A program made the position numbers and the translations under genes. Shown one piece after another: positions 1 to 64,000 of a stretch of DNA of 64,000 bases. The notes under the pieces are model-generated. The model did not search any database, was not told where the DNA came from, and saw only the letters and a list, made by a program, of their open reading frames with translations. Every line of letters starts with the position of its first letter. The first letter of the stretch is position 1. The DNA is from Laccaria trichodermophora (lineage: Eukaryota; Basidiomycota; Agaricomycetes; Agaricales; Hydnangiaceae). Location: NCBI GenBank assembly GCA_018417955.1, contig JACTVC010000002.1:248001-312000 (forward strand), read 5' to 3'.

Positions 1-431
1 AGGAGTACAACAAGGCCATCGAAAATTTGAATATACTAAGGGATGGTCAGACGACGGTGACCCAAGAGGAGAAAATCAAGGTTGCAGCACTAGAAGCGGA
101 CCCTCGCGTACTTTGGTACACTTTCGTCTCGGTCAAATGTGCTGGATGTGACGGGGTGTTGTGTGGTGACAAACGTAGGGCGTTTTATACCACGCTTTGG
201 AGCAAGCATACAAGAAGCTGCCAGCCAGCTAAAACAATTCTTCAGAGGCAGGGTGCACCCGCACCGTCCATGCCGGTGAGTAGTCCATCTTTCGAAGAAC
301 ATTTCACCTTCTGACCTGCTTTATAGACTCATACCCCAAAGGACCATGAAGGGGCGAATTCGCTCGTGTTGCTAAGCAGTGGATTTGGAACTCCAAGCCA
401 GGCATCGACGCCAGCCTCCTTGAGCTCCTAA
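1..431 (+). CDS. Cys/His-containing Agaricomycete protein, 5' partial
   Basis: The frame is open from the window edge, so the N-terminus is missing. Exon 1 runs to 275, a 51-nt GT-AG intron covers 276-326, and exon 2 ends at TAA 429-431. The readable part holds a V-K-C-A-G-C-D motif followed about 30 residues later by W-x-K-H-x(4)-C, the Cys-Cys-His-Cys spacing of a small zinc-binding module. I recall this spacing from many unnamed Agaricomycete proteins that read W[FY]x(4)VxCxxC. The tail after the intron is Ser/Thr/Pro/Gly-rich and looks disordered. No enzyme motif is visible. A nucleic-acid-binding or transposon-derived role is possible but unsupported. Confidence 0.6.
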
Positions 432-1059
432 AAGGCGGTATTGGCCTCAGGAGACAACGTGAGGTTCCGGGTGACTTGGTCATGGGCTGGCATAACTAAA
501 TTTGTAAACGGACTTGTATCGTATTGAGGCACTCGCTTCGGAAATTGAGCCGTAACTTGCGATTAGCTGTCGGATCTGATTTGAACAAAGATGAAGCTGA
601 AGAAAAGAGATAGTGGTGGCACTTGTGCCGGGTGTCATAAGAGACTGGGGTATAGGTCCTCAAAAGTCGGGCGTCGATCAAATGTGGTCTAGCAAACACA
701 TGAATAAGCCTAAACCTGGATGGAACCCCCAAGGACTCACCAATTCATAAATGCGAACATCGAGGTATAGATATAGATGGTGAATGAGTGTAGTAACTAG
801 TCTTCAAGTCCTCGGGCCAGTGGCGTCAATGCAAACCGTCCTCTTCTTTTTCTTTGACAGAAGAAAGGTTCAGGACCGCGCCCGACCAGTCCTGAATAAA
901 GAGAGCAACGGCTTGAAGCGCTGCCCTCCTTTCCGTCCTTGAGTCCTTTCTTGATCAGGCGCACCAATGTCCGAGGGTCCGAACAAGTACGTCTTTTTCA
1001 AGTCCTACCATGATCACCACCATCAGCACTTCAACACACACGTTGGGAAAAAGGGAGCT
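432..1059. other. Intergenic; possible last exon of the minus-strand metacaspase-like gene
   Basis: No independent gene is seen. On the minus strand a frame opens after an AG near 1004 and stops at TGA 872-870. It could be the terminal exon of the metacaspase-like gene, but its residues do not resemble the usual short metacaspase ending, so it is not included in that gene. Confidence 0.3.
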
Positions 1060-3702
1060 CACAAGAGATCTAGAGCTCGATATCTACACCACACCATACC
1101 CACAAATCAGCACCTCTATTTCAAGTACCAAGAGGGGGAAACCAAACTCAACTAACCTGCGGATTCTGCATGTTTTGGCACAGAGCCTTCCCCACCTCAA
1201 TAACTTTCAACTCTTTTTGCGAAGGAGGTCGGCCATGGGATTTGATCCCCCTTTCATAGTTTTCATATTGCTCTTTCATCTTCTTGCGCTGGCGCTTTGT
1301 ATTAGCGCTATAATCAACGTGATTAGTTAGAGTACAGAAGGGAGGGGGGAACACCTATTCCACAGCTTGCATCAGCTGCCGTAGGGTTAGCCGTGGAGTT
1401 TCCTTGAGAAGATCAATGATAGCCTAGAACTCGCGACTGCTGTCAACTCCATCTCACTCCTAATCAAAGACGAACGCACCTCGGTCATCGACTCCCCCTC
1501 CTTATTCTCAACGCCCATCTGGGAATCTTTGCACGCAGACACGCAAACCTGTGCCCAACATTCCATTCAGTACACAAAGAGCCTGAGAGAGACGTGAGAA
1601 GGGACATACAACATGCTGCCGATTAAGACTAGACAGATCCATTCGCGCACATAACCTCGAGCAGCGTTTCCGAGGGTTGATAACAATGTTAAAAGAGCTT
1701 TGCCTCGGTAGAGGAGAAGATGCTGGCTTTCCCGTGCTGGTCATCTTCCCTAGGGTCTTGAGACCGCTAAACCGATCATGACGCCTCTTCTTCATGGGTC
1801 GCCTCTGTCGCCTCTTCCGGTTTCTTGTTATTGTCCGTGTCTTCGGGCCTCCGTCTTGGCTCAAACTTCCGCAGGACGAAGAAGTTCAAAGGGAGCACGA
1901 AGCAAGTATAGGGTTCCACGATAACTGAAAAAAAAAATCATTTGTTACCCTAAGAGAAGCAAGGAGAGGAAGGGAACATACATCGTCTGCAAAACCGACG
2001 AACTACATCATATTGCAAACGTCAGCGTGAGAAAAAGACGGAAGAGAGGGGAGAAAAGGAGAGCGGGAAAGGCATAAAAGGAGGAGCAGCAGAGGGCGGA
2101 AGGAGAAGAGGAGCAGGGTACTCACATCGGCTTGCCCAAGTGCCTATCCGATGGCAGCGGTGATGCTTCAAGTCTGTCAGGTGGACGTTAGTAGGGTACA
2201 GTGAAGGAGCGGGTGATGTGCCGGGGGAACACAAGAAGGACATTGAATACGACGGAGAGTGATCATGGCAGAAAGTCACACCAAAAAAACGGAAAGCTGT
2301 CCGAAAACAGAAAGAGAACGAGAAAATACACACCAAGCAAGGTAGCAGAATGACAACAGTCAAAGATGGCCTGTGAGATGTGTCGGTAAGGATGGGGGTA
2401 GCATGAACACAATCGACACATACCACAAGTCTCGCTTGCGGACACAAAGGCAGAACGAGACACTGCCTGAGGATCTATATACATCACCCCATCATCAGCA
2501 ACAATCCTACTCATCATCTGAGAAGCAAGAAGAAGACATACATCGTCAAGGATGATCTTCTCATCGACCACCTTCATCTCCGAGTCGGGACCGATACTGA
2601 TAGCGTCAAGGGGAATGATATCTATGTACGATTATACAATCAATAAGGCCTCAAACGATGTGGGAAGGGAAAAAGGGACGGACATTCATCGTAACCGTCT
2701 TCTTCCTCGGGCGAGTTGGAGGAGGAGAAGTGGGCAATGAACTTTACAAGAGCGGCTTCGATGACGTCTTCTTCTGACAGCCCAAGGGTGGAGGTCTCGA
2801 TGCTGGTGGTGGTGAGGGCGGTGCGGGTCGAAATTGTTCGTTGGACGGTTGCGTACTCGGGTAAAGATACCGAGTTGAGAAGGCTTGTATTAGCGAAAGT
2901 TGTGGACCATCTAAAGGTGGTAACAGTGGCGATGGTAGCGGTATTGTTAGTGTTGGTCTGAGCATCAGCGCTGTCGGTATCAGTGTTGGTAGTGTTGGCC
3001 GGTGGAGCTTCCCTCTTCCCGCTCTCCTCCCTCTGCGCCTAATGACCAGAATCTGTACAAACGATCAGCCCACTTCAACACATCAAGGTAGGGGAGATAC
3101 CCACACAACAGGAAGTGCTCGTCCCCAGGCGACGAGCCCGCCGTAAGCCTCATGATCTCCCTGAGCTGCAACGTCATGTATGAGGTAGAGTCCGGAGTAT
3201 CACAAAGGGACATACAATATTGGTTATAGTAGGCAGATATTCCTGTTGCGTCCCGGGTGTGTCGGTGAGCACCACAATATTCGCATCTTGATATCCACAT
3301 TGAGCTTTGAAAACGATCAGCTTCAAGCAACTCCAAGAAGTTAGTTAGACCTACTAAATAATAGCTCCCTGAACCCCCTGACCTCGTTCTGCGGGCCCCT
3401 CAAATGCCAATCAGTGCCCTCGGGGTAATTAATTCCAATGAAAAGCGCCTTTTTTTGAAGGGGTTCGACGATGTTGGTGGCGATGTAAGAGCGTAACTGA
3501 TGCTACTCTGTAATTATACATGTGTCATGAGCAAATTGGATGGTACCGAAAAACCACGCAAAGTAAATAAAAAAAGACTAACCGGGACTTTCAACATAGT
3601 CGAAACGCCAATAGGAAGCTTCCTCGCATGCGAAGTTGAGGCAGCAGGCATGACCTGGACGTGAAGGTAGGGACAATGCTGAACACGAGTACTCATTTGC
3701 AA
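1060..3702 (-). pseudogene. Metacaspase-like gene (peptidase C14), interrupted by an in-frame stop after the catalytic His
   Basis: Metacaspases are caspase-fold Cys proteases with a His/Cys dyad that cut after Arg or Lys. Spliced exons read, in order: KKALFIGINYPEG...LRGPQNEV (about 3470-3360), CGYQDANIVVLTDTPG, LREIMRLTAGSSPGDEHFLL, YSGH with the His codon at 3042-3044, EEEDGYDEYIIPLDAISIGP, then AIFDCCHSATLL with the nucleophile Cys at 2353-2355, LKHHRCHR, VSACKDSQMGVENKEGESMTE, and a tail ending near QNPQISSSRSL. The codon right after YSGH is TAG (3039-3041); the frame stays open for about 120 codons beyond it, then splices normally, so one base change separates it from an intact gene. 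The segment before the active Cys reads PLCPQARLV instead of the usual PLPxGSxL. A TAG also sits at the end of the exon encoding LRQLMQAVE. The N-terminal exon (about 3600-3700) and the last exon are uncertain. Either a recent pseudogene or an assembly error. Confidence 0.7.
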
Positions 3703-3952
3703 TAGTACGCGATGAGATAGGTCGAAAGATAAGCGTACACAGCACTGCGAGTTTCAATTTATACCCAATGAAATCCACTGTAAGGGTACGGAGTCAGGTA
3801 GAATGTTGTTGGTGAACAAGACGACGACTCGGACACGTGGCCTTGCGACTATATCGGGATCAATCCCGAGCCATCCTCTACCTCCTCCCCCTATGTGGCC
3901 CGACAGCGTCCTCAGGCAATTCGCCATAATTCCCAGCGACAACCAAACCTAG

Positions 3953-4496
3953 GGAGAATATCATGGGCCTTACAATAAACTCTTCCACACGATCTTCACT
4001 GTGGATAGCGAATTTGCTATTTTGCCCCAATACCTTGAAAATACTTTCGATACAGACGATCTAACCATGACATTTCAAGTTATTTCACTCGACTTGAAGC
4101 CATTTCTGATTTTACACCTTAAATCTCCGGGGGACATTGCCCTCTCGTCAAGACGCCAGGCTGCGGACGACCAGATTAGGTCTCACATGGTCGATATTGT
4201 AGGTCAGTCATCCTCACGCACAACTACTTGTAATGGTAACCCTTACTGCTGTATCTGACGTAGAATCCGAAAAATATCCGATGAAAACTCTTCACGGCGT
4301 CAGTGCCTTCGGCACACAACTATGTTTCTACCGCTTGGATAGAAGTACCAAACAGATTACGCCCCTCACGGCGGGCGGTGTGCCCCCCATACACCAATGG
4401 GATTGCGATCTCTTAGCCGCCGAAGGAGAGCGCCGATTCCGCGCGGTTTGTGAAGAGATTATGGAAGAATGCGCAAGCAAGAACGCCCATACGTAA
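3953..4496 (+). CDS. Agaricomycete nuclease-like protein (degenerate PD-(D/E)XK motif), 5' end unresolved
   Basis: Two exons, 3953-4202 and 4264-4496 (TAA), join across a 61-nt GT-AG intron. The product reads EYHGPYNKLF, then FQVISLDLKPFLILHLK-SPGD, AADDQIRSHMVDI, HGVSAFGTQLCFYRL, and WDCDLLAAEGERRFRAV. This pattern is known to me from a large Agaricomycete family of unknown function whose core usually reads [FV]I-E-[IL]-K-PP, resembling the ExK half of a PD-(D/E)XK nuclease. Here the Glu position is His (LHLK), so catalysis may be lost. The first exon starts at an AG acceptor; no convincing upstream exon or start codon was found. It may be a truncated family member. It points toward the intact metacaspase, with 383 bp between the two stop codons. 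Confidence 0.55.
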
Positions 4497-4879
4497 AGGC
4501 AATTGTGGTTGCCAGTGGGTGACACAGCGTTCTTGACGGCTGTAAACGTCGAGAATGCGCTCAACACGTTAAGTCACAAGGAGAAAGCTCCACAAGGGGC
4601 TGTGAAGGCGAGGGGATCTGTCGGGCGCGCGTGCCGTAAAAGGGTGTGTTGTTATGAGGGCGTTTGCCCGAGTACTAGTATATAATGAATAAATGTATAG
4701 GTATCTATCATGAGTGGTATCCGGATCCGCGTATAAAGTAAGTCCAATGATATGTATGTACGAATGGAAAGTTATAATTTAGCAACCGAAGCAGTGCAGA
4801 GTGTAAAAAGACAACCACAGAAATCTGGTCAACACAACCACGAAACAAGGAGCATCATAACACGCGCGAACCAGTCCAC
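4497..4879. other. Intergenic between convergent genes
   Basis: AT-rich stretches around 4675-4700 and 4745-4800 are compatible with 3' ends and polyadenylation of the two convergent genes. Nothing else seen. Confidence 0.4.
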
Positions 4880-7800
4880 TCAAAGTTCCCAAAGCCGCCC
4901 CATCTCCTACACGTTATTATCAGTCTCATCCAAAGCCCCTCAAACAAAGAAATACTCACCAAAGGCCGGGAGCTAGAGATTTGGGGATCTTGAAAGTTAT
5001 CCATCTCCACTTCCTGTGGAACCATCACTGAGCGCCCCTTCGCCGCCAACTTCGCATTTCTCGCCTTGACTTGCTTCTTGTAGTCCCGAGACATGGAGTG
5101 GAGACGGAGGTAGTACTTGTGGAGGTCGTGGCTGGAGGGGAGGATGGATTAGTGAAAGACTTGACGGAAGGGGAGGACGAGCCAATGGAAGGAAAGGACA
5201 GAAGACGAAGGAAGAAAGCATGGCGAATAGAGGAAATAAGACACAGTAAGGGCGCAAGTCCAAGAAAGGGTGGAGGACCAAGAAAGGACGGAGGGCCAAG
5301 AAAGAAAGGAAGATGAGGGAGAGGGGGGTAGAAAAAAGAACCCACCTAACATTCGTCAACAGATCCCTCAAACTAGGATTCGGATCCTTCTTCAACAACG
5401 CGATCAAAGCCTAGCCGAAAGTATCAGCAACCTCTCCCCCTATAACGAGGAAAACCCACCTGGGTCATCGACGACCCACTCTGGTCCTCCCAAGACCTCT
5501 GGCCATCCTTCGAAGCAGATAACGATATCTACAGCCCACCCAATCAAGTCAACCTCCATTCAAATTCACAAAACGAAGAAAAAAGGAACATACAACATCA
5601 ACATGATGCACCACGCCCCCATTCGCCTTCTTCTCCATCTCCCACCGCTCATGACAGAATCCAGTACAGAACAACGCTTCGGGGGACATACACCGCTGGA
5701 TAGGCGACCCAGTAAGGTTTTCATACCAATGCTCCGAAGCTCCCGATGGTCCAAACGCATTTGCTGCTCCCGCTGGTACCGAATACCCACTTGATGTGTG
5801 ATATGACTCCGTCGACCTGCGTGATGAACTCCCAGCTGCAGCTGCAGCTTCCAACGAAATGGCTGCAGCACCCAACGATCCCTGCCTGGCTTTATTCCCC
5901 CCCACAATGACTTGTTGTCCTCCGGGGAACACAACACCGCCTGGCGGAATAGCTCCCTCCGAGCCCGCTCGCACGCCTACATGGGATGCCGAAGCCTTCA
6001 CGTCCGTCCGAATAGTCAGGGATTGGGCTTTGACGCCTTCCGGAGACACGCCTTTCTTTGCCAATGGTGTCTTCCCACCTGGCTTGACGTTCTCCTTATC
6101 CTTGCCCTTACTTCCAACAGCCCCCTCAACCCGCTGAGAAAGAGGCTTGGTCGAGCTCTTTGTCGTGATAGCAATCTTCCTGAAGTCATATTGACTAGGG
6201 TCATAAAGCAACTGCGCAGCAGCCGCCTTGATCCCTTGCGCATTGGTCCCGTGCGCAGCAGCATTGAGGTCCTCAGCGAACCCATTCCACTCATTGATTT
6301 GTCCCAACCCAGACTCCCCAGAACCCAAAGCAGGCGACGCAGCCGTCGAGGAGGAGGACCCAACGTCCTCCGCAACCGACTCCATGCCCATCGACCCACC
6401 AACCTCCGTCAACCCGAAAGACCCAGAAACAGGCGACTCCAATATCTGATCAATCGACGTCCGCCTCCACCGCACCGAACGTGAGCTCACACGTCTGGTT
6501 TGGTACACTTTTCGAGAGGAGATGTCGAGTTGTGGGAGGATGGGTTTGGCTTGGTGTTGGTGAGCTTGGGGTTGGGTGTGCTGGGGCTGTTGTGGCTGTT
6601 GATGAAGTTGAGGGTTTTGATGGTGGCCGTGTTGGTGAGGGTGGGTGTGAAGGGGAGTATGAGGGTGTGGGCGTCTGCATGGACGGGCATCGGGATATGG
6701 ATGTGGCTTGGAAGTGCTGGGAGAGGTAGGAGAAGAGGAGGAGGAAGCGTCGGATCGTTGGGAGGGGAACATGATGGGAGACGGGGAAGACATGCTTGCG
6801 TCATCGGATGAGGAAAACGCCATAGGTGGCGAGGACGAAGAAGAACCTTCATGGGACGACGAAGACACACCACCGTCCAGCGAAACTTCCGAAAAAGAGG
6901 TCAAAGAGGCATACCGCTCCCCCGCTTCCAACTCCAACTCCTGCTTCACCCAAGGCGGACACATACATATACACGTACACGTCACAGGCGAAGAGGGCGT
7001 AGCAGGATTAAGTGGGGAGGGTTTGAATGTCGTATGCAATGGACTCTTGGGCTGAGATCCCGCAGGGCCTCGAACAGGACTTTGAGGAAGAACATCAGGA
7101 TTGAGCGGGGACGGCTTGAACGTCGTGTGCAACGGGCTCTTGGGCTGAGATCCCGCAGGGCTCTGAGGAGCATTCCGAATAGGACTCCTAGGACCCTGAT
7201 TCACAGCAGCAGGATTCTTACTCCCGCTCCCTGCAGGAGTTTTCGGGCCCAATGGGGTAGGCGGTCCAACTGGAACTGCTCGTCTCCTGACTGTATGAGA
7301 TGAGTGGAAGAGACAGGAAAAAGGGAGGAGAATGGAGGAAAAGCTTACCGATGGCGTTCCATCGCGAGTTACTCCTTCGTCGGCCTTTGTTCAACCAGGG
7401 GACGTAAACGCGGTTGCACCGGAAATGTTCGAGGTCTGTGAGAGGGATCAGCATCAGAACGAAAAGGGTGGAGGACAAAGAGGAGAGAAGCGAAGGGGGC
7501 GGGAGAATGGGAAAGGGAACTGAGAGCGGAGGATAGAGGGGGGAACATGTTGGGAATAAAGGGAAAGGGAGGCGTGTGTTAGGAGTGAAGCAGAAAGGAA
7601 TGACGACGATGGGGTTTGCAGATAAAGAGAGAAAGGATGACGGAAGGAAACATCAAAGGCAAGGAAGAGGAAGAAGGGAAGGAGGAGTCAAGAGCGAAAA
7701 AGGATGTTTGGGAGCGAATGATGAAGGAGGAATCATGTTGGGGAATGAACCACACGTGGTGAAATCGAAGGAGAAAGGAAGGAGATTCAGAGTGAGATAG

Positions 7801-9076
7801 AACGTAAGGTGTACTTTGGGAGCGAAGAAAGGTGTTATGGGCAAAAGAGGAAGGAGGAAAGAAACGCGCTTTAGGAACAAAGGAGAAAGGAACATGGCAT
7901 GGATTGGGAGCGAAGAAGCATTGAGAGCGAAAGATGAAGGAAGGAGCATATCGGAAACGAAAGAGAAAGACGGGGTGCGTTGGGAATGAAGAGTAAAGGA
8001 AGGAGCGTATTGGAAATGAAAAAGAAAGTAAGAACCAAAAAAACCCACCAAGCAAAGAAGCAGAATGACATGAATCAAACACCGCCTGCTCATCTCATCA
8101 ACTTGGGCCAGCACAAAAAGAAGAAGGAAAAAACATACGACGAGTGAACTTCCGATAGGAAGCGGAGCAACGAGACGTTCTCGTAGAACCTAGAGTGAAC
8201 GTCAGCGCCAAGTCTATGTACCCATTAAGAAGAAGAAAGACGGACGTTATCCTGGATTAACTCGTTATCCATCGCCACGATGACTAAATCAACATACGTG
8301 TCAGTGAGAGGGTCGGGTGATGTAGGAATGGCTAACGAGGACGTACATTCATCTTTTCCATCTTCCTCTTCCAACAGGTTATCCGTGTCTTGTTGTGTCG
8401 AATGGCCCGCAACTATCCAACATTCACATCAGAACCACATACACATGAACCGCCGCTTAAGAGAGAACGTACAATGAAAGAAAAACCGATCCCCAGAACG
8501 TGCGTCCTCCACCAGTTCATCCATTCGTCTCATCTGCCATTTCCCTTCATCAGCCAAAAAAAAAAAAAAGGAAAAAAGAAGACGTACGATATTATCCCTC
8601 GTAGGCTTCATATCCTCCTCCAACCCATCCTTATCCATCAATAAACAGATATCATCAGGGTTATAGCCGTAATAATCTACACCGACGTCAGTCGAATCGA
8701 GTAAGAGTGGAGTAGAAAAGAAGAAACAGGAGGACCCACCGATCAACAACTGGCGCATATCCAATACATCTTGATGTGGTCCTCTCAACCTCTCGACGTG
8801 GTCGTAGTTCTGTATCCCGATCAACAAAGCTTTCCTCTTGGGTTTTCGAGGTTGGGTCTTAGAGCCCAATGGCTTTGGCTCTCCATCCGTTTCGGGTTTC
8901 CCCTCCATCTCCGTCCCCTCCGTCTTCACCTCCCCCTCCTCCACCTTCACTTCCGCCTCCGCAATCCTCCCCTCCGTAACGACATTCACCCATCCTCGCG
9001 GACTTTGAACCTCCTGCTGCTCCAAGTCCTTCCGTTTCAGCCTAAACACGCCCAACCTCTGCTTGACGATCTTCAT
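4880..9076 (-). CDS. Metacaspase with long disordered insert
   Basis: Caspase-fold Cys protease (C14B). Start ATG 9076 is followed by a basic, Glu-rich N-terminal region, then RKALLIGIQNYDHVERLRGP, YNPDDICLLMD, the His motif HFAGHSTQ (split by an intron; His codon 8402-8404), FIVAMDNELIQDN, APLPIGSSL, and FDSCHSASLL (nucleophile Cys 8068-8070). After EHFRCNRVYVPWLNKGRRR comes an insert of roughly 450 residues, rich in Ser, Pro, His and Gln, before the C-terminal part CMSPEALF...ISLSASKDGQ...SMTQ, IALLKKDPNPSLRDLL and the ending EMGRLWEL at TGA 4882-4880. About ten short introns plus one of about 560 nt (near 7480-8045) fit GT-AG rules. All catalytic motifs are present. The insert is much longer than in the usual 300-450 residue fungal metacaspases. 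Likely role: stress response or programmed cell death in the cytosol. Confidence 0.85.
7008..7160 (-). repeat. Duplicated coding module inside the metacaspase insert
   Basis: Two about 60-nt units, 7008-7067 and 7101-7160 (period 93), each encode AGSQPKSPLHTTFKPSPLNP. They differ at a few mostly silent positions, so the duplication is not brand new and the peptide seems to be kept. Confidence 0.85.
7480..8045 (-). repeat. Unusually long metacaspase intron filled with degenerate purine-rich repeats
   Basis: The intron between FDSCHSASLL and the LEHFRCN exon is about 560 nt, roughly ten times its neighbours. On the plus strand it is a string of related GA-rich words (GGAAGGAG, GGGAGCGAAGAA, GAATGAAGA, GGAGCGTATtGGAAA), that is, a decayed minisatellite. 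Its Phe/Ser-rich minus-strand frames are a by-product of the purine bias. Confidence 0.65.
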
Positions 9077-10869
9077 CAAGCCCTTCCAAAACGTTCCTAT
9101 CTTGTGTGGGGGAGGCAGGGTGGGCGAGTCGTAGGGGTGTAGGTGTGTTGGAGTGGGGTGGGGGTATTGGAGAATGACACTGAACGGAAACTATAATTGG
9201 CCGTGAGTCATTCGCCCTTCTTCTGTTTATATATGAAGGTACAACTAATTGGTCAAGCGCCCGTAATTAACGGACGCTGTGAAAGAAAGAAACACCACCA
9301 GTGTTACACACCTGCTTAACGCGCGTTCCCAGCGCTTATCCAGAGTCTTTCAGGATGGATGCTATGTTGAAGCGCGTATGCAGAGCTAAGAGAACAGCTT
9401 TGTAGTGGATGTACGAAGGGCATCAGGCGAGCATGTGTCGTGCTGTGAAGAAGACTCCAGCCAGGCACACGATGGCCGGAGGGTCAGATAAGCCGTTGTG
9501 CCGATCATCTTCTTTGATATAAATAAATTCGATCAGCCAATCACGCATCATTGCGATTTCAAACTCAGTGACGCTCGACGGGCGCTTTTTTATCACCAAC
9601 GCCCACACGCACCATGCGCTTGGCACGCCGCTCAAGATGCGCTGCATAATTATTACTGTGAAGGGCAATTTTGAACCAGACCCTCAGACCTGCCCCCTAT
9701 CCTTTCGATAGGTTTTTCTCAATACAAACCAAAAATACCATCGACCCCGGGTTCTCTCTGTTGCCGATGGGAAGTCCCGCACTGCACTCAGCGCTGCCTT
9801 CGTATCCTAACGACGTACGATCGAGCTTGGAGTATCGAATGGTGCGTCCTGGAGACGGAAGCCGTCCGTAGCTGTCGTACCTCATTGTTCTTCAATAGGC
9901 TCTTTGGATAATTATCATGGCGATCGCAACCGTCGCTTTCACTACGTATGCTTAATTGAAGTAACGATTGCACATGCTGTGAAGGTGCTTAGGTTGGCAG
10001 CTCCACTACGCCTCAATTCAATTGAAAAAAAAAAAAAACATGCCTCACTCGGAAAATGGCGGCTATTTGACGTAAGGCGTGAAAAAGCTGCAGTTCAAAG
10101 CCCAAGCTGCCCAAGTACATGTATATGGAAAGATGAAAGAGAGATTGTAATCGTACTTCGGTGTGCGCGCCGCTCTCCATAGATAGGATGAAGGGCGCAT
10201 CAAAATGTTCCCCTCTCAATCCAACATGTTCCCCCTCCTCTATAAAGATATGATGCTCTGATGTATCACAAAAATTATACTTCTCACGTAGCCGTTATAT
10301 CTCCAAAGACCCAGACTATTATCCCACCCTGCAAATCAGTGACGCGTATCCTGCTCACCACAACAAGACGGGACGGAAGAAAATGAAGGTGCCAGCTATC
10401 TATATCCCCCAATCCATACTCGAGCCTCTCGCGCCCCGCACGTTGAGCGAAATCGACGCTTCCGCACTATCCTTTGGGACTTCCCCATTGTACCATGCAC
10501 AAGAAATACACCTTTTTCAAAATCAAGGTCCTGTAGAATCTCACTATACCAACAAATATACGACGCTCAGCCTGAGGTGTATCATAAAAATCTTCTTCAT
10601 ATATTTCTCATGTTATCAAAAAAAAAACTTCATCTTCTGCATTTCTCATGTCGAAACGTTGGTTGTCATTATCATCATCAACAATAAATTTATAAATAAA
10701 AATAAATACAGTGGGTATGTGTATGCCGAATGGTATGCAAGGAGAAACCTCTACGCGACTAGCGCCCCAAATTCCCCCGAAAAAAATAGTCTCAATAAAT
10801 AAAACCAGAGACGGCGCAGCCATCTTCAAGTTGTAGGAGCCTTGAACACACAAGACCACCAACCCTCAC
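9077..10869. other. Gene-poor interval with a stray copy of a type A promoter region
   Basis: No convincing gene. A minus-strand frame at 9423-9668 has no recognisable motif. The right part (10190-10560) holds sequence related to the flanks of the two type A genes downstream: 10190-10270 matches 12425-12520, and 10283-10530 matches 11655-11930. Confidence 0.45.
10283..10530. repeat. Orphan copy of the type A upstream region (related copies at 11655-11930 and 13655-13760)
   Basis: Shared blocks in order: CCAAAGACCCAG, ACCCTGCAAATCAGTGACGC, CTCACCACA, GGGACGG, GGTGCCAGCTAT, TATATCCCCCA, CTCTCGCGCCCCGCACGTTG, ACTATCCTTTG. The 11655 and 13655 copies sit upstream of the two type A genes. This one is downstream of the first gene and has no gene of its own. 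It is bounded by the related words gatgctctgatgtatcac (10249) and acgctcagcctgaggtgta (10563), as if placed by duplication. Confidence 0.7.
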
Positions 10870-11499
10870 TCACATCGTCCTCAAAACCCAAACATCCCTC
10901 TCCCCCAAACTCGGCACCAACCCAACCCACCACACCTCCCTCCTCAAAAGCTGCACCGCATACCCCGCATTATACGCCTCCCTCAATCCCTCCGCCACCA
11001 TACTCACCCTTTGATTCACAGCATCCAGAACATCGGATACCATAATGACGGCATCATACCTGTCGGGGGCCGGAAAGACGACGATAGGTCGATGCAAGTC
11101 AAAGTCGAGGAATATAGTCAACGACGCGACGCCGGGCGGATGAACAGCAGCTTCATACCTCCACGCGTCCTGTCCTCGCAGTCGCGAAGGACATTCGGCG
11201 AAAGAGGTGGGTGCTCTGATGTTATATTCAATCCCAGCGACGAGTATAGGGTTAATTTCCACCTCTACAGAATAGAGGGGCGGCAGTGGGATGGGTCGTG
11301 ATCGTGGAAGGGGAGGTGGCACGATTAAGCTTTCGGTAGGGATGGGAGTAGACAGCGAAGCTGAGGATGTCGCGCGTTGTGAGCTCGAGTAAGGATGGAA
11401 AGACCGAGAACTTTGTTCAGACTCGTCACGGTATGAGCCTGAAAGACGTATCCCTTCAGCTCTCGCATCCGTCCCTGATATTGACATTGACATACGCAT
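10870..11499 (-). CDS. DUF6699-like protein, type A (copy A1)
   Basis: Intronless frame of 209 residues with ATG at 11499 and TGA at 10872-10870. A Ser-rich disordered N-terminus leads to VPPPLPRSRPIPLPPL, VEINPILVAGIEYNIRA, SFAECPSR, DAWRYEAAVHP, SLTIFLDFDLHRPIVVFP, VSDVLDAVNQRVS and ends GERDVWVLRTM. The order NPLL-xYD, PA.P..SLTI, VxDVL.A and a final W-xL after a GL motif matches what I know as DUF6699, a basidiomycete family with no known function. Compared with A2 it lacks about 31 residues of the Pro/Ser linker (an in-frame deletion). The start matches A2, where an ATG further upstream seen in A1 is changed. The leader probably holds an intron (GTGAGT...CAACAG). Confidence 0.75.
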   Translation of the reverse strand: MRMSMSISGTDARAEGIRLSGSYRDESEQSSRSFHPYSSSQRATSSASLSTPIPTESLIVPPPLPRSRPIPLPPLYSVEVEINPILVAGIEYNIRAPTSFAECPSRLRGQDAWRYEAAVHPPGVASLTIFLDFDLHRPIVVFPAPDRYDAVIMVSDVLDAVNQRVSMVAEGLREAYNAGYAVQLLRREVWWVGLVPSLGERDVWVLRTM

Positions 11500-12770
11500 A
11501 ACTTCTGATTCCCGATTTCTGATCTTTTTTTTTGGTTTCTGATTTTGATCCCGAGTCTGTTGCAGAAAGGTGAGCCGTAAGTAGACTTCAATTGCCCGAC
11601 AACTAACTCACGATGGAGGAGCTCGCGGATGGTCCTGTCCGCCATTCTGTCTTCCGCTATATATACTTCCAAAGACCCAGCTTAATTAACCTATGTATTA
11701 ACCCTGCAAATCAGTTACGCTCACCACAGCCAGCGTGTGCACAGGACAGGACGCGGGACGGAAGCAAATGGCGGTGCCAGCTATTTATATCCCCCATGAG
11801 ATCAAGATCCTCTCGCGCCCCGCACGTTGAGCGAATTCAAATATTCAGGGCTCGCGCACTATCCTTTGAAAATTCCCCATTGTATCACGTACCAAAAATA
11901 AACCTTTTTTTTGAGTCTCACGCCTCGCAGCACTCCCAATTTTACTCCAAGACCCTCCGTTAATGTTGTTCAGCAAATCGCGCATCTTAGACCAACCAAG
12001 CACCTGTACGTGCCTCTTGGCCCTTGGAAAGCGATTTTTTGTCTGAGATAATTAGCGGGAGAGTATAATCTTCTCAAGCCTTTCCACTGATGGCGGTTGG
12101 ATGGCGGTGCAGCTATACGTGATATCAAGATCCGCGTTAGATGGGCTCGCGAAGCACTTACCCTCGAACCTCTCACACCTCACGTCGGTGGTAGGGTCAC
12201 CTCGGGCCTGCGCTTTGGGATGGCTACACATGAGTCATACTTAGCGTTGAGGATGTCGCCGTGATGTGACAACTCAATCTGGAGAGCTCGCCTGTAAAAT
12301 CACATCTACATCACGTAGTATTACTTATAGCATACAATGTACATGATACAAGAGAGGACACCACCATTGTTGATTTCAACCGTAGTCTGCACGCGGCGAG
12401 CCAGGAAGTGATTCTAGGACGAAGTGCGCATCAAACCGAGGCTTGATGTTCCCCTCTCAATGCAACATTTTCCCCGTGCTCTCCAACAAAAATAAGACGC
12501 TCAGGCATCACAAGAAACTTTTTTTTTTTCATGTCGAAACTTTCATTGTCATCAGCGTCGTCAACAATAAATTATAGATAAATATGTATGCAGTGGGTGT
12601 GAGTATATATGCCGAATGCAATGCAAAGAAAAACCTTTTGGCGACTAGCACCCCCCAATTCCCCAAAATAAATAGTCTGAATAAATAAAACCAGAGACGG
12701 CGCAGCCATCCCGAAAAACGTAGCAGCCTCGAACACACAACTTGAAGACCACCCGACCACCAACCCTCAA
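11500..12770. other. Intergenic between tandem type A genes
   Basis: Holds the A1 promoter and leader (to about 11770), the conserved promoter-distal block to 11930, then unrelated DNA to about 12420, then the 3' flank shared with A1 (12430-12770 matches 10200-10260 plus 10560-10869). Repeat borders indicate that the duplicated unit was gene plus both flanks. No gene seen. Confidence 0.5.
11658..11665 (-). promoter_or_regulatory. TATA box of DUF6699-like A1
   Basis: TATATATA followed on the minus strand by GCGGAAGACA, about 160 nt upstream of the A1 start. The same arrangement occurs at A2. Confidence 0.5.
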
Positions 12771-13505
12771 TCACATCGTCCTCAAAACCCAAACATCCCT
12801 CTCCCCCGAACTCGGCACCAATCCAACCCACCATACCTCCCTCCTCAAAAGCTGCACCGCGTATCCCGCATTATACGCCTCCCTGAGCTCCTCCGCAATC
12901 ATACTCACCCTCTGATTCACAGCATCGAGAACATGGGATACCGTGATGACGGCATCATACCTATTCGCGGGAAAGACGATGATAGGTCGGTGCGGGTCGA
13001 AGTCGAGGAATATAGTCAACGACGCAACAGGTGGGTGAACGGCAGCCTCATACCTCCACGCGTCCCGTCCTCGCGAACTGTGTCGTCGCGAAGGACATTC
13101 GGCGAAAGAGGTGGGTGCTCTAATGTTGTACTCGATCCCCGTGACGAGTATCGGGTTGATCTCCACCTCAATAGCAGAGAGGGGCGGCAGTGGGATGGAT
13201 CGTGATCGTGGAAGGGGAGGTGGTACGATCAGGCTTTCGGTAGGGACAGGAGTAGCTGAGCTGCAGCGGGGTCTGCCAAATGGAGGTCTGTGTATGTGAG
13301 ACGGAGGTCTGAATGCGTTGGGGACGGAAGAGGCCCATGGATTTGGGGTGGTAGATGAGGATGAGGATGAGGGTGTTGCGCGTTGTGAGCTTGAGTAAGG
13401 ATGGAAAGACCGAGAATTTTGTTGGAACTCGTCGCGGAATGAACCTGAAACGCGCATCCATTCAGCTCTCGCCTTTGTCCCTGACGCTGGCGTTGACATA
13501 CGCAT
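12771..13505 (-). CDS. DUF6699-like protein, type A (copy A2)
   Basis: Intronless frame of 244 residues, tandem paralogue of A1 in the same orientation. Signature segments: SFHPYSSSQRAT, a linker PNPWASSVPNAF that A1 has lost, VPPPLPRSRSIPLPPL, VEINPILVTGIEYNIRA, SFAECPSRRHSSRGRDAWRY, SLTIFLDFDPHRPIIVFP, VSHVLDAVNQRVSM, GYAVQLLRREVWWVGLVPSS, GERDVWVLRTM. The C-terminal half is nearly identical to A1, which implies a recent duplication or gene conversion. No signal peptide, no membrane segment, no catalytic motif. Confidence 0.77.
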   Translation of the reverse strand: MRMSTPASGTKARAEWMRVSGSFRDEFQQNSRSFHPYSSSQRATPSSSSSSTTPNPWASSVPNAFRPPSHIHRPPFGRPRCSSATPVPTESLIVPPPLPRSRSIPLPPLSAIEVEINPILVTGIEYNIRAPTSFAECPSRRHSSRGRDAWRYEAAVHPPVASLTIFLDFDPHRPIIVFPANRYDAVITVSHVLDAVNQRVSMIAEELREAYNAGYAVQLLRREVWWVGLVPSSGERDVWVLRTM

Positions 13506-14691
13506 AATTTCTGATTTCGGTTTCTGATCTCCGGTTTCTGTTTCTGATTCTGTTGCCGAAAGGTGAGCAAGCTGAAGTAGACTTTAATTGACTGGAAAGT
13601 GACTTACGATGGACTCGGAGAGTTTGTGGATGGTCTTCTCCGCCTTCTTGTCTTCCGCTATATATACTCAGCTCAATTAACCTATTAACCCTGCAAATCA
13701 ATGACGCGTATTTTGCTCACCACAGCCAGCGCTTGCACAGGACGGGACGGGAGCACAGGCATTTCCTGCCATGGTCGTAAGTCGCTACACTGCCACCTGC
13801 CGCTTGAGTAATGGGTACATGGAGGACCGGCATTTGTCGACAAGTTCAAGGTATCTATGGTGGCATGGGTTGAGGGTATGTACTTGGTTGCATTATGGAG
13901 ACAGGTGGGCAGTGGGTAACAACAAGACAAGCTTAATTACGCAGTGTTCTCCACGTCGAATGGTCGTTTTTTGGGTGGGGTTCCGATGCCTTGGTAGAAG
14001 TGTCATGATGATGATGATATGATGTGAGATCGAGAGCAAAAAAGCACCTTATTCAGTACCCTCAGTTCGAGTACCAACCCTTGATGGAGAGCCGGGAAAA
14101 ACATCATCAGACGGCCGTGTGAAGGCGCTTAGTTCGAATTGACGCCCAAGTCTCGCCTTGAGCTGCGCACAGGAGTGACCAGGAGTGAGGCAGCAATGAC
14201 TTTTCAATTAAATTTTATCCGGCGATGTCGGAGAGTTTGTTCTTCCGAAACCGAAGATGTGATGGTGTGATCCGTTTGTACAAGCAGCTCGATCATCGAG
14301 CTTCGAAATCAAGCATGTTGGGAATCGGGACCAGGGAGATAAGTTGCCCTATTGTCGGGTATACATGTATGTTGATGACCAATTTAATGAGATTGTTCGG
14401 GCTTGACGTCTTCATACAGCGCGATAACCCGGATACTCCCTTAGGAGTACCAAGCCAGTGGATAGAACGTCAATAAAAATTGAATCCATACTAATACAAA
14501 GGACAGCAGGAAGGGGTCAGGAGAACGCTATTGGCCATGATGACAATATAGAATGGACAAACGAGGTCGTGAAAAATGCGTGTAACAGTCATCACAGACA
14601 ACCTAAATATATATAAAACTAGAACATCTGTGAAAAGCTATCAACAACGTGTTGACTGAGAGCGTAAAAATTAAGCGCACAACGTAGGTTT
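13506..14691. other. A2 promoter region, then gene-free DNA
   Basis: 13506-13760 is the A2 leader and promoter (third copy of the repeat described at 10283). Beyond it a short ATG microsatellite lies at about 13986-14005. The plus-strand frames at 13771 and 14225 show no family motif. Nothing else supported. Confidence 0.4.
13659..13666 (-). promoter_or_regulatory. TATA box of DUF6699-like A2
   Basis: TATATATA followed by GCGGAAGACAAGAAGG on the minus strand, about 155 nt upstream of the A2 start. Position and flank match A1. Confidence 0.5.
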
Positions 14692-15662
14692 TCATACACC
14701 CGTCAACTGCGCAGAATGGTCCCAAACACGTTGTTGCCCATCCGCTGCGTGAGGAAAACCCCAAGATCCAATGTCGTCGCCCTTTGCATTCCTACGGTTC
14801 ATACCCTTCTCAGCATTCAGAAGGGCAAACAACATATATTCTGCGCAATCTTGAGGCTTTGCAGAGATAAGCCACAGGAATGGGCGCAAAGGGAGCATCA
14901 AAATCGTCAAAAGCCAGCTTGAGGGGTAAAGACCAGGCGTATCAACGGTACCGGGAGAGATATGCGTAAAAGCAATCTCTGGTTCCCGTTTAGCGTATTC
15001 CTATAGGTGATTTTGTCAGTTGAGTCGGGGGTGAAAAAAAAAAAGAGACAAACGGCGATCATGTAGTCGTTGTAACTAATCGTTTGCATCATCGCCTTCA
15101 GCGCGGTATACCTCTTCTTCAACCCCAGATCCTCCACATCAACTTCCCAGCCCACGCCAGCGCCCAATATGGTCAGGACACTAGCATCCTCTCCCGCCTC
15201 CTTGGCCTTGCGCAAAGAAGGTAAAAGGTCATGGATGATAGCCCACCTAGAGTAATACCTCGACGCCATCTTCTTATCGATCCCTTCTTGCGTCTCCTCC
15301 CTTCCAGTCAAAGCAAACACACCAGCAGATAATACAAGAAAGTTGATCTTTGGCAATCTCTCCGAGAGCTCTTTGCACGCGGCGTGAACGTTCTTCATCA
15401 ACGTCACATCGCACGCCATGAACTCATACTTGGACCCAGCAGCGTCAGAGGCCATGGGTATAGGGAGACTGGCAATGATGGCGTCTGCCGCTGTCTTGTT
15501 GCGGGCAACAATGACGATGTGAACGCGGCCTTTGAGGTACTCCGCTAGTGTCTCAGTTATAGCTTGGCCGATCCCTGAGGTTCCCCCGAATATCACGGCC
15601 ACTGGGAGATACGATGGACAGTAGCCAGCATTCGAGGTCTTTGCGGCTGCAAGAGTGGGCAT
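14692..15662 (-). CDS. Short-chain dehydrogenase/reductase (SDR), copy 1
   Basis: Exon 1 is 15662-15054, a 53-nt GT-AG intron follows, and exon 2 is 15000-14692 (TGA). The NAD(P)-binding Rossmann motif GGTSGIGQAI (TGxxxGIG type) lies near residue 27. ARN, CDVTLM and VLSAGVFALTG mark the following strands. YTALK fits the YxxxK catalytic pair, with the likely catalytic Ser upstream. Exon 2 gives EPEIAFTHISPGTVDTPGL, the usual PG segment after the active site, then a hydrophobic stretch SSWLLTILMLPLRPFLWLIS. At about 305 residues it is a normal size for a classical SDR. Substrate unknown. It is a tandem paralogue of the gene at 16708, with the same intron position. Confidence 0.85.
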
Positions 15663-16707
15663 TTTGAAAGATGTAGAGAAAAGAACCTGTACGTCGCAAC
15701 ACGAATTCTTGATGCTTTGACTGCCGCGTCGTTCCGCGACGCGTCACACGGCAAGTCAGGCACCGTCACGTGACGATAAGACGCGTTGATCACGCGCCGT
15801 TAACACCTCAGAACAGCGATGTAGAAAGGCACTAGAGATGGCGAGAGTTGGGCTAGTAACGTCCTCGTAGATTTTTATTGGCCCAAGTATACTGGCGCAA
15901 GAAGCATGAACTCTCTTAGAACATGACGCCGAAAGTCATAAAGAATAACCCGAACCTTAATGGAGAAATATCCTATGGAGCAAATAGACGTTCCTTCGTT
16001 CGAGTTTCAAGGCTCGAACAGTCCGACTTCCCAACTGCGGAGAGCGATAGCGGATACAGCCGAGGCGTCTTTATTGGCGTCTCTGCACGGGCGACGAGAT
16101 ATTCCTGGGAACAAGGTGTGACTCCAAGAGAAGCAGTGCGATCGAAACAACGGCCAGAGTTAGATTTGCCCAGCCGATGTCTCTGAGGTTTGGAACATCG
16201 TCAGGTTGCCGACATCCCCAGAGAGCGCTCCTGTGATGGCCGTTTCCAAACGTTTCAATTTCTAGGTCTTCATGTGAAGGGCTTGGAAAATACGTGAATA
16301 CCTGGGGTTGGTAGGTACTCACTTCCGAGTATAATATTCGGAAGAACTCGATCGATAAAATATCAATGAAGTTGGGAAAACTTTGTCGCCAGAAATACCG
16401 ACGGGTAATAGAGTTTGGAGTGACATTCTGGCATCCCAGCAAACCTACAATAAAAAGCACAGAAAATCTGCAGCAAATCAATCAACAATATGACGGCTTG
16501 AGGCATACAATACGTTACAAAAGGTGCAAACGAAAAGAAAGAAAGAAAGAGTCGAAAGAGGCAGTAGGATATAGTGGTGAGCAAGTTCCCATAAGCCCAC
16601 AAAAGAACCCGAAGAAGAATCTGCGACAAGTAAAAGGGGGTTAACGCCACGACAGTTTGATGAGTGAAACATACCTTGATAAAACGAAGGTAGCGGCCAA
16701 CACATTC
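15663..16707. other. Intergenic between SDR paralogues
   Basis: Minus-strand frames at 16071-16481 and 16363-16650 contain hydrophobic runs (for example LAVVSIALLLL and CLFRLFLSFFSF) and could be pieces of a small membrane-protein gene, but they do not splice into one clean model. A GAAA microsatellite lies near 16533-16550. Confidence 0.3.
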
Positions 16708-17679
16708 TTATACAGTGGTCAGCTCTACAGAGTGATCCCAAAGGCGCTGTTGACCATCCGCTGCTTGAGGGAAGCCTTTGGTTCCGATATCGTCACCCTT
16801 CGCGTTCCTACGATTCATGCCCTTCTCGGCATTGAGCAGGGCAAATAACATGTACTCCGCGCAGTCTTCAGGCTTCGTAGAGATAAGCCAGAGAATAGGG
16901 CGCAGAGGCAGCATCAGGATAGTCAAGAGCCAGCTTGACGGACGAAAGGCAGGAGTATCCACGGTACCAGGATAGATATGCGTAAAGGCAATCTCTGGTT
17001 CACGTTTGGCATATTCCTGAAGGCTTTTCCGTCAGTAATATATATGATAGAAAGAGACGAAATGACACACGGCAATCATAAGATCATTGTAACTGATCGT
17101 CTGCGTCATTGCCTTCAACCCGCTATACCCCTTCTTCAAACCCAAATCCTCCAAATCGACCTCCGGGCCCATACCAGCGCCCAAAATGGACAGGACGCTA
17201 GCATCCTCTCCCGCCTCCTTGGCCTTGCGCAAGGAGGGCAGAAGACCATTGATTATGGCCCACCTAGAGTAATACCTCGAAGCCATCTTCTTATCAATTC
17301 CTTCCTCCGTTTCCTCCCTTCCAGTGAAGGCAAACACCCCAGCAGATAGCACAAGAAAGTTGATCTTAGGCAGTCTCTCCGAGAGCTCTCTGCACGCGGC
17401 GTGAACACCCTTCATCAGCGTCACGTCACACGCCATGAACTCGTACTTGGACCCAGGAGCTTCGGAATCAGCGGGTTTGGGAAGACTGGCGATGATGTTG
17501 TCTGCTGCTGCCTTGTTGCGGGCAACGATGACGAGGTGTACTCGGCCTTTGAGGTACTCGGCAAGTGTCTGAGTTATAGCTTGGCCGATCCCTGAGGTTC
17601 CTCCAAATATCACGGCCACTGGGAGATACGACGGACAGTAGCCAGCATTCGAGGTCTTTGCGGCTGCAAGAGTGGGCAT
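16708..17679 (-). CDS. Short-chain dehydrogenase/reductase (SDR), copy 2
   Basis: Start MPTLAAAKTSNAG at ATG 17679, identical to copy 1; an upstream in-frame ATG at 17727 is not shared and was not chosen. Exon 1 17679-17071, intron 54 nt, exon 2 17016-16708. It has GGTSGIGQAI, CDVTLMKGVHAAC, VLSAGVFAFTG, the YSGLK version of YxxxK, and exon 2 with TPAFRPSSWLL and NAEKGMNRRNAKGDDIG. The two copies are alike along the whole length, so both flanks of the active site are kept. Minor alterations in the linker (KPADSEAPGSK against PMASDAAGSK) are neutral-looking. Probably a NAD(P)H-dependent oxidoreductase of secondary or lipid metabolism; not determined. Confidence 0.85.
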
Positions 17680-18621
17680 TATGAGAGGAAGATGTTGGTT
17701 CAGTGATGTCACGCTTGGTCTGTGCATTGTGTAATGTCACATCACGTTTTGCCTTTAGAAACGTGTTGAACCAACGTTGAACAACCTGGACACATGAAAA
17801 AGCTTAGACGAAAAGCCTGGCCCTCTGCTAGCTAGTCTATACATCGCTTTTTTCACTGATTTTTGTATGTTGCGTAAGCTCGACTAAGCGTAGCTCTCGA
17901 AAAAATAAAGGCAAACTCATTGCAAACTCATGCCATTCATGAACTTGTAACAATTTATACTAAATTATAGTCTTGATTGCAAGGAGGTTATAAAAGCCTA
18001 TTCGATTATGCATTCTGCGGAAGGCTAGTCTCACAACGTATCGAGTCGTATCTGTGTACTGTACACTGTTCATAAGGGTGCCGTGAGTCGTGTCTCGTAT
18101 AGAAATTGTCTATGTCAGAGTATTAACTGTACAAGAGTAGGTGGAGGAAGATGAAGGGGAAGAATAGGAGCGAGGTGATAAGAATAACGAAAAGTCCATA
18201 CCACGGCAATGCATGATAACACATTTGGCGGTATGGTAACGGGACGGTGCTCGTAACAGCACCGTTTCCAAAGACAGCAAGGTCTGATGCCAAAGAGGAC
18301 ACGTATGTGCGGTACATAGCGTGCCGCTTAGCGGGTATAGGTCCACGGGGGGTACATTCGTCGCGCAAGGTCAAATCCATTGGGTCAGGGTCGAATCCAG
18401 CAGAAAAGCGAAGAGAAAAGATTCTTCATAGATGGACGAGAGCGAGATGAAGCCTTCGATACATATGGGTAATGATCGCCGCCGTCGAAGGACGGTTGGG
18501 GATAGATTGCCGGAGCGAAGGGAGGAGGAGCCGGAGGTGCATAAACTTGAGATTGTTCACCGGTGCTAACAGGGTGCCTCGAATCGTAACGATAACCAGA
18601 ACTCGAGGGGAGGTTCGCAGG
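17680..18621. other. Intergenic
   Basis: AT-rich 17850-18010, then about 600 nt of 3' flank of the next minus-strand gene. No gene recognised. Confidence 0.35.
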
Positions 18622-19317
18622 TCATGTAACGCTGAGCCGCCACACGTCTGGTCCACGGCTTGTCGTAGCCAATCCCCAGAACTTCGTCTTTCCCATGAGG
18701 AAATCAACGCGTTTCATCCCTCCGCGTTTCTCCTGTTCGTATGCTTGGCTGTTGTGGTGCCTGCGGTATCGCTGCTCGTATGCCCGAGTAGCTTTGCGCC
18801 CGTCATGTGAGCTGAGCGAGCTGAACTCGGCAGATGTAATGTTCTTCTGCAGTGCACGGTACACGCTGTCCAGCACATCTCCAAAGGTGACATAAGAGCG
18901 GTTGGACGCGGGGACACTGATAGTCCATGGCAAGTGTTCAAAGATGATGCTCAGTTTCCTGAGCGGAGGAGATGAAGCTGGTTCCGCGAACACGCGGCTG
19001 GAGATGCGATGGTGGTGATGATCATGAACATAGGATGGGTGATCCATGAGATCATAATTGATAGCCGGAGCGGATGATAATTCAAGGTACAGATGGATGC
19101 GCACCCGGGCCGGTGACTTAGAGGGATATGGTGCCAAGGCTTGTTTGTTGGAGTAAGAAACGATGTATGGCGACGGACCCGGAAGGGATTGGTATAGATT
19201 GGGAGGCGTTAACACTGCCGCTGAAGAGGCGGGAGAGAGTTCATTGTAGGATAATGCAGGAGTGGGAGGGGCGTGAACCGTGGTGGTTCGAGAGAACCTG
19301 ACGTGTTTGCCTGGCAT
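18622..19317 (-). CDS. DUF6699-like protein, type B (copy B1)
   Basis: Intronless, 231 residues. The start MPGKHVRFSRTTTVHAPPTP is shared with B4 (MPGKHVHF). Core: APAINYDLMDHPSY, FAEPASSPPLRKLSIIFEHL, PWTISVPASN, SYVTFGDVLDSVYRALQKNI, YEQRYRRHHN, MKRVDFLMGKTKFWGLATTS, ending GPDVWRLSVT. These match the DUF6699 hallmarks as I know them: PA.PP..L.I...PW.I.V, VTVGDVL..IY.AL, RVDFL.G...F.GL and GPDVW.L. No signal peptide or membrane span; probably intracellular. The reaction or partner is unknown for the family. Confidence 0.85.
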   Translation of the reverse strand: MPGKHVRFSRTTTVHAPPTPALSYNELSPASSAAVLTPPNLYQSLPGPSPYIVSYSNKQALAPYPSKSPARVRIHLYLELSSAPAINYDLMDHPSYVHDHHHHRISSRVFAEPASSPPLRKLSIIFEHLPWTISVPASNRSYVTFGDVLDSVYRALQKNITSAEFSSLSSHDGRKATRAYEQRYRRHHNSQAYEQEKRGGMKRVDFLMGKTKFWGLATTSRGPDVWRLSVT

Positions 19318-19415
19318 TGGGTAGTCAAATAGAGTGTGTTATCAAAAGAGTTGGGGTGTCGATAAATAAGCTCGAAAGAAGGTAGGGAATATCGTTTCCA
19401 CGTCCACTGTACGCG

Positions 19416-19422
19416 TTATATA
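19416..19422 (-). promoter_or_regulatory. TATA box of DUF6699-like B1
   Basis: TATATAA on the minus strand, about 100 nt upstream of the B1 start codon, within GATGTCTATATAACGCG. Confidence 0.5.
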
Positions 19423-22400
19423 GACATCGCGTTGAGGAAATGACTCACGTGGGCTGTACGGCCCCAACTAGTACTTAGTAGGAAAAATAAACCCCCTGAG
19501 CAGCCTAAATCCGTCTTCTTCTTCGGGACGGGGACGTGATAAGAAAGTAACTATGTCATCGTCATGTCGAATTTTTCTATTACCTGGAAACCCCAAGCCG
19601 AAATGCTGTGAACGTGGAATCCATGCGACCTCCACGGTGAATACATCAGTAGTACAAGAGCAGAGGGAGAGAGAAACGATGTCCAGCACTCCGGAATGGA
19701 GGCAGCTGCGCTTGGTGAGTGTGCTGATGTTTCCCAAAAGCACTGCAAATACAAGACCTTGCAAGCGTCATTTACACTTGGCGGCCTTCTCAGGCGCGAT
19801 AACGCCATAAGAAAGACGCCCAGAACTCGCTTAACAGCATTAGGAGGGGCTCAACAACATTTCGGAAAGAAACGGATGGAAAGACGGGAGCTAAGTACAC
19901 GCTGGGAAGTTTGTAGTGTGAGAGTTTTTTCGTTTTGAATGTGATCTGAGAAAGGTGAAGACGATCCTCAGAGGATTGTTTAGAAGCGGTGCCACGGGCG
20001 CAGCCTTGCCGATAAACGCCACAGCTTTTCCAGGTTTTAGCGCCTATCTTCATTCTGGGTGGTGCTGCGCGTCCTTAATAGAGGTGCGTAGCCTCGTGTC
20101 TCAGGTTGACTCGTCGCTCGGAGGCGGGACACTTTAATGAAATTATGAATGGACGGAGTGGTACCAGGGATAAGAGAGATAAGACGCACAGAAAGAACAA
20201 CTGGCAACGTTTCTCTGAGACCCCATGATTCACCTCCCCAGTTCGGAAAGTGGACGGAAAGCGGGATTGGAGCGTGATGGTCAGTTTCTGTACGCTGACG
20301 GACATACATGTCCACGCACACCTTCTGGACCAAAGAGGGCAACTCCAATTTTGTTTATGAAGGTGGTGTAAAAAGGTGTAAACAAGCGCCAACTTTCCGA
20401 CGGCATGATGTCACACAAAATCACATGTCAAAAGAGTGCGATTGCGTGTCAACTTGAGCTCAGCTCCAAGGTCTCTTCAAACCCGCTTGGGGACGAAAAA
20501 ATAAGTATGAAAGTTCTGTGGTGTTTGGCCACTACCTCTTTTCAAATTTCTCGAACCCTCCTAGTAGTCAGATACTAACCCAACGACAAACGTGGCAATA
20601 AACCTCCAAAAATTTAGCTCTGGTTATCAGAATTTACAGAACAGTCAATGATAAAGGAGTCAGGATTGATATGATTGTGGGGAAAGAGGCGATGACTCGT
20701 GCCTAGTACACGGACATCTCGTCCCGCTTAATCAATCAAGAGTTGATTGACTTTTTTTTACTTCCTGGCCCTTAGTGGGGTGATTCGTGAATTACTAAAA
20801 GGCATTGCAAACTAATCAGACGGGGATTTTCTCCCGTTCTCAAAATAGTCGCACCTGTACAACATCTAGCAGCTTCTATTGAAATTACTGCCGACATCCC
20901 CGTACCCTGTATACGGCTACGGCTTTGACGAGTTTCTAATTCCTCTTTTATTTTACTTCTAATGAAAATTTATCTCTAATGAAGGTTGTCAGGAAATCGA
21001 GGTACAATGAAGAAGTCAAGGTCAACGTACGGGCTGTATTTAATAAGTACTCTACAGTGGAGGTAAAATTCATCCCGCCAAGACATAATTGCAGCTGGAC
21101 TGTACTTTCTTTTTTCACTCGTAGTAGAGTTACCGCCAGTAAGTTCATACCCCAATTTTCTTTGACCGTTCTAGGGTCCGTACATACCTCCGCTCCAAGA
21201 ACAGTTTGTGAAATAAACCAGCGTCGCCAGTTGCTTGGACACTAATACCCCGACTTGCCGTTAGAGTAAATCCGACTCCAAGCGCTAATCAAGCATGACC
21301 ACAATCACCTGCTTTGATTACGAGAGGTGTCCCTTATTCAGCTAGGCGATGCTCTTTACAAATGCGCGTGATAGTGCGCGTTGTAGAAACCGCTGCGTGA
21401 GAGGCTAGTAGATAGCTGCGCAAGTCGAAGATAACGTTGCGTGGGTGCTAGATAACGCTACGGCGTGTGCGTGTTAGATCGATTCAACTGAGCACCTGTG
21501 CGGTATGCTTACTATTCAAGCGCTAGATGACGCCGTGACAGCGCACCCCAAAGTATCCCATAGTTTAAGTGGCGGGGTCAAGCGATTCAATGGGGTAGAT
21601 CATCATATTTTCACTGTACATGTAACACACGATCGCGTAGGAGGGTAAGCAAATAGAAGAGCATAAAAACCACGCGGGGCCGAGAACGGGGCGCCCTCGC
21701 GTAATACTTCTGAGAGTGCGCGTGAGGTCGAATTACGGGCCATACCGCGCTCCACTTACATTAAAGTATAAATATCAGTCGAACTGAGGTGATACCTCAG
21801 TACTTTGTGATGACCAAAGTTTCCCCGTGATCAGTCGGGATCAAGTGCTGAGCAAGTTCTTTGAACTTTCCTTGTGAGCGCGTGTCCAGCTGAACCATGA
21901 GAAGGCGCTTGAGGAATCGAGAATAATCTCCGGGAAGCCGATATTTTTCCCGCCACAAATAAAAAAGACTACTTGAAAGAGATGGGGTTTGCATAGCCAA
22001 GGTTGCGGAATTGTAGCGCCCAAATAATGATAGAAAGAGGGTGGGCGTTACTGGACTTAATAGTAACAATAACTCACGGACCGCCAAGGAACGCGCCCAT
22101 CCATATATGATATGCCCTCCAACAAGTCCACCGTTTCCATCTCGATTTGTTCACATGTTCCCAAGGCGAAGGAAGAACGACGTATCCAAGTTGTGGTCCC
22201 AACCAAGTCTTTGGCAACAGCATTTCACGGCATTTCCCATTGCGTACTTCCGCCGAGCCAGGCACTCCAACTTACAAAGGACTCGGACAAGACGGGTTGA
22301 CCTTTTTTTTGAAAAGTAGTAGACAATGAGACATCTCAAAGACATCTCGGCGCTGTTGAAATCTACTTCTTGTTCAACAATCTTATCTAAGTAAATCTCA

Positions 22401-22797
22401 TCCCGCGAAAGATGACCTTGGCAGATCTCACAAGGTGTTTTTTCCCAGGCTCACCAATCTATCAGCACAGCTCACTGAGATTCGTAAACGTCACAGGGTA
22501 TCGGCAAAGGTTGGGCAAAGGGTATTTGGGTACACTACACTACTCTACGATCCTACTACAATTACAATTATGCTAGATGGCTAGATGGTCTATAGGGGAA
22601 TCGGCCGAACTTGAAAGCGAGGGGTAAATTAACCAATAATGTATCCGTTCTTTTGTGAGTGACGACGAGCAGGGAAAAGCAGACCCACGAAGTGGCTGCT
22701 AATCGCGCTGCTGACGATATATATTGCACGCTGCGCAATGTCGATGGCCTGTGCGCAGAGTGCGGTTCGAAGATTTGCTCGAACCGTGCGATTCGAA

Positions 22798-23018
22798 GGT
22801 GGTGCTTCGAGGTCTTGTCATGGTGATGCTGCCGAGAAGAAAACGACGCCGCAATGATGAGAAGTGGTGCTAGGGGGGTGAGGTCGAAAGGCATCCTTCA
22901 AGGTCTTGTCAGGGTTGTGCTTTTGAGAAATAAATAACGAAAAGCTTGTCGTCGGCGGGAGGTCCGAATGTGTCCTCCAAGAAGGCGTCAGGGCGGTGCT
23001 GTTAGAAAGTAGATGACG
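22798..23018. repeat. Three degenerate direct repeats of about 50-80 nt
   Basis: Units begin near 22798, 22880 and 22959. Common skeleton: GAGGTC(C)GAA, TCCT(T/C)CAAG, (TTGTC/GCGTC)AGGG, GTGCT, TGAGAAA or AGAAAG, then AACG or GACG. Divergence is high, so this is an old minisatellite beside the B2 3' end. Confidence 0.5.
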
Positions 23019-23168
23019 CCACGAGGAAGAGGATCGTGGTGGGTTGTAATAACGAAGGCTCCGTAATGCTGGCTGGGTGGCGAAAACATGGGACGAAGGG
23101 GGGGAAGAAGTACGATCATGATCGAACAACACCACGAGGACGGGTGCCGGGCAACTCAAGCATCCGCC

Positions 23169-23876
23169 TCACCGCGAAACATTGAGCTCCCAGATATCGG
23201 GGCCCCTCAAAGTCCCCGACAGACCCAAGAACCGATTCTGGCCTAACAAAAAATCCACCCGCTTCACGCCCTTCATCTTCTCCGCCGCTCTAAGCTCAGG
23301 ATCTTGGATCCTATTCCACCGGGCGAGCCACGCAGCGTCTACCGCTTGCCTCTCCGTGCAGGTCGCGTATTCGGAATGGCTGACTGCGCTGCGGAGGTGG
23401 ATGTATATCGCAGTGAGAACGTCGTCAACCGTAACGTACTCGCCGTTCGAGCGCGCAGCCGTAACCTCAATGGGGTCCCACTCCTTGAGTTGTGGGCAGA
23501 TAATGAGGATGCTCCGCATTGGAGGCTGCGTGGCAGGCTCGTAGAAGGTGGCAAATTCTACCTGGTCGTTAAGCGAATCTGGGTGAAGAGTGAGGTCGTA
23601 GGCGAGAGCGGGCTCCGCGTAGGGAGCGAAGGCAAGCAGGAAGTGGATCTGCATGCTTTTGGGGTCAATTTGGTCGGGATAGATCTCGTCGTTCTGTCGT
23701 GGGTATGGAGAACGCGGGTAGACGCTGCCCGTTGACGAGTACTCTAATTCGGGAGGCGGCGTTGGGATGTCCGGGCTTGAAGGCAAGGATGATGTGGAGC
23801 GACATGGCGAAGGGGTCGATGGGATAGGAGAATAGACGGTGTTGGTAGGAGCAAATTGTACGCGTTTGTTGATCAT
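23169..23876 (-). CDS. DUF6699-like protein, type B (copy B2)
   Basis: Intronless, 235 residues from MINKRVQFAPTNTVYSPIPS. An open frame continues upstream to 24182, but a TATA box lies 54 nt before MINKR and paralogues start with the same basic-VxF pattern, so this start is preferred. After a Ser/Pro linker come MQIHFLLAFA, PALAYDLTLHPDS, FYEPATQPPMRSILIICPQL, EYVTVDDVLTAIYIHLRSAV, GVKRVDFLLGQNRFLGLSGT and GPDIWELNVSR. It is the most canonical family member in the window. The IxVT region carries an insertion (KEWDPIEVTAARSNG) compared with B1 and B4. Confidence 0.85.
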   Translation of the reverse strand: MINKRVQFAPTNTVYSPIPSTPSPCRSTSSLPSSPDIPTPPPELEYSSTGSVYPRSPYPRQNDEIYPDQIDPKSMQIHFLLAFAPYAEPALAYDLTLHPDSLNDQVEFATFYEPATQPPMRSILIICPQLKEWDPIEVTAARSNGEYVTVDDVLTAIYIHLRSAVSHSEYATCTERQAVDAAWLARWNRIQDPELRAAEKMKGVKRVDFLLGQNRFLGLSGTLRGPDIWELNVSR

Positions 23877-26800
23877 GGTGGGGAGGAGGAGGATTGTGAG
23901 ATTGGTTGAAGCGGAGTGGGTGAGAGCCGTATATAAGTCTGACAAGCGTGACAATACATCTGTGGGTAAGCTGACAGTCCGAATGGAGTTGTCGCGCGTG
24001 ATGCGCGGCACAGCATCGAATGGCCGCAGTTCTCTCGTCACCGCCCGGCTGAACTGCCATGGAGAACTGCAAGATGGCCATTGCCGTTTGGCAAGGGGAG
24101 GACTAGAAAGCGAAAATTTCAGACACGTTTGCACCATTGTAAGAGCATCACGTGCAGGCGATATCAGTGATAACCCTGGCACACCTATTTTCTGAACCTG
24201 ATCGACTTAGGGAAACGCATGGGAAACGCCCTCCTTTACACAATCTCACAAGGCCAAATCCCTCCGCTCTCCCAGGTTCGCTTCAATGGATCGGCAGCGC
24301 CCTCCAATTCACGTTTAAGAATCTCTGAAGGACGTGAAGAATTTACGAGAATGAGTAGATAGGACATAACAGGACATACCTTTCACGTATCCATCGCCGA
24401 AACGCACCGTTTCTGCCGATAAACAAAAGTCGGCCCATAACAATCACCTTGCACCACATACTTCATTCATCAAGCACCCCTGACGACGCGTGTCGTTACC
24501 TTTGTTTGAATGCTAATTAAAGTTTTAAGCGGGGGAGGACAAGGCCGCAAGAGACTTTGCATGATATGGGAGTTGGGGAGTGGTGGTGGCTGCTGTTCAA
24601 GAGAGTAGCGTGGATCCTTTATCATGATTCTGTGGTGAAAGTAATGCCTCGAGGCTTCAATGACTCTACAGAAACGTGTTCAATTACGTCAATTTGCACC
24701 ACACGTGATTTGACATTTTCAGCATGTGATCGAATCGCGTCACCGTACAAGGCTTGCAAAAAGATACAAACACGAAAAGAAATATTCATGAATAAAATAA
24801 GTACCTCATTTTGATCGAGTGACGTAAAATTAGATTTACATTCAGAGACTTTTACATGTTGTGTTACTGCGCAGGTGAAAGCGTTTTTTTTTTTTTTTTC
24901 AGAAAGTCAGGTCTCCAGATTCCAGAAGACTCCTCACAGCAGACATTTTAAAACCAAATTATTCTCACTGTTTCAATTATTGCTGTCAGACGCGAAGTAT
25001 ACGTCCAATCTCCACACCGACATCTCCCGCGTCTATTTAATCAAGTGCCAGTGTAGACCGACTCGGAGTTGAGATATCACGAGTGAAGTATTAATCTCTA
25101 ATCTCCACACCAACGGAGGTGCGGACCAGCACCCCACAGTTCATGAAATCAATCAACACCAAAATCGCGTCTCATCTTCACGCGTTTTCCGCACCCGGAA
25201 TTCATTGCCTCTACGTAATTTAATTATATAGCGGAAGCCGTGAGTCCGCGTACATGTGTGAGCTACGCGTGATAGTGAAACAGTTTGGATTATATTGGGT
25301 GGTCGGCAAAGATTCTTCTTTTGAAAAGACTGAACTTTTTTTAGAATAAGCGTTTGGCAGTACGTATGGGGCTTGTCGCTTTAGTATTCCTCAGGCGCTA
25401 CACTACTTCGTAAAGCATGCCATAATGCGATTCTGGTGCCCTTCGCCCTTCAACACTCACACGCACCGATTGTACTTGTGCTGAAGAAGTACTTCTACAC
25501 AATATACCAATCTGGCTGAGCCGAACAAGTCTCAAATCTCGGATGCGGGGTGGGAGTGAAGATCCTTGTCATAGCAATGGCATACCTCTCAGCCTCCCAC
25601 AGCACTACGAATGAATGTAGATGTGGTACCATTTACCATCGGGAATACTTCCCCGCCGTTACAAACCAACACATCACGGGTGTCATGATGCGGGCTTCAT
25701 TTACGATGTGAACGTGAAGTCAAAATTCAATCTTGGGAAGCGAATTGGTTCCCAGATTCCACAAAGATAGAAAACCCATCAGCGCGGACATAGAGCTTCA
25801 AATATGGTCGTCGCGATAGATTCTTACTTCCGCGTGAGTTGTTCGTTATGCTGCAAGCCCGATCTAGAAAATAGACTTTGAGACGCATGATCACTGGGGA
25901 TCCTGGGCAAAACAGTCGTCCCAAAAGGTTGAGGCACAGGATAGATCCCTCCCGAGGCTGCTAATACGAATGAACAAAATAAAATAAAAAACCTCCCATC
26001 CCTCAACGCCGAGCGCTTGACGCTTAGCTCTCACCTCACACCACCATCTTTTCGTGAAGCTCCAAGACATGCTTCCTCGTCCGGAAAATATGTGGGTTCC
26101 CAGCACTCCGAGTCGACCGCCCGATGAGATCTCAGGACGCGAGAATAAAAATGTCAATCCATATGCGTCTCAGAGTGTTTACCCGAACTGAGGTGATAAT
26201 GGCGTGATGGCGTGCTTTAGGTAGGTAACTGACAGCCCGAATACTAAACGATGGCAAGCAACTTGCACATTCAAAATTATCTCGTTTTGAACTAGGCTAA
26301 AATAAGATATGAGAACTTTGAGAAGCCCTTGGTTTTCGGGCGGCGCACAATGCACATTGTATCCAAGGATGAGGCAGTGTTTAGACGCTGAAGCAAGGTG
26401 GACGGCGCTACTTATGTAAGTTGGACTACATGTGGACATTCTTGTGTTTGTCGCAAGGTGACCATGAACGCGGTGCCTTGTGTGATATATTGTCCGCTCA
26501 TCGCGGTCCGCGGAGAAACGTTTCCCTCCCGAATCTCATTATGTTGGCGAATGATAAGGCTACTTTTATTTTCAAGGTAGCCTCTAGTTATGGAGTCGAA
26601 AGTCAATAAAATCTACGCTAATTCAGAAATTCTACAGAGTTCAAGCCAAACCTCCAGGAGATTTTCTTTGTTTTTACTTGCAAAAAGCTCCGCCGTCGAA
26701 GCAAAAGGTCTTCTCGCACATGGCTCGATCATGATCGCTTATCAGCAACCCCTTCTTTCCGTCATTTAGATGCGGAACGAGGATCAAGAATCAAGATCAC

Positions 26801-27334
26801 CTAGAAGTTTATTGTGTGCGGTCATGGGTGCAGAGAACAAAGATCGGGGCTTATGTCGTCCGTTAATTTCCCATTGTCAAACTCAGATTGGACTTCCTTA
26901 TCATCGTCGGCCACGCTACTAACAGACGTCGATCAAGATTGTCGAATCTAATGAAAGCAGCGGACGCGAGGTACTTGTATCATTGGAAGGCATTATTGCT
27001 TGGGGGGAGAGTAAATCAAGATAGGCGAAGCCAGAAGTTCTATGTATACAAGCGCTTTAATCGAAGTCTCTAATGTATAAAGAAATCGAAAGAAATCGGC
27101 AGAGTCTACATAAGAATAAAAAGGGCGAAAGAAAAGTCGACAAGCAGGAATATTACAGAAACCATAGATGTGCAGTAACCATAGATGAGTAGGGGTACAA
27201 TCCGACGATATGGAGATGATATACAATGCAAAGTGTGTCCGTCAGGAGAGGTGTGTGATGCGTGTCGTGAAAGGGCCATAAGGACAGTACAAGAGAGATG
27301 CATAATTGGGATGGATGGAGAAGAAAGATAGCCT
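23877..27334. other. Gene-free interval
   Basis: 3.4 kb with only short unsupported frames. A T16 run lies at 24884-24899. AT-rich and GC-richer patches alternate. No RNA gene, transposon end or family motif found by eye. Confidence 0.35.
23930..23935 (-). promoter_or_regulatory. TATA box of DUF6699-like B2
   Basis: TATATA (minus strand CTTATATACGG) 54 nt upstream of the chosen start codon; it also helps to decide that start. Confidence 0.55.
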
Positions 27335-28057
27335 TCAGAGAGGGGAAAGAGTGAGCTCCCAGACGAGCGGTGAGCGAGTTGGGCAGAGTCCAGCGAAAGC
27401 GTTCCTCCCGACCAGAAAGTCAGCACGTTTGACACCTTTCGCCTTCTCTTTTTCTCTCGCCTCCGTCTCCCCGTGCCTGTCATACCGGTGAAAGAAGGTT
27501 TGTGTGATCATACCCTGCTTCTCCTCAGACAATCCATAAAAGTCCCCAGAATTGACGGGTATTCGTAGAGAGGCATAGATGCCGCACAAAACATCGGAAA
27601 TCGCCACAAACTCCTTTGAGTTCTGTGGGCGGATGACGAACTGCCAAGGAAAGTCTTCGCAGTTGAGCACCATCACATCTAGTGGTGGCGTGGTTGCCGG
27701 CTCAGCGAGGACCGCCGGCGTCAGAATGTTCGATGAATCGAACTCTAAAGTGCGAGCGGGGTCGCGTGTAACGTCAAACTTGAATGGTAGCGTTCCCGTC
27801 AAAGGGAGGGCCAAGATTTGGTGGATGGCCAAGAATCCATCGACTAATGGATCTTCTTGGAGGGGCAGGGGGATGCATGGAAGATATTGGGAGGAAGTCG
27901 GAGCAAATAGCGGGTCGATTGGACTTGAGGATGGCGTTACAAGACCTGGTGAGGATAGCGGGGAGGAGGAAAGCGTGGGTGAAGGAGTGTCGACATCAGG
28001 AATGGCTTCGTCTACTTCCGCAAAGCGAACGGATCTTAAGGTGCGACGAGAAGACAT
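27335..28057 (-). CDS. DUF6699-like protein, type B, divergent (copy B3)
   Basis: Intronless, 240 residues from MSSRRTLRSVRFAEVDEAIP (ATG 28057); a longer upstream ATG exists at 28108 but the basic-VRF start fits the paralogues. Segments: TLPFKFDVTRDPA, LAEPATTPPLDVMVLNCEDF, PWQFVIRPQNSKEFVAISDV, LCGIYASLRIPV, FHRYDRHGETE, GVKRADFLVGRNAFAGL and the end VWELTLSPL. Two hallmark positions are altered: RVD is RAD, and the GPDVW motif reads SPLVW. The frame is fully open, so it is probably functional but faster evolving than B1, B2 and B4. Confidence 0.82.
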   Translation of the reverse strand: MSSRRTLRSVRFAEVDEAIPDVDTPSPTLSSSPLSSPGLVTPSSSPIDPLFAPTSSQYLPCIPLPLQEDPLVDGFLAIHQILALPLTGTLPFKFDVTRDPARTLEFDSSNILTPAVLAEPATTPPLDVMVLNCEDFPWQFVIRPQNSKEFVAISDVLCGIYASLRIPVNSGDFYGLSEEKQGMITQTFFHRYDRHGETEAREKEKAKGVKRADFLVGRNAFAGLCPTRSPLVWELTLSPL

Positions 28058-28854
28058 ACGGTATGAGGGACTAGCCCAAAGAATGGAAAGAGGTAGACAA
28101 CCTGTCAATGAAGACGATTGTGAAGCAAAGAAGCCTGGGGAGAGTCAAGGACACTTTGGTCTGCAATCGTAAAATAGCCTTCCTCAACTGGGAAGGCTCA
28201 ACATTGAGGCATCTAGGCGGCAAGAAGGGAAAGGACAATGGGCTGTCAGTTGCGTATTGGTTTCGAAGAGGAATGCTGACCGCGCCGTGGCCATTTATAT
28301 CCCACTTGTCGGAAAGCACAGACTTCGAAACCCAAGTATACCAAAATATCCAGAATACAGCTTGAGTCAACATGACTGTCATGACGGAGATCATTCACAT
28401 CCCAATTCGGCGTCAGGGACGCGACCCAGCATACCCCTATCATTTTCCTTCTTGATGTGGTCATAGCGAACCACGATCTGCACCATCGCCTTCGTTGTAT
28501 ACCCCCCGCCACTGCACCTATCATTTTATCGCTCGGTGGCAACAACCCTCCTTCATTCAACGTTAAACATTGAGCAGGACAATGAGGACTTGAGAAAGGA
28601 GCAGTGGATTTTCATCAAACACAGCCGCGACGCTCCCACGCAATGCCCCTGCCACCGCGACGAACGTCAAACGTGTTCTCACAACCGAGCGCTCGTAACT
28701 CAGCTCCCGCCACTATACCCTTTCTAGACTTCTTCCCGTCTCCTCCTCTTGGCGGCTATTTTTTCGCGTGTAGTTCTCTAGCGTATTCGTATTCCAACGG
28801 ATCATTGACTAGAACGTCTCATTTCCTTGCTGAACTACTTCCCTACAGCTAGGA

Positions 28855-29540
28855 ATCCTGAGGCAAGAAATATGTGAGCGTAGTTATTTAATGGGGTCAC
28901 CATAGGTAATCAATGGGCATATTTTTCACAGAGCGCTAATGTCGGAAGAACCTTAAGCGCCCCACTGCATGTGACAGTTGGCCGCCACGACACCTGTCAG
29001 AGTCGGCGAGTCGAGCGGCGAGGGAGAGGTGGTAAGTATTACTTTGATTCTTGCGCATGGTGCTTGTCGATAACGAGGTACTTAGTGACTTAACGGAGCT
29101 CAACGGTAAAAGCGATAGGACCCACAATAGAGACGATCCTCCGGAACACACATTTGGCTTTTGACAAGAGCAGTGATTGATAAACTGAGCATCCTGAGGC
29201 AAGAAAGATGTGAGCTTGATTATTTTGATGTTGGGCAATGGGCATACTTTTCGCAGAGCGCTAATGTCGGAAGGAACTTTAAGCGCCCCACTGCATGTGA
29301 CGGTTGGCCGCCACTACCCGGACACCTGTCAGATACGGCGAGTCGGAACGTGGAGAACGCGGCGAGGGAGAGCTGGTACGTATTACTTTATTCTTGCGCA
29401 TGGCGCTTATCGATAACGAAGTAGTTAAGTTGACTTAGCGGAGCTCAACGGTAAAAGCGATAGGACCCACAATACATACGATGCTCCGGAGCACCAAGAC
29501 TCTACATTTTTTGGCTTTTGACAAGAGCAATCATCGATGA
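28855..29540. repeat. Non-coding direct tandem duplication, two units of about 330-350 bp
   Basis: Unit 1 is about 28855-29180, unit 2 about 29188-29540. Shared landmarks in order: ATCCTGAGGCAAGAAA, AATGGGCATA, CAGAGCGCTAATGTCGGAAG, AAGCGCCCCACTGCATGTGA, GGTTGGCCGCCAC or GTTGGCCGCCAC, ACACCTGTCAGA, GGCGAGGGAGAG, TATTACTTT, TTCTTGCGCATGG, GGAGCTCAACGGTAAAAGCG, ATAGGACCCACAATA, TTTGGCTTTTGACAAGAGCA. Unit 2 has small insertions. Neither unit has a plausible reading frame. Confidence 0.85.
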
Positions 29541-29905
29541 ATTCTTTTCTGGCAAAATGCAACGGAAATCGGAGGGATTTGCTCAGATGGTGTATGGCTA
29601 ACTTCCTCGGCAAGGACCGCGCACCTGCGCACCGGTTTCATACGGCTAGATACCGCAGTTAACTAGTCATGCCATATCATACCATATCCCACTCCTTACA
29701 TTTTTCCTTCCGGTGTACGGGTTGGACAGATGAAACCACATACAAGCCAAGATTTTCGATGAGGGATCCGCTTTTGCTCGCTGCGCAAAGCGCTCGAGTT
29801 TGCGTCTCCGATATGTCACGCATGCTGCGAAGAGGAAATATATCAATAAAGAGAAGCTATAGAGAAGAAGCACAAAACAGTGCGAGCGAGAATTGCATCA
29901 AGAAG

Positions 29906-30502
29906 TCACGCACTTGTAAATCTTGAAGCTTGAGTACTTGGGTGGTTTGTAAGTCTTGGCCAGTCAGGTTCAGAAAATTGTACTGTCTTGAAGGCGCCAC
30001 TTAGTTGTCCGAACATTATGTTCGTCTGCTTGTAACTGAACTCTTTTCCGTCGTGTTTCGGTTGATCTACGCTACCTTGCCGCAGGTCATCTAGGCACCC
30101 GATCCGCATTTGGGTGGAGTCGGAACTCAGTGAGGCGTCGAAGCCTCCATCATCGTTAGAGAATCGCAAGCATGCGAGAGATCTACCCAGATTAGTGTCA
30201 AAAAGAACTAATGTGCGGTAAATCAAAGTCACATACTCGTCCACAACGTTCAGCACCACTGCACATAATTGTCCGATCCCCATGTTCGTCTGCTTGTGAC
30301 TGAATGGATGATTTTTTTTTCCGTCGTGCCTCGGCGTCTTCTTTCCGTACTTGCTCCAACAGAAAGACCCAAATGGGATCCTAAGGATAAAGCGCTCAGT
30401 AACGTCACCAAGCCCGTATTGATTTGTAAACGCCCATGTTGACGGAGTGGACGAAAATTTTCGGCATATTTGGCTGTGCCCCACCAGATCAAACATCGGC
30501 AA
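29906..30502 (-). other. Open frame of 198 codons with an internal repeat, unrecognised
   Basis: The frame contains two related segments, HDGKKNHPFSHKQTNMGIGQ and HDGKEFSYKQTNIMFGQL, from an about 65-bp DNA repeat (30003-30065 and 30266-30335). No family is recognised, and the repeat could equally be non-coding. Reported because the repeat preserves frame; likelihood of a real protein is low. Confidence 0.25.
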
Positions 30503-30637
30503 ACGGCGCTAGATAAGCCAGCGCCAATCATTTCGTCATCAGCTGTACTGCAACTACTGTATCATGGGCTGTGCTGCGGCAGGCGGCGATGCGTATGTAG
30601 CTGCGTCCGTCTTTTTTGGCGGTCGTACCACAACATT

Positions 30638-30642
30638 TATAA
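30638..30642 (+). promoter_or_regulatory. TATA box of DUF6699-like B4
   Basis: ATTTATAACTGG, 70 nt upstream of the B4 start codon. Confidence 0.45.
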
Positions 30643-30711
30643 CTGGACGGATTTCGATGCAGCTCCACAATTCGAATCGCCCTTCCTACCTCGTTGTTGA
30701 TACTAATCACA

Positions 30712-31341
30712 ATGCCAGGAAAACACGTCCACTTCGCGTCTAACTCTCTCCCACCAACACCATCGCCCACGTTCTCGGCAACCTCTTTGCCATCATCCGG
30801 TGGTCCTATTACACCATTCTCAGCATCCCACAAGGGCTTGTCCCTTCCCCGTTTGCCGTGCAAGATACACCCTGCGCTTGGTGTGTCAAACACACCACAT
30901 ATTCTATACGATGTTTCCTACCCCCCGTCGACACTCCGACTTCGAAATCCATCAATATCTCTTCAGGTTCTCGCAGAACCTGCGACGGAACCTCCCCTCC
31001 CGTTTATTCATGTCATATCCCCACATCTCCCATGGAGGCTCACGGTGTCGGCAAAACACTACTCATACGTCACCGTTTCTGATTTGCTTGAGGGCATGTA
31101 TCACGCCTTGCGGCTGAATGCTACTCAAGCTGAGTATGAGCTTCTTCCATTCAAGGAGATGAAGTTGACCGTCAACGAATCCTACAAGCGACGCTACAAT
31201 CGACTTTCGAACTTGGAGGAACGCGAGAGGGAAAGGACGCGGGGGTTGAGAAGAATTGACTTTCTTGGAACGAGAAGCAATTTTCTTGGCCTCTCGAGCA
31301 CACAAGAGGGAGCTCATGTATGGCAATTGAACGTCTCATGA
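30712..31341 (+). CDS. DUF6699-like protein, type B (copy B4)
   Basis: Intronless, 209 residues from MPGKHVHFASNSLPPTPSPT (ATG 30712); an in-frame ATG 18 nt upstream is less likely because B1 begins with the same MPGKHV. Core: GVSNTPHILYDVSYPPSTLR, LAEPATEPPLPFIHVISPHL, PWRLTVSAKHYSYVTVSDLL, EGMYHALRLNAT, YKRRYNRLSN, LRRIDFLGTRSNFLGLSST, end AHVWQLNVS. It is the only type B gene on the plus strand. It shares its N-terminus with B1, which is 11 kb away, so the pair probably arose by duplication followed by inversion or relocation. Confidence 0.85.
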   Translation: MPGKHVHFASNSLPPTPSPTFSATSLPSSGGPITPFSASHKGLSLPRLPCKIHPALGVSNTPHILYDVSYPPSTLRLRNPSISLQVLAEPATEPPLPFIHVISPHLPWRLTVSAKHYSYVTVSDLLEGMYHALRLNATQAEYELLPFKEMKLTVNESYKRRYNRLSNLEERERERTRGLRRIDFLGTRSNFLGLSSTQEGAHVWQLNVS

Positions 31342-33500
31342 GAAACCCGTCCTGCGGACAGACGCTTTGCAAACTTACATATACCCGGTCATCCAATATA
31401 CCCGTATCTGATATTACCCCAAATTATAAATGTCTTATTGAGCCTACGTAGCGTTGGACTAATGTATATGATTCGTTGATTTGAGAACCAACTGCATATT
31501 GAACCGGGACATGTTAGACCTTGGGCCTCAGGGTTAGGTCCTAGTAAGAGGGTGGACGTGGTCAGTCGAGGACCCGCTGCCGAACACTGACCGACCTTAT
31601 TGGTCACCTGAAATTTACTCGCGCTAACCTTTAGATTCACTGACGGAAAAATCACGAAATTTCAGTGTTATTCCGGTTGGCGTGGATTAATGTAACGGTT
31701 CGATCCAACCGTAGTATCCAAGTAGTATCCAAGTACTAGTATCCATGAAAATTACGCTCGCCGTCATCTGCGTGAATCAACGTGCTCTACAACACACACG
31801 CATGGGTTGACACTATTAGATCTCTAGTCCGGTCAAGAATCTCAAGACCGCATTTCTCTCATCTTTGCGCTAAACGAATATTAAATATCACCGGGTCAAA
31901 GATAGAATGAACGAATCTGCGGCTTGCCACGTGTCGATGTTAGCTCTCCGAGAATCCGCCAAACAAAGCCTAAATTATCGATTTATCGATTGGCGGTCCC
32001 CCGAGTGAAAGTACGCGTTGACAGTGTTGGCTTCTCGAAATATGTCAAAAAGCCGTATGGAATTGACGACGGCGGTGGAATGGCCATTTCTTCGTTAGAT
32101 CCCTGCTTGCTCTTTGAACTTGAAACTTGAAGCACTCGACCCTCGGCGCTCATCGTATTCATCTTATCTCAAGTCCATCTTCCAAAAACATGTGTTCCAG
32201 ATTGGCCCTTCCTCGGCTGTCGTATCACGGGACATTGTAATCTAGTTGCAGAAAAGAAGAGGGTGTCTGCGCCTCGCCTTGGAGAGCGGAACGGGGACAT
32301 TGGGTACGTTAGCCGTCAGTTCCAAAGTTGAATCCAAACATTTATTTAGTCGTTTGACAAACTGTAACCCCTGTCAGCTTTGTGAGGTGGCGCGAGGCAG
32401 TCTAGCCTCGAGTAACAGGACTTAGGGCTCCTTAACCCCCAGTGGCTGGGTTTCGCCGAACTCCTGGATCAAACGAGTGGATGTCATTGAATGCTAGATG
32501 AACTCAGATTGATCATTTTAGTTTTAGACCAGGCGTATAAGGTTTTCCATAAAGCCTCCGTTTTTCCTCAATGTACGCTAACTACCATGGTCTGTCGTTG
32601 GCGATCTCGAAGCTCTAGTACCCTTTGTAAAAATCGAATTTGCTCTTCCTGAAGCTTCCCCCAACTGGGCTACCTAAACTTTTACTCTTATCAAATCGCC
32701 ACGGGCGCTTGTCGTCAAGGCACTCAGGCCTGCAGGTAGGCAGCCAGCCTATTACCCCAAATATCTTCACCTCACTAAACCAATTTAGGTTCCGAAATAA
32801 TGATGACCATCGGCCATCCAACCATTTGAAGAAGTGTCTCTCCTTCGCAGTGGTGCGGCGATTCAGCAGCTAACCCCATCAAGACATTACGTAGTCAACT
32901 TCAGTTGATTTCGGCCTTGACCTTTGGATGAGAATATATCATCTCGTAAATCGTTACGTGCTTCCGAAAATCCCCTTCCTTTCGCCTCTGACTTATGCCC
33001 CACTACTTTCTTGTGCTCATCCCATCTGCGTTTTACCTGAAGATAATACCTCACCGCAAGGTACAGTAGTACCGACAAATTTTCTTCGTTCCCTCTCGCT
33101 CTCGCTTATACAACATAGATGAAATGGATATATACACCTCGTCGTGTAACAAGACTCAGCCTTGTCCGATTATTTGATGCTGACCGCTGATGTCGTAGTT
33201 TCCCATTTCCGGGTTGACCTGTCCTGTGAGCGCTTCAACGTTCAGACGTACTCCTTCTTACCTTCACCACCGGTACCAGACTGCGCTTCTGGATAGGCCC
33301 TTGGCGGTGAGGGCTTTCGTTCAACACATGGGCGCTGAGCTAATTTATGTTTTTCAGTATGGTGATCGTCGAGTGCAGTATCCTGTAAGAAATAGTTTTC
33401 CCTGCCGTGAAGAGATCTGACTTGGAATATACATCAATTTATGCTCAGTTCTCGGTGGGTTTTTTTTAACGGCTCTTCCTTCATGTCTTTAACTTAGTAA
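31342..33500. other. Intergenic; left edge of the segmental duplication near 32950
   Basis: A short direct repeat GTAGTATCCAA lies at about 31710-31745. Minus and plus frames around 32615-33120 show no motif. From about 32950 the DNA is similar to DNA from about 38180 (for example CCGAAAATCCCCTTCCTT, GGAATGGA-ATATAC, GCTGAGCTAATT). Confidence 0.4.
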
Positions 33501-33501
33501 A

Positions 33502-34041
33502 AATAAGCCGCCATGCCTGAAACGCGTTCAATGTATTCCCCTTCCGTCAGATTCACATCAGTTGCCCTCAGTGCCTACTCTATTCCCCCTCATCATTACA
33601 CTCCCGCTCCACTCAGAAACGGCCTTAAGACTTTCATCCATTGCTATTTCCGCAAACTCAATTCATATTCACGATACCACCTCACACATCGGGGATATTT
33701 GCACTCCTGGCGGAGCTCATTCCGCCTTGGATATCGTAAATGCCGTCAGCAATCTTGCTCGTCAAAATATCTCTCTCTCGACCTTCCATCAATTGTCTAA
33801 CCCAGTGAAAGAGCGGGTCGAACATTGCTTCAAGACTAGATATTTTCGAGACGAGAGGGGCGTAAGTGCGAACGGAGTTTGGGCCACATTCTTGGACGGT
33901 CAGCAAACCATCACAGGTCCGAAAGGTGTGGATTTGCTGCTAGGGAACATTTGCATTTGGGGGCTTGAATTTTGCTCAATCTCTGGTCATTGGATTTTGC
34001 ATGTTGCGGATCCATCGGTTGCATACTTCGAGCCATCCTAG
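33502..34041 (+). CDS. DUF6699-like protein, type C (copy C1), start unresolved
   Basis: The core frame reads SSIAISANSIHIHDTTSHIG, SALDIVNAVSNLARQNISLS, FHQLSNPVKERVEHCFKTRY, GPKGVDLLLGNICIWGLEF, then HWILHVADPS. This follows the DUF6699 plan (GDVL-like helix, long helix ending in RY, RVDFLLG..F.GL, W.L.V) although PA.PP is missing. The frame continues upstream without stop to 33502 and includes VQCIPLPSD, which resembles RCIPLPQL of the type A genes. There is no ATG in this frame; the ATGs at 33513 and 33531 lie in another frame. An acceptor-like TTAACTTAG precedes it, so a 5' exon is likely, or the gene is damaged. C2 shows the same arrangement. Confidence 0.5.
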   Translation, partial: NKPPCLKRVQCIPLPSDSHQLPSVPTLFPLIITLPLHSETALRLSSIAISANSIHIHDTTSHIGDICTPGGAHSALDIVNAVSNLARQNISLSTFHQLSNPVKERVEHCFKTRYFRDERGVSANGVWATFLDGQQTITGPKGVDLLLGNICIWGLEFCSISGHWILHVADPSVAYFEPS

Positions 34042-35108
34042 ATAATTTTCGCTTATTGGTCCTAAGAATCAGAAATATTTGTATCATTCATGTGATTTTT
34101 TTCGTGGAGTATCTCGCATGATTATTTGGTTTTCGATTCACTTGCACAGAAATGAGAGGAGCATTATCGAAAAATATCCGCCAATATTGATCCTGCGTCC
34201 CTAAACACCATCGCGGCGTATGGCAAAACCCGCCCTTGAGAATAGATTTATCCATTATGTACCAGGTTTCATCGGGCACATGGTGTAGTTGGTTATCACG
34301 CTCGCTTAGCATCTGAGATTCAGAATCATGCGAGAGGTGCTGGGTTCAATTCCCAGTGTGTCCACCTTTTTCGACCTCTTTTGTCGCTTCAACCGTTATT
34401 AGGGGGATGATCTTTGGTGACAGGATTTGTAGGATATTCCTCTCGTTTGTTTATTGGATGTTGGAAGATGTGTCGTGTTGCCGTCAATGTTGATTAGTTA
34501 ACAGTTACGCAAAATGGCAAAAGGTTATTTCTATCACTCAAGTGAGGTTAGTTCCTCATTGCAACGTCTCAATCACTTTTTCCATAGCTAAGTAATTATC
34601 GAATTGAGTCGCTGAGAGCAGAAAAACGGCGGGTATGTTCGGTGGTTTCTACTTACGCCTTGCCATCCGTTCTTCGTATACAACATATGCAACCATCCCC
34701 TTTAAAGCTTTATCACTCACTCAAATCTGTTCTCTTCCATGCGTCTTAGTACTAGTCTACTTGTTGCACGTAAATCTCGAGAATATATATGTATAATTTG
34801 CTCTCTTAGGTTTCTTTGACCGTCTTTCCGTCACTGACAGGTTCGGGTAACATGACCGGAAATCGAATTTTTGGCATAAGCGATGCCATCAAGCCGGAAG
34901 CGCTGCTTCTCAGTGAGGGACGACCCTTCAAGCTTCAAGTTCGCGTATTTCATCCAAGCCACTCACCTGTTATCACTTCCCCACTCTGCCGCTCTACTCC
35001 CCAACCCCGCTGCAGTCACGACTCGCGTTGGACTTAGGGTATGAGATTCGTCCACACTGCAGACACGATGCTGACTGAGCTTCTTCAGATACCACATTAG
35101 CTCAAACC
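34042..35108. other. Interval holding tRNA-Ala and the shared upstream region of D
   Basis: Apart from the tRNA (34274-34364), 34840-35100 is homologous to 40010-40310 upstream of D2. No protein gene supported. Confidence 0.4.
34274..34364 (+). tRNA. tRNA-Ala (AGC) with a 17-nt intron
   Basis: Acceptor stem GGGCACA pairs with TGTGTCC (one G-U) and discriminator A at 34364. D arm TGGTGTAGTTGGTTATCAC. Anticodon stem CTCGC (34301-34305) pairs with GCGAG (34330-34334). The anticodon is AGC (34308-34310), with the intron at 34312-34328, the canonical position one base 3' of the anticodon. T arm GGTGCTGGGTTCAATTCCCAG. A T5 pol III terminator follows at 34367. Internal A and B boxes are present. 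Confidence 0.93.
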
Positions 35109-35612
35109 GTGTCTCACCCGCCTCCACGTACACAGCGACACCAAAAGGCCGAGGTGTGGTACACCTCCACGCAGCACTACCCCCCACCACCCATATCACC
35201 ACCGACTCGCATCTCTGCCCGTGGTCTCTTCATTCTACGCCCCCGGTGCCGTGAAGCACTGGAGCGATCTCTGGACGAGCAGACAACCACCCTACATGCT
35301 GCTCGCCCAGTTTCCCAAAATCTGTGATCGCGTTATCAAGAAACGCTCAGCACCCCTTCGTGACTGTTCGAGACGAAGTTCTCTCCGCAGCGCACGACTC
35401 AATCCGCGTCTTCGCCATCGAGTTTCACCATTCGCCTCCCACATCTAAGCTTTGGGGCTCTCCGACAGGGTGCAGACTCGCCAGACTCAAACAGCCGTTT
35501 CCAACGCGCACGCTCGCAGACTCATAATGGAGTTCTTTCCTGGCGGTTCAATTTGAGCTGGAGTGTCACCCAGTCAGGTTGAGCCTGACATTTAGGTTCT
35601 TCATGCAGATGA
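35109..35612 (+). pseudogene. DUF6699-like type D pseudogene (copy D1)
   Basis: Aligned by eye with the intact D2 at 40317. The start codon is GTG instead of ATG (35109-35111). About 170 bp of the middle, between GTCTCTTCA and CGCGAAGC-like sequence, is deleted. Several 1-2 base indels shift the frame, so surviving family fragments such as GDEVL-like and SIRVFAIEFHHSPP are in different frames. The D2 ending DVWIVHVR corresponds to GACATTTAG, a stop. A decayed duplicate. Confidence 0.85.
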
Positions 35613-37118
35613 GCCAATGACATTTCATAATCGCATCTTTCGGCGTGAGCGCTCACACAAGCTTCTCGCTTTCCTCAGTGTGGCGGACCGTGTTATGAGC
35701 GATTGACATGATGCTGTCACACATTCTATGCCATCTGCTAGATACATATCCGGACATTCGGGGCACTCAGTAGATCTGTAATGGTGTTGGTTGACAACTT
35801 GACAACAAGTCCACAAGCTTGATACGTACCAATTTAGCAGTCCTTCTTCGAGTCATCTCAAGAATGTATAAATATCCAAGAAACTGAGTGCAAAGTGAAG
35901 AGGGGAATCAGAACAACGAAATCGTTTGAGCAAGGAGGGAAAAGCGCATACATGATCAATACATGATACAAAAACAAAAACAAAGTAATCATCAACATCA
36001 GCCAAATATGACATAACATTGGTTCATCGTCACCTGAAAGCTACGTCCCGAATCTACGCCCGGAAAATTGACCGAAAGTCACAGCTCCATTTCCTATCCC
36101 ATTTTCCGACTGACAATGCATGGAGCCCCCTGTCAACACCGTGTTGTAGGATGGCTCCTCATAACTTGATGTGCAAGGTTAGTGCAAGGGCCCAACTGGG
36201 GGGGTATTCGTCGGACATCGCTGAGGGCGCAAACCTTTTATTGATGACGTCATTTGTCAATGGCACCATGGCGATAATCGCATCGACGCCGCCGTAAGCC
36301 ATTGATATTGAACATTTACAACCCGCTCTGCACGGGTGGACATATGCGCTCCCTAACCCGAAACTCTAGACAAGAGACCGGCGCAGCAAGCATGATTTTA
36401 TTCCTCATATCAACGTGTGCGGACTTGTCATGATTTTTGGTAGACGGTTTGAATACCCGTAAGTCTACCACAGATCCTGCCCATCCTCGCTCTACTGAAA
36501 GCTTCATCAGTTGCAAAGTTTCTCGAAGCTTGTGTTTCCCGCTGCAATTTGAATGGTGTAAGGCGTCAAAAAAACATTTGTCGACCAGTACAAAACACAG
36601 ATAAGGCCATATTGGCGCGCTTCATCCAGATCGTCAGACGCCACGATGCCTTTCAGTGGCTAGACTGGAGCGTGGCGTTTCAGCTGCCACGCGATTGTTT
36701 TCTCCAATTTCGGTGACAGCGTGGGGCAAGGTTTTGGTCACGACTCACCACTCACTGGGGTTCTCCTGTTGAGACCCGGCCGATGGGAATTTTGCAACGT
36801 CAGGAAGTCTAGAACTAGTATTTTTTCCTACCCGCTTGAGCCGTCATCGTGGACAGGGCTCTATTTCCATTTTTGCTTTGAACTGTGGGCAAGCGCCGAG
36901 CCCATGACCCTCAACTCCATTATCTCCGGCATATGAAGCCCTGCCTGCGTTGTTCACGGGTAAGCGTATTTGCGTCACGACGTACTTGTATGTAAACCCC
37001 AAGATATTACGCCCTATTAAACTGAGCCCGGTTGCAACAATAGGTTGAACATGAGCCTACGTTGTGAGTCTTCGAATCATCTAGATACTTAACGTGCTGA
37101 CTCCATGACAGAAGCGAT
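35613..37118. other. Intergenic part of duplication unit 1
   Basis: Homologous in patches to 41013-43559 but without the inserted element found there. A block at 36241-36272 is nearly identical to 42577-42608 (contains TGACGTCA). The 36720-37120 region parallels 43140-43559. Confidence 0.45.
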
Positions 37119-37592
37119 ATGTCGATCTTTGCATTAGGATTGGAAACTCGTCGGGGACGTCACGTTCACGTCCACTCCAGCGCACTGGCAGGCAATGTAT
37201 TCTCCTCCCACAACTCACGTACTTCGAGATGCAGATAAACCCTTTGCTGTGGCAGTTCACCCTATCGTCCTTTCCTTGACAATTTATCTCGATCTCGATC
37301 CCCACCGACCAATCATCGTTTTTCCCACCCACAGACCCTCTCCCTTCACTTTGGGTCCTATCCCCGACATCCACATTGTTTCATGTCTACTCCCGCGCAA
37401 GCAATGTATTCCCCTCCCACAACTCTCGTTTCGAGATGCAGATAAAGCCTTTGCTGCGGCAGTTGACCCTACCGTCCCGTCCTTGACAATTTATCTTGAT
37501 CTCCATCCCCACCGACCAATCGTCGTTTTTCCCACCACAACAACTACGATGCATCTATTACCATATGTGACGTCCTGCTGTCGACCGTAGTA
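37119..37592 (+). pseudogene. DUF6699-like type A pseudogene with internal deletion and tandem duplication (copy A4)
   Basis: It begins like A3 (GAAGCGATATG at 37113 and 43554). Relative to A3, about 100 bp between CCTTTGCT and GGCAGTTCACCC is missing, removing the NPLL-GI-YNIRA region and shifting the frame. The damaged segment then occurs twice, 37192-37330 and 37401-37539, both with the same deletion junction. Readable remains: two copies of SLTIYLDL-PHRPI-VFP and IPDIHIV. It ends before the GLVPS...DVWVLRT part. Confidence 0.85.
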
Positions 37593-38702
37593 GGCTGACT
37601 TTATGTTCTCAAAACAATTATTCTAGGTTCAAATGAGCTTAGCCTACAATGTGTCGAAAGTACGGTGAACTATTCAAATATTTTTCTGGCCAGCGGCGCA
37701 CAGCACAGGGAGAAAAAGTGGAAAGTAATCCCAATTGGGGTGCTAATCCTCCTGATTGGGTGGGTGTTCAAATGTGTTCCAGCCTTCCAGACATTGGCTT
37801 TCGTTTCTAAATCGAGGCTGATCTCATCAAGCTGGCCTTGGGGTTGGATTCGTTTACGGCTTTGGCAAAGGATTTGTTTTGGCAACCCGGCAATCAAAAT
37901 TAGTCTTTTCTCGGTACCTAGGACATACAATACCTTCGGTAAGGTCCGTTCGATAAGTGAATAATTCTACGTGCTGAAGACGCGACTCGGGATATCACGG
38001 TTTCAAAGAGAAGCATGCGCGTATCGGCGATTAGAATCGACACCATCATTAAATAAAATACTATGAGACTACAATGCATATGTTCCGCTTGGGTATATTT
38101 AGATAACTTGATATCTCGATTCCACCGCCGATACTAGGTCGACTCGACACTATATCGCCTTGCCAAAGTTACATCCTCCCGAAAATCCCCTTCCTTCCTC
38201 CTCTGACTTTTTCCACACTACGTTATCCCACCTATGTTTTGCTTGAAGACAATTCCTCACTGCAAGGTACTGTAAACTGACCGCTTATCTTCGCTCTCTC
38301 CCGCCTCCGCTGATATGACATAGATGGAATGGACATATACGCCTCGCCATGTACTCAGTCAGACTTATCTCATTATTTGATGCTGACCGCTAAAATCGTA
38401 GTTTCCCATTACTGGTCTAACCTGCCCAGTGGGTGCTTCAACACTCATATAGTACATCTTCTTATCTTCCCACTAGGCTGCGCTTCAGGATAAGCCCTTG
38501 GCGGTACGGCCTTTCATTCGACACATGGGAGCTGAGCTAATTCACGGTGAACAGCCCGGTGATCATAAAGTGCACTATCCTGTATGAAATAAATTTTCTT
38601 GTTGTGAAGAGGTCTGACTTGAAGCATACTTATATTAATTTATCATTAGTACTCGGTGCGTTTTTTTGACAACTCAGACTTCGTATTCTGAACTTTAGTA
38701 AC
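37593..38702. other. Intergenic between duplication units
   Basis: 37660-37960 has a plus-strand frame with a hydrophobic run but no family match. Unit 2 homology to 32950 onward starts near 38180. No gene supported. Confidence 0.4.
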
Positions 38703-39272
38703 AATAAGCCTCCACATCTGGGACCCGTTCAATGCATTCCCCTTCCGTCCGAGTCGGACCTACATCCGTCACCTTCTCCCGGGCCACCACCTGTGCTCTT
38801 CCCCCTCATCGTCACCCTCCCGCTTCAACCAGAGACGATCTTGAAGCTTTCATCTGTCGCTATTTCCGCGAATTCAATTCATATCCATGATACCACCTCG
38901 CACATCGGGGATATTTTCGCACCTGGGGGAACTTATTCCGCCTTAGACGTCGTAAACTTCGTCGGCTATCGTGCTCGTCAAGATATCTCCCTCTCAATGT
39001 TCCATGCATTGTCTGACCAACTCAAAGAACGAGTTGAACTTGCCTTTAGGAATAGATATTTTCGAGAGGGGAGGGGAGACAGTGCGAACAGGTTTTGGGA
39101 CATGTTCTTGGACGGTCAGCAAACCATCACAAGTCCGAAAGGTGTAGATTTGCTGCTAGGGAACATCTGCATTTGGGGGCTGGATTTTTGCCCAATCTCT
39201 GGTCATTGGATTTTGCATGTTGCGGATCCATCGGTTGCATACTCCAAGCCATCCCGAATGATTTTTACTTGA
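38703..39272 (+). CDS. DUF6699-like protein, type C (copy C2), start unresolved
   Basis: Paralogue of C1. Core: SSVAISANSIHIHDTTSHIG, SALDVVNFVGYRARQDISLS, FHALSDQLKERVELAFRNRY, FLDGQQTITSPKGVDLLLG, NICIWGLDFCPISGHWILHV. The frame is open upstream to 38703 through VQCIPLPSESDLHPSPSPGP; the only nearby ATG is in another frame and that frame stops at 38890 or so. Because the core is kept open in both C1 and C2 while most differences are conservative, the core frame seems to be selected, with a start in an unseen upstream exon. About 7 codons longer in the linker than C1. Confidence 0.5.
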   Translation, partial: NKPPHLGPVQCIPLPSESDLHPSPSPGPPPVLFPLIVTLPLQPETILKLSSVAISANSIHIHDTTSHIGDIFAPGGTYSALDVVNFVGYRARQDISLSMFHALSDQLKERVELAFRNRYFREGRGDSANRFWDMFLDGQQTITSPKGVDLLLGNICIWGLDFCPISGHWILHVADPSVAYSKPSRMIFT

Positions 39273-40316
39273 TGGTACAAAGGATACTTGTACGACTTGG
39301 GTTATTTTGATTTAGATATCCGCGTATTCCATATGTATGTTTGTTAGCGCCAGCGTGTGAACGCACAGAACTCAAGAGTCAGACACAACGTGTAATGATG
39401 ACTGATATTGTTTAACTACCTGTGAACACATGGAACTAAATACAGGTAGCAATCAGTAAAGGTAGAGTAAGAACATGTAAAGTAAGCTCACCTCAGAGTC
39501 AGACACAAAGTGTAACGACGACTGAGGTGAAGGGAAAAAAAGTTTGCATATAAAAAGAAATGGGGAACCAAAGACTGGTAAAGTAAGAATAAAGACTCTT
39601 TCTCTCTCTCTTTTACTTCCGTTATTTACCAGAGGAAGTGAACAAATAAAGCGTACGCGTAAACAACGTGGTCACGAGACGTCTCCTTTGACACAGCGGT
39701 GCTAGCAAGAGTTGAACATTGAGCAGTTGGGTGCAGTGAACTAATAAGCCAACCCCACGGCGGCCAACAACGGGAAACATTGAAAGACTGATAGTAACCG
39801 CCGGGGTGGCTGCGGGCGCCATTTATACTTTGTCCGCTGTAGGAATTTACTTTCAGGCAACTTTCAGGCTGCGGCTGCGCATGCTATCCCGCCATAAATT
39901 ATTCATTAGAGAAAGGTCATTGAGAGAAGAGGACAGACTGTTGCAAATTTTCATGAAGTTGGAAAAAAAATAATACATGTGAACGTCCAGCCTTAAATTT
40001 GCATCCTTTCAGGTCATGCATGTTCTGCTAACGTGACCGGAAGTCGGATCCTAGCAAGTGTTGTGCACTATTTTGGGAAAACAAATATGGCACGGTACAA
40101 CCAAATGACTCCGTCGAGCCGGGGCGCTACTTAAGGGAGACCCTTCAGGTTCACGTATGCATCCAAGCCTCTTACCACTTATTACTTCCCCACTATACCT
40201 CTCTACTCTCCAAAACCACTGCATAGTCGCGACCCACAGGTATGAGATTTGCCCATATTGCAGACACTGAACCTAAAGTTGCTTGACACCCTCCAGCTAC
40301 CGCATCAGCTCGAACC
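39273..40316. other. Insertion-like block in unit 2, LTR-like features
   Basis: 39342-39707 begins TGTTAGCGCC and ends GGTGCTAGCA (imperfect inverted ends, TG...CA). It contains a duplicated word AGAGTCAGACACAA (39372 and 39497), a polypyrimidine run CTCTTTCTCTCTCTCTTTTA and TATAAAAAG. Unit 1 has the tRNA gene instead at the matching place. This would suit a solo LTR, but flanking 5-bp target duplications do not match, so it stays tentative. 40010-40316 is the D2 upstream region. Confidence 0.3.
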
Positions 40317-41012
40317 ATGTCTGGTTACTCACCCTCCTCCACGTACACAGCGACACCGCAAGGTCGTGGTGTGATACACCTCCAGGCAACATTACCCCCC
40401 ACCACCTCCACCACCCACGTCGCCACCGGCCCGCATCTCTCCCCATTGTCTCTTCACTCCCCTGACCCACCCTCCCTGCTCTATAGCAAATCGCCCTATA
40501 CGTCCATCCATCTTCCACGTTTGCACAATGGCCCAGTTCTTATCAACCCCCTTTTGGAGTACTTGCCAGTACCCATGATCGAGTACGATGTCACTCTGCC
40601 AGCAACGTTCGCAACACTGAACTCCCGGCGCCGCGAAGCTCTGGATCGATCTCTGGACGAGCCGGCAACCAGCCCCGCCACGAGCTCTTTGACACTTTGC
40701 TCACCCTGCTTCCCAAAGCCACTGATCGCGTTTCCAAGAAACGCACAGTACCCGTTCGTGACTGTTAGAGATGTTCTCGCAGCAGTGCACGACGCAATCC
40801 GCGTCTTCGCCATCGAGTTACACCATCCGCCTCCCACGTATAACCTTTGGGGCTCTCCGATAGGAAGGGTACAGACTCACCAGAGTCAAGCAGCAATTTC
40901 TGACGCGCACGTTCGCCAACTCATAATGGAGTTCTTGCCTGGCGGTTCGACTTGGGGTGGCATCTCACCCAGTCCCACTGAGCCTGACGTTTGGATTGTT
41001 CATGTCAGATGA
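40317..41012 (+). CDS. DUF6699-like protein, type D (copy D2)
   Basis: Intronless, 231 residues, ATG 40317, TGA 41010-41012. A Thr/Ser/Pro-rich N-terminus is followed by YTSIHLPRL, VLINPLLEYLPVPMIEYDVT, RSLDEPATSPATSSLTLCSP, YPFVTVRDVLAAVHDAIRVF, then a long linker with WGSPIGRVQTH, LIMEFLPGGSTWGGISPS and the ending EPDVWIVHVR. The NPLLEY...YDV, EPAT.P..SLT, VTV.DVL.A and PDVW.V landmarks place it in the DUF6699-like group. The RVDFLLG motif is not recognisable. It is the intact partner of pseudogene D1. Confidence 0.75.
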   Translation: MSGYSPSSTYTATPQGRGVIHLQATLPPTTSTTHVATGPHLSPLSLHSPDPPSLLYSKSPYTSIHLPRLHNGPVLINPLLEYLPVPMIEYDVTLPATFATLNSRRREALDRSLDEPATSPATSSLTLCSPCFPKPLIAFPRNAQYPFVTVRDVLAAVHDAIRVFAIELHHPPPTYNLWGSPIGRVQTHQSQAAISDAHVRQLIMEFLPGGSTWGGISPSPTEPDVWIVHVR

Positions 41013-41462
41013 GGCAATGACATGTCGTAATCGCATCTTTCGGCGTGAGCGCTCACAGAAGCTTTCTCACTTTCCTCAATGTGGCGGACTGTCCTTATGA
41101 GCGATGGACATGATGCTGTCGCACATTTTATACCATGTGCTAGGTACATATCATCCGGACATTCGGGGCACTCAGGGCGACAGAATATAGCAGAATATCT
41201 GTAATGGTGTTGGATCATGATTCATATGACAACAAGGCCAGAGGCTTGATACGTACCACTTTACCAGTACTTTTTCGAGTAATCTCAAGAATTTATAAAT
41301 ATCGAAGGAAACGAGTGCAAAGCGAAGGGGGTCAGAATAATGAAGTCATTCACAGCGGTTGAGCGAGGAAGGAAAAACAAAACAAAGTGATGGTTGTCGA
41401 TTGGTTGTCGATCAACAACATCAGCCAAATATGACACAACATTGGTGCAGATCCAAGACGTA
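41013..41462. other. D2 3' flank up to the transposon insertion site
   Basis: Homologous to 35613-36020 downstream of D1 (shared CGCATCTTTCGGCGTGAGCG, CATCAGCCAAATATGACA). No gene. Confidence 0.5.
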
Positions 41463-42131
41463 CAGTTGCGGACAAGCAAAGTCATCTAAAAATGTTAACT
41501 TTTTTTTAAAGCCCCGAAAATAGTCGGAATCGACGCAGATTCACGAGAGCTTTCCAGCCATACCACTTTCATCAAATTCTATCGAGCCGATCCCTCAGAA
41601 ATCGCCAAAATAAGGTTTTTCTGCCTCAAAATATTGGCGGACCCTGAATTTCACCCAAAAATCATGAAAAATAGTGGAATCGACTCCTTTTGATGAAAGG
41701 GTTATGATCCCATAAAAATTAGCAACTTTTATCGATCCATTTCGGGTAAATAAATTCATTGATAGTTACCAAAAATGGTAATTGATTAGTGATCAACCAT
41801 ATTTAGTCTCCGCTCGGACCCCTCCAGAGTCCCTGATCTGTGGTCAGTCTTGTTAGAATTTCTGTGACTTTTTGTTAGATGGTACCTATCACTACCGAGA
41901 ATTTTACCCCACAACCAATGAGATTTGAGTAGTTTTGGTCATCAAGGACCCTGAATTGAGGCAAAAAATTGGTCCAAAAATTTGGCGGACCCAATTTCTC
42001 GTGGGAAAAACTTCGGAGGTGTGTTTTTCGACGTATTTCAACAAGCTGGCCATGATCCCGAAGTTTGGTGCCATTTTATCCAGCCGTTCCCGCGCTACCA
42101 AATTAGATGACTTTGCTTGTCCGCAACTGTA
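41461..42131. mobile_element. Non-autonomous Tc1/mariner-like element (MITE-like), with TA target-site duplication
   Basis: The element proper is 41463-42129 (667 bp). Its left end begins CAGTTGCGGACAAGCAAAGT and its right end is the exact reverse complement over the outer 27 bp (41463-41489 and 42103-42129). Both ends are flanked by TA (41461-41462 and 42130-42131). A TA duplication with CAGT at the tips is typical of Tc1/mariner-group transposons. The interior is AT-rich with poly-A and poly-T runs, partly repeated internally (TTGGCGGACCC near 41632 and 41982), and has no transposase-sized frame, so it would depend on an enzyme encoded elsewhere. Unit 1 of the segmental duplication has no counterpart, so insertion followed the duplication. 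Confidence 0.85.
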
Positions 42132-43559
42132 GCTTTCACAATGCAGGGTGCACTTGATAACATACTCGAAATTAACCGGAATCCAAAGCACCTTTTGAGA
42201 AGCTCCACGACCACTTGATCATCCATTTTCCGGTTTCTTCCGACTCATCAGCATCGAGCGCTGAGTTGGCGCTGAGCCCTCTGTCGTCAATTTTGTTTTC
42301 GGACATCTGCTCCGAGTCGGCCCATGCCAGTGGGACCCGGGAACCCATTTATGATATTGAAGCATCCAAGACATCAGGTATGATCTCCAATGGATGGAAA
42401 TGAGCCGATATCGGGTGGCTTCAATGGCACCACAACTCATTGAACGGTGGTACAAACTTCAAATGCCTTATCCAGGCCAACAGAATCGCCGTTCCCATTG
42501 GCAACTTACCCCCATATAGGCCTCACTGGCGAAGAGGGGGTAGTTGTTCGTTGGACCTCGAGGCTGAAAACCTAGTATGATGACGTCATTTGTCAATGGC
42601 ACCATGACGATAATCGCATTGACGTCGTCGTACGCGCGTAAGCCGTTCACAACCCGCTCTACACGGGTGGAACCAATATTCTCTACGCAGTCCGAAACTC
42701 TGGACAAGAATTGTCCGCAGCAAGCAGGTTTTTGCTCCTCATATCAGACACGTGCGGACTTGTTGTGATTTTTTTGTAGAAGGGGTTCGAATATTCGTAA
42801 GTCTATCCATATTTTTGCTCCTCACCGCTCTAATAAGGGCCCTCTTCAGTTTCAGTCAGCCGATTTTCCCGAACCTTGCGTCTCCCGCTGGAATTTGGAT
42901 GGCTCTAAGGGCCCAGAAATATACACTGGTTGACCTTCCTTCCGGAGTACAAAGCACAGACAGGATAAATTTGCTTGCTTCGCTCAAGGCTGCGTGATCT
43001 AACGGTTGCTGTACACAGGCTGAGCACAGAGTGCTGAGCGTCTAACTAAGCGCCGTCCAATCAGATCGTCAGATGCCACGGCGACACTGGAGCAAACGTG
43101 GTGGCATTACAGCTGCCAGAATTGGTTCTCCAGTTCCGAAAACGCAGCATGGGCAATGTTTTGGTGTCACGCACCGGGGTTCTCCTACGTCCGATAGGAT
43201 TTTGGAAAGTCAGGGAAGCCTAAAACAAGTATTACTTCTCAGCCCTCTCCAGCAACAGGACCTTATCTATTTTGGCTTGTTAACTCATCCTCAGCAATGC
43301 AGTGTAGGCATGCGCCGAGCCCACACCCTCAACTACATGCATTCCACTATCTCCGACCTATGCAGCCCTGGCTGTGTTAAGCATAGGTGAGCCTAATTCG
43401 CGTCACAGGTTGCTTGACATACTGGTATATAAGCCTCAAGGACCTTTCGGAACTCGACATGTTACGCCTTTAGCTGAGCCCTAGGCTGAACATGAGATAA
43501 CGTTGTGAGTTATCTGAGCATTCAGATTCTAAACGCGCTCACCCCTTGACAGAAGCGAT
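42130..43559. other. Intergenic part of duplication unit 2
   Basis: 42577-42608 matches 36241-36272 nearly perfectly (with TGACGTCA at 42581-42588). Minus-strand frames here read NAIIVMVPLTNDVIILGF and in unit 1 DAIIAMVPLTNDVI, a possible relic of a minus-strand exon. 43140-43559 is the A3 upstream region, shared with A4. Confidence 0.4.
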
Positions 43560-44246
43560 ATGCCAATCCGTGCATTACGACCGGACGCAAGGATTGACCA
43601 AACACGTCGCAAGCGTTATGCTGCCCCAAGCCGAAATCTCCATCCCCTTCTACCACGCGTAACACCCCCCTCATCTACGTTCACGACACCCCATCCCTCT
43701 TTTGTACGACAATTTATGGCGCTCCCAACGACTTCCAGTGCAACACCCTTTCCCTTCAGTCTACGTCCTATTCCAGACATACATATCGTCCCACCTCCAC
43801 TCCCGGGCAGGCGATGTATCCCCCTTCCACAACTTTCATCTGTCGAGATCCAGATCAACCCTTTGCTCGTCAACGGAATCGATTACAATATCAGAGCCCG
43901 AACATCATTCGCCGCTTGCCCTTCCCGACGTCATAGCTCACGGGGGAGAGACGCGTGGAGATATGAGCCGGCAGTTCACCCTACCGTCCCGTCCTTGACA
44001 ATCTATCTTGATTTCGATCCCGACAGACCAATCGTTGTTTTCCCCACCCACAACAATTATGATACATCTACCACAATAGGCGACGTCCTGGCTGCTGTCA
44101 ACCGTAGGGTGACAGCGATTGGGGACGAACTCCAGCAGGCTTACTATGCTGGCTACTCAGTACGACTTCTTCCCGATGAAGTGTGCTGGTCAGGGCTGGT
44201 CCCAAGCTCCACAGAGCGCGACGTTTGGGTTTTGCGAACAGATTGA
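43560..44246 (+). CDS. DUF6699-like protein, type A (copy A3)
   Basis: Intronless, 228 residues from MPIRALRPDARIDQTRRKRY. Core: IPDIHIVPPPLPGRRCIPLP, VEIQINPLLVNGIDYNIRA, CPSRRHSSRGRDAWRYEPAV, PTVPSLTIYLDFDPDRPIVV, TTIGDVLAAVNRRVTAIGDE, YSVRLLPDEVCWSGLVPSS, ERDVWVLRTD. It matches A1 and A2 block for block, although it is 30 kb away and on the opposite strand. It is the intact partner of pseudogene A4. No signal peptide or membrane segment. Confidence 0.8.
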   Translation: MPIRALRPDARIDQTRRKRYAAPSRNLHPLLPRVTPPSSTFTTPHPSFVRQFMALPTTSSATPFPFSLRPIPDIHIVPPPLPGRRCIPLPQLSSVEIQINPLLVNGIDYNIRARTSFAACPSRRHSSRGRDAWRYEPAVHPTVPSLTIYLDFDPDRPIVVFPTHNNYDTSTTIGDVLAAVNRRVTAIGDELQQAYYAGYSVRLLPDEVCWSGLVPSSTERDVWVLRTD

Positions 44247-44413
44247 ATTCTCATGGCCCGCTATGTTCAAGACTACTTCCATCCCTCATCAGATTACAGA
44301 CATCTGTGTTATCCACGAAGCTATCTATCGATCACCAACTCTCGAAGCTCTACTACTGGTCCAAGCTCTACACCGCGACGATTAGGTTTTGGAACAAGTT
44401 GAATTCTCATGGC
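44199..44413 (+). repeat. Partial tandem duplication of the A3 3' end
   Basis: 44199-44255 (GGTCCCAAGCTCCACAGAGC... to GAATTCTCATGGCC, covering the last A3 codons and stop) recurs, diverged, at 44358-44413 (GGTCCAAGCTCTACACCGCG... to GAATTCTCATGGCC). Period about 159 bp. The second copy encodes nothing. Confidence 0.75.
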
Positions 44414-45135
44414 CTGGCGTCTCCACATCATCTTCCATCCCTCAACCAAATTATAGACGACTGGTTCGTCTCTTTATCGAGCATCGATTCCCGAAGTGCT
44501 AGTTGCCTGGGATTTCCCCGCGGCGTTCGAGTTACCTCCGCCTCTGGATTAAATTGTGGACGGCTGCGCCGTCCTCAAACTCATCTAACAAACACCCACT
44601 CGGATTTCGGAAGTGCTGGTCATCTGCTTTCGTTGAAGTTTATCAGTAGTCAAGGGGTTGACTCCACCTTGTTTTTACCACTCTATATCTTATTAATAGG
44701 TTTATTCGTCGTAGGTAACGTCGATAAGGGTGAAGACTACTAATATTTTTCTTGTTACTCGAGAACAACGTGAAAAGCACATCAAGAAAACGAAACAAAT
44801 GTCAAAAACTGAACGATTTTTTGCGAAGTTTATAGCTAGACTCAATCGTGTGGGTATGCGTACCTTGAGTGCCTGGATCTCTTAGACTTTAACACGACCC
44901 TGGTGAGACGCCGCTGGGATTTGTCCACCTCAAGGTATGCCTCACAGATATCGTTCAATGATTGGCAAAGGAAGAATGTCTTTGTTAGACGGTCGGGGAG
45001 CAATCGAGAAGTTTGTAAGTGTACAAATGTATCCTTCTAGCCTGATTGTAGTAATCGAGCAGATACCGGGAGCGGCGGGGCATCGCTATGGTGCGGGTAT
45101 CTCTTAAACCTGGGACATAACTTCAACTCGTAAAC
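44247..45135. other. Intergenic
   Basis: Contains the second copy of the A3 3' repeat, then AT-rich DNA. A possible short first exon of the next gene (ATGGTGCG at 45090) precedes an acceptor at about 45139. Otherwise nothing. Confidence 0.35.
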
Positions 45136-46041
45136 GCAGTATATTATCGATTGTATACCGATGGAGGCGCACTTGAATCCAAGAACCCCATTTACTCCAA
45201 TGATCGATCTATCGGCCGCATCTTATCCAAGGCCATTGCACCCCCACCTACAGCTGCCTCGCTCAAAAAGCACCTATGCCGAGCTGAGGGCTTTGACGAC
45301 ACCCCACAGGCAAACTGTAGGCTATACCTTTCCTTGTCCGAAAGTTCGGCCGTCGAGGACTCGACTTTACTTTCGCTTCGAGGCAATAATGGTCCAGGAT
45401 TGTCTGAACTGGACCCGATGGCTTTTGTCGTTGCTAGTCAGACGGTTGAGAAGCACTCTGGAAGAGTGGGAGTGAATTGGAAAATGTTGAATGACTGGCC
45501 TCACGAACAACGTTATGGTGTGCTTTTTTTTTTATACTGAAGCCAGTATTCTTTTACTCACTACAGTACATACCAGTATATTATCGTGTTTACGATGAGG
45601 AGGGTGAGGTCGTCTCGAAAACATCCTTTGATAAAACCGACACTTCCCTAGTCTCTCCTAGACAGACTTCGATATATGTGAAGTCGTACCTTGGTTCACG
45701 ATATATGAAACACTTCCCTGGGTCGCATCGACACATTCGCTATTTCGCCGCCTCACACCGTCGCCTCCCTCAAGTCCCGTCTCATTTTCTCTGAGAAAAT
45801 GGGCACCAATCACGATGTTATATTGTTTCGAGAAGAAAGTGGCGAAACAATCCTTCAGGACAGTGATTCACTTGCCGTTCTCTCTGATATTTACCCAGGT
45901 GTCAATCAGGACGATCCCATTGCGATCGTATATAGACCAAAACTGTCAAACATCACAGTCTCTCATGAATTTAGATCTGAGTTATCGCGCCGCCTAGGAT
46001 TCTCAAGAAATCTTATGACGATAAGGGGTTCTAGTGAGTAA
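45090..46041 (+). pseudogene. Two-repeat Agaricomycete protein (PPHTVASLK family), probably frameshifted by a 70-bp insertion
   Basis: Two homologous modules of unknown function. Module 1 (about 45140-45512): YYRLYTDGGALESKNPIYSN, GRI, IAPPPTAASLKKHLCRAEGF, LYLSLSESSAVEDS, GPGLSELDPMAFV. Module 2 (about 45573-46020): VYYRVYDEEGEVVSKTSFDK, GRIDTFAISPPHTVASLKSR, LFREESGETILQDSDSLAVL, YPGVNQDDPIAIVY. I have seen this modular pattern in many Agaricomycete proteins without a known role. In module 2 the expected SLGRIDT is split: a 70-bp piece lies between two copies of ACACTTCCCT (45640-45649 and 45710-45719) and shifts the frame. It begins with GT but does not end with AG, so it does not look like an ordinary intron. 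The start is unresolved (a short exon at 45090 or further upstream). Confidence 0.55.
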
Positions 46042-48862
46042 CAGATACATAATCTACACGCCGTTCATAATCAGTGCCTTGAAGCGATGGGGTGTTATGA
46101 CCCAGTGTGGCATTCAAATGCGGCTCTGGAGGTTTTTGAGTCAGACGATATTTTGAAACGCATTGGCTATCGCAATTTTGGGGGTAACACTTCTATTATC
46201 CGGATTCTGATCAAGCTTACCTCTATGGAATAGCGGCATAGCCTCTGCAATTCTGTGTTAATCTGGCGTCTGGTCCAAGTCCGGTGATGCGAAGTAATCT
46301 GAAATTTTGGAGAGCTTATCAGTCAATCGGTGTAAGTACTAGTACAGGAGACCTACTACCATCCGAGAGACGAATGACTCCCGGAGGCGAAGGGATTCTG
46401 GTGCCAGGGGATTTTAGGGCATCTAGTTCTTATGCTTCCGCATGCCTTACAAGTTGTATAGTGTTAGTTTTCAAGTTGGCCATAACTGAAGAGCTTGTAA
46501 TCGGTGGGGATCGAAGGCACAGTGCGCTCTTGTAGTTGGGGTTTGCTATGGTTGACGGCGTTGCATCACGCCGAACGTTTGAACCAGGAGTTGAACGTTT
46601 GAACGACAAATGTCAACTGGCAGGACCCAACTAGGAGTTAAGCGTTAGAGTTTGGAACCCATGGAAAAAACCTGGAAAAAACGATGCCAGTAGTTGTAGG
46701 ATAGAAAGTGGCTTGTTAACCAGGCGAACCTTGATGTTGAAGCTTGAACGTTTGAACATGCGATGGGATTGGACTACAGGAACCCCGGAAAAAAGGGCCA
46801 AGGGGGACAAAATCCGGCCCAGAGGGGAGGAATGTGTCAAGAGATATCGACGCAGCAACTACTTATGAATGGATGACTGAGGATCCGAAAAAAATGATCG
46901 GACCACGTTGATCGATGCTCTTGCTCACGACCATCATCAAGTATTGACAATCCCAAACCTGCCTCTAGCGATGAACTGGCCATTTCGTAAGACGCGTTGC
47001 TCCTTAGAATCAAGGCGACGAATACATGACGGGCTCATGGGGGAGGGTGGCAACTGGTTGACGAAATCGGGCGGCGTTCGAGTGTGTGGCCTGGGGCTAG
47101 GATTTATTCTTGTGCGACTCGCCTGTTTTCCTCTTTGTTTTTCTCAAGCTCACTTTTGGCTCAACTTTGTAACAGAGCTAGGGGCGACGTGATGGACTTT
47201 AGAACAGGTGGCCGGATAGCTTCGTTGCTGGCACTGTCAAAAACGCTGCTTGCTCTCCGCCCTCTGGATTGAAACAGCGCGAACTACTCCCGTCGCTGAA
47301 GTAAGCGTGGTTGAAGCCGACGGCATTACGACCACTTTCAGAGGACGAGGCTATGGAGCTTGAAGACTCGGAGTGAAGGGTATAATCGCTGTACGTCTTG
47401 CTCCCCGTGTCCTACTTATTTCTGACATGACGGACGATTGCATGCGTCACTTTAGTCCTAGAGTCAGGCTCTGAAGCCGATGACAGGTTGGAGCACGGGA
47501 TATTGACGATTGTGTTCGATGACGTGGGTCTCGGGCGTACTTGTGTTCTCCATGCCCGCTCATATGATGTGGTTGAGTCTAGCTCTCGGTTTCCGCTCCC
47601 GTTATCCCTCATTGAACCCAGGTCGATTAGCTTTCCGAACCCTTCCCTCCTCAACGATGACTACCCAAGGGAGGAGAAACTGCGGACCAATCTGTTGCCT
47701 TCGTCATGACCACCAACGCAGGCCGTATCTGCAAGTTCGACAAATTCAGGTATTTGTGAGTCTTGATCCCTCTCGACCATATTGCTGTGGGATTGACACG
47801 TTTGGCTTGTGACCAGGTTCGTGTTTGCCAACTTTCCTGGGCCCTACCATCAGGGGTAAAAGGGCTACTGGAAAATTGGGAGGACGACGTCAAACGCGCC
47901 CAGATGAACAGATACACGCGGTCACACTGAGACATTTGGGCACGAATTTCAAGCCCGTTGTTGTGCTGCCTATGAGTGTCGGTCGAAGGACAGATTAGCG
48001 TTTCCGATCTTCCTTGAAGCGATTTGGCTGGTGCTCGGAGCGCTGATGCACACTCGAAGTGAGTCTCCTTTCAACTGACTTTGGACCCTACTGATTGATC
48101 CGCAGCGATCACGGGTATAGCGGCACAGCAAAGGGAAGTTGATGGGCTCACTCTTGTGCTGCCAACCACCTAGGACGTGTCACTCAGATCGGAAATTTTT
48201 GGGGGTACACGTACGTGTCAGCGCTCACGGGGGACGGCGATGACTCCTTTCGCTTCCTTAGCGTTGTTGCTCGCGTAGATGTCAAGTTTTGAGACCCACA
48301 CAGAGCCAAGGAAGACATCCCCGTTCAGATCCCCCCCATCACCTATTTGGTTCCGGTGAGGCCCAATGTTTCGTCCAGCTAGTAGCCGCTCTCATGAGGC
48401 GGAGAGCTCCTGATTTCAAAGTACGCATGTCCGTTCAGTGCAGTCACTATTTCGACTCTAATTATTCATCCTTTCCTATACCGTTACACGTGAGGAGTGG
48501 TCAGTTCTTTGGGGTGTGGCCTGGCTGTCTGCCGTCATGCTACGTGCTCAGTAGTGTTTTGAGGCTGGGGTAACCAGCTGTGAAAGTCCCTTTCTGCGTC
48601 TATCCCAATACATCCCCGTGCACATCTGAACTGGTGCATTCTGCCATTCATAAGCCAACATATGCACGTGATGTGCCCACCTCGATGCCAAGCGAAGGTC
48701 ATCAGATTCATGATCCTTATCAACGTCGCCCATGGCTGCGGCGCTGCGGTAACCGGCGGAACAGGACCAATAATGAGTCACACGAAGTGCGCCTGGAAGC
48801 CAACCGATCCTTGATTACCCTTCAATCCCCAGTATTCACGAATCGCTACTCTTTTCGGTTTC
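46042..48862. other. Gene-poor interval
   Basis: 2.8 kb with only short frames and no family motif. The word GAACGTTTGAAC occurs at about 46573, 46593 and 46745, a small dispersed repeat that is self-complementary in part. Some frames (47488-47709, 48289-48573) may be remnants of old coding DNA; none is supported. Confidence 0.35.
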
Positions 48863-51800
48863 ATGTTGTCCACTGAAGATCAGGACAAAGAAAAGACTCC
48901 TCCTGTTGAACCGCCGCGGCGATTTTTTGCTCGCAGAACAGCGGATAAGGCGGCCACCTCAGAAGAAAACAAGGACTCGAGTGCTGATGCGCAACCTTCC
49001 GACGAGCGTGACGCGCCAACTGTATCATTCTCCCAGTTATTTCGGTGCGTTTTCTTTGTCTTAAGTCGACCATGTGAAATCTTACTCTCCTACAATAAAA
49101 AGCTTTTCGACACGATCCGAAATTTTCATTGATGCTATCGGTTTGCTTGTAGCTCTAGGGTCGGGGGCTGCTCAAGTGAGCCTTGGAAATTGACGTAGAC
49201 TTATGCCCTGGCTGACATTTCACGTGCAGCCGCTCCAGGCGATTCTCTTTGGAAATTTAACTGAGGATTTTGTTACCTTTACGACTGTCCTTCTCAAATA
49301 TCAGGATGGGGACGAGGGGGCCAAACAGCAATTGCCGCTGGCAGCTGCAAACTTTCGCCACTCGGCTGGTATTGATGCCACGTACTTGGTGTATCTCGGT
49401 ATGTGAAATTGTTTTCTAGCAGAATCGGTTGTTTAAATCGTCTCAGGAATTGGATTATTTGTGTGCACATTTGTATCGTTGTACAGTTGGATCTACACTG
49501 GCGAACTCAACGCCAAGAGGATTCGAGAGTACTACCTCAAAGCTATACTTCGTCAGGATATCGCTTATTTTGACGACATTGGAGCAGGAGAAATTACAAC
49601 TAGAATTCAAACGGATACTCGTGAGTGTTAATTAATTACCGTGATGGTTTCCATCGCTGACGTTACCTTCAGATTTGGTGCAGCAGGGTATATCTGAGAA
49701 GGTTGCATTAGCAGTTAGCTGCGTTGCGGCCTTTTTGACAGGTTTTATAATTGCATTCTTCCGTTCCTGGCGCTTGGCCTTGGCTCTCAGTTCCATTCTG
49801 CCAGCCATATCCATGACGGCTGGAGTTATGAACAAGTTTGCGGCAGACTACACGAAGTGCTTTTTTTGATGCCATAAAATAACCAACAGCTAAGTTATTA
49901 TATCACTAGGAAATCTCTCAAACACGTTGCCGAAGGTGGAACCTTGGCGGAAGAAGTAATTTCGACCATTCGAACAGCCCAAGCTTTCGGGACTCAGAAG
50001 ACGTTGTCGATTATTTACGACTCCTACGTGGAACAATCTCTCCAAATCAACCTAATAGCTTCTGCCTGGAGCGGGGCTGGATTTGGCGTAACGTTCTTCA
50101 TCATTTATTCGGCGTATGCTCTCAGTAAGTTGTCAGTAATGATTGTAATACTTCCATGTTTTCTTACCCGCCAAAGCATTCAGTTTCGGGACCACCCTTA
50201 TTAATAGCCATCACGGTTTGCTTCATAAGGTTCAGTCTTTAGCAACCGCGGGAGCTGTCGTGAACGTCTATCTATCCATCTTCATCGGTTCTCTCTATGT
50301 GGCTTTGCTTGCGCCGGAAATGGCAGGTGCGTAGACCTTAATTCGACCGAGTCCCGTTTTTGATTAATTCCAACAGCAATAAACAAAGCCCGAGGCGCAG
50401 CAGCAAAGCTCTACGAAACCATTGATCGTGTCCCAGATATTGACTCTTCTGACCCGAGTGGGCTGAAACCCGAAGACATCAGAGGAGAAGTAATTTTTGA
50501 GGGAGTAAATTTCACCTACCCCTCACGTTCAGACGTCCCCGTTATCAAGGACCTATCCTTATCATTTCCAGCCGGAAAGACTATTGCACTTGTTGGACCT
50601 TCTGGTTCCGGAAAATCGACTATCATTTCTCTTGTTGAACGGTTCTATGATCCGACTTCGGGGAGTATCAAACTCGATGGCGTTGATTTAAAAGATCTAA
50701 ACCTGAAGTGGCTGCGGTCCCAAATCGGTCTTGTTTCTCAAGAACCCATCCTTTTTGCCGCGAGTATCAAGGAAAACGTGGCCCACGGGCTAATCGGAAC
50801 GGAATACGAGCATGTTGCTGACGAGAAAAAATTCGCGCTCATAAAAGAGGCTTGCCTGCAAGCGAACGCGGATGGATTCATCACTCAGCTTCCGTCTGGG
50901 TACGAAACGGTGGTAGGAGAACGGGGTTTCCTACTTTCCGGCGGGCAGAAACAACGTGTTGCCATCGCTCGCGCCATTATTTCTGATCCTAAAATATTGC
51001 TTTTGGATGAGGCGACCAGCGCGCTCGACACACAGTCCGAAGGCATTGTGCAGGACGCTCTTGATAAAGCCGCCGCAGGTTTGTGCCAGCTTGAACGACT
51101 TGACCTTGATTTGATGATCTGCTTTTGAAAGGTCGCACAACGGTAATCATCGCCCATCGATTGTCGACCATCAAAAACGTCGACCTCATCTATGTCTTGG
51201 ATGGGGGACTTGTTACCGAGGAAGGATCGCATGTGGAGCTTATTCAGGCCGGTGGTAGTTATGCGCATCTCGTCAATGCTCAAAATCTTCGAGGTTCCCA
51301 ACCAGGAAATTTATCCAGTGAGACATCAAAAGCAGAAGAACTCCGGGGTTCAATGGATCAGAAGGCTCCTGCCGATGCCCCCCTTCTCCGGTCAAATGCT
51401 CACAACTCAGTCGACAAGGAGCTTGACAATTTGCTTCCCATCAGCAGGACGGAAAGGTCCAACCTTGGCATGTTTACCTTATTCATTCGCATGGGAGAAC
51501 ACGTTCGAGATCAACGCAAAATTTACCTCTGGGCATCTATCTTTGCGATCCGTTCGTTCATGCATCTTTCAATCCTGAATGTTCCTGATTCCTTTCAGTG
51601 GCTGGTCTGGTCCCTCCCGCTTGCGGGATTGTATTCGCTAACAGCATTACTGGGTTTTCTGAAAACGACCCTCACATTCGACGTTTCAAGGGTGATCAAA
51701 ACGCTCTTTGGTAAGCCATGACTTTCTATTTTGTTGAAAGTCCTTTATCAAGCATGCGTCAGGTTTTTTGTCATTGCCATCATTGCCATGATAGTGATGG

Positions 51801-53933
51801 GCGCTCAGAATTATCTCTTTTCCGTAGCAGCTTCCACCTTGACAGCTAGATTACGTTCGCTCTACTTCAGGGCGGTGTTAAGGCAGGATGGTTCGTTTCA
51901 ACACCTTTTCGTTATCATCATTACGGTCTCAATAGATTCACAGTCGCCTTCTTTGACCGCGATGAAAATTCCGTGCGCGTTTCGATTTTATTATCCCTGG
52001 CTCGCCTTGCTGATGGATGGATGATTCCACCCAGACGGGTAGCCTGACGTCCAACCTCAGTGAACATCCTCAAAAGGTGAACGGACTTGTAGGGATCACC
52101 TTAGGGACGATTATCCAAAGCATTGCGACACTCGTCGCTGGGTGGATACTTGGGCTTGTGTACGTATGGAGACTTGGCCTTATTGCTATAGGTGAACGTA
52201 TAACACCTCATCCCGACGTTAATTTACACATTCGCCTTCAGCATGCACCCCCATTCTGGTGTCCACCGGATATATTCATCTCGTGAGCATATTTGTGTCC
52301 TGCATAAACTTTGGATTTCCAACCCATCCCTTCAGCGAGTTATTATACTCAAGGATCAGTCAAACAAGAAGTCTCACGAATCGTCTGCTCACCTGGCTTG
52401 CGAGTCGGCTGGATCTATCCGCACAGTAGCTTCACTAGGCCGAGAAGAGGACTGTCTTCAGAAATACAGCCAGAGCCTTGAAATTCCCATGCGCCGATCT
52501 ACGAGAAACGCCCTTTGGGGAAATCTCCTATTCGCGTTATCGCAATCTCTGTCTTTCTTCGTTATTGCCCTCGTCTTCTGGTATGGAGCTGGTTTAGTTT
52601 CGCGTCTTGAAGCCTCAACGACGGCGTTTTTTGTTGCGCTCATGGTGCGAGATTACGCCGAACTTCATCTTTCTTCCATTCTGATGTCGCTCAGAGCTCG
52701 ACGATGGGCGCCGTTCAGTCCGGGAACATCTTCACATTTGTGCCAGACATATCGTCGGCAAGCAGCGCAGGTTCGGACATCATCCGCCTTCTCGACTCAG
52801 TCCCCGAAATCGACGCAGACTCCAAGACTGGACAGATTCTTGATTCTAAGACCACCAAAGGACACGTTCGGCTTGAGAACGTTCGTTTTCAATACCCGAC
52901 ACGTCCTACAGTTCCTGTCCTCCGTAATCTCACTCTGGAGGCTAAGCCTGGGTCATATATCGCAGTGGTCGGCGCCAGCGGTTCAGGGAAAAGCACTATG
53001 TAAGAATTATCCAGGAAAACTGTTCAGCTTTTTTGACTGATCCTCCTCCAGAATTCAGCTGCTAGAGAGATTTTATGACCCATCAGCAGGGGTAATAAGT
53101 GTACGTTTTTTCTCTCAATGTATCCCCCATTTTTACCATATTTTGTAGCTTGACGGAGAACGCATCCGGGAACTGAATGTTCAAGAATACCGAAAGCATC
53201 TTGCATTGGTATCTCCAGGAACCCACACTCTATGCAGGTACCATTCGGTTCAATATCGTTATTGGGGCTGTCAAAGCGCAGTCCGAAGTAACGATGGAAG
53301 AGATTGAGCAAGCCTGTCGAGACGCTAATATATTGGAATTTATTCAATCTTTACCTCAGTGTGTCTTTTTTTTGTCGAATTCTTACGGACATGTCCAAGT
53401 CGTTTTCAGAGGTTTTGATACAGAAGTAGGAGGTAAAGGTTCTCAGTTATCCGGAGGCCAAAAACGCATGTCGTTCTTTCTCCCTCTGGTCCCTAATTTT
53501 GACTTGATCCTCGTTTCAGAGCGGATTGCCATCGCAAGGGCGCTCATCCGCAACCCCAAGGTTCTTCTACTGGACGAGGTTGGTCTCATTTTCCCTCTTT
53601 TCAATTACATCTAATTTTCATCCGAAGGCCACATCTGCGCTTGACTCAAACTCGGAGAAAGTGGTGCAAGAAGCGCTTGACCAAGCAGCAAAAGGGAGAA
53701 CGACCATCGCGATCGCACACAGGCTATCAACAATTCAAAATGCGGATTGCATGTAAGGTCCCTCCAGCTCTGTCTTGGCTCTCAATGATCGCGAAATCTC
53801 TTCATGTCCTCTTAGATACTTCATAAAGAATGGTAGTATCCAAGAGTCCGGAACGCACGACGAATTGGTGGCGAAGTGCGGCGCCTATTTCGAATATGTG
53901 AAGTTACAAACTTTGAGCAAGGTGGAAGTGTGA
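48863..53933 (+). CDS. ABCB-type (MDR/P-glycoprotein) full ABC transporter with one extra base in NBD2
   Basis: ATP-driven efflux pump of the plasma membrane, organised TMD1-NBD1-TMD2-NBD2. Start [23 protein letters not shown]1 exons give [63 protein letters not shown]1: Walker [10 protein letters not shown] (50595-50621), [38 protein letters not shown]2: [63 protein letters not shown]2: Walker [10 protein letters not shown] (52971-52997), [36 protein letters not shown]. Stop 53931-53933. About 20 short introns splice cleanly; the one at 53466-53519 is GC-AG. The NBD2 Q-loop codons, expected [13 protein letters not shown], carry one extra C at 53215-53216 that shifts the frame, so the gene is either newly broken or the base is an error. 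Confidence 0.87.
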
Positions 53934-54413
53934 CTGTGTAATTGGTCCCGGTTTTTATTGGTATACCCTACCAACTGATCTTAGTAATGATATACACCCA
54001 CTCACCAGCGTTTCGCGCGTCCAGAGTCACATTTTTTCTGGGTGAAGGTGTCGTAAGCTTTCTATGATTCATGTGACAAACTTGAAGCGTGTCCAATTTG
54101 GATTTTTAGTCATCACTGTGGCGGATCAAAGCACAGCCACCGGAGTCTCTCGGACTTTCCCTCCTGAATGTTTGCTAGCTTAGCTTCCCATCAACACATT
54201 CGCTTGAATCTCAAGTTCTGTTCTTTCCACTCTTATTTCCCACCATTTCGAGCCTTCGTAATAGGCGGCAGGGAATTTTCCCTACAAATGAAGATCACGG
54301 CAATGATCAAGCCCGGCAATCGTCAGTCATTCCCGCCTCGTAATCCTACAAATGATGTCACAGCTGCGATTGGTGAGCGGCTTTTTACGGGCTGAAAAAA
54401 CCAACCTCTTGCG
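53934..54413. other. Intergenic, probable promoter of the next gene
   Basis: About 480 nt with no gene. It contains the ABC transporter 3' flank and the 5' flank of the membrane-protein gene. Confidence 0.35.
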
Positions 54414-55190
54414 ATGACCACCTTACGACTGGAATCCACACTTTTCGCTTTATCCGTCTTCATTGCCTCTTCAAACGCACAGCTGTACCAAACAGATCGT
54501 CCAGGTCGGGCAGGGGCAATATTGGCAGGATGTCTTTTCGGTGAGTAGTTAAGTTTGTATGCGGTACATATCGCGTCTAAATTCTTATAGGCGCGGTAGT
54601 GTTGATAACCTTGCTATGCATCTTCTACGCCTATGCACGACGTAGAGCACGCCGGATCGATCGCATTGCGCCATACGGTGCTTCCTCCTTACCTGAGATT
54701 GCTTCAGTGGGCGTTTTTACACATGTTCCAACTGGCCAATCCTTTCGGCCTCTTTCTGGGGGTTGTGCAGAGTCAGAAAACCATGCAATGTCGAACTACG
54801 AGACTTCCACAGGCGCTTATAGAGCGACGCAAAGTCGACATTGTAGCAAAGCGTCCGCTTTTAGTAACCCGCCTGGTCTCGAGGTATACAACCCTGAATA
54901 TCCGCCTATTAATGCCCCTATGCCTCCTCCGCCATACCAAAGGCGCTCGAGTGGGGTCGTATACCATGCAGTGAGTATACGTTGTGTCCATTTGGTCGCC
55001 TTGTCAACGCATTCCATTTGCAGCCGGGCGATGTGCGAGAAGACGTTGCTTGCGAGGTCTGTCTCTTATATAAACTTCTTTGTATCGTTTTGTTGACCAA
55101 ATGACTTTTGAACAGCCCTTGAACGAACCGGAGGAAGCACACATCACCGTGCGTTACCATGCAGGCTTCCCGTGCATTTTTTTCCCCTGA
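54414..55190 (+). CDS. Single-pass membrane protein with cytoplasmic Pro-rich PPxY tail
   Basis: ATG 54414. An N-terminal signal peptide (LFALSVFIASSNAQ) is followed after a short luminal or outside stretch by one membrane span, ILAGCLFGAVVLITLLCIFY, then a stop-transfer ARRRARR. Later exons give PPGLEVYNPEYPP and APMPPPPYQRRSSG; PPPY is a PPxY motif of the sort bound by WW domains of Rsp5/Nedd4 ubiquitin ligases. The last exons read PGDVREDVACE and PLNEPEEAHITVRY to TGA 55188-55190. Four to five exons; the second intron (from about 54680 to 54770) is the least certain. I do not recognise the family. Layout resembles fungal membrane adaptors that recruit Rsp5, which is inference only. Confidence 0.6.
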
Positions 55191-57162
55191 CAATTGTCCA
55201 GCGCAATCACAATCCATTTCTGACGTCGACATCATGAACGATATTCATTTTTACCATCCTCCGCATACGTTCAGTCCTAATATCAATAGATCTTCGGGAC
55301 CTTGCTTATTTTCTGTCCACCCGTTTTGCAGTCGGGGAGAACAACCTTTCCAAAGACTGCATTATCATGAAAAATGAAAAGCGAGAACATATTATGTGGC
55401 ATCAAAAAATTCTTCATCTAGTGCTATGTGAAACTGTATCTGTCCAACAAAAGTTGTGTGGAGATACCCTTCGCGTTTATGGCTAAAGCGAAGAACACTG
55501 AAGCGAAGCCTCACGTCATGGGGTGATTGGGATCTCTCTTGCACCAGACTATATAACAGAACGGATTGGCTTTCATTCGAACTATTGGAATGACGTTACA
55601 GACTGATTTAACAGTAATTTCATCCTGTTTCCCCTTCTAACGACAGATAAACGCCCTGTCAGACTAAAAGTGAAAGTAGTACATACACTTGAGGCAGGGC
55701 CTAATAAATAATCAGCACAAATGTACCTCCTTATTTGTGGCCACTTGAAAAATAATGAAGCGAATGTGCATCCCAAAAACATTGATTTTCAAAATTAGAA
55801 AATGAAGAACAATAAGAACTTCAACCACATTTGATTTGCATATTTAAACAATGTCTTCGAGAAATAGTCTTGGTAGCCATGGCAACACTACTCAGCTGAA
55901 GAATATGTTAAAGAATAAGATAACGGAATTGGTCTGTCAATATGGCTGAGGTTCTTATTGTTCAACAGTTTAAAATTTTGTTAATCAATGTTTTTGGCAT
56001 ACACAACAGCTTTATTATTCTAGGAGTGTCAACAATTATGTAGGTACCTTTGCTTAGATCAAACATTGAACCCCGTCTCAAGTGATAGCCTACAGATCCG
56101 TTTCCTTAACGTACAAGGTACAAAAATATGTTATCCGCCAAAGGACCCGTCAAAAGTTCATTCAACTATCAGACCGTCCTCTTTTGAGGAGCTTAATTTT
56201 TCCCTTTTTAGTTCGTAGTTGCGTGAAAGTATTGAACAAGTATTGAAATATTGAACGCTCATGCGCGGCGCGCTCAATCCTGCTTTGATAGTGACAGGTA
56301 CAGATCATCTGCCAAGCCTGACATTTTATCGCGAGTATGAATCTACAAAGCTACCAAAATCTACTAGACCTAGGTAGCTTTCGGCAAATATGTATGACTA
56401 CAACAAATTTACCCAGTCAAAATGCCTCTCCACATGTTCCAGCAAAGAAAGGTATTTTGATATCATTGGGCATTTTTCACCGTTAAGTTTTGGTCTTGAA
56501 AGATCGCGCCCAGGAACCTTTGTTACGGAGGGAGACAAGGTGTCCCCCTCTATCTGCTCAGGCGCATTATCATATGTGCAAATCGACGTTCCAATTGTAA
56601 GGATAACGGGACCGAACCAATCATAGAACGTCAACCAAATACCTACAAGAGTCATGCGCGGGCGAGCCGCCCAAAGATCCTTCGATCGAACAATGATACG
56701 ATGTGTTGGAAGTTGACAAGGTTCACAAAGGTACAGGAAATTGTACGCGGCGGTCGTATAACTCCGCGACGAAATTCTGTAATAAGATAAAAGGTAGGCC
56801 GAATGGTATGACTACGAACCACCTCGCATGCATATTTTGTCACTGGTCAGTCTATGCACCCATTAATCTTTCTCTCTGTGTAATGACCTTTCCAACGATG
56901 ACCGACGCACTTGGCGGGAGTTGGATTGTGAGCGTCAGATCAGTTGTAGATCTTGGCGCTGATCATATAAATAGACGGGTTCCGGCGAAACGCTTGATCT
57001 ACTGACATAACTGAGCGAACGTGCTAGGTTTTCTCGGTTCCTGCAGCCACACACCGCTGCGCACCACTTTGGACCCTGCCGGCCCTTTTAATCCCCCATG
57101 CCTAAAAAGCGAGTCGAAATTTGCCCACACTGAACGCCCTCCCACAAGAATTAAATCCATCG
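55191..57162. other. Intergenic
   Basis: About 2 kb, AT-rich, with no motif-bearing frame. Frames at 55582-55782 and 56390-56655 look random. The last 200 nt are the promoter region of the RNase gene. Confidence 0.4.
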
Positions 57163-58642
57163 ATGCGCGCAACAACTGTAGTTCTGGCTAGCGTTGTTGG
57201 AGCTGCGTTGGCCTCGCCCTCCCCAGCACAAATCGTCCTCAACCCCTTCCAATTATCAACCTCGCTATCCTCATGCCCTGTGAACGGACCAACCTCGTGC
57301 CATAACTCATCAAGAATTCCAGACCTGTGCTGCTTCGAGTCTCCAGGTGTTAGTGCTAGGTCTCTTTTTCGTGCTTTTTATTTTTTTCTGACGTATCGCG
57401 TGGATGTAGGGTCTCTTATTGCAAACCCAGGTTTGCTCAAAACTTCTGTGCTTTGAGCGGGACTCTTACCTACCCAATGATAGTTCTGGGACACCCATCC
57501 TTCTACTGGTCCGGAGGATAGCTGGACAATCCATGGTAATAATCCGCAATTTTAGCATTGTCTGTATTGATTATGCTTCATACTAGGTCTTTGGCCCGAT
57601 AAGTGCGTATTGCTCTCCGAAGAATCAAAGATACAAACTTTCATCTGACGTCTCCGACCACAAATAGCTGCGATACAACATTCAATGAAAACTGCGATCC
57701 CTCCCGCGCTTACACCGATATCGCCTCAGTACGATATCCAATTCTCGTTACTCTGCAAACCCATGTAATGCCTTGAATCCCTCCAGCTTCTTACTGACAA
57801 CGGCGCAACTGACACTTTAAATTTCATGGAAACCGTAAGGGACGCACAAAGATTCTCGAACCTTGTTAATTACTCATCCGTAGTATTGGGTCGATATGCA
57901 CGGGGAGAATGAGCAATTCTGGGAGGTGAGTGTCATAGTTTACCACTCCTTTTGGTTCAACATTGCTAATGTTGTGTGTGTTATGCAGCACGAGTGGTCC
58001 AAGCACGGAACCTGCATGAGGTACGCCACTTGAACTAATTTCTTCGCAATTTTTTTAGTAGCTTACCCGACGTATCAGCACGCTTAATCCCCAGTGCCTC
58101 CCCAGCGGTAGCCCAGACGGTTTTGAGGTTGAGCGCCTTCGTTCTCCCTCTAATTTCGGCATATCTCACTCAGAATAATCAGGCGGTCCTTTTCTTCCAG
58201 ACGGTCGTTTCCTTGTTCCAAGTACGTCAATACACTCAGCTCATTTCAATATCAAACTTACGCGTTTGAAGTCTTTACCGACGTACACCTGGCTTGCAAA
58301 CGAAGGGATAACTCCAAGCCACGACAGGACTTATACACTCTCCGAGCTTCTTTCCGCGCTCAAGAGAGCATCTGGAGTGCGTATTTTATACCGTGAATCT
58401 CAGTCGTTCTCATAAATTGCAGGGAATTGAACCAGCGCTCGACTGCAAATCCGGCGCCCTCAACGCCGTCAGCTGGTACTTCAATGTAAAGGGTTCAATT
58501 GCTGATGGAACTTTCATACCGATCAGTAAGTTTTGGATCTACTCGATTTTGGTAGCTCATCGATCGGCGAGTAGATGCACCTAAGCATGGCGACTGTCAC
58601 TCATCCTCGAGGATCAAATACCTCCCCAAAACCCGTCATTAG
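57163..58642 (+). CDS. Secreted ribonuclease T2
   Basis: RNase T2 enzymes cut single-stranded RNA through a 2',3'-cyclic phosphate using two conserved His-containing segments. ATG 57163 starts MRATTVVLASVVGAALASPS, a signal peptide. Spliced exons then give SCPVNGPTSCHNSS, CCFESPG, LLLQTQFWDTHPSTGPEDSW, TIHGLWPDKCD (CAS I), NENCDPSRAYTDI, FWEHEWSKHGTCMS (CAS II), ANEGITPSHDRTYTLSELL, IEPALDCKSGALNAVSWYFN and the end KYLPKTRH (TAG 58640-58642). About ten short introns, for example 49 nt before the last exon. Both active-site segments and the paired Cys residues are intact. Length and order fit fungal RNase T2, with no extra C-terminal domain. Role: nutrient scavenging or secreted defence. Confidence 0.92.
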
Positions 58643-59034
58643 GAGCTCTGGGATGTCAGTCGAGAGAAAGAGTAGATGCTATGGACCGGTGCTGTGGTGA
58701 TAGTATATTCAGTAGCGATATCAGGGTAGATGGTACAATTGAGCCAAGTCGCCATGATTCAAGGTTGAACCTTCATAAAGCTTGACGGTCTCGACGCTCT
58801 GCCGTGAAATATTCGTTCAAGGAGATCGACGCCTTTTTGCCGTGGCGGTAGATCCACACGCTTCCAGAGATAGAATGAGATTGCTGGAAAAGTAGAATCT
58901 CCGCGGCACGGCGGGGTCGAAAAAGTGAATCAAGATACAGAGAGTGGCCGCAATCGCGACCTATTTTTGATGACAGTACCTGCACATGCACACTCTCGGT
59001 ACCTGAAACACCCACGAAGAATCATGATTACGCT
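58643..59034. other. Intergenic between convergent genes
   Basis: Only a minus-strand frame without motif (58773-59015), which might be a further exon of the gene upstream of it on the minus strand. Nothing else. Confidence 0.3.
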
Positions 59035-59724
59035 TCAAGGGCGTCGAATTCTAACTTGAGTGCCCAACCAGGACACCCACTCGTGGCCACCAATGACGAC
59101 AAGGCTCCCAGATTGCACACGAAGCATCCGAAGTGAAAGAACTTGCGTGACTAAATAAGTAACAGTTTCTTGCTGATGATCACTGTTATCCCCATCGAGT
59201 TCAACGTTCAAGTCCATCCGCGTTACTGAAACCGTTGGAGCAAGCGAAAAAGAGGGTTGCCAAAGCTACGCAACAACCAGAGCGAACGTTTGAGGGCCAA
59301 GTACTCAAAATATGAAATGATCTTGAACTTACGTTAAAGTGGTTCCGGGGGACGTAGGTGCTGATACAAGGTGCAGGCACGAACAGATATCTGGTGACCA
59401 CAATCAGCATGCGGGATTCCGTACGCTGGTTGATCCTATGATGACTGATGAGTATGCAGAACATTTCAGATCCTAAGGAGATGAAGGCGATGTGAGTCCG
59501 AGGCCGAGCTGGCCCCCAATCCAGCCATGGTGCATGACGACCAGAATGGCATCAACAAAAATCTTAGATTGCGAGGGTCCCCAATTTGAGAGAACGACGG
59601 AAGCAATCATCTGGAGCTCGTCTCCCCTCCAGTCGTTTTTATCAACGAGAGCCAGCCACTGGGTAATGTAATTTGGTTCTGCAGTCTCAGCTAGTAGGCC
59701 GGAAGGAAGACTAGTGACAGCCAT
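59035..59724 (-). CDS. Hypothetical protein, unrecognised, model tentative
   Basis: From MAVTSLPSGLLAETAEPNYI the minus strand encodes ITQWLALVDKNDWRGDELQM and VLSNWGPSQSKIFVDAIL, then splices (acceptor CTCCTTAG near 59472) to SEMFCILISHHRINQRTESR and YVPRNHFN, then across a GTAAGT...GTAG intron to SFSLAPTVSVTRMDLNVELD and VTQVLSLRMLRVQSGSLVVI, ending RIRRP at TGA near 59035. The exons join in phase, which supports a real gene. Further 5' exons are possible near 59870-59990, where a hydrophobic frame reads NVVFAVVGLTPPVVAVSSR. No family or catalytic motif is recognised. Confidence 0.4.
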
Positions 59725-60284
59725 CCGACGAAATGATAGATCAAGCTACATATGAGTATCGCTAGATAAACCAAAAGGCAAGGACATGCTGACCTGCTCC
59801 TATCATCTCGCACTCAGTCCCCAAGTTTAATGCCCAGTCATTCGAGGAAAATGCTGACGTTTCAAGGAGCAATAGCAAAAAACTCGGTGACGCGTGACGA
59901 CACTGCCACGACAGGAGGAGTCAACCCAACAACCGCAAACACAACATTCAAACCAACAAACCATGCTCATTGCTCAGCCTTTGCCCATCTTTCCAGCAGC
60001 CGACTTCTTTTTCGTATCGAGGACAAAGAGTCGTTCAGGACACTCTCCAAGTACCCAGTACTCATAGCTGGCACTGAATGCATAAGTCAGGTGAAAATCA
60101 CTCTTTGAACATCGTTAAAAATAGCTGGTAACGCGTGATTAGTAGCAATGAAGCACTTCGATTTGACTTCGATGTACGACGATGGCGTGCATTACGCTTG
60201 ATGCGGTCTGTGTGGCATCAGATCAGGCCATTATGCATTATTACCTAGTATGAGGGGAGCCTCTTTCCCAACTTCACCTCAACC
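59725..60284. other. Probable shared 5' region of divergent genes
   Basis: It separates the tentative minus-strand gene from the plus-strand permease and may contain further 5' exons of the former. No other feature. Confidence 0.35.
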
Positions 60285-62933
60285 ATGCCCCTCCTCAATA
60301 TACTACGCAGAAAACCGACGCGAGTCTCTAATTCTACGAATGCAGCGGAGGTCGATACTTCCAAACACAAGCAAGGTCATCCGAGTCTTGCCGCTGAGAA
60401 GAACGTCGCAGGGGAGGATACGCAAAGCGTTTATTCAAGGGAAGTAACGACTGCAAAGGACCCGTCACTCAACCCAGGTGCTCTTACTTTTGAAGAAGGT
60501 ACACACCTCCTGGTCCCTCGTCTATGTTTGATGGATTGAAGACCATTATAGACGCCGCTGGTGGAATGGGTCGCCACTTAGGCGTCTTCAGTTGCACCAT
60601 GCTCATGTACGCTCTTCCCTTTTTACTTCATCACTTCGCTCAATCTTCGTCAGCGTTGGCCGTATCATAGGAACTGGAATATTCTCAACCCCTTCCTCTA
60701 TCCTCTCCTCTGTAGGCTCTGTAGGTGCCTCCCTGATGCTCTGGGTCCTTGGATTTCTGCTCTCCTTCTGCGGCTTATTCGTTTGGTTGGAGTATGGGAC
60801 GATGTTTCCTCGCTCAGGTGGTGAGAAGGTGTATCTGGAGGCGGTCTACAAGCGACCAAAATACATGGCGACGGTTATATTTGCAATGAACGCGATCATA
60901 TTGGGGTTTACTGCTTCAGGATGCATTGTACGCACCACTTGCTCGTAAATGTCTACTTATCCCCACTCCCGAATTCGTGGTATAGGTCTTCGCGAACAAG
61001 TACGTTTTCCCGGATAATTCTTTGAAGTCCACGCTCATCGTAATCAGCATTCTAATTGCTGCAGGCCATGCCGCCGATAGATGGGTAGTACGTGGGATTG
61101 CGTTGGGCGGTAAGATCTATATACTCCGCTCACTTGATCTCACCTCCTCACTCCTCTTCCCCCCACAAGTCATCTGTTTTGTTACTCTCCTTCACGGATT
61201 AACGCCCAAAATTGGGGTATTCCTCATGAATGTGCGTCTTCGCCTCTAGTTACGCAGATTTCACATATTTATTCATGGTGATCTCAGGCACTCAGCGTCT
61301 TCAAGATCGTCCTACTCCTCTTTGTTGTGATTTCAGGTTCGAAATGTGCTAACCCAGCGAGCGAGGAGCTTACATTCCCATCAGGTTGGGTCGTGCTCTC
61401 CGGTAAAACACAGATCAAGGATCCCCAAGCTAACTTCCGCAATGCATTTTCGGGAAGCTCGCGCAGTAGTAACGATGTTCGTTTTATATCCTCCTCATTT
61501 TCTTGGGTCACTTACAACGCGTCATGATTAGTACGCAACGGCCACCTTCAAGGTCCTCAACGCGTACGCGGGCTGGTCAAATATCAACTATGTGATGAAC
61601 AACGTCAAAAACCCAGTGCGGACACTGAAGATTGCTGGTCCGCTTGGACTAGGAATCTGTGCGGTCTTGTATATGTTGGCGAACGTAGCTTATTTTGCGT
61701 GCGTGTCTCCGTTCCTCGCTGGTTCACATGGCCAACTCTTATTTTGTATCTTTCTAGCGCCGCAACGAAAGATGAGATACGCAAGTCTGGTGTCACTGTT
61801 GCTGCCCTGTTCTTCAAGAATGTTTTTGGTACCAAGGCAGAGAAAGCGCTTTCGGTCTTCGTGGCTCTAAGGTACTGTCTATTTGTTGAGATCATTGGTT
61901 GTCACCTTTTGACCCGGGCGTTGCAAAAGCGCCTTGGGCAACGTAATCACTGTTGTGAGTACCTCAAAATGTCTGAAATGTTGACCCCGCCTAATAATTC
62001 GTAAGACCTTCGCCGCCTGTCGTATAAACCAAGGTACGCCACAAAGTTAATCTAGAGTCTATATCCCACCTCTGATTTTTATCAATTTATAGAACTGGCA
62101 AAAGAAGGCGTTCCCCTTCCCTTTGGAAATAAATTCTGGGCGTCAAATTGGCCGACAGGCAAATCCCCATTGCCTGGCCTCATCATTCATCTTATACCTT
62201 CCGTAAGTGACCCGTCATGTAGTTGGGTCTCTAATAGGGGTGCAATAGATAATTATTATCATCGCACCCCCGCCTGCGATTGTCTACCCATTCATCTTGG
62301 ACGTTGAAGGATACCCACAGCAGATTATCAATCTTTTTATTGTCGTTGTAAGTCATGATTTCTCCCTTTCCATTGGCGTATCAATTTAGAATGAGTAGGG
62401 TCTCTTTTGGCTCCGGTGGAAGAAGCCGGATGCAGTCCGTCCATTCAAGGGTAAGGGCTCTATGTTCCCCAGCTGACTTCCTCCATCTTACTGCGATTTT
62501 CAGTCTGGACACCATTCGCGTTATTCTTCTTGGCCGCAGCCGTTTTTTGTAAGCGTCTCTCCTCCTGACGGCGATTCAAATTCGTTTACAAATGGAATAT
62601 CAGTGCTCGTCGCTCCATTCCTCCGGCCCGCGAATCGTGTGGGAGATACACCCCCGTTGCCATACTACTTGTGGGTCCCAACTTTCAACTTGTAGATTAA
62701 CCTAATGTGACATAATCCAGATACTGCCTTGTCGGAATCGGGATCATGTTTCTTGGAGTTGTGTATTGGGCTGTGTGGCGAGTTGTTTTGCCCCGCGTAT
62801 TCGGCTATAGATTGGTCCCGGAGAAAGACACACTTGATGACGGGACTGTTGTCACTGTGGTGGGTTCTCCTCGGATGATCGGGATGTTTGCTCATTAATT
62901 TGATTCCGCCAGTTCTCTCGAAAGAAAATCTAG
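60285..62933 (+). CDS. APC-superfamily amino acid permease, methionine-permease (MUP)-like
   Basis: Plasma-membrane amino acid uptake protein. A hydrophilic N-terminus from MPLLNILRRKPTRVSNSTNA leads to GMGRHLGVFSCTMLIVGRII and GTGIFSTPSSIL, the APC family TM1 signature, then WVLGFLLSFCGLFVWLEYGT and PRSGGEKVYLEAVYKRPKYM, which I associate with fungal high-affinity methionine permeases (MUP1, MUP3). Later exons: YAGWSNINYVMNNVKNPVRT, GLGICAVLYMLANVAYFA, SALGNVITVTFAACRINQ, ELAKEGVPLPFGNKFW, VYPFILDVEGYPQQIINLFI, FWLRWKKPDAVRPFKVW, and the tail TVVTVFSRKKI (TAG 62931-62933). About 12 membrane segments. All introns are short and in phase; no disruption found. Confidence 0.85.
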
Positions 62934-63690
62934 GCATCTCAATCTCGGTTTAATTCCGGGAGATTGAAGTTACTTCTATGAGCCGTCCTCGAGAGATTGG
63001 GTATGCGAGGGAAAATAAAAATGATTGTCCTCTCAGAAACCGTCGGAAAAAATTCTTGAGGCCGAACTTATGGCAATGATGATGGAATGAAACGTGCTGC
63101 CTTCCTGTTGTCAAAATTGGAGTACATACAATGGGACGCTGAGAGTTCAGTTCAATGCCATGCCAAGGTGCGCAATCCACGCATGCAATGATATTTGAGC
63201 GTCACTGGTATCGCCTCGATAATCTGCGTTTCTTCGCTGTAGGACGTTGTAATAATATGCACAAGGATAAAAGAGGATTATCTGGGTTCTTTCCGTAAAG
63301 CTTGGGATGGCAACAGCTGACACGGATCTCGTTTCCTCACGCAGTGATATACAGCTGGCTAGTAAAGTGGGCTTCTGATGCGTGGTTCTATCTCGGACTA
63401 TCTCTGCCCCACACAACACATTCTTCACAAAGTGAGGTTTGTAGTTCTGGATACTTGGGTGTTAAGATCTTTGTCGACGACTAAGATTTGTCGGAAAGAT
63501 TGTGGATGCGAGGAAGCGCGGGAGAAAATTTAGTGAGTGGTTGATTCTCGTAACTGTGAGCTACCAGGCACACTGAAGTATACTCTATGGAGATAGTCCA
63601 CTACTTCCGGAGTGCCGTTCTTCGATCATTTGTGTATATAAAGCATGCAGTTGCTCATGCTCTGCTCAGATCTTCCCCACAATCTGCACA
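62934..63690. other. Intergenic, promoter of the last gene
   Basis: About 750 nt without a supported gene; the minus-strand frame at 63147-63428 has no motif. The right end is the promoter of the repeat-peptide gene. Confidence 0.4.
63634..63642 (+). promoter_or_regulatory. TATA box of the repeat-peptide gene
   Basis: GTATATAAAG, about 50 nt upstream of ATG 63691. A strong TATA so close to the start suggests a highly expressed, regulated gene. Confidence 0.6.
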
Positions 63691-64000
63691 ATGTACTTCC
63701 ACACTCTTTTCGCCTGTGCTACCCTCATGTTCATTACCACTGCTTATGCGTCGCCAGTGCGTGTTTCCCAACTTGAATGGTGCTGGTTCCACTCTAACTA
63801 ACCCCCGTCCCCACAGACTGTGATAAATTCACTCGATAGTCGCAAAGCTGATCTCAACGGAGACGTTGAGGTGCATATTTAGAAATTATCGCTGATAGAG
63901 TCAGGTACTGAGTTGTTTCGCCCTTCCAGGCCAGGCATCCCGCAGACTGGAGACGCGATAGTGATTGGAGACGCGATAGTGACTGGAGGCGTGATAGTGA
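63691..64000 (+). CDS. Small secreted repeat-peptide precursor, 3' partial (candidate Kex2-processed protein)
   Basis: Exon 1 63691-63756 encodes a signal peptide, MYFHTLFACATLMFITTAYA then SP. Intron 60 nt. Exon 2 63817-63870 encodes TVINSLDSRKADLNGDVE. Intron 59 nt. Exon 3 starts at 63930 with ARHPA followed by three copies of DWRRDS, encoded by an 18-nt tandem repeat (63945-63962, 63963-63980, 63981-63998), and runs off the window at the start of a fourth. Each unit has an RR pair, a site for the Golgi protease Kex2, so the precursor could release peptides of the DSDW type. This layout (signal peptide, short leader, repeats with dibasic sites) is that of Kex2-processed repeat proteins and of some fungal ribosomal-peptide precursors. 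All three exons are in phase 0. Confidence 0.65.

Follow-up and report, generated by a model that had tools for sequence, protein, structure and literature searches.

DUF6699 genes of the window and the extended cluster

The window, that is, the whole stretch of 64,000 nucleotides that was analysed, corresponds to positions 248001–312000 of contig C12 (4.78 Mb), in a genome of 59.0 Mb distributed over 77 contigs. All 12 catalogued loci (A1–A4, B1–B4, C1, C2, D1 and D2) were found in its segment 10870–44246, which agrees with the first-pass annotation of this DNA, where a cluster of at least ten DUF6699-like genes and relics of one family was described; membership is carried by Pfam for eight genes and by hhalign for C1 and C2. 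Two copies of an SDR dehydrogenase stand between A2 and B1. In window coordinates, the features are as follows:

10870..11499, minus strand: A1, DUF6699 type A, 209 aa (Pfam 26.9 bits)
12771..13505, minus strand: A2, DUF6699 type A, 244 aa, tandem copy of A1 (Pfam 32.4 bits)
14907..15662, minus strand: SDR dehydrogenase exon, copy 1 (adh_short 45.1 bits)
17032..17727, minus strand: SDR dehydrogenase exon, copy 2, tandem duplicate (adh_short 45.8 bits)
18622..19317, minus strand: B1, DUF6699 type B, 231 aa (Pfam 121.2 bits)
23169..23876, minus strand: B2, DUF6699 type B (Pfam 100.4 bits)
27335..28057, minus strand: B3, DUF6699 type B, 240 aa (Pfam 89.8 bits)
30712..31341, plus strand: B4, DUF6699 type B, 209 aa (Pfam 107.3 bits)
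33502..34038, plus strand: C1, putative remote DUF6699 frame with no in-frame start codon (hhalign to type B, jointly with C2)
35114..35604, plus strand: D1, relic of D2 with stops and pieces in three frames (tblastn with D2)
37138..37590, plus strand: A4, type A relic with an internal duplication (tblastn with A3; self-match 37165–37329/37380–37536)
38700..39269, plus strand: C2, putative remote DUF6699 frame (74% amino acid identity to C1; hhalign to type B)
40317..41012, plus strand: D2, DUF6699 type D, 231 aa (Pfam 50.7 bits)
43560..44246, plus strand: A3, DUF6699 type A, 228 aa (Pfam 28.6 bits)

The frame of B2 is open to 24137; its start was set at MINKRVQF, and residue 1 of B1 aligns at 23876. 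No paper naming DUF6699, PF20415 or IPR046522, which we take to be a label for DUF6699, was found in the literature searched. Pfam itself describes DUF6699 as having no known function.

The gathering cut-off of the Pfam model for DUF6699 (PF20415) is 24.1 bits, and in the PF20415 search that the first-pass annotation had proposed, the eight intact genes A1, A2, A3, B1–B4 and D2 lie above it (26.9–121.2 bits), C1 and C2 being tied to the family by profile comparison only. Types A and D match just a part of the model (positions 1–72 or 1–73 for type A, 1–94 of 131 for D2), and the tail motif of type B falls outside it. For C1 and C2 the Pfam search gave no PF20415 match; their two-sequence profile aligned with the second half of the type B domain at an hhalign probability of 96.5 (score 64.7, 92 columns), against a best score of 19.7 and probability of 1.6 in 40 column shuffles. 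The type A profile reached 98.0 against type B (score 89.7, 129 columns; best of 40 shuffles 19.8 and 1.2), and other column choices gave 94.4 for C and 97.0 for type A. On this comparison, C1 and C2 are predicted to be remote homologues of DUF6699, not Pfam members. When C2 was used as a query in the genome, C2 itself and C1 were the only two matches. Since the conserved part of both frames has no in-frame start codon ahead of it, an upstream exon is likely; that is to say, the intronless frames described earlier hold for types A, B and D and not for C1 and C2.

At least 32 PF20415 matches are listed in the 59.0 Mb genome, 11 of which fall in C12:163780–292117, seven in the window and four to its left (C12:163780, 184169, 196907 and 201435), so that the cluster extends over about 128 kb on one contig. 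A1 is a twelfth place, missed by the genome-wide PF20415 search but found by the protein search, and it exceeds the Pfam cut-off when the entire protein is scored; the family places in the genome number 33, of which all but C56:653822 were translated. From the 32 matches listed in 59.0 Mb, about 0.02 would be expected by chance per 33 kb, and 7 of the 32 were seen, or 8 with A1. Collapse of unlinked contigs into the cluster is unlikely, as judged from the assembled 4.78-Mb contig rather than from reads. The locus is an old, real tandem cluster of DUF6699 genes with copy turnover; the observation is sound, as is the catalogue, although tandem clusters are nothing unusual in fungi.

Duplication history, constraint and genomic context

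Self-comparison of the window gave 83% DNA identity over 738 columns between the A2 and A1 regions, and 82% between the two SDR exon copies. On the plus strand, two larger units were recognized:

32953..37590, plus strand: block 1 (C1-D1-A4), decayed copy (collinear blastn pieces with block 2)
38168..44246, plus strand: block 2 (C2-D2-A3), kept copy (matched up to 44107 and extended to the end of A3)

The blocks share six collinear blastn pieces of 66–84% identity, plus a stretch of 39 bases that is 92% identical. This collinearity indicates that C1-D1-A4 and C2-D2-A3 are one tandemly duplicated block, of which the first copy has decayed, a relationship that the first-pass annotation had missed. 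In block 1, D and A survive only as the relics D1 and A4, both broken into pieces in several frames, whereas block 2 has been kept. The earlier proposal of birth-and-death evolution with kept and decaying copies is therefore borne out by the A1/A2 pair and by the half-decayed C-D-A duplication.

The relatives of type A include LACBIDRAFT_327940 and LACBIDRAFT_327949 of Laccaria bicolor, annotated there as predicted proteins. The relic A4 is 89% identical over 37 aa to LACBIDRAFT_327949, which holds both copies of the segment doubled in A4, so that this inner duplication is common to both lines and probably predates their split. A2 is 81% identical to a protein of L. amethystina; since all named type A matches are from Laccaria, the organism probably belongs to this genus or stands near it.

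The tree was built from 58 rows (32 from this genome and 26 of 236 homologues), with a midpoint root and many poorly supported forks. In it, a long branch leads to a single clade of types A and D (100/98), which lies within a larger group that also holds the B genes (92/98 under the midpoint root), and the four leftward members sit outside the clade of the window genes. B1 joins homologues of other Agaricales genera (99/95), apart from B2–B4; the B genes therefore did not arise in one local burst, and to that extent the local birth proposed earlier is supported only in part.

Simple NG86 counting over entire genes gave a dN/dS of 0.22 (A1/A2) and 0.36 (C1/C2), which shows that these two recent pairs are under purifying selection. 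For C1/C2, the off-frame values are 1.10 and 1.11, and the C-terminal half in frame gives 0.54; however, the pieces of relic D1 against D2 (44–58 codons) give 0.41, 0.91 and 0.52, so that the C1/C2 value is weak evidence of constraint, and an open C frame by itself hardly shows that C1 is still alive.

These values go against the diversifying selection supposed in the first-pass annotation, in which the cluster was read as a recognition, incompatibility or defence locus, and we now regard that reading as quite improbable. Copy turnover and the long branches of types A and D would suit it, as would the type A search, in which the only named matches (3 of 19) are all from Laccaria; B1, however, has relatives in many genera. 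A role in mating also finds no support in the positions of mating-type genes, as STE3 matches lie on contigs C1, C9, C17, C22 and C36 and KN homeobox matches on contigs C1, C2 and C29, with none of either on C12. A HET-domain search, run without a positive control, gave no match. The metacaspase-like genes noted beside the cluster are real and may count in favour of a recognition locus. One of them, the window frame 8432–9190 (Pfam 21.9 bits against a cut-off of 21.4, in a 34-residue match), lies inside the extended cluster, and a second match at C12:150442 is about 13 kb to the left of that cluster. Of the metacaspase matches listed outside C12, each either shares no contig with the other DUF6699 matches or is separated from them by more than 500 kb.

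The cluster may also be the product of tandem turnover, neutral or driven by dosage, in an ordinary family that does nothing special at this place. We give this possibility, which concerns the clustering, somewhat less than even weight, and it would be compatible with the PP1 reading of type B given below. The whole region is prone to duplication, since the SDR neighbours were duplicated too, at a similar divergence (82% against 77–83%, best-matching pieces). Neutral turnover is opposed by the reading-frame constraint in A1/A2 and in C1/C2, the latter within the limit that the D1 pieces set.

The tail motif of the type B proteins

The type B proteins carry a mostly unstructured N-terminal tail bearing [K/R]xV[R/H/Q]F. 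In the window, the motif scan placed this putative PP1-docking motif at:

19294..19308, minus strand: KHVRF, putative RVxF motif of B1 (aa 4–8)
23853..23867, minus strand: KRVQF, putative RVxF motif of B2
28022..28036, minus strand: RSVRF, putative RVxF motif of B3
30721..30735, plus strand: KHVHF, putative RVxF motif of B4

Two patterns were used, a loose one, [RK]x0-1[VI]{P}[FW], and a strict one, [HKR][ACHKMNQRSTV]V[CHKNQRST][FW]. B1–B4 all match the strict pattern although they are mutually only 31–40% identical. The counts were made on 124 type B proteins, namely B1–B4 and the 120 listed of 146 homologues of B1 (42–86% identical to it); tails of at least 45 aa, present in 112 of the 124, were counted, and the 12 with a shorter tail or none were left out. 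The loose pattern occurs in 108 of the 112 tails (mean 4.9 and maximum 12 in 300 rounds of shuffling) and the strict one in 96 (mean 0.6, maximum 5); these tails are related by descent and thus non-independent, and the shuffle statistic ignores their kinship. Two of the 108 loose matches rest solely on another string, RAINF, and the four tails lacking the pattern comprise two with QLVRF (Q at the basic position) and two that start downstream of the motif.

The core [KRN].[VIG][RHQ]F was found in 105 of the 112 tails, with V at the third position and K or R at the first in all 105, the F being fixed by the pattern itself and hence uninformative. The B1 relative CC1G_07466 of Coprinopsis cinerea has KKVRF as its motif. 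Conservation runs past this core through the stretch A-Y-K-N-T-F-H-S-P: counted from the motif F (n = 105), position +6 is F, V or Y in 93 tails, +7 is H or Y in 94, +8 is S in 84 and +9 is P in 91. The linker from the motif to the DUF6699 domain has a median of 56 residues. The type B tail motif is thus strongly conserved. The same pattern also matches KRVDF in the folded domain of B1 and B2, which is unlikely to act as a docking tail.

Among the seven B-clade copies of this genome, the motif lies in the computed tail of five; in the sixth, a fused copy, KRVRF was read directly from the sequence, and the seventh lacks a start codon ahead of its domain. In the 25 non-B copies, the strict pattern occurs in none and the loose one in one, 15 of them having a tail of at least 40 aa and the other 10 a tail of at most 21 aa, which says little. 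In the motif scan, no RVxF motif was found in the tails of A1, A2, A3 and D2, nor in C2.

An AF2 model of B1 was made from an alignment of 74 sequences (four from the window and 70 of the 120 homologues). Its pLDDT is 92–98 in the domain, 48–61 in residues 21–70 and 72–80 in residues 1–20, where DSSP assigns no strand or other secondary structure despite the higher value. A Foldseek search of the model against the PDB gave no match below E 1.8.

One gene at position 1879408 of contig C1 fuses a GATA_AreA domain to DUF6699, and it was considered as evidence for PP1 and rejected. Its donor is the paralogue at position 285319 of the same contig, 76% identical over 142 aa; among the relatives listed, the GATA finger PF00320 is present as well in two, and several are named GATA-binding protein. 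PF08550 and PF20415 occur together in none of the 120 matches listed of 128. We assume that PF08550 and DUF1752 are one family. In the part of PMC12520357 available, PF08550/DUF1752 is also reported in the PP1 subunit Reg1, which was the reason for considering the fusion.

Proposed PP1 docking and its alternatives

We propose, with confidence about evenly divided, that the type B DUF6699 proteins are putative PP1-targeting subunits. From the sequences we infer PP1 binding by the tail and every step that follows it. With [K/R]xV[R/H/Q]F as its plug, the tail would enter the RVxF groove of PP1; five residues after the motif, the hydrophobic pair could occupy the neighbouring phi-phi pocket, and the Ser-Pro behind it could serve for control. 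A substrate, or the place in the cell, would be held by the folded DUF6699 domain, and the copies of types A, C and D would have lost the PP1 plug. In its wider form, which we put forward as tentative and somewhat doubtful, the Agaricales would possess an unrecognised multi-copy PP1-targeting family (type B), with a domain that has no detected relative of known structure, and the plug-less A, C and D copies would multiply in the Laccaria line as possible competitors for the same targets.

The same genome holds a PP1 catalytic gene at C12:1328387, with SAPNYC, EFFAKR and LCSFQ, of which the latter two stretches presumably line the RVxF groove, and a second type 1 phosphatase gene at C12:2526585, which looks Ppz-like to us. 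RVxF consensus forms are given in the available parts of PMC3792071 and PMC4794898, and F256 and F292 of Glc7 are quoted in that of PMC12520357. According to the excerpts of PMC10731240, PP1 regulators dock far from the active site, via short motifs that lie in extended stretches, and the phi-phi pair may be degenerate, as in HV or HH; several yeast PP1 subunits need RVxF (PMC6506691, in part). The type B layout of motif, hydrophobic or aromatic pair at +6/+7, Ser-Pro, linker and folded domain would suit such docking. RVxF-like strings are common, which counts against the PP1 reading: about 25% of proteins contain the first consensus by chance (PMC4794898, same excerpt).

The conserved tail segment may instead dock another partner, or be an edge strand folding on its own domain, with DUF6699 unrelated to PP1; we think this alternative unlikely. 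The raised pLDDT of B1 residues 1–20 over the rest of the tail, together with the conservation beyond the RVxF core, would fit such an arrangement, and the possibility that these residues, in the model, might pack on their own domain is the main doubt of the PP1 reading. It is countered by the DSSP result for the same residues, by the fit of the strict pattern to most tails, and by the 12 proteins that keep the domain with a short tail or none, some of which are fragments or short gene models.

The tail motif is a new functional lead, readily testable, for a family without known function. If the PP1 reading is true, it would give DUF6699 its first function and link a mushroom family to PP1 signalling, and the half-decayed block and the plug-less paralogues would show the gain and loss of regulatory subunits. 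LAP1B binds PP1 via REVRF, as stated in the part of PMC3792071 available. Compared with the RVxF-type regulators of PP1, namely LAP1B (REVRF), yeast Reg1 (RHIHF) and Ref2, as far as the excerpted sources describe them, the type B proteins present a likeness in sequence: they too have a short basic-x-V-x-F motif, in a segment that may be flexible, followed by a hydrophobic pair.

DUF6699 genes outside the window

Matches in the rest of the genome place further DUF6699 (PF20415) genes both on the same contig, C12, and on another contig, C56:

C12:163780, 184169, 196907 and 201435, four additional DUF6699 genes leftward of the window (L002, L004, L005 and L006)
C56:645082-656713, second small cluster of three DUF6699 genes, kin of types A and D

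In the midpoint-rooted tree, which took in two of the three C56 genes, three of the four left-hand C12 genes form a single clade (support 100/99), separate from the window genes.

Other genes and repeats around the cluster

Together with these four members, the window genes make up an extended cluster of about 128 kb on C12, in and beside which the following features are located:

C12:150442-151252, metacaspase-like gene about 13 kb left of the extended cluster
window 8432-9190, metacaspase-like gene within the extended cluster
window 28855-29541, tandem DNA repeat between the type B genes B3 and B4, a pair of units that are each roughly 330-350 bases long and 79% alike
window 50364-53000, ABC transporter exons, right of the cluster
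window 55718-56052, self-match in reverse-complement orientation, 67% across 354 columns
window 60532-60945, amino-acid permease exons, likewise to the right

Self-comparison of the window showed that a piece at 2305-2373 is akin to the region of the metacaspase-like gene at 8432-9190. Within the cluster, the SDR dehydrogenase exons of a tandem pair (window 14907-17727) have a dN/dS of 0.155.

GATA_AreA-DUF6699 fusion and STE3 array

In the C1:1879408 region (L017:4378-5640), a GATA_AreA (PF08550) protein part is joined in frame to a DUF6699 domain resembling that of the type B gene B1. At C1:285319 is the donor paralogue, with 76% identity across 142 aa. The junction is situated close to KGK-VR, and KRVRF, an instance of the putative PP1-docking motif of type B tails, is read in the fused frame. 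PF08550 and DUF6699 occurred together in none of the 120 homologues listed (of 128).

On contig C9, matches to the STE3 pheromone receptor form an array at 582204-605268, which is likely the B mating-type region.
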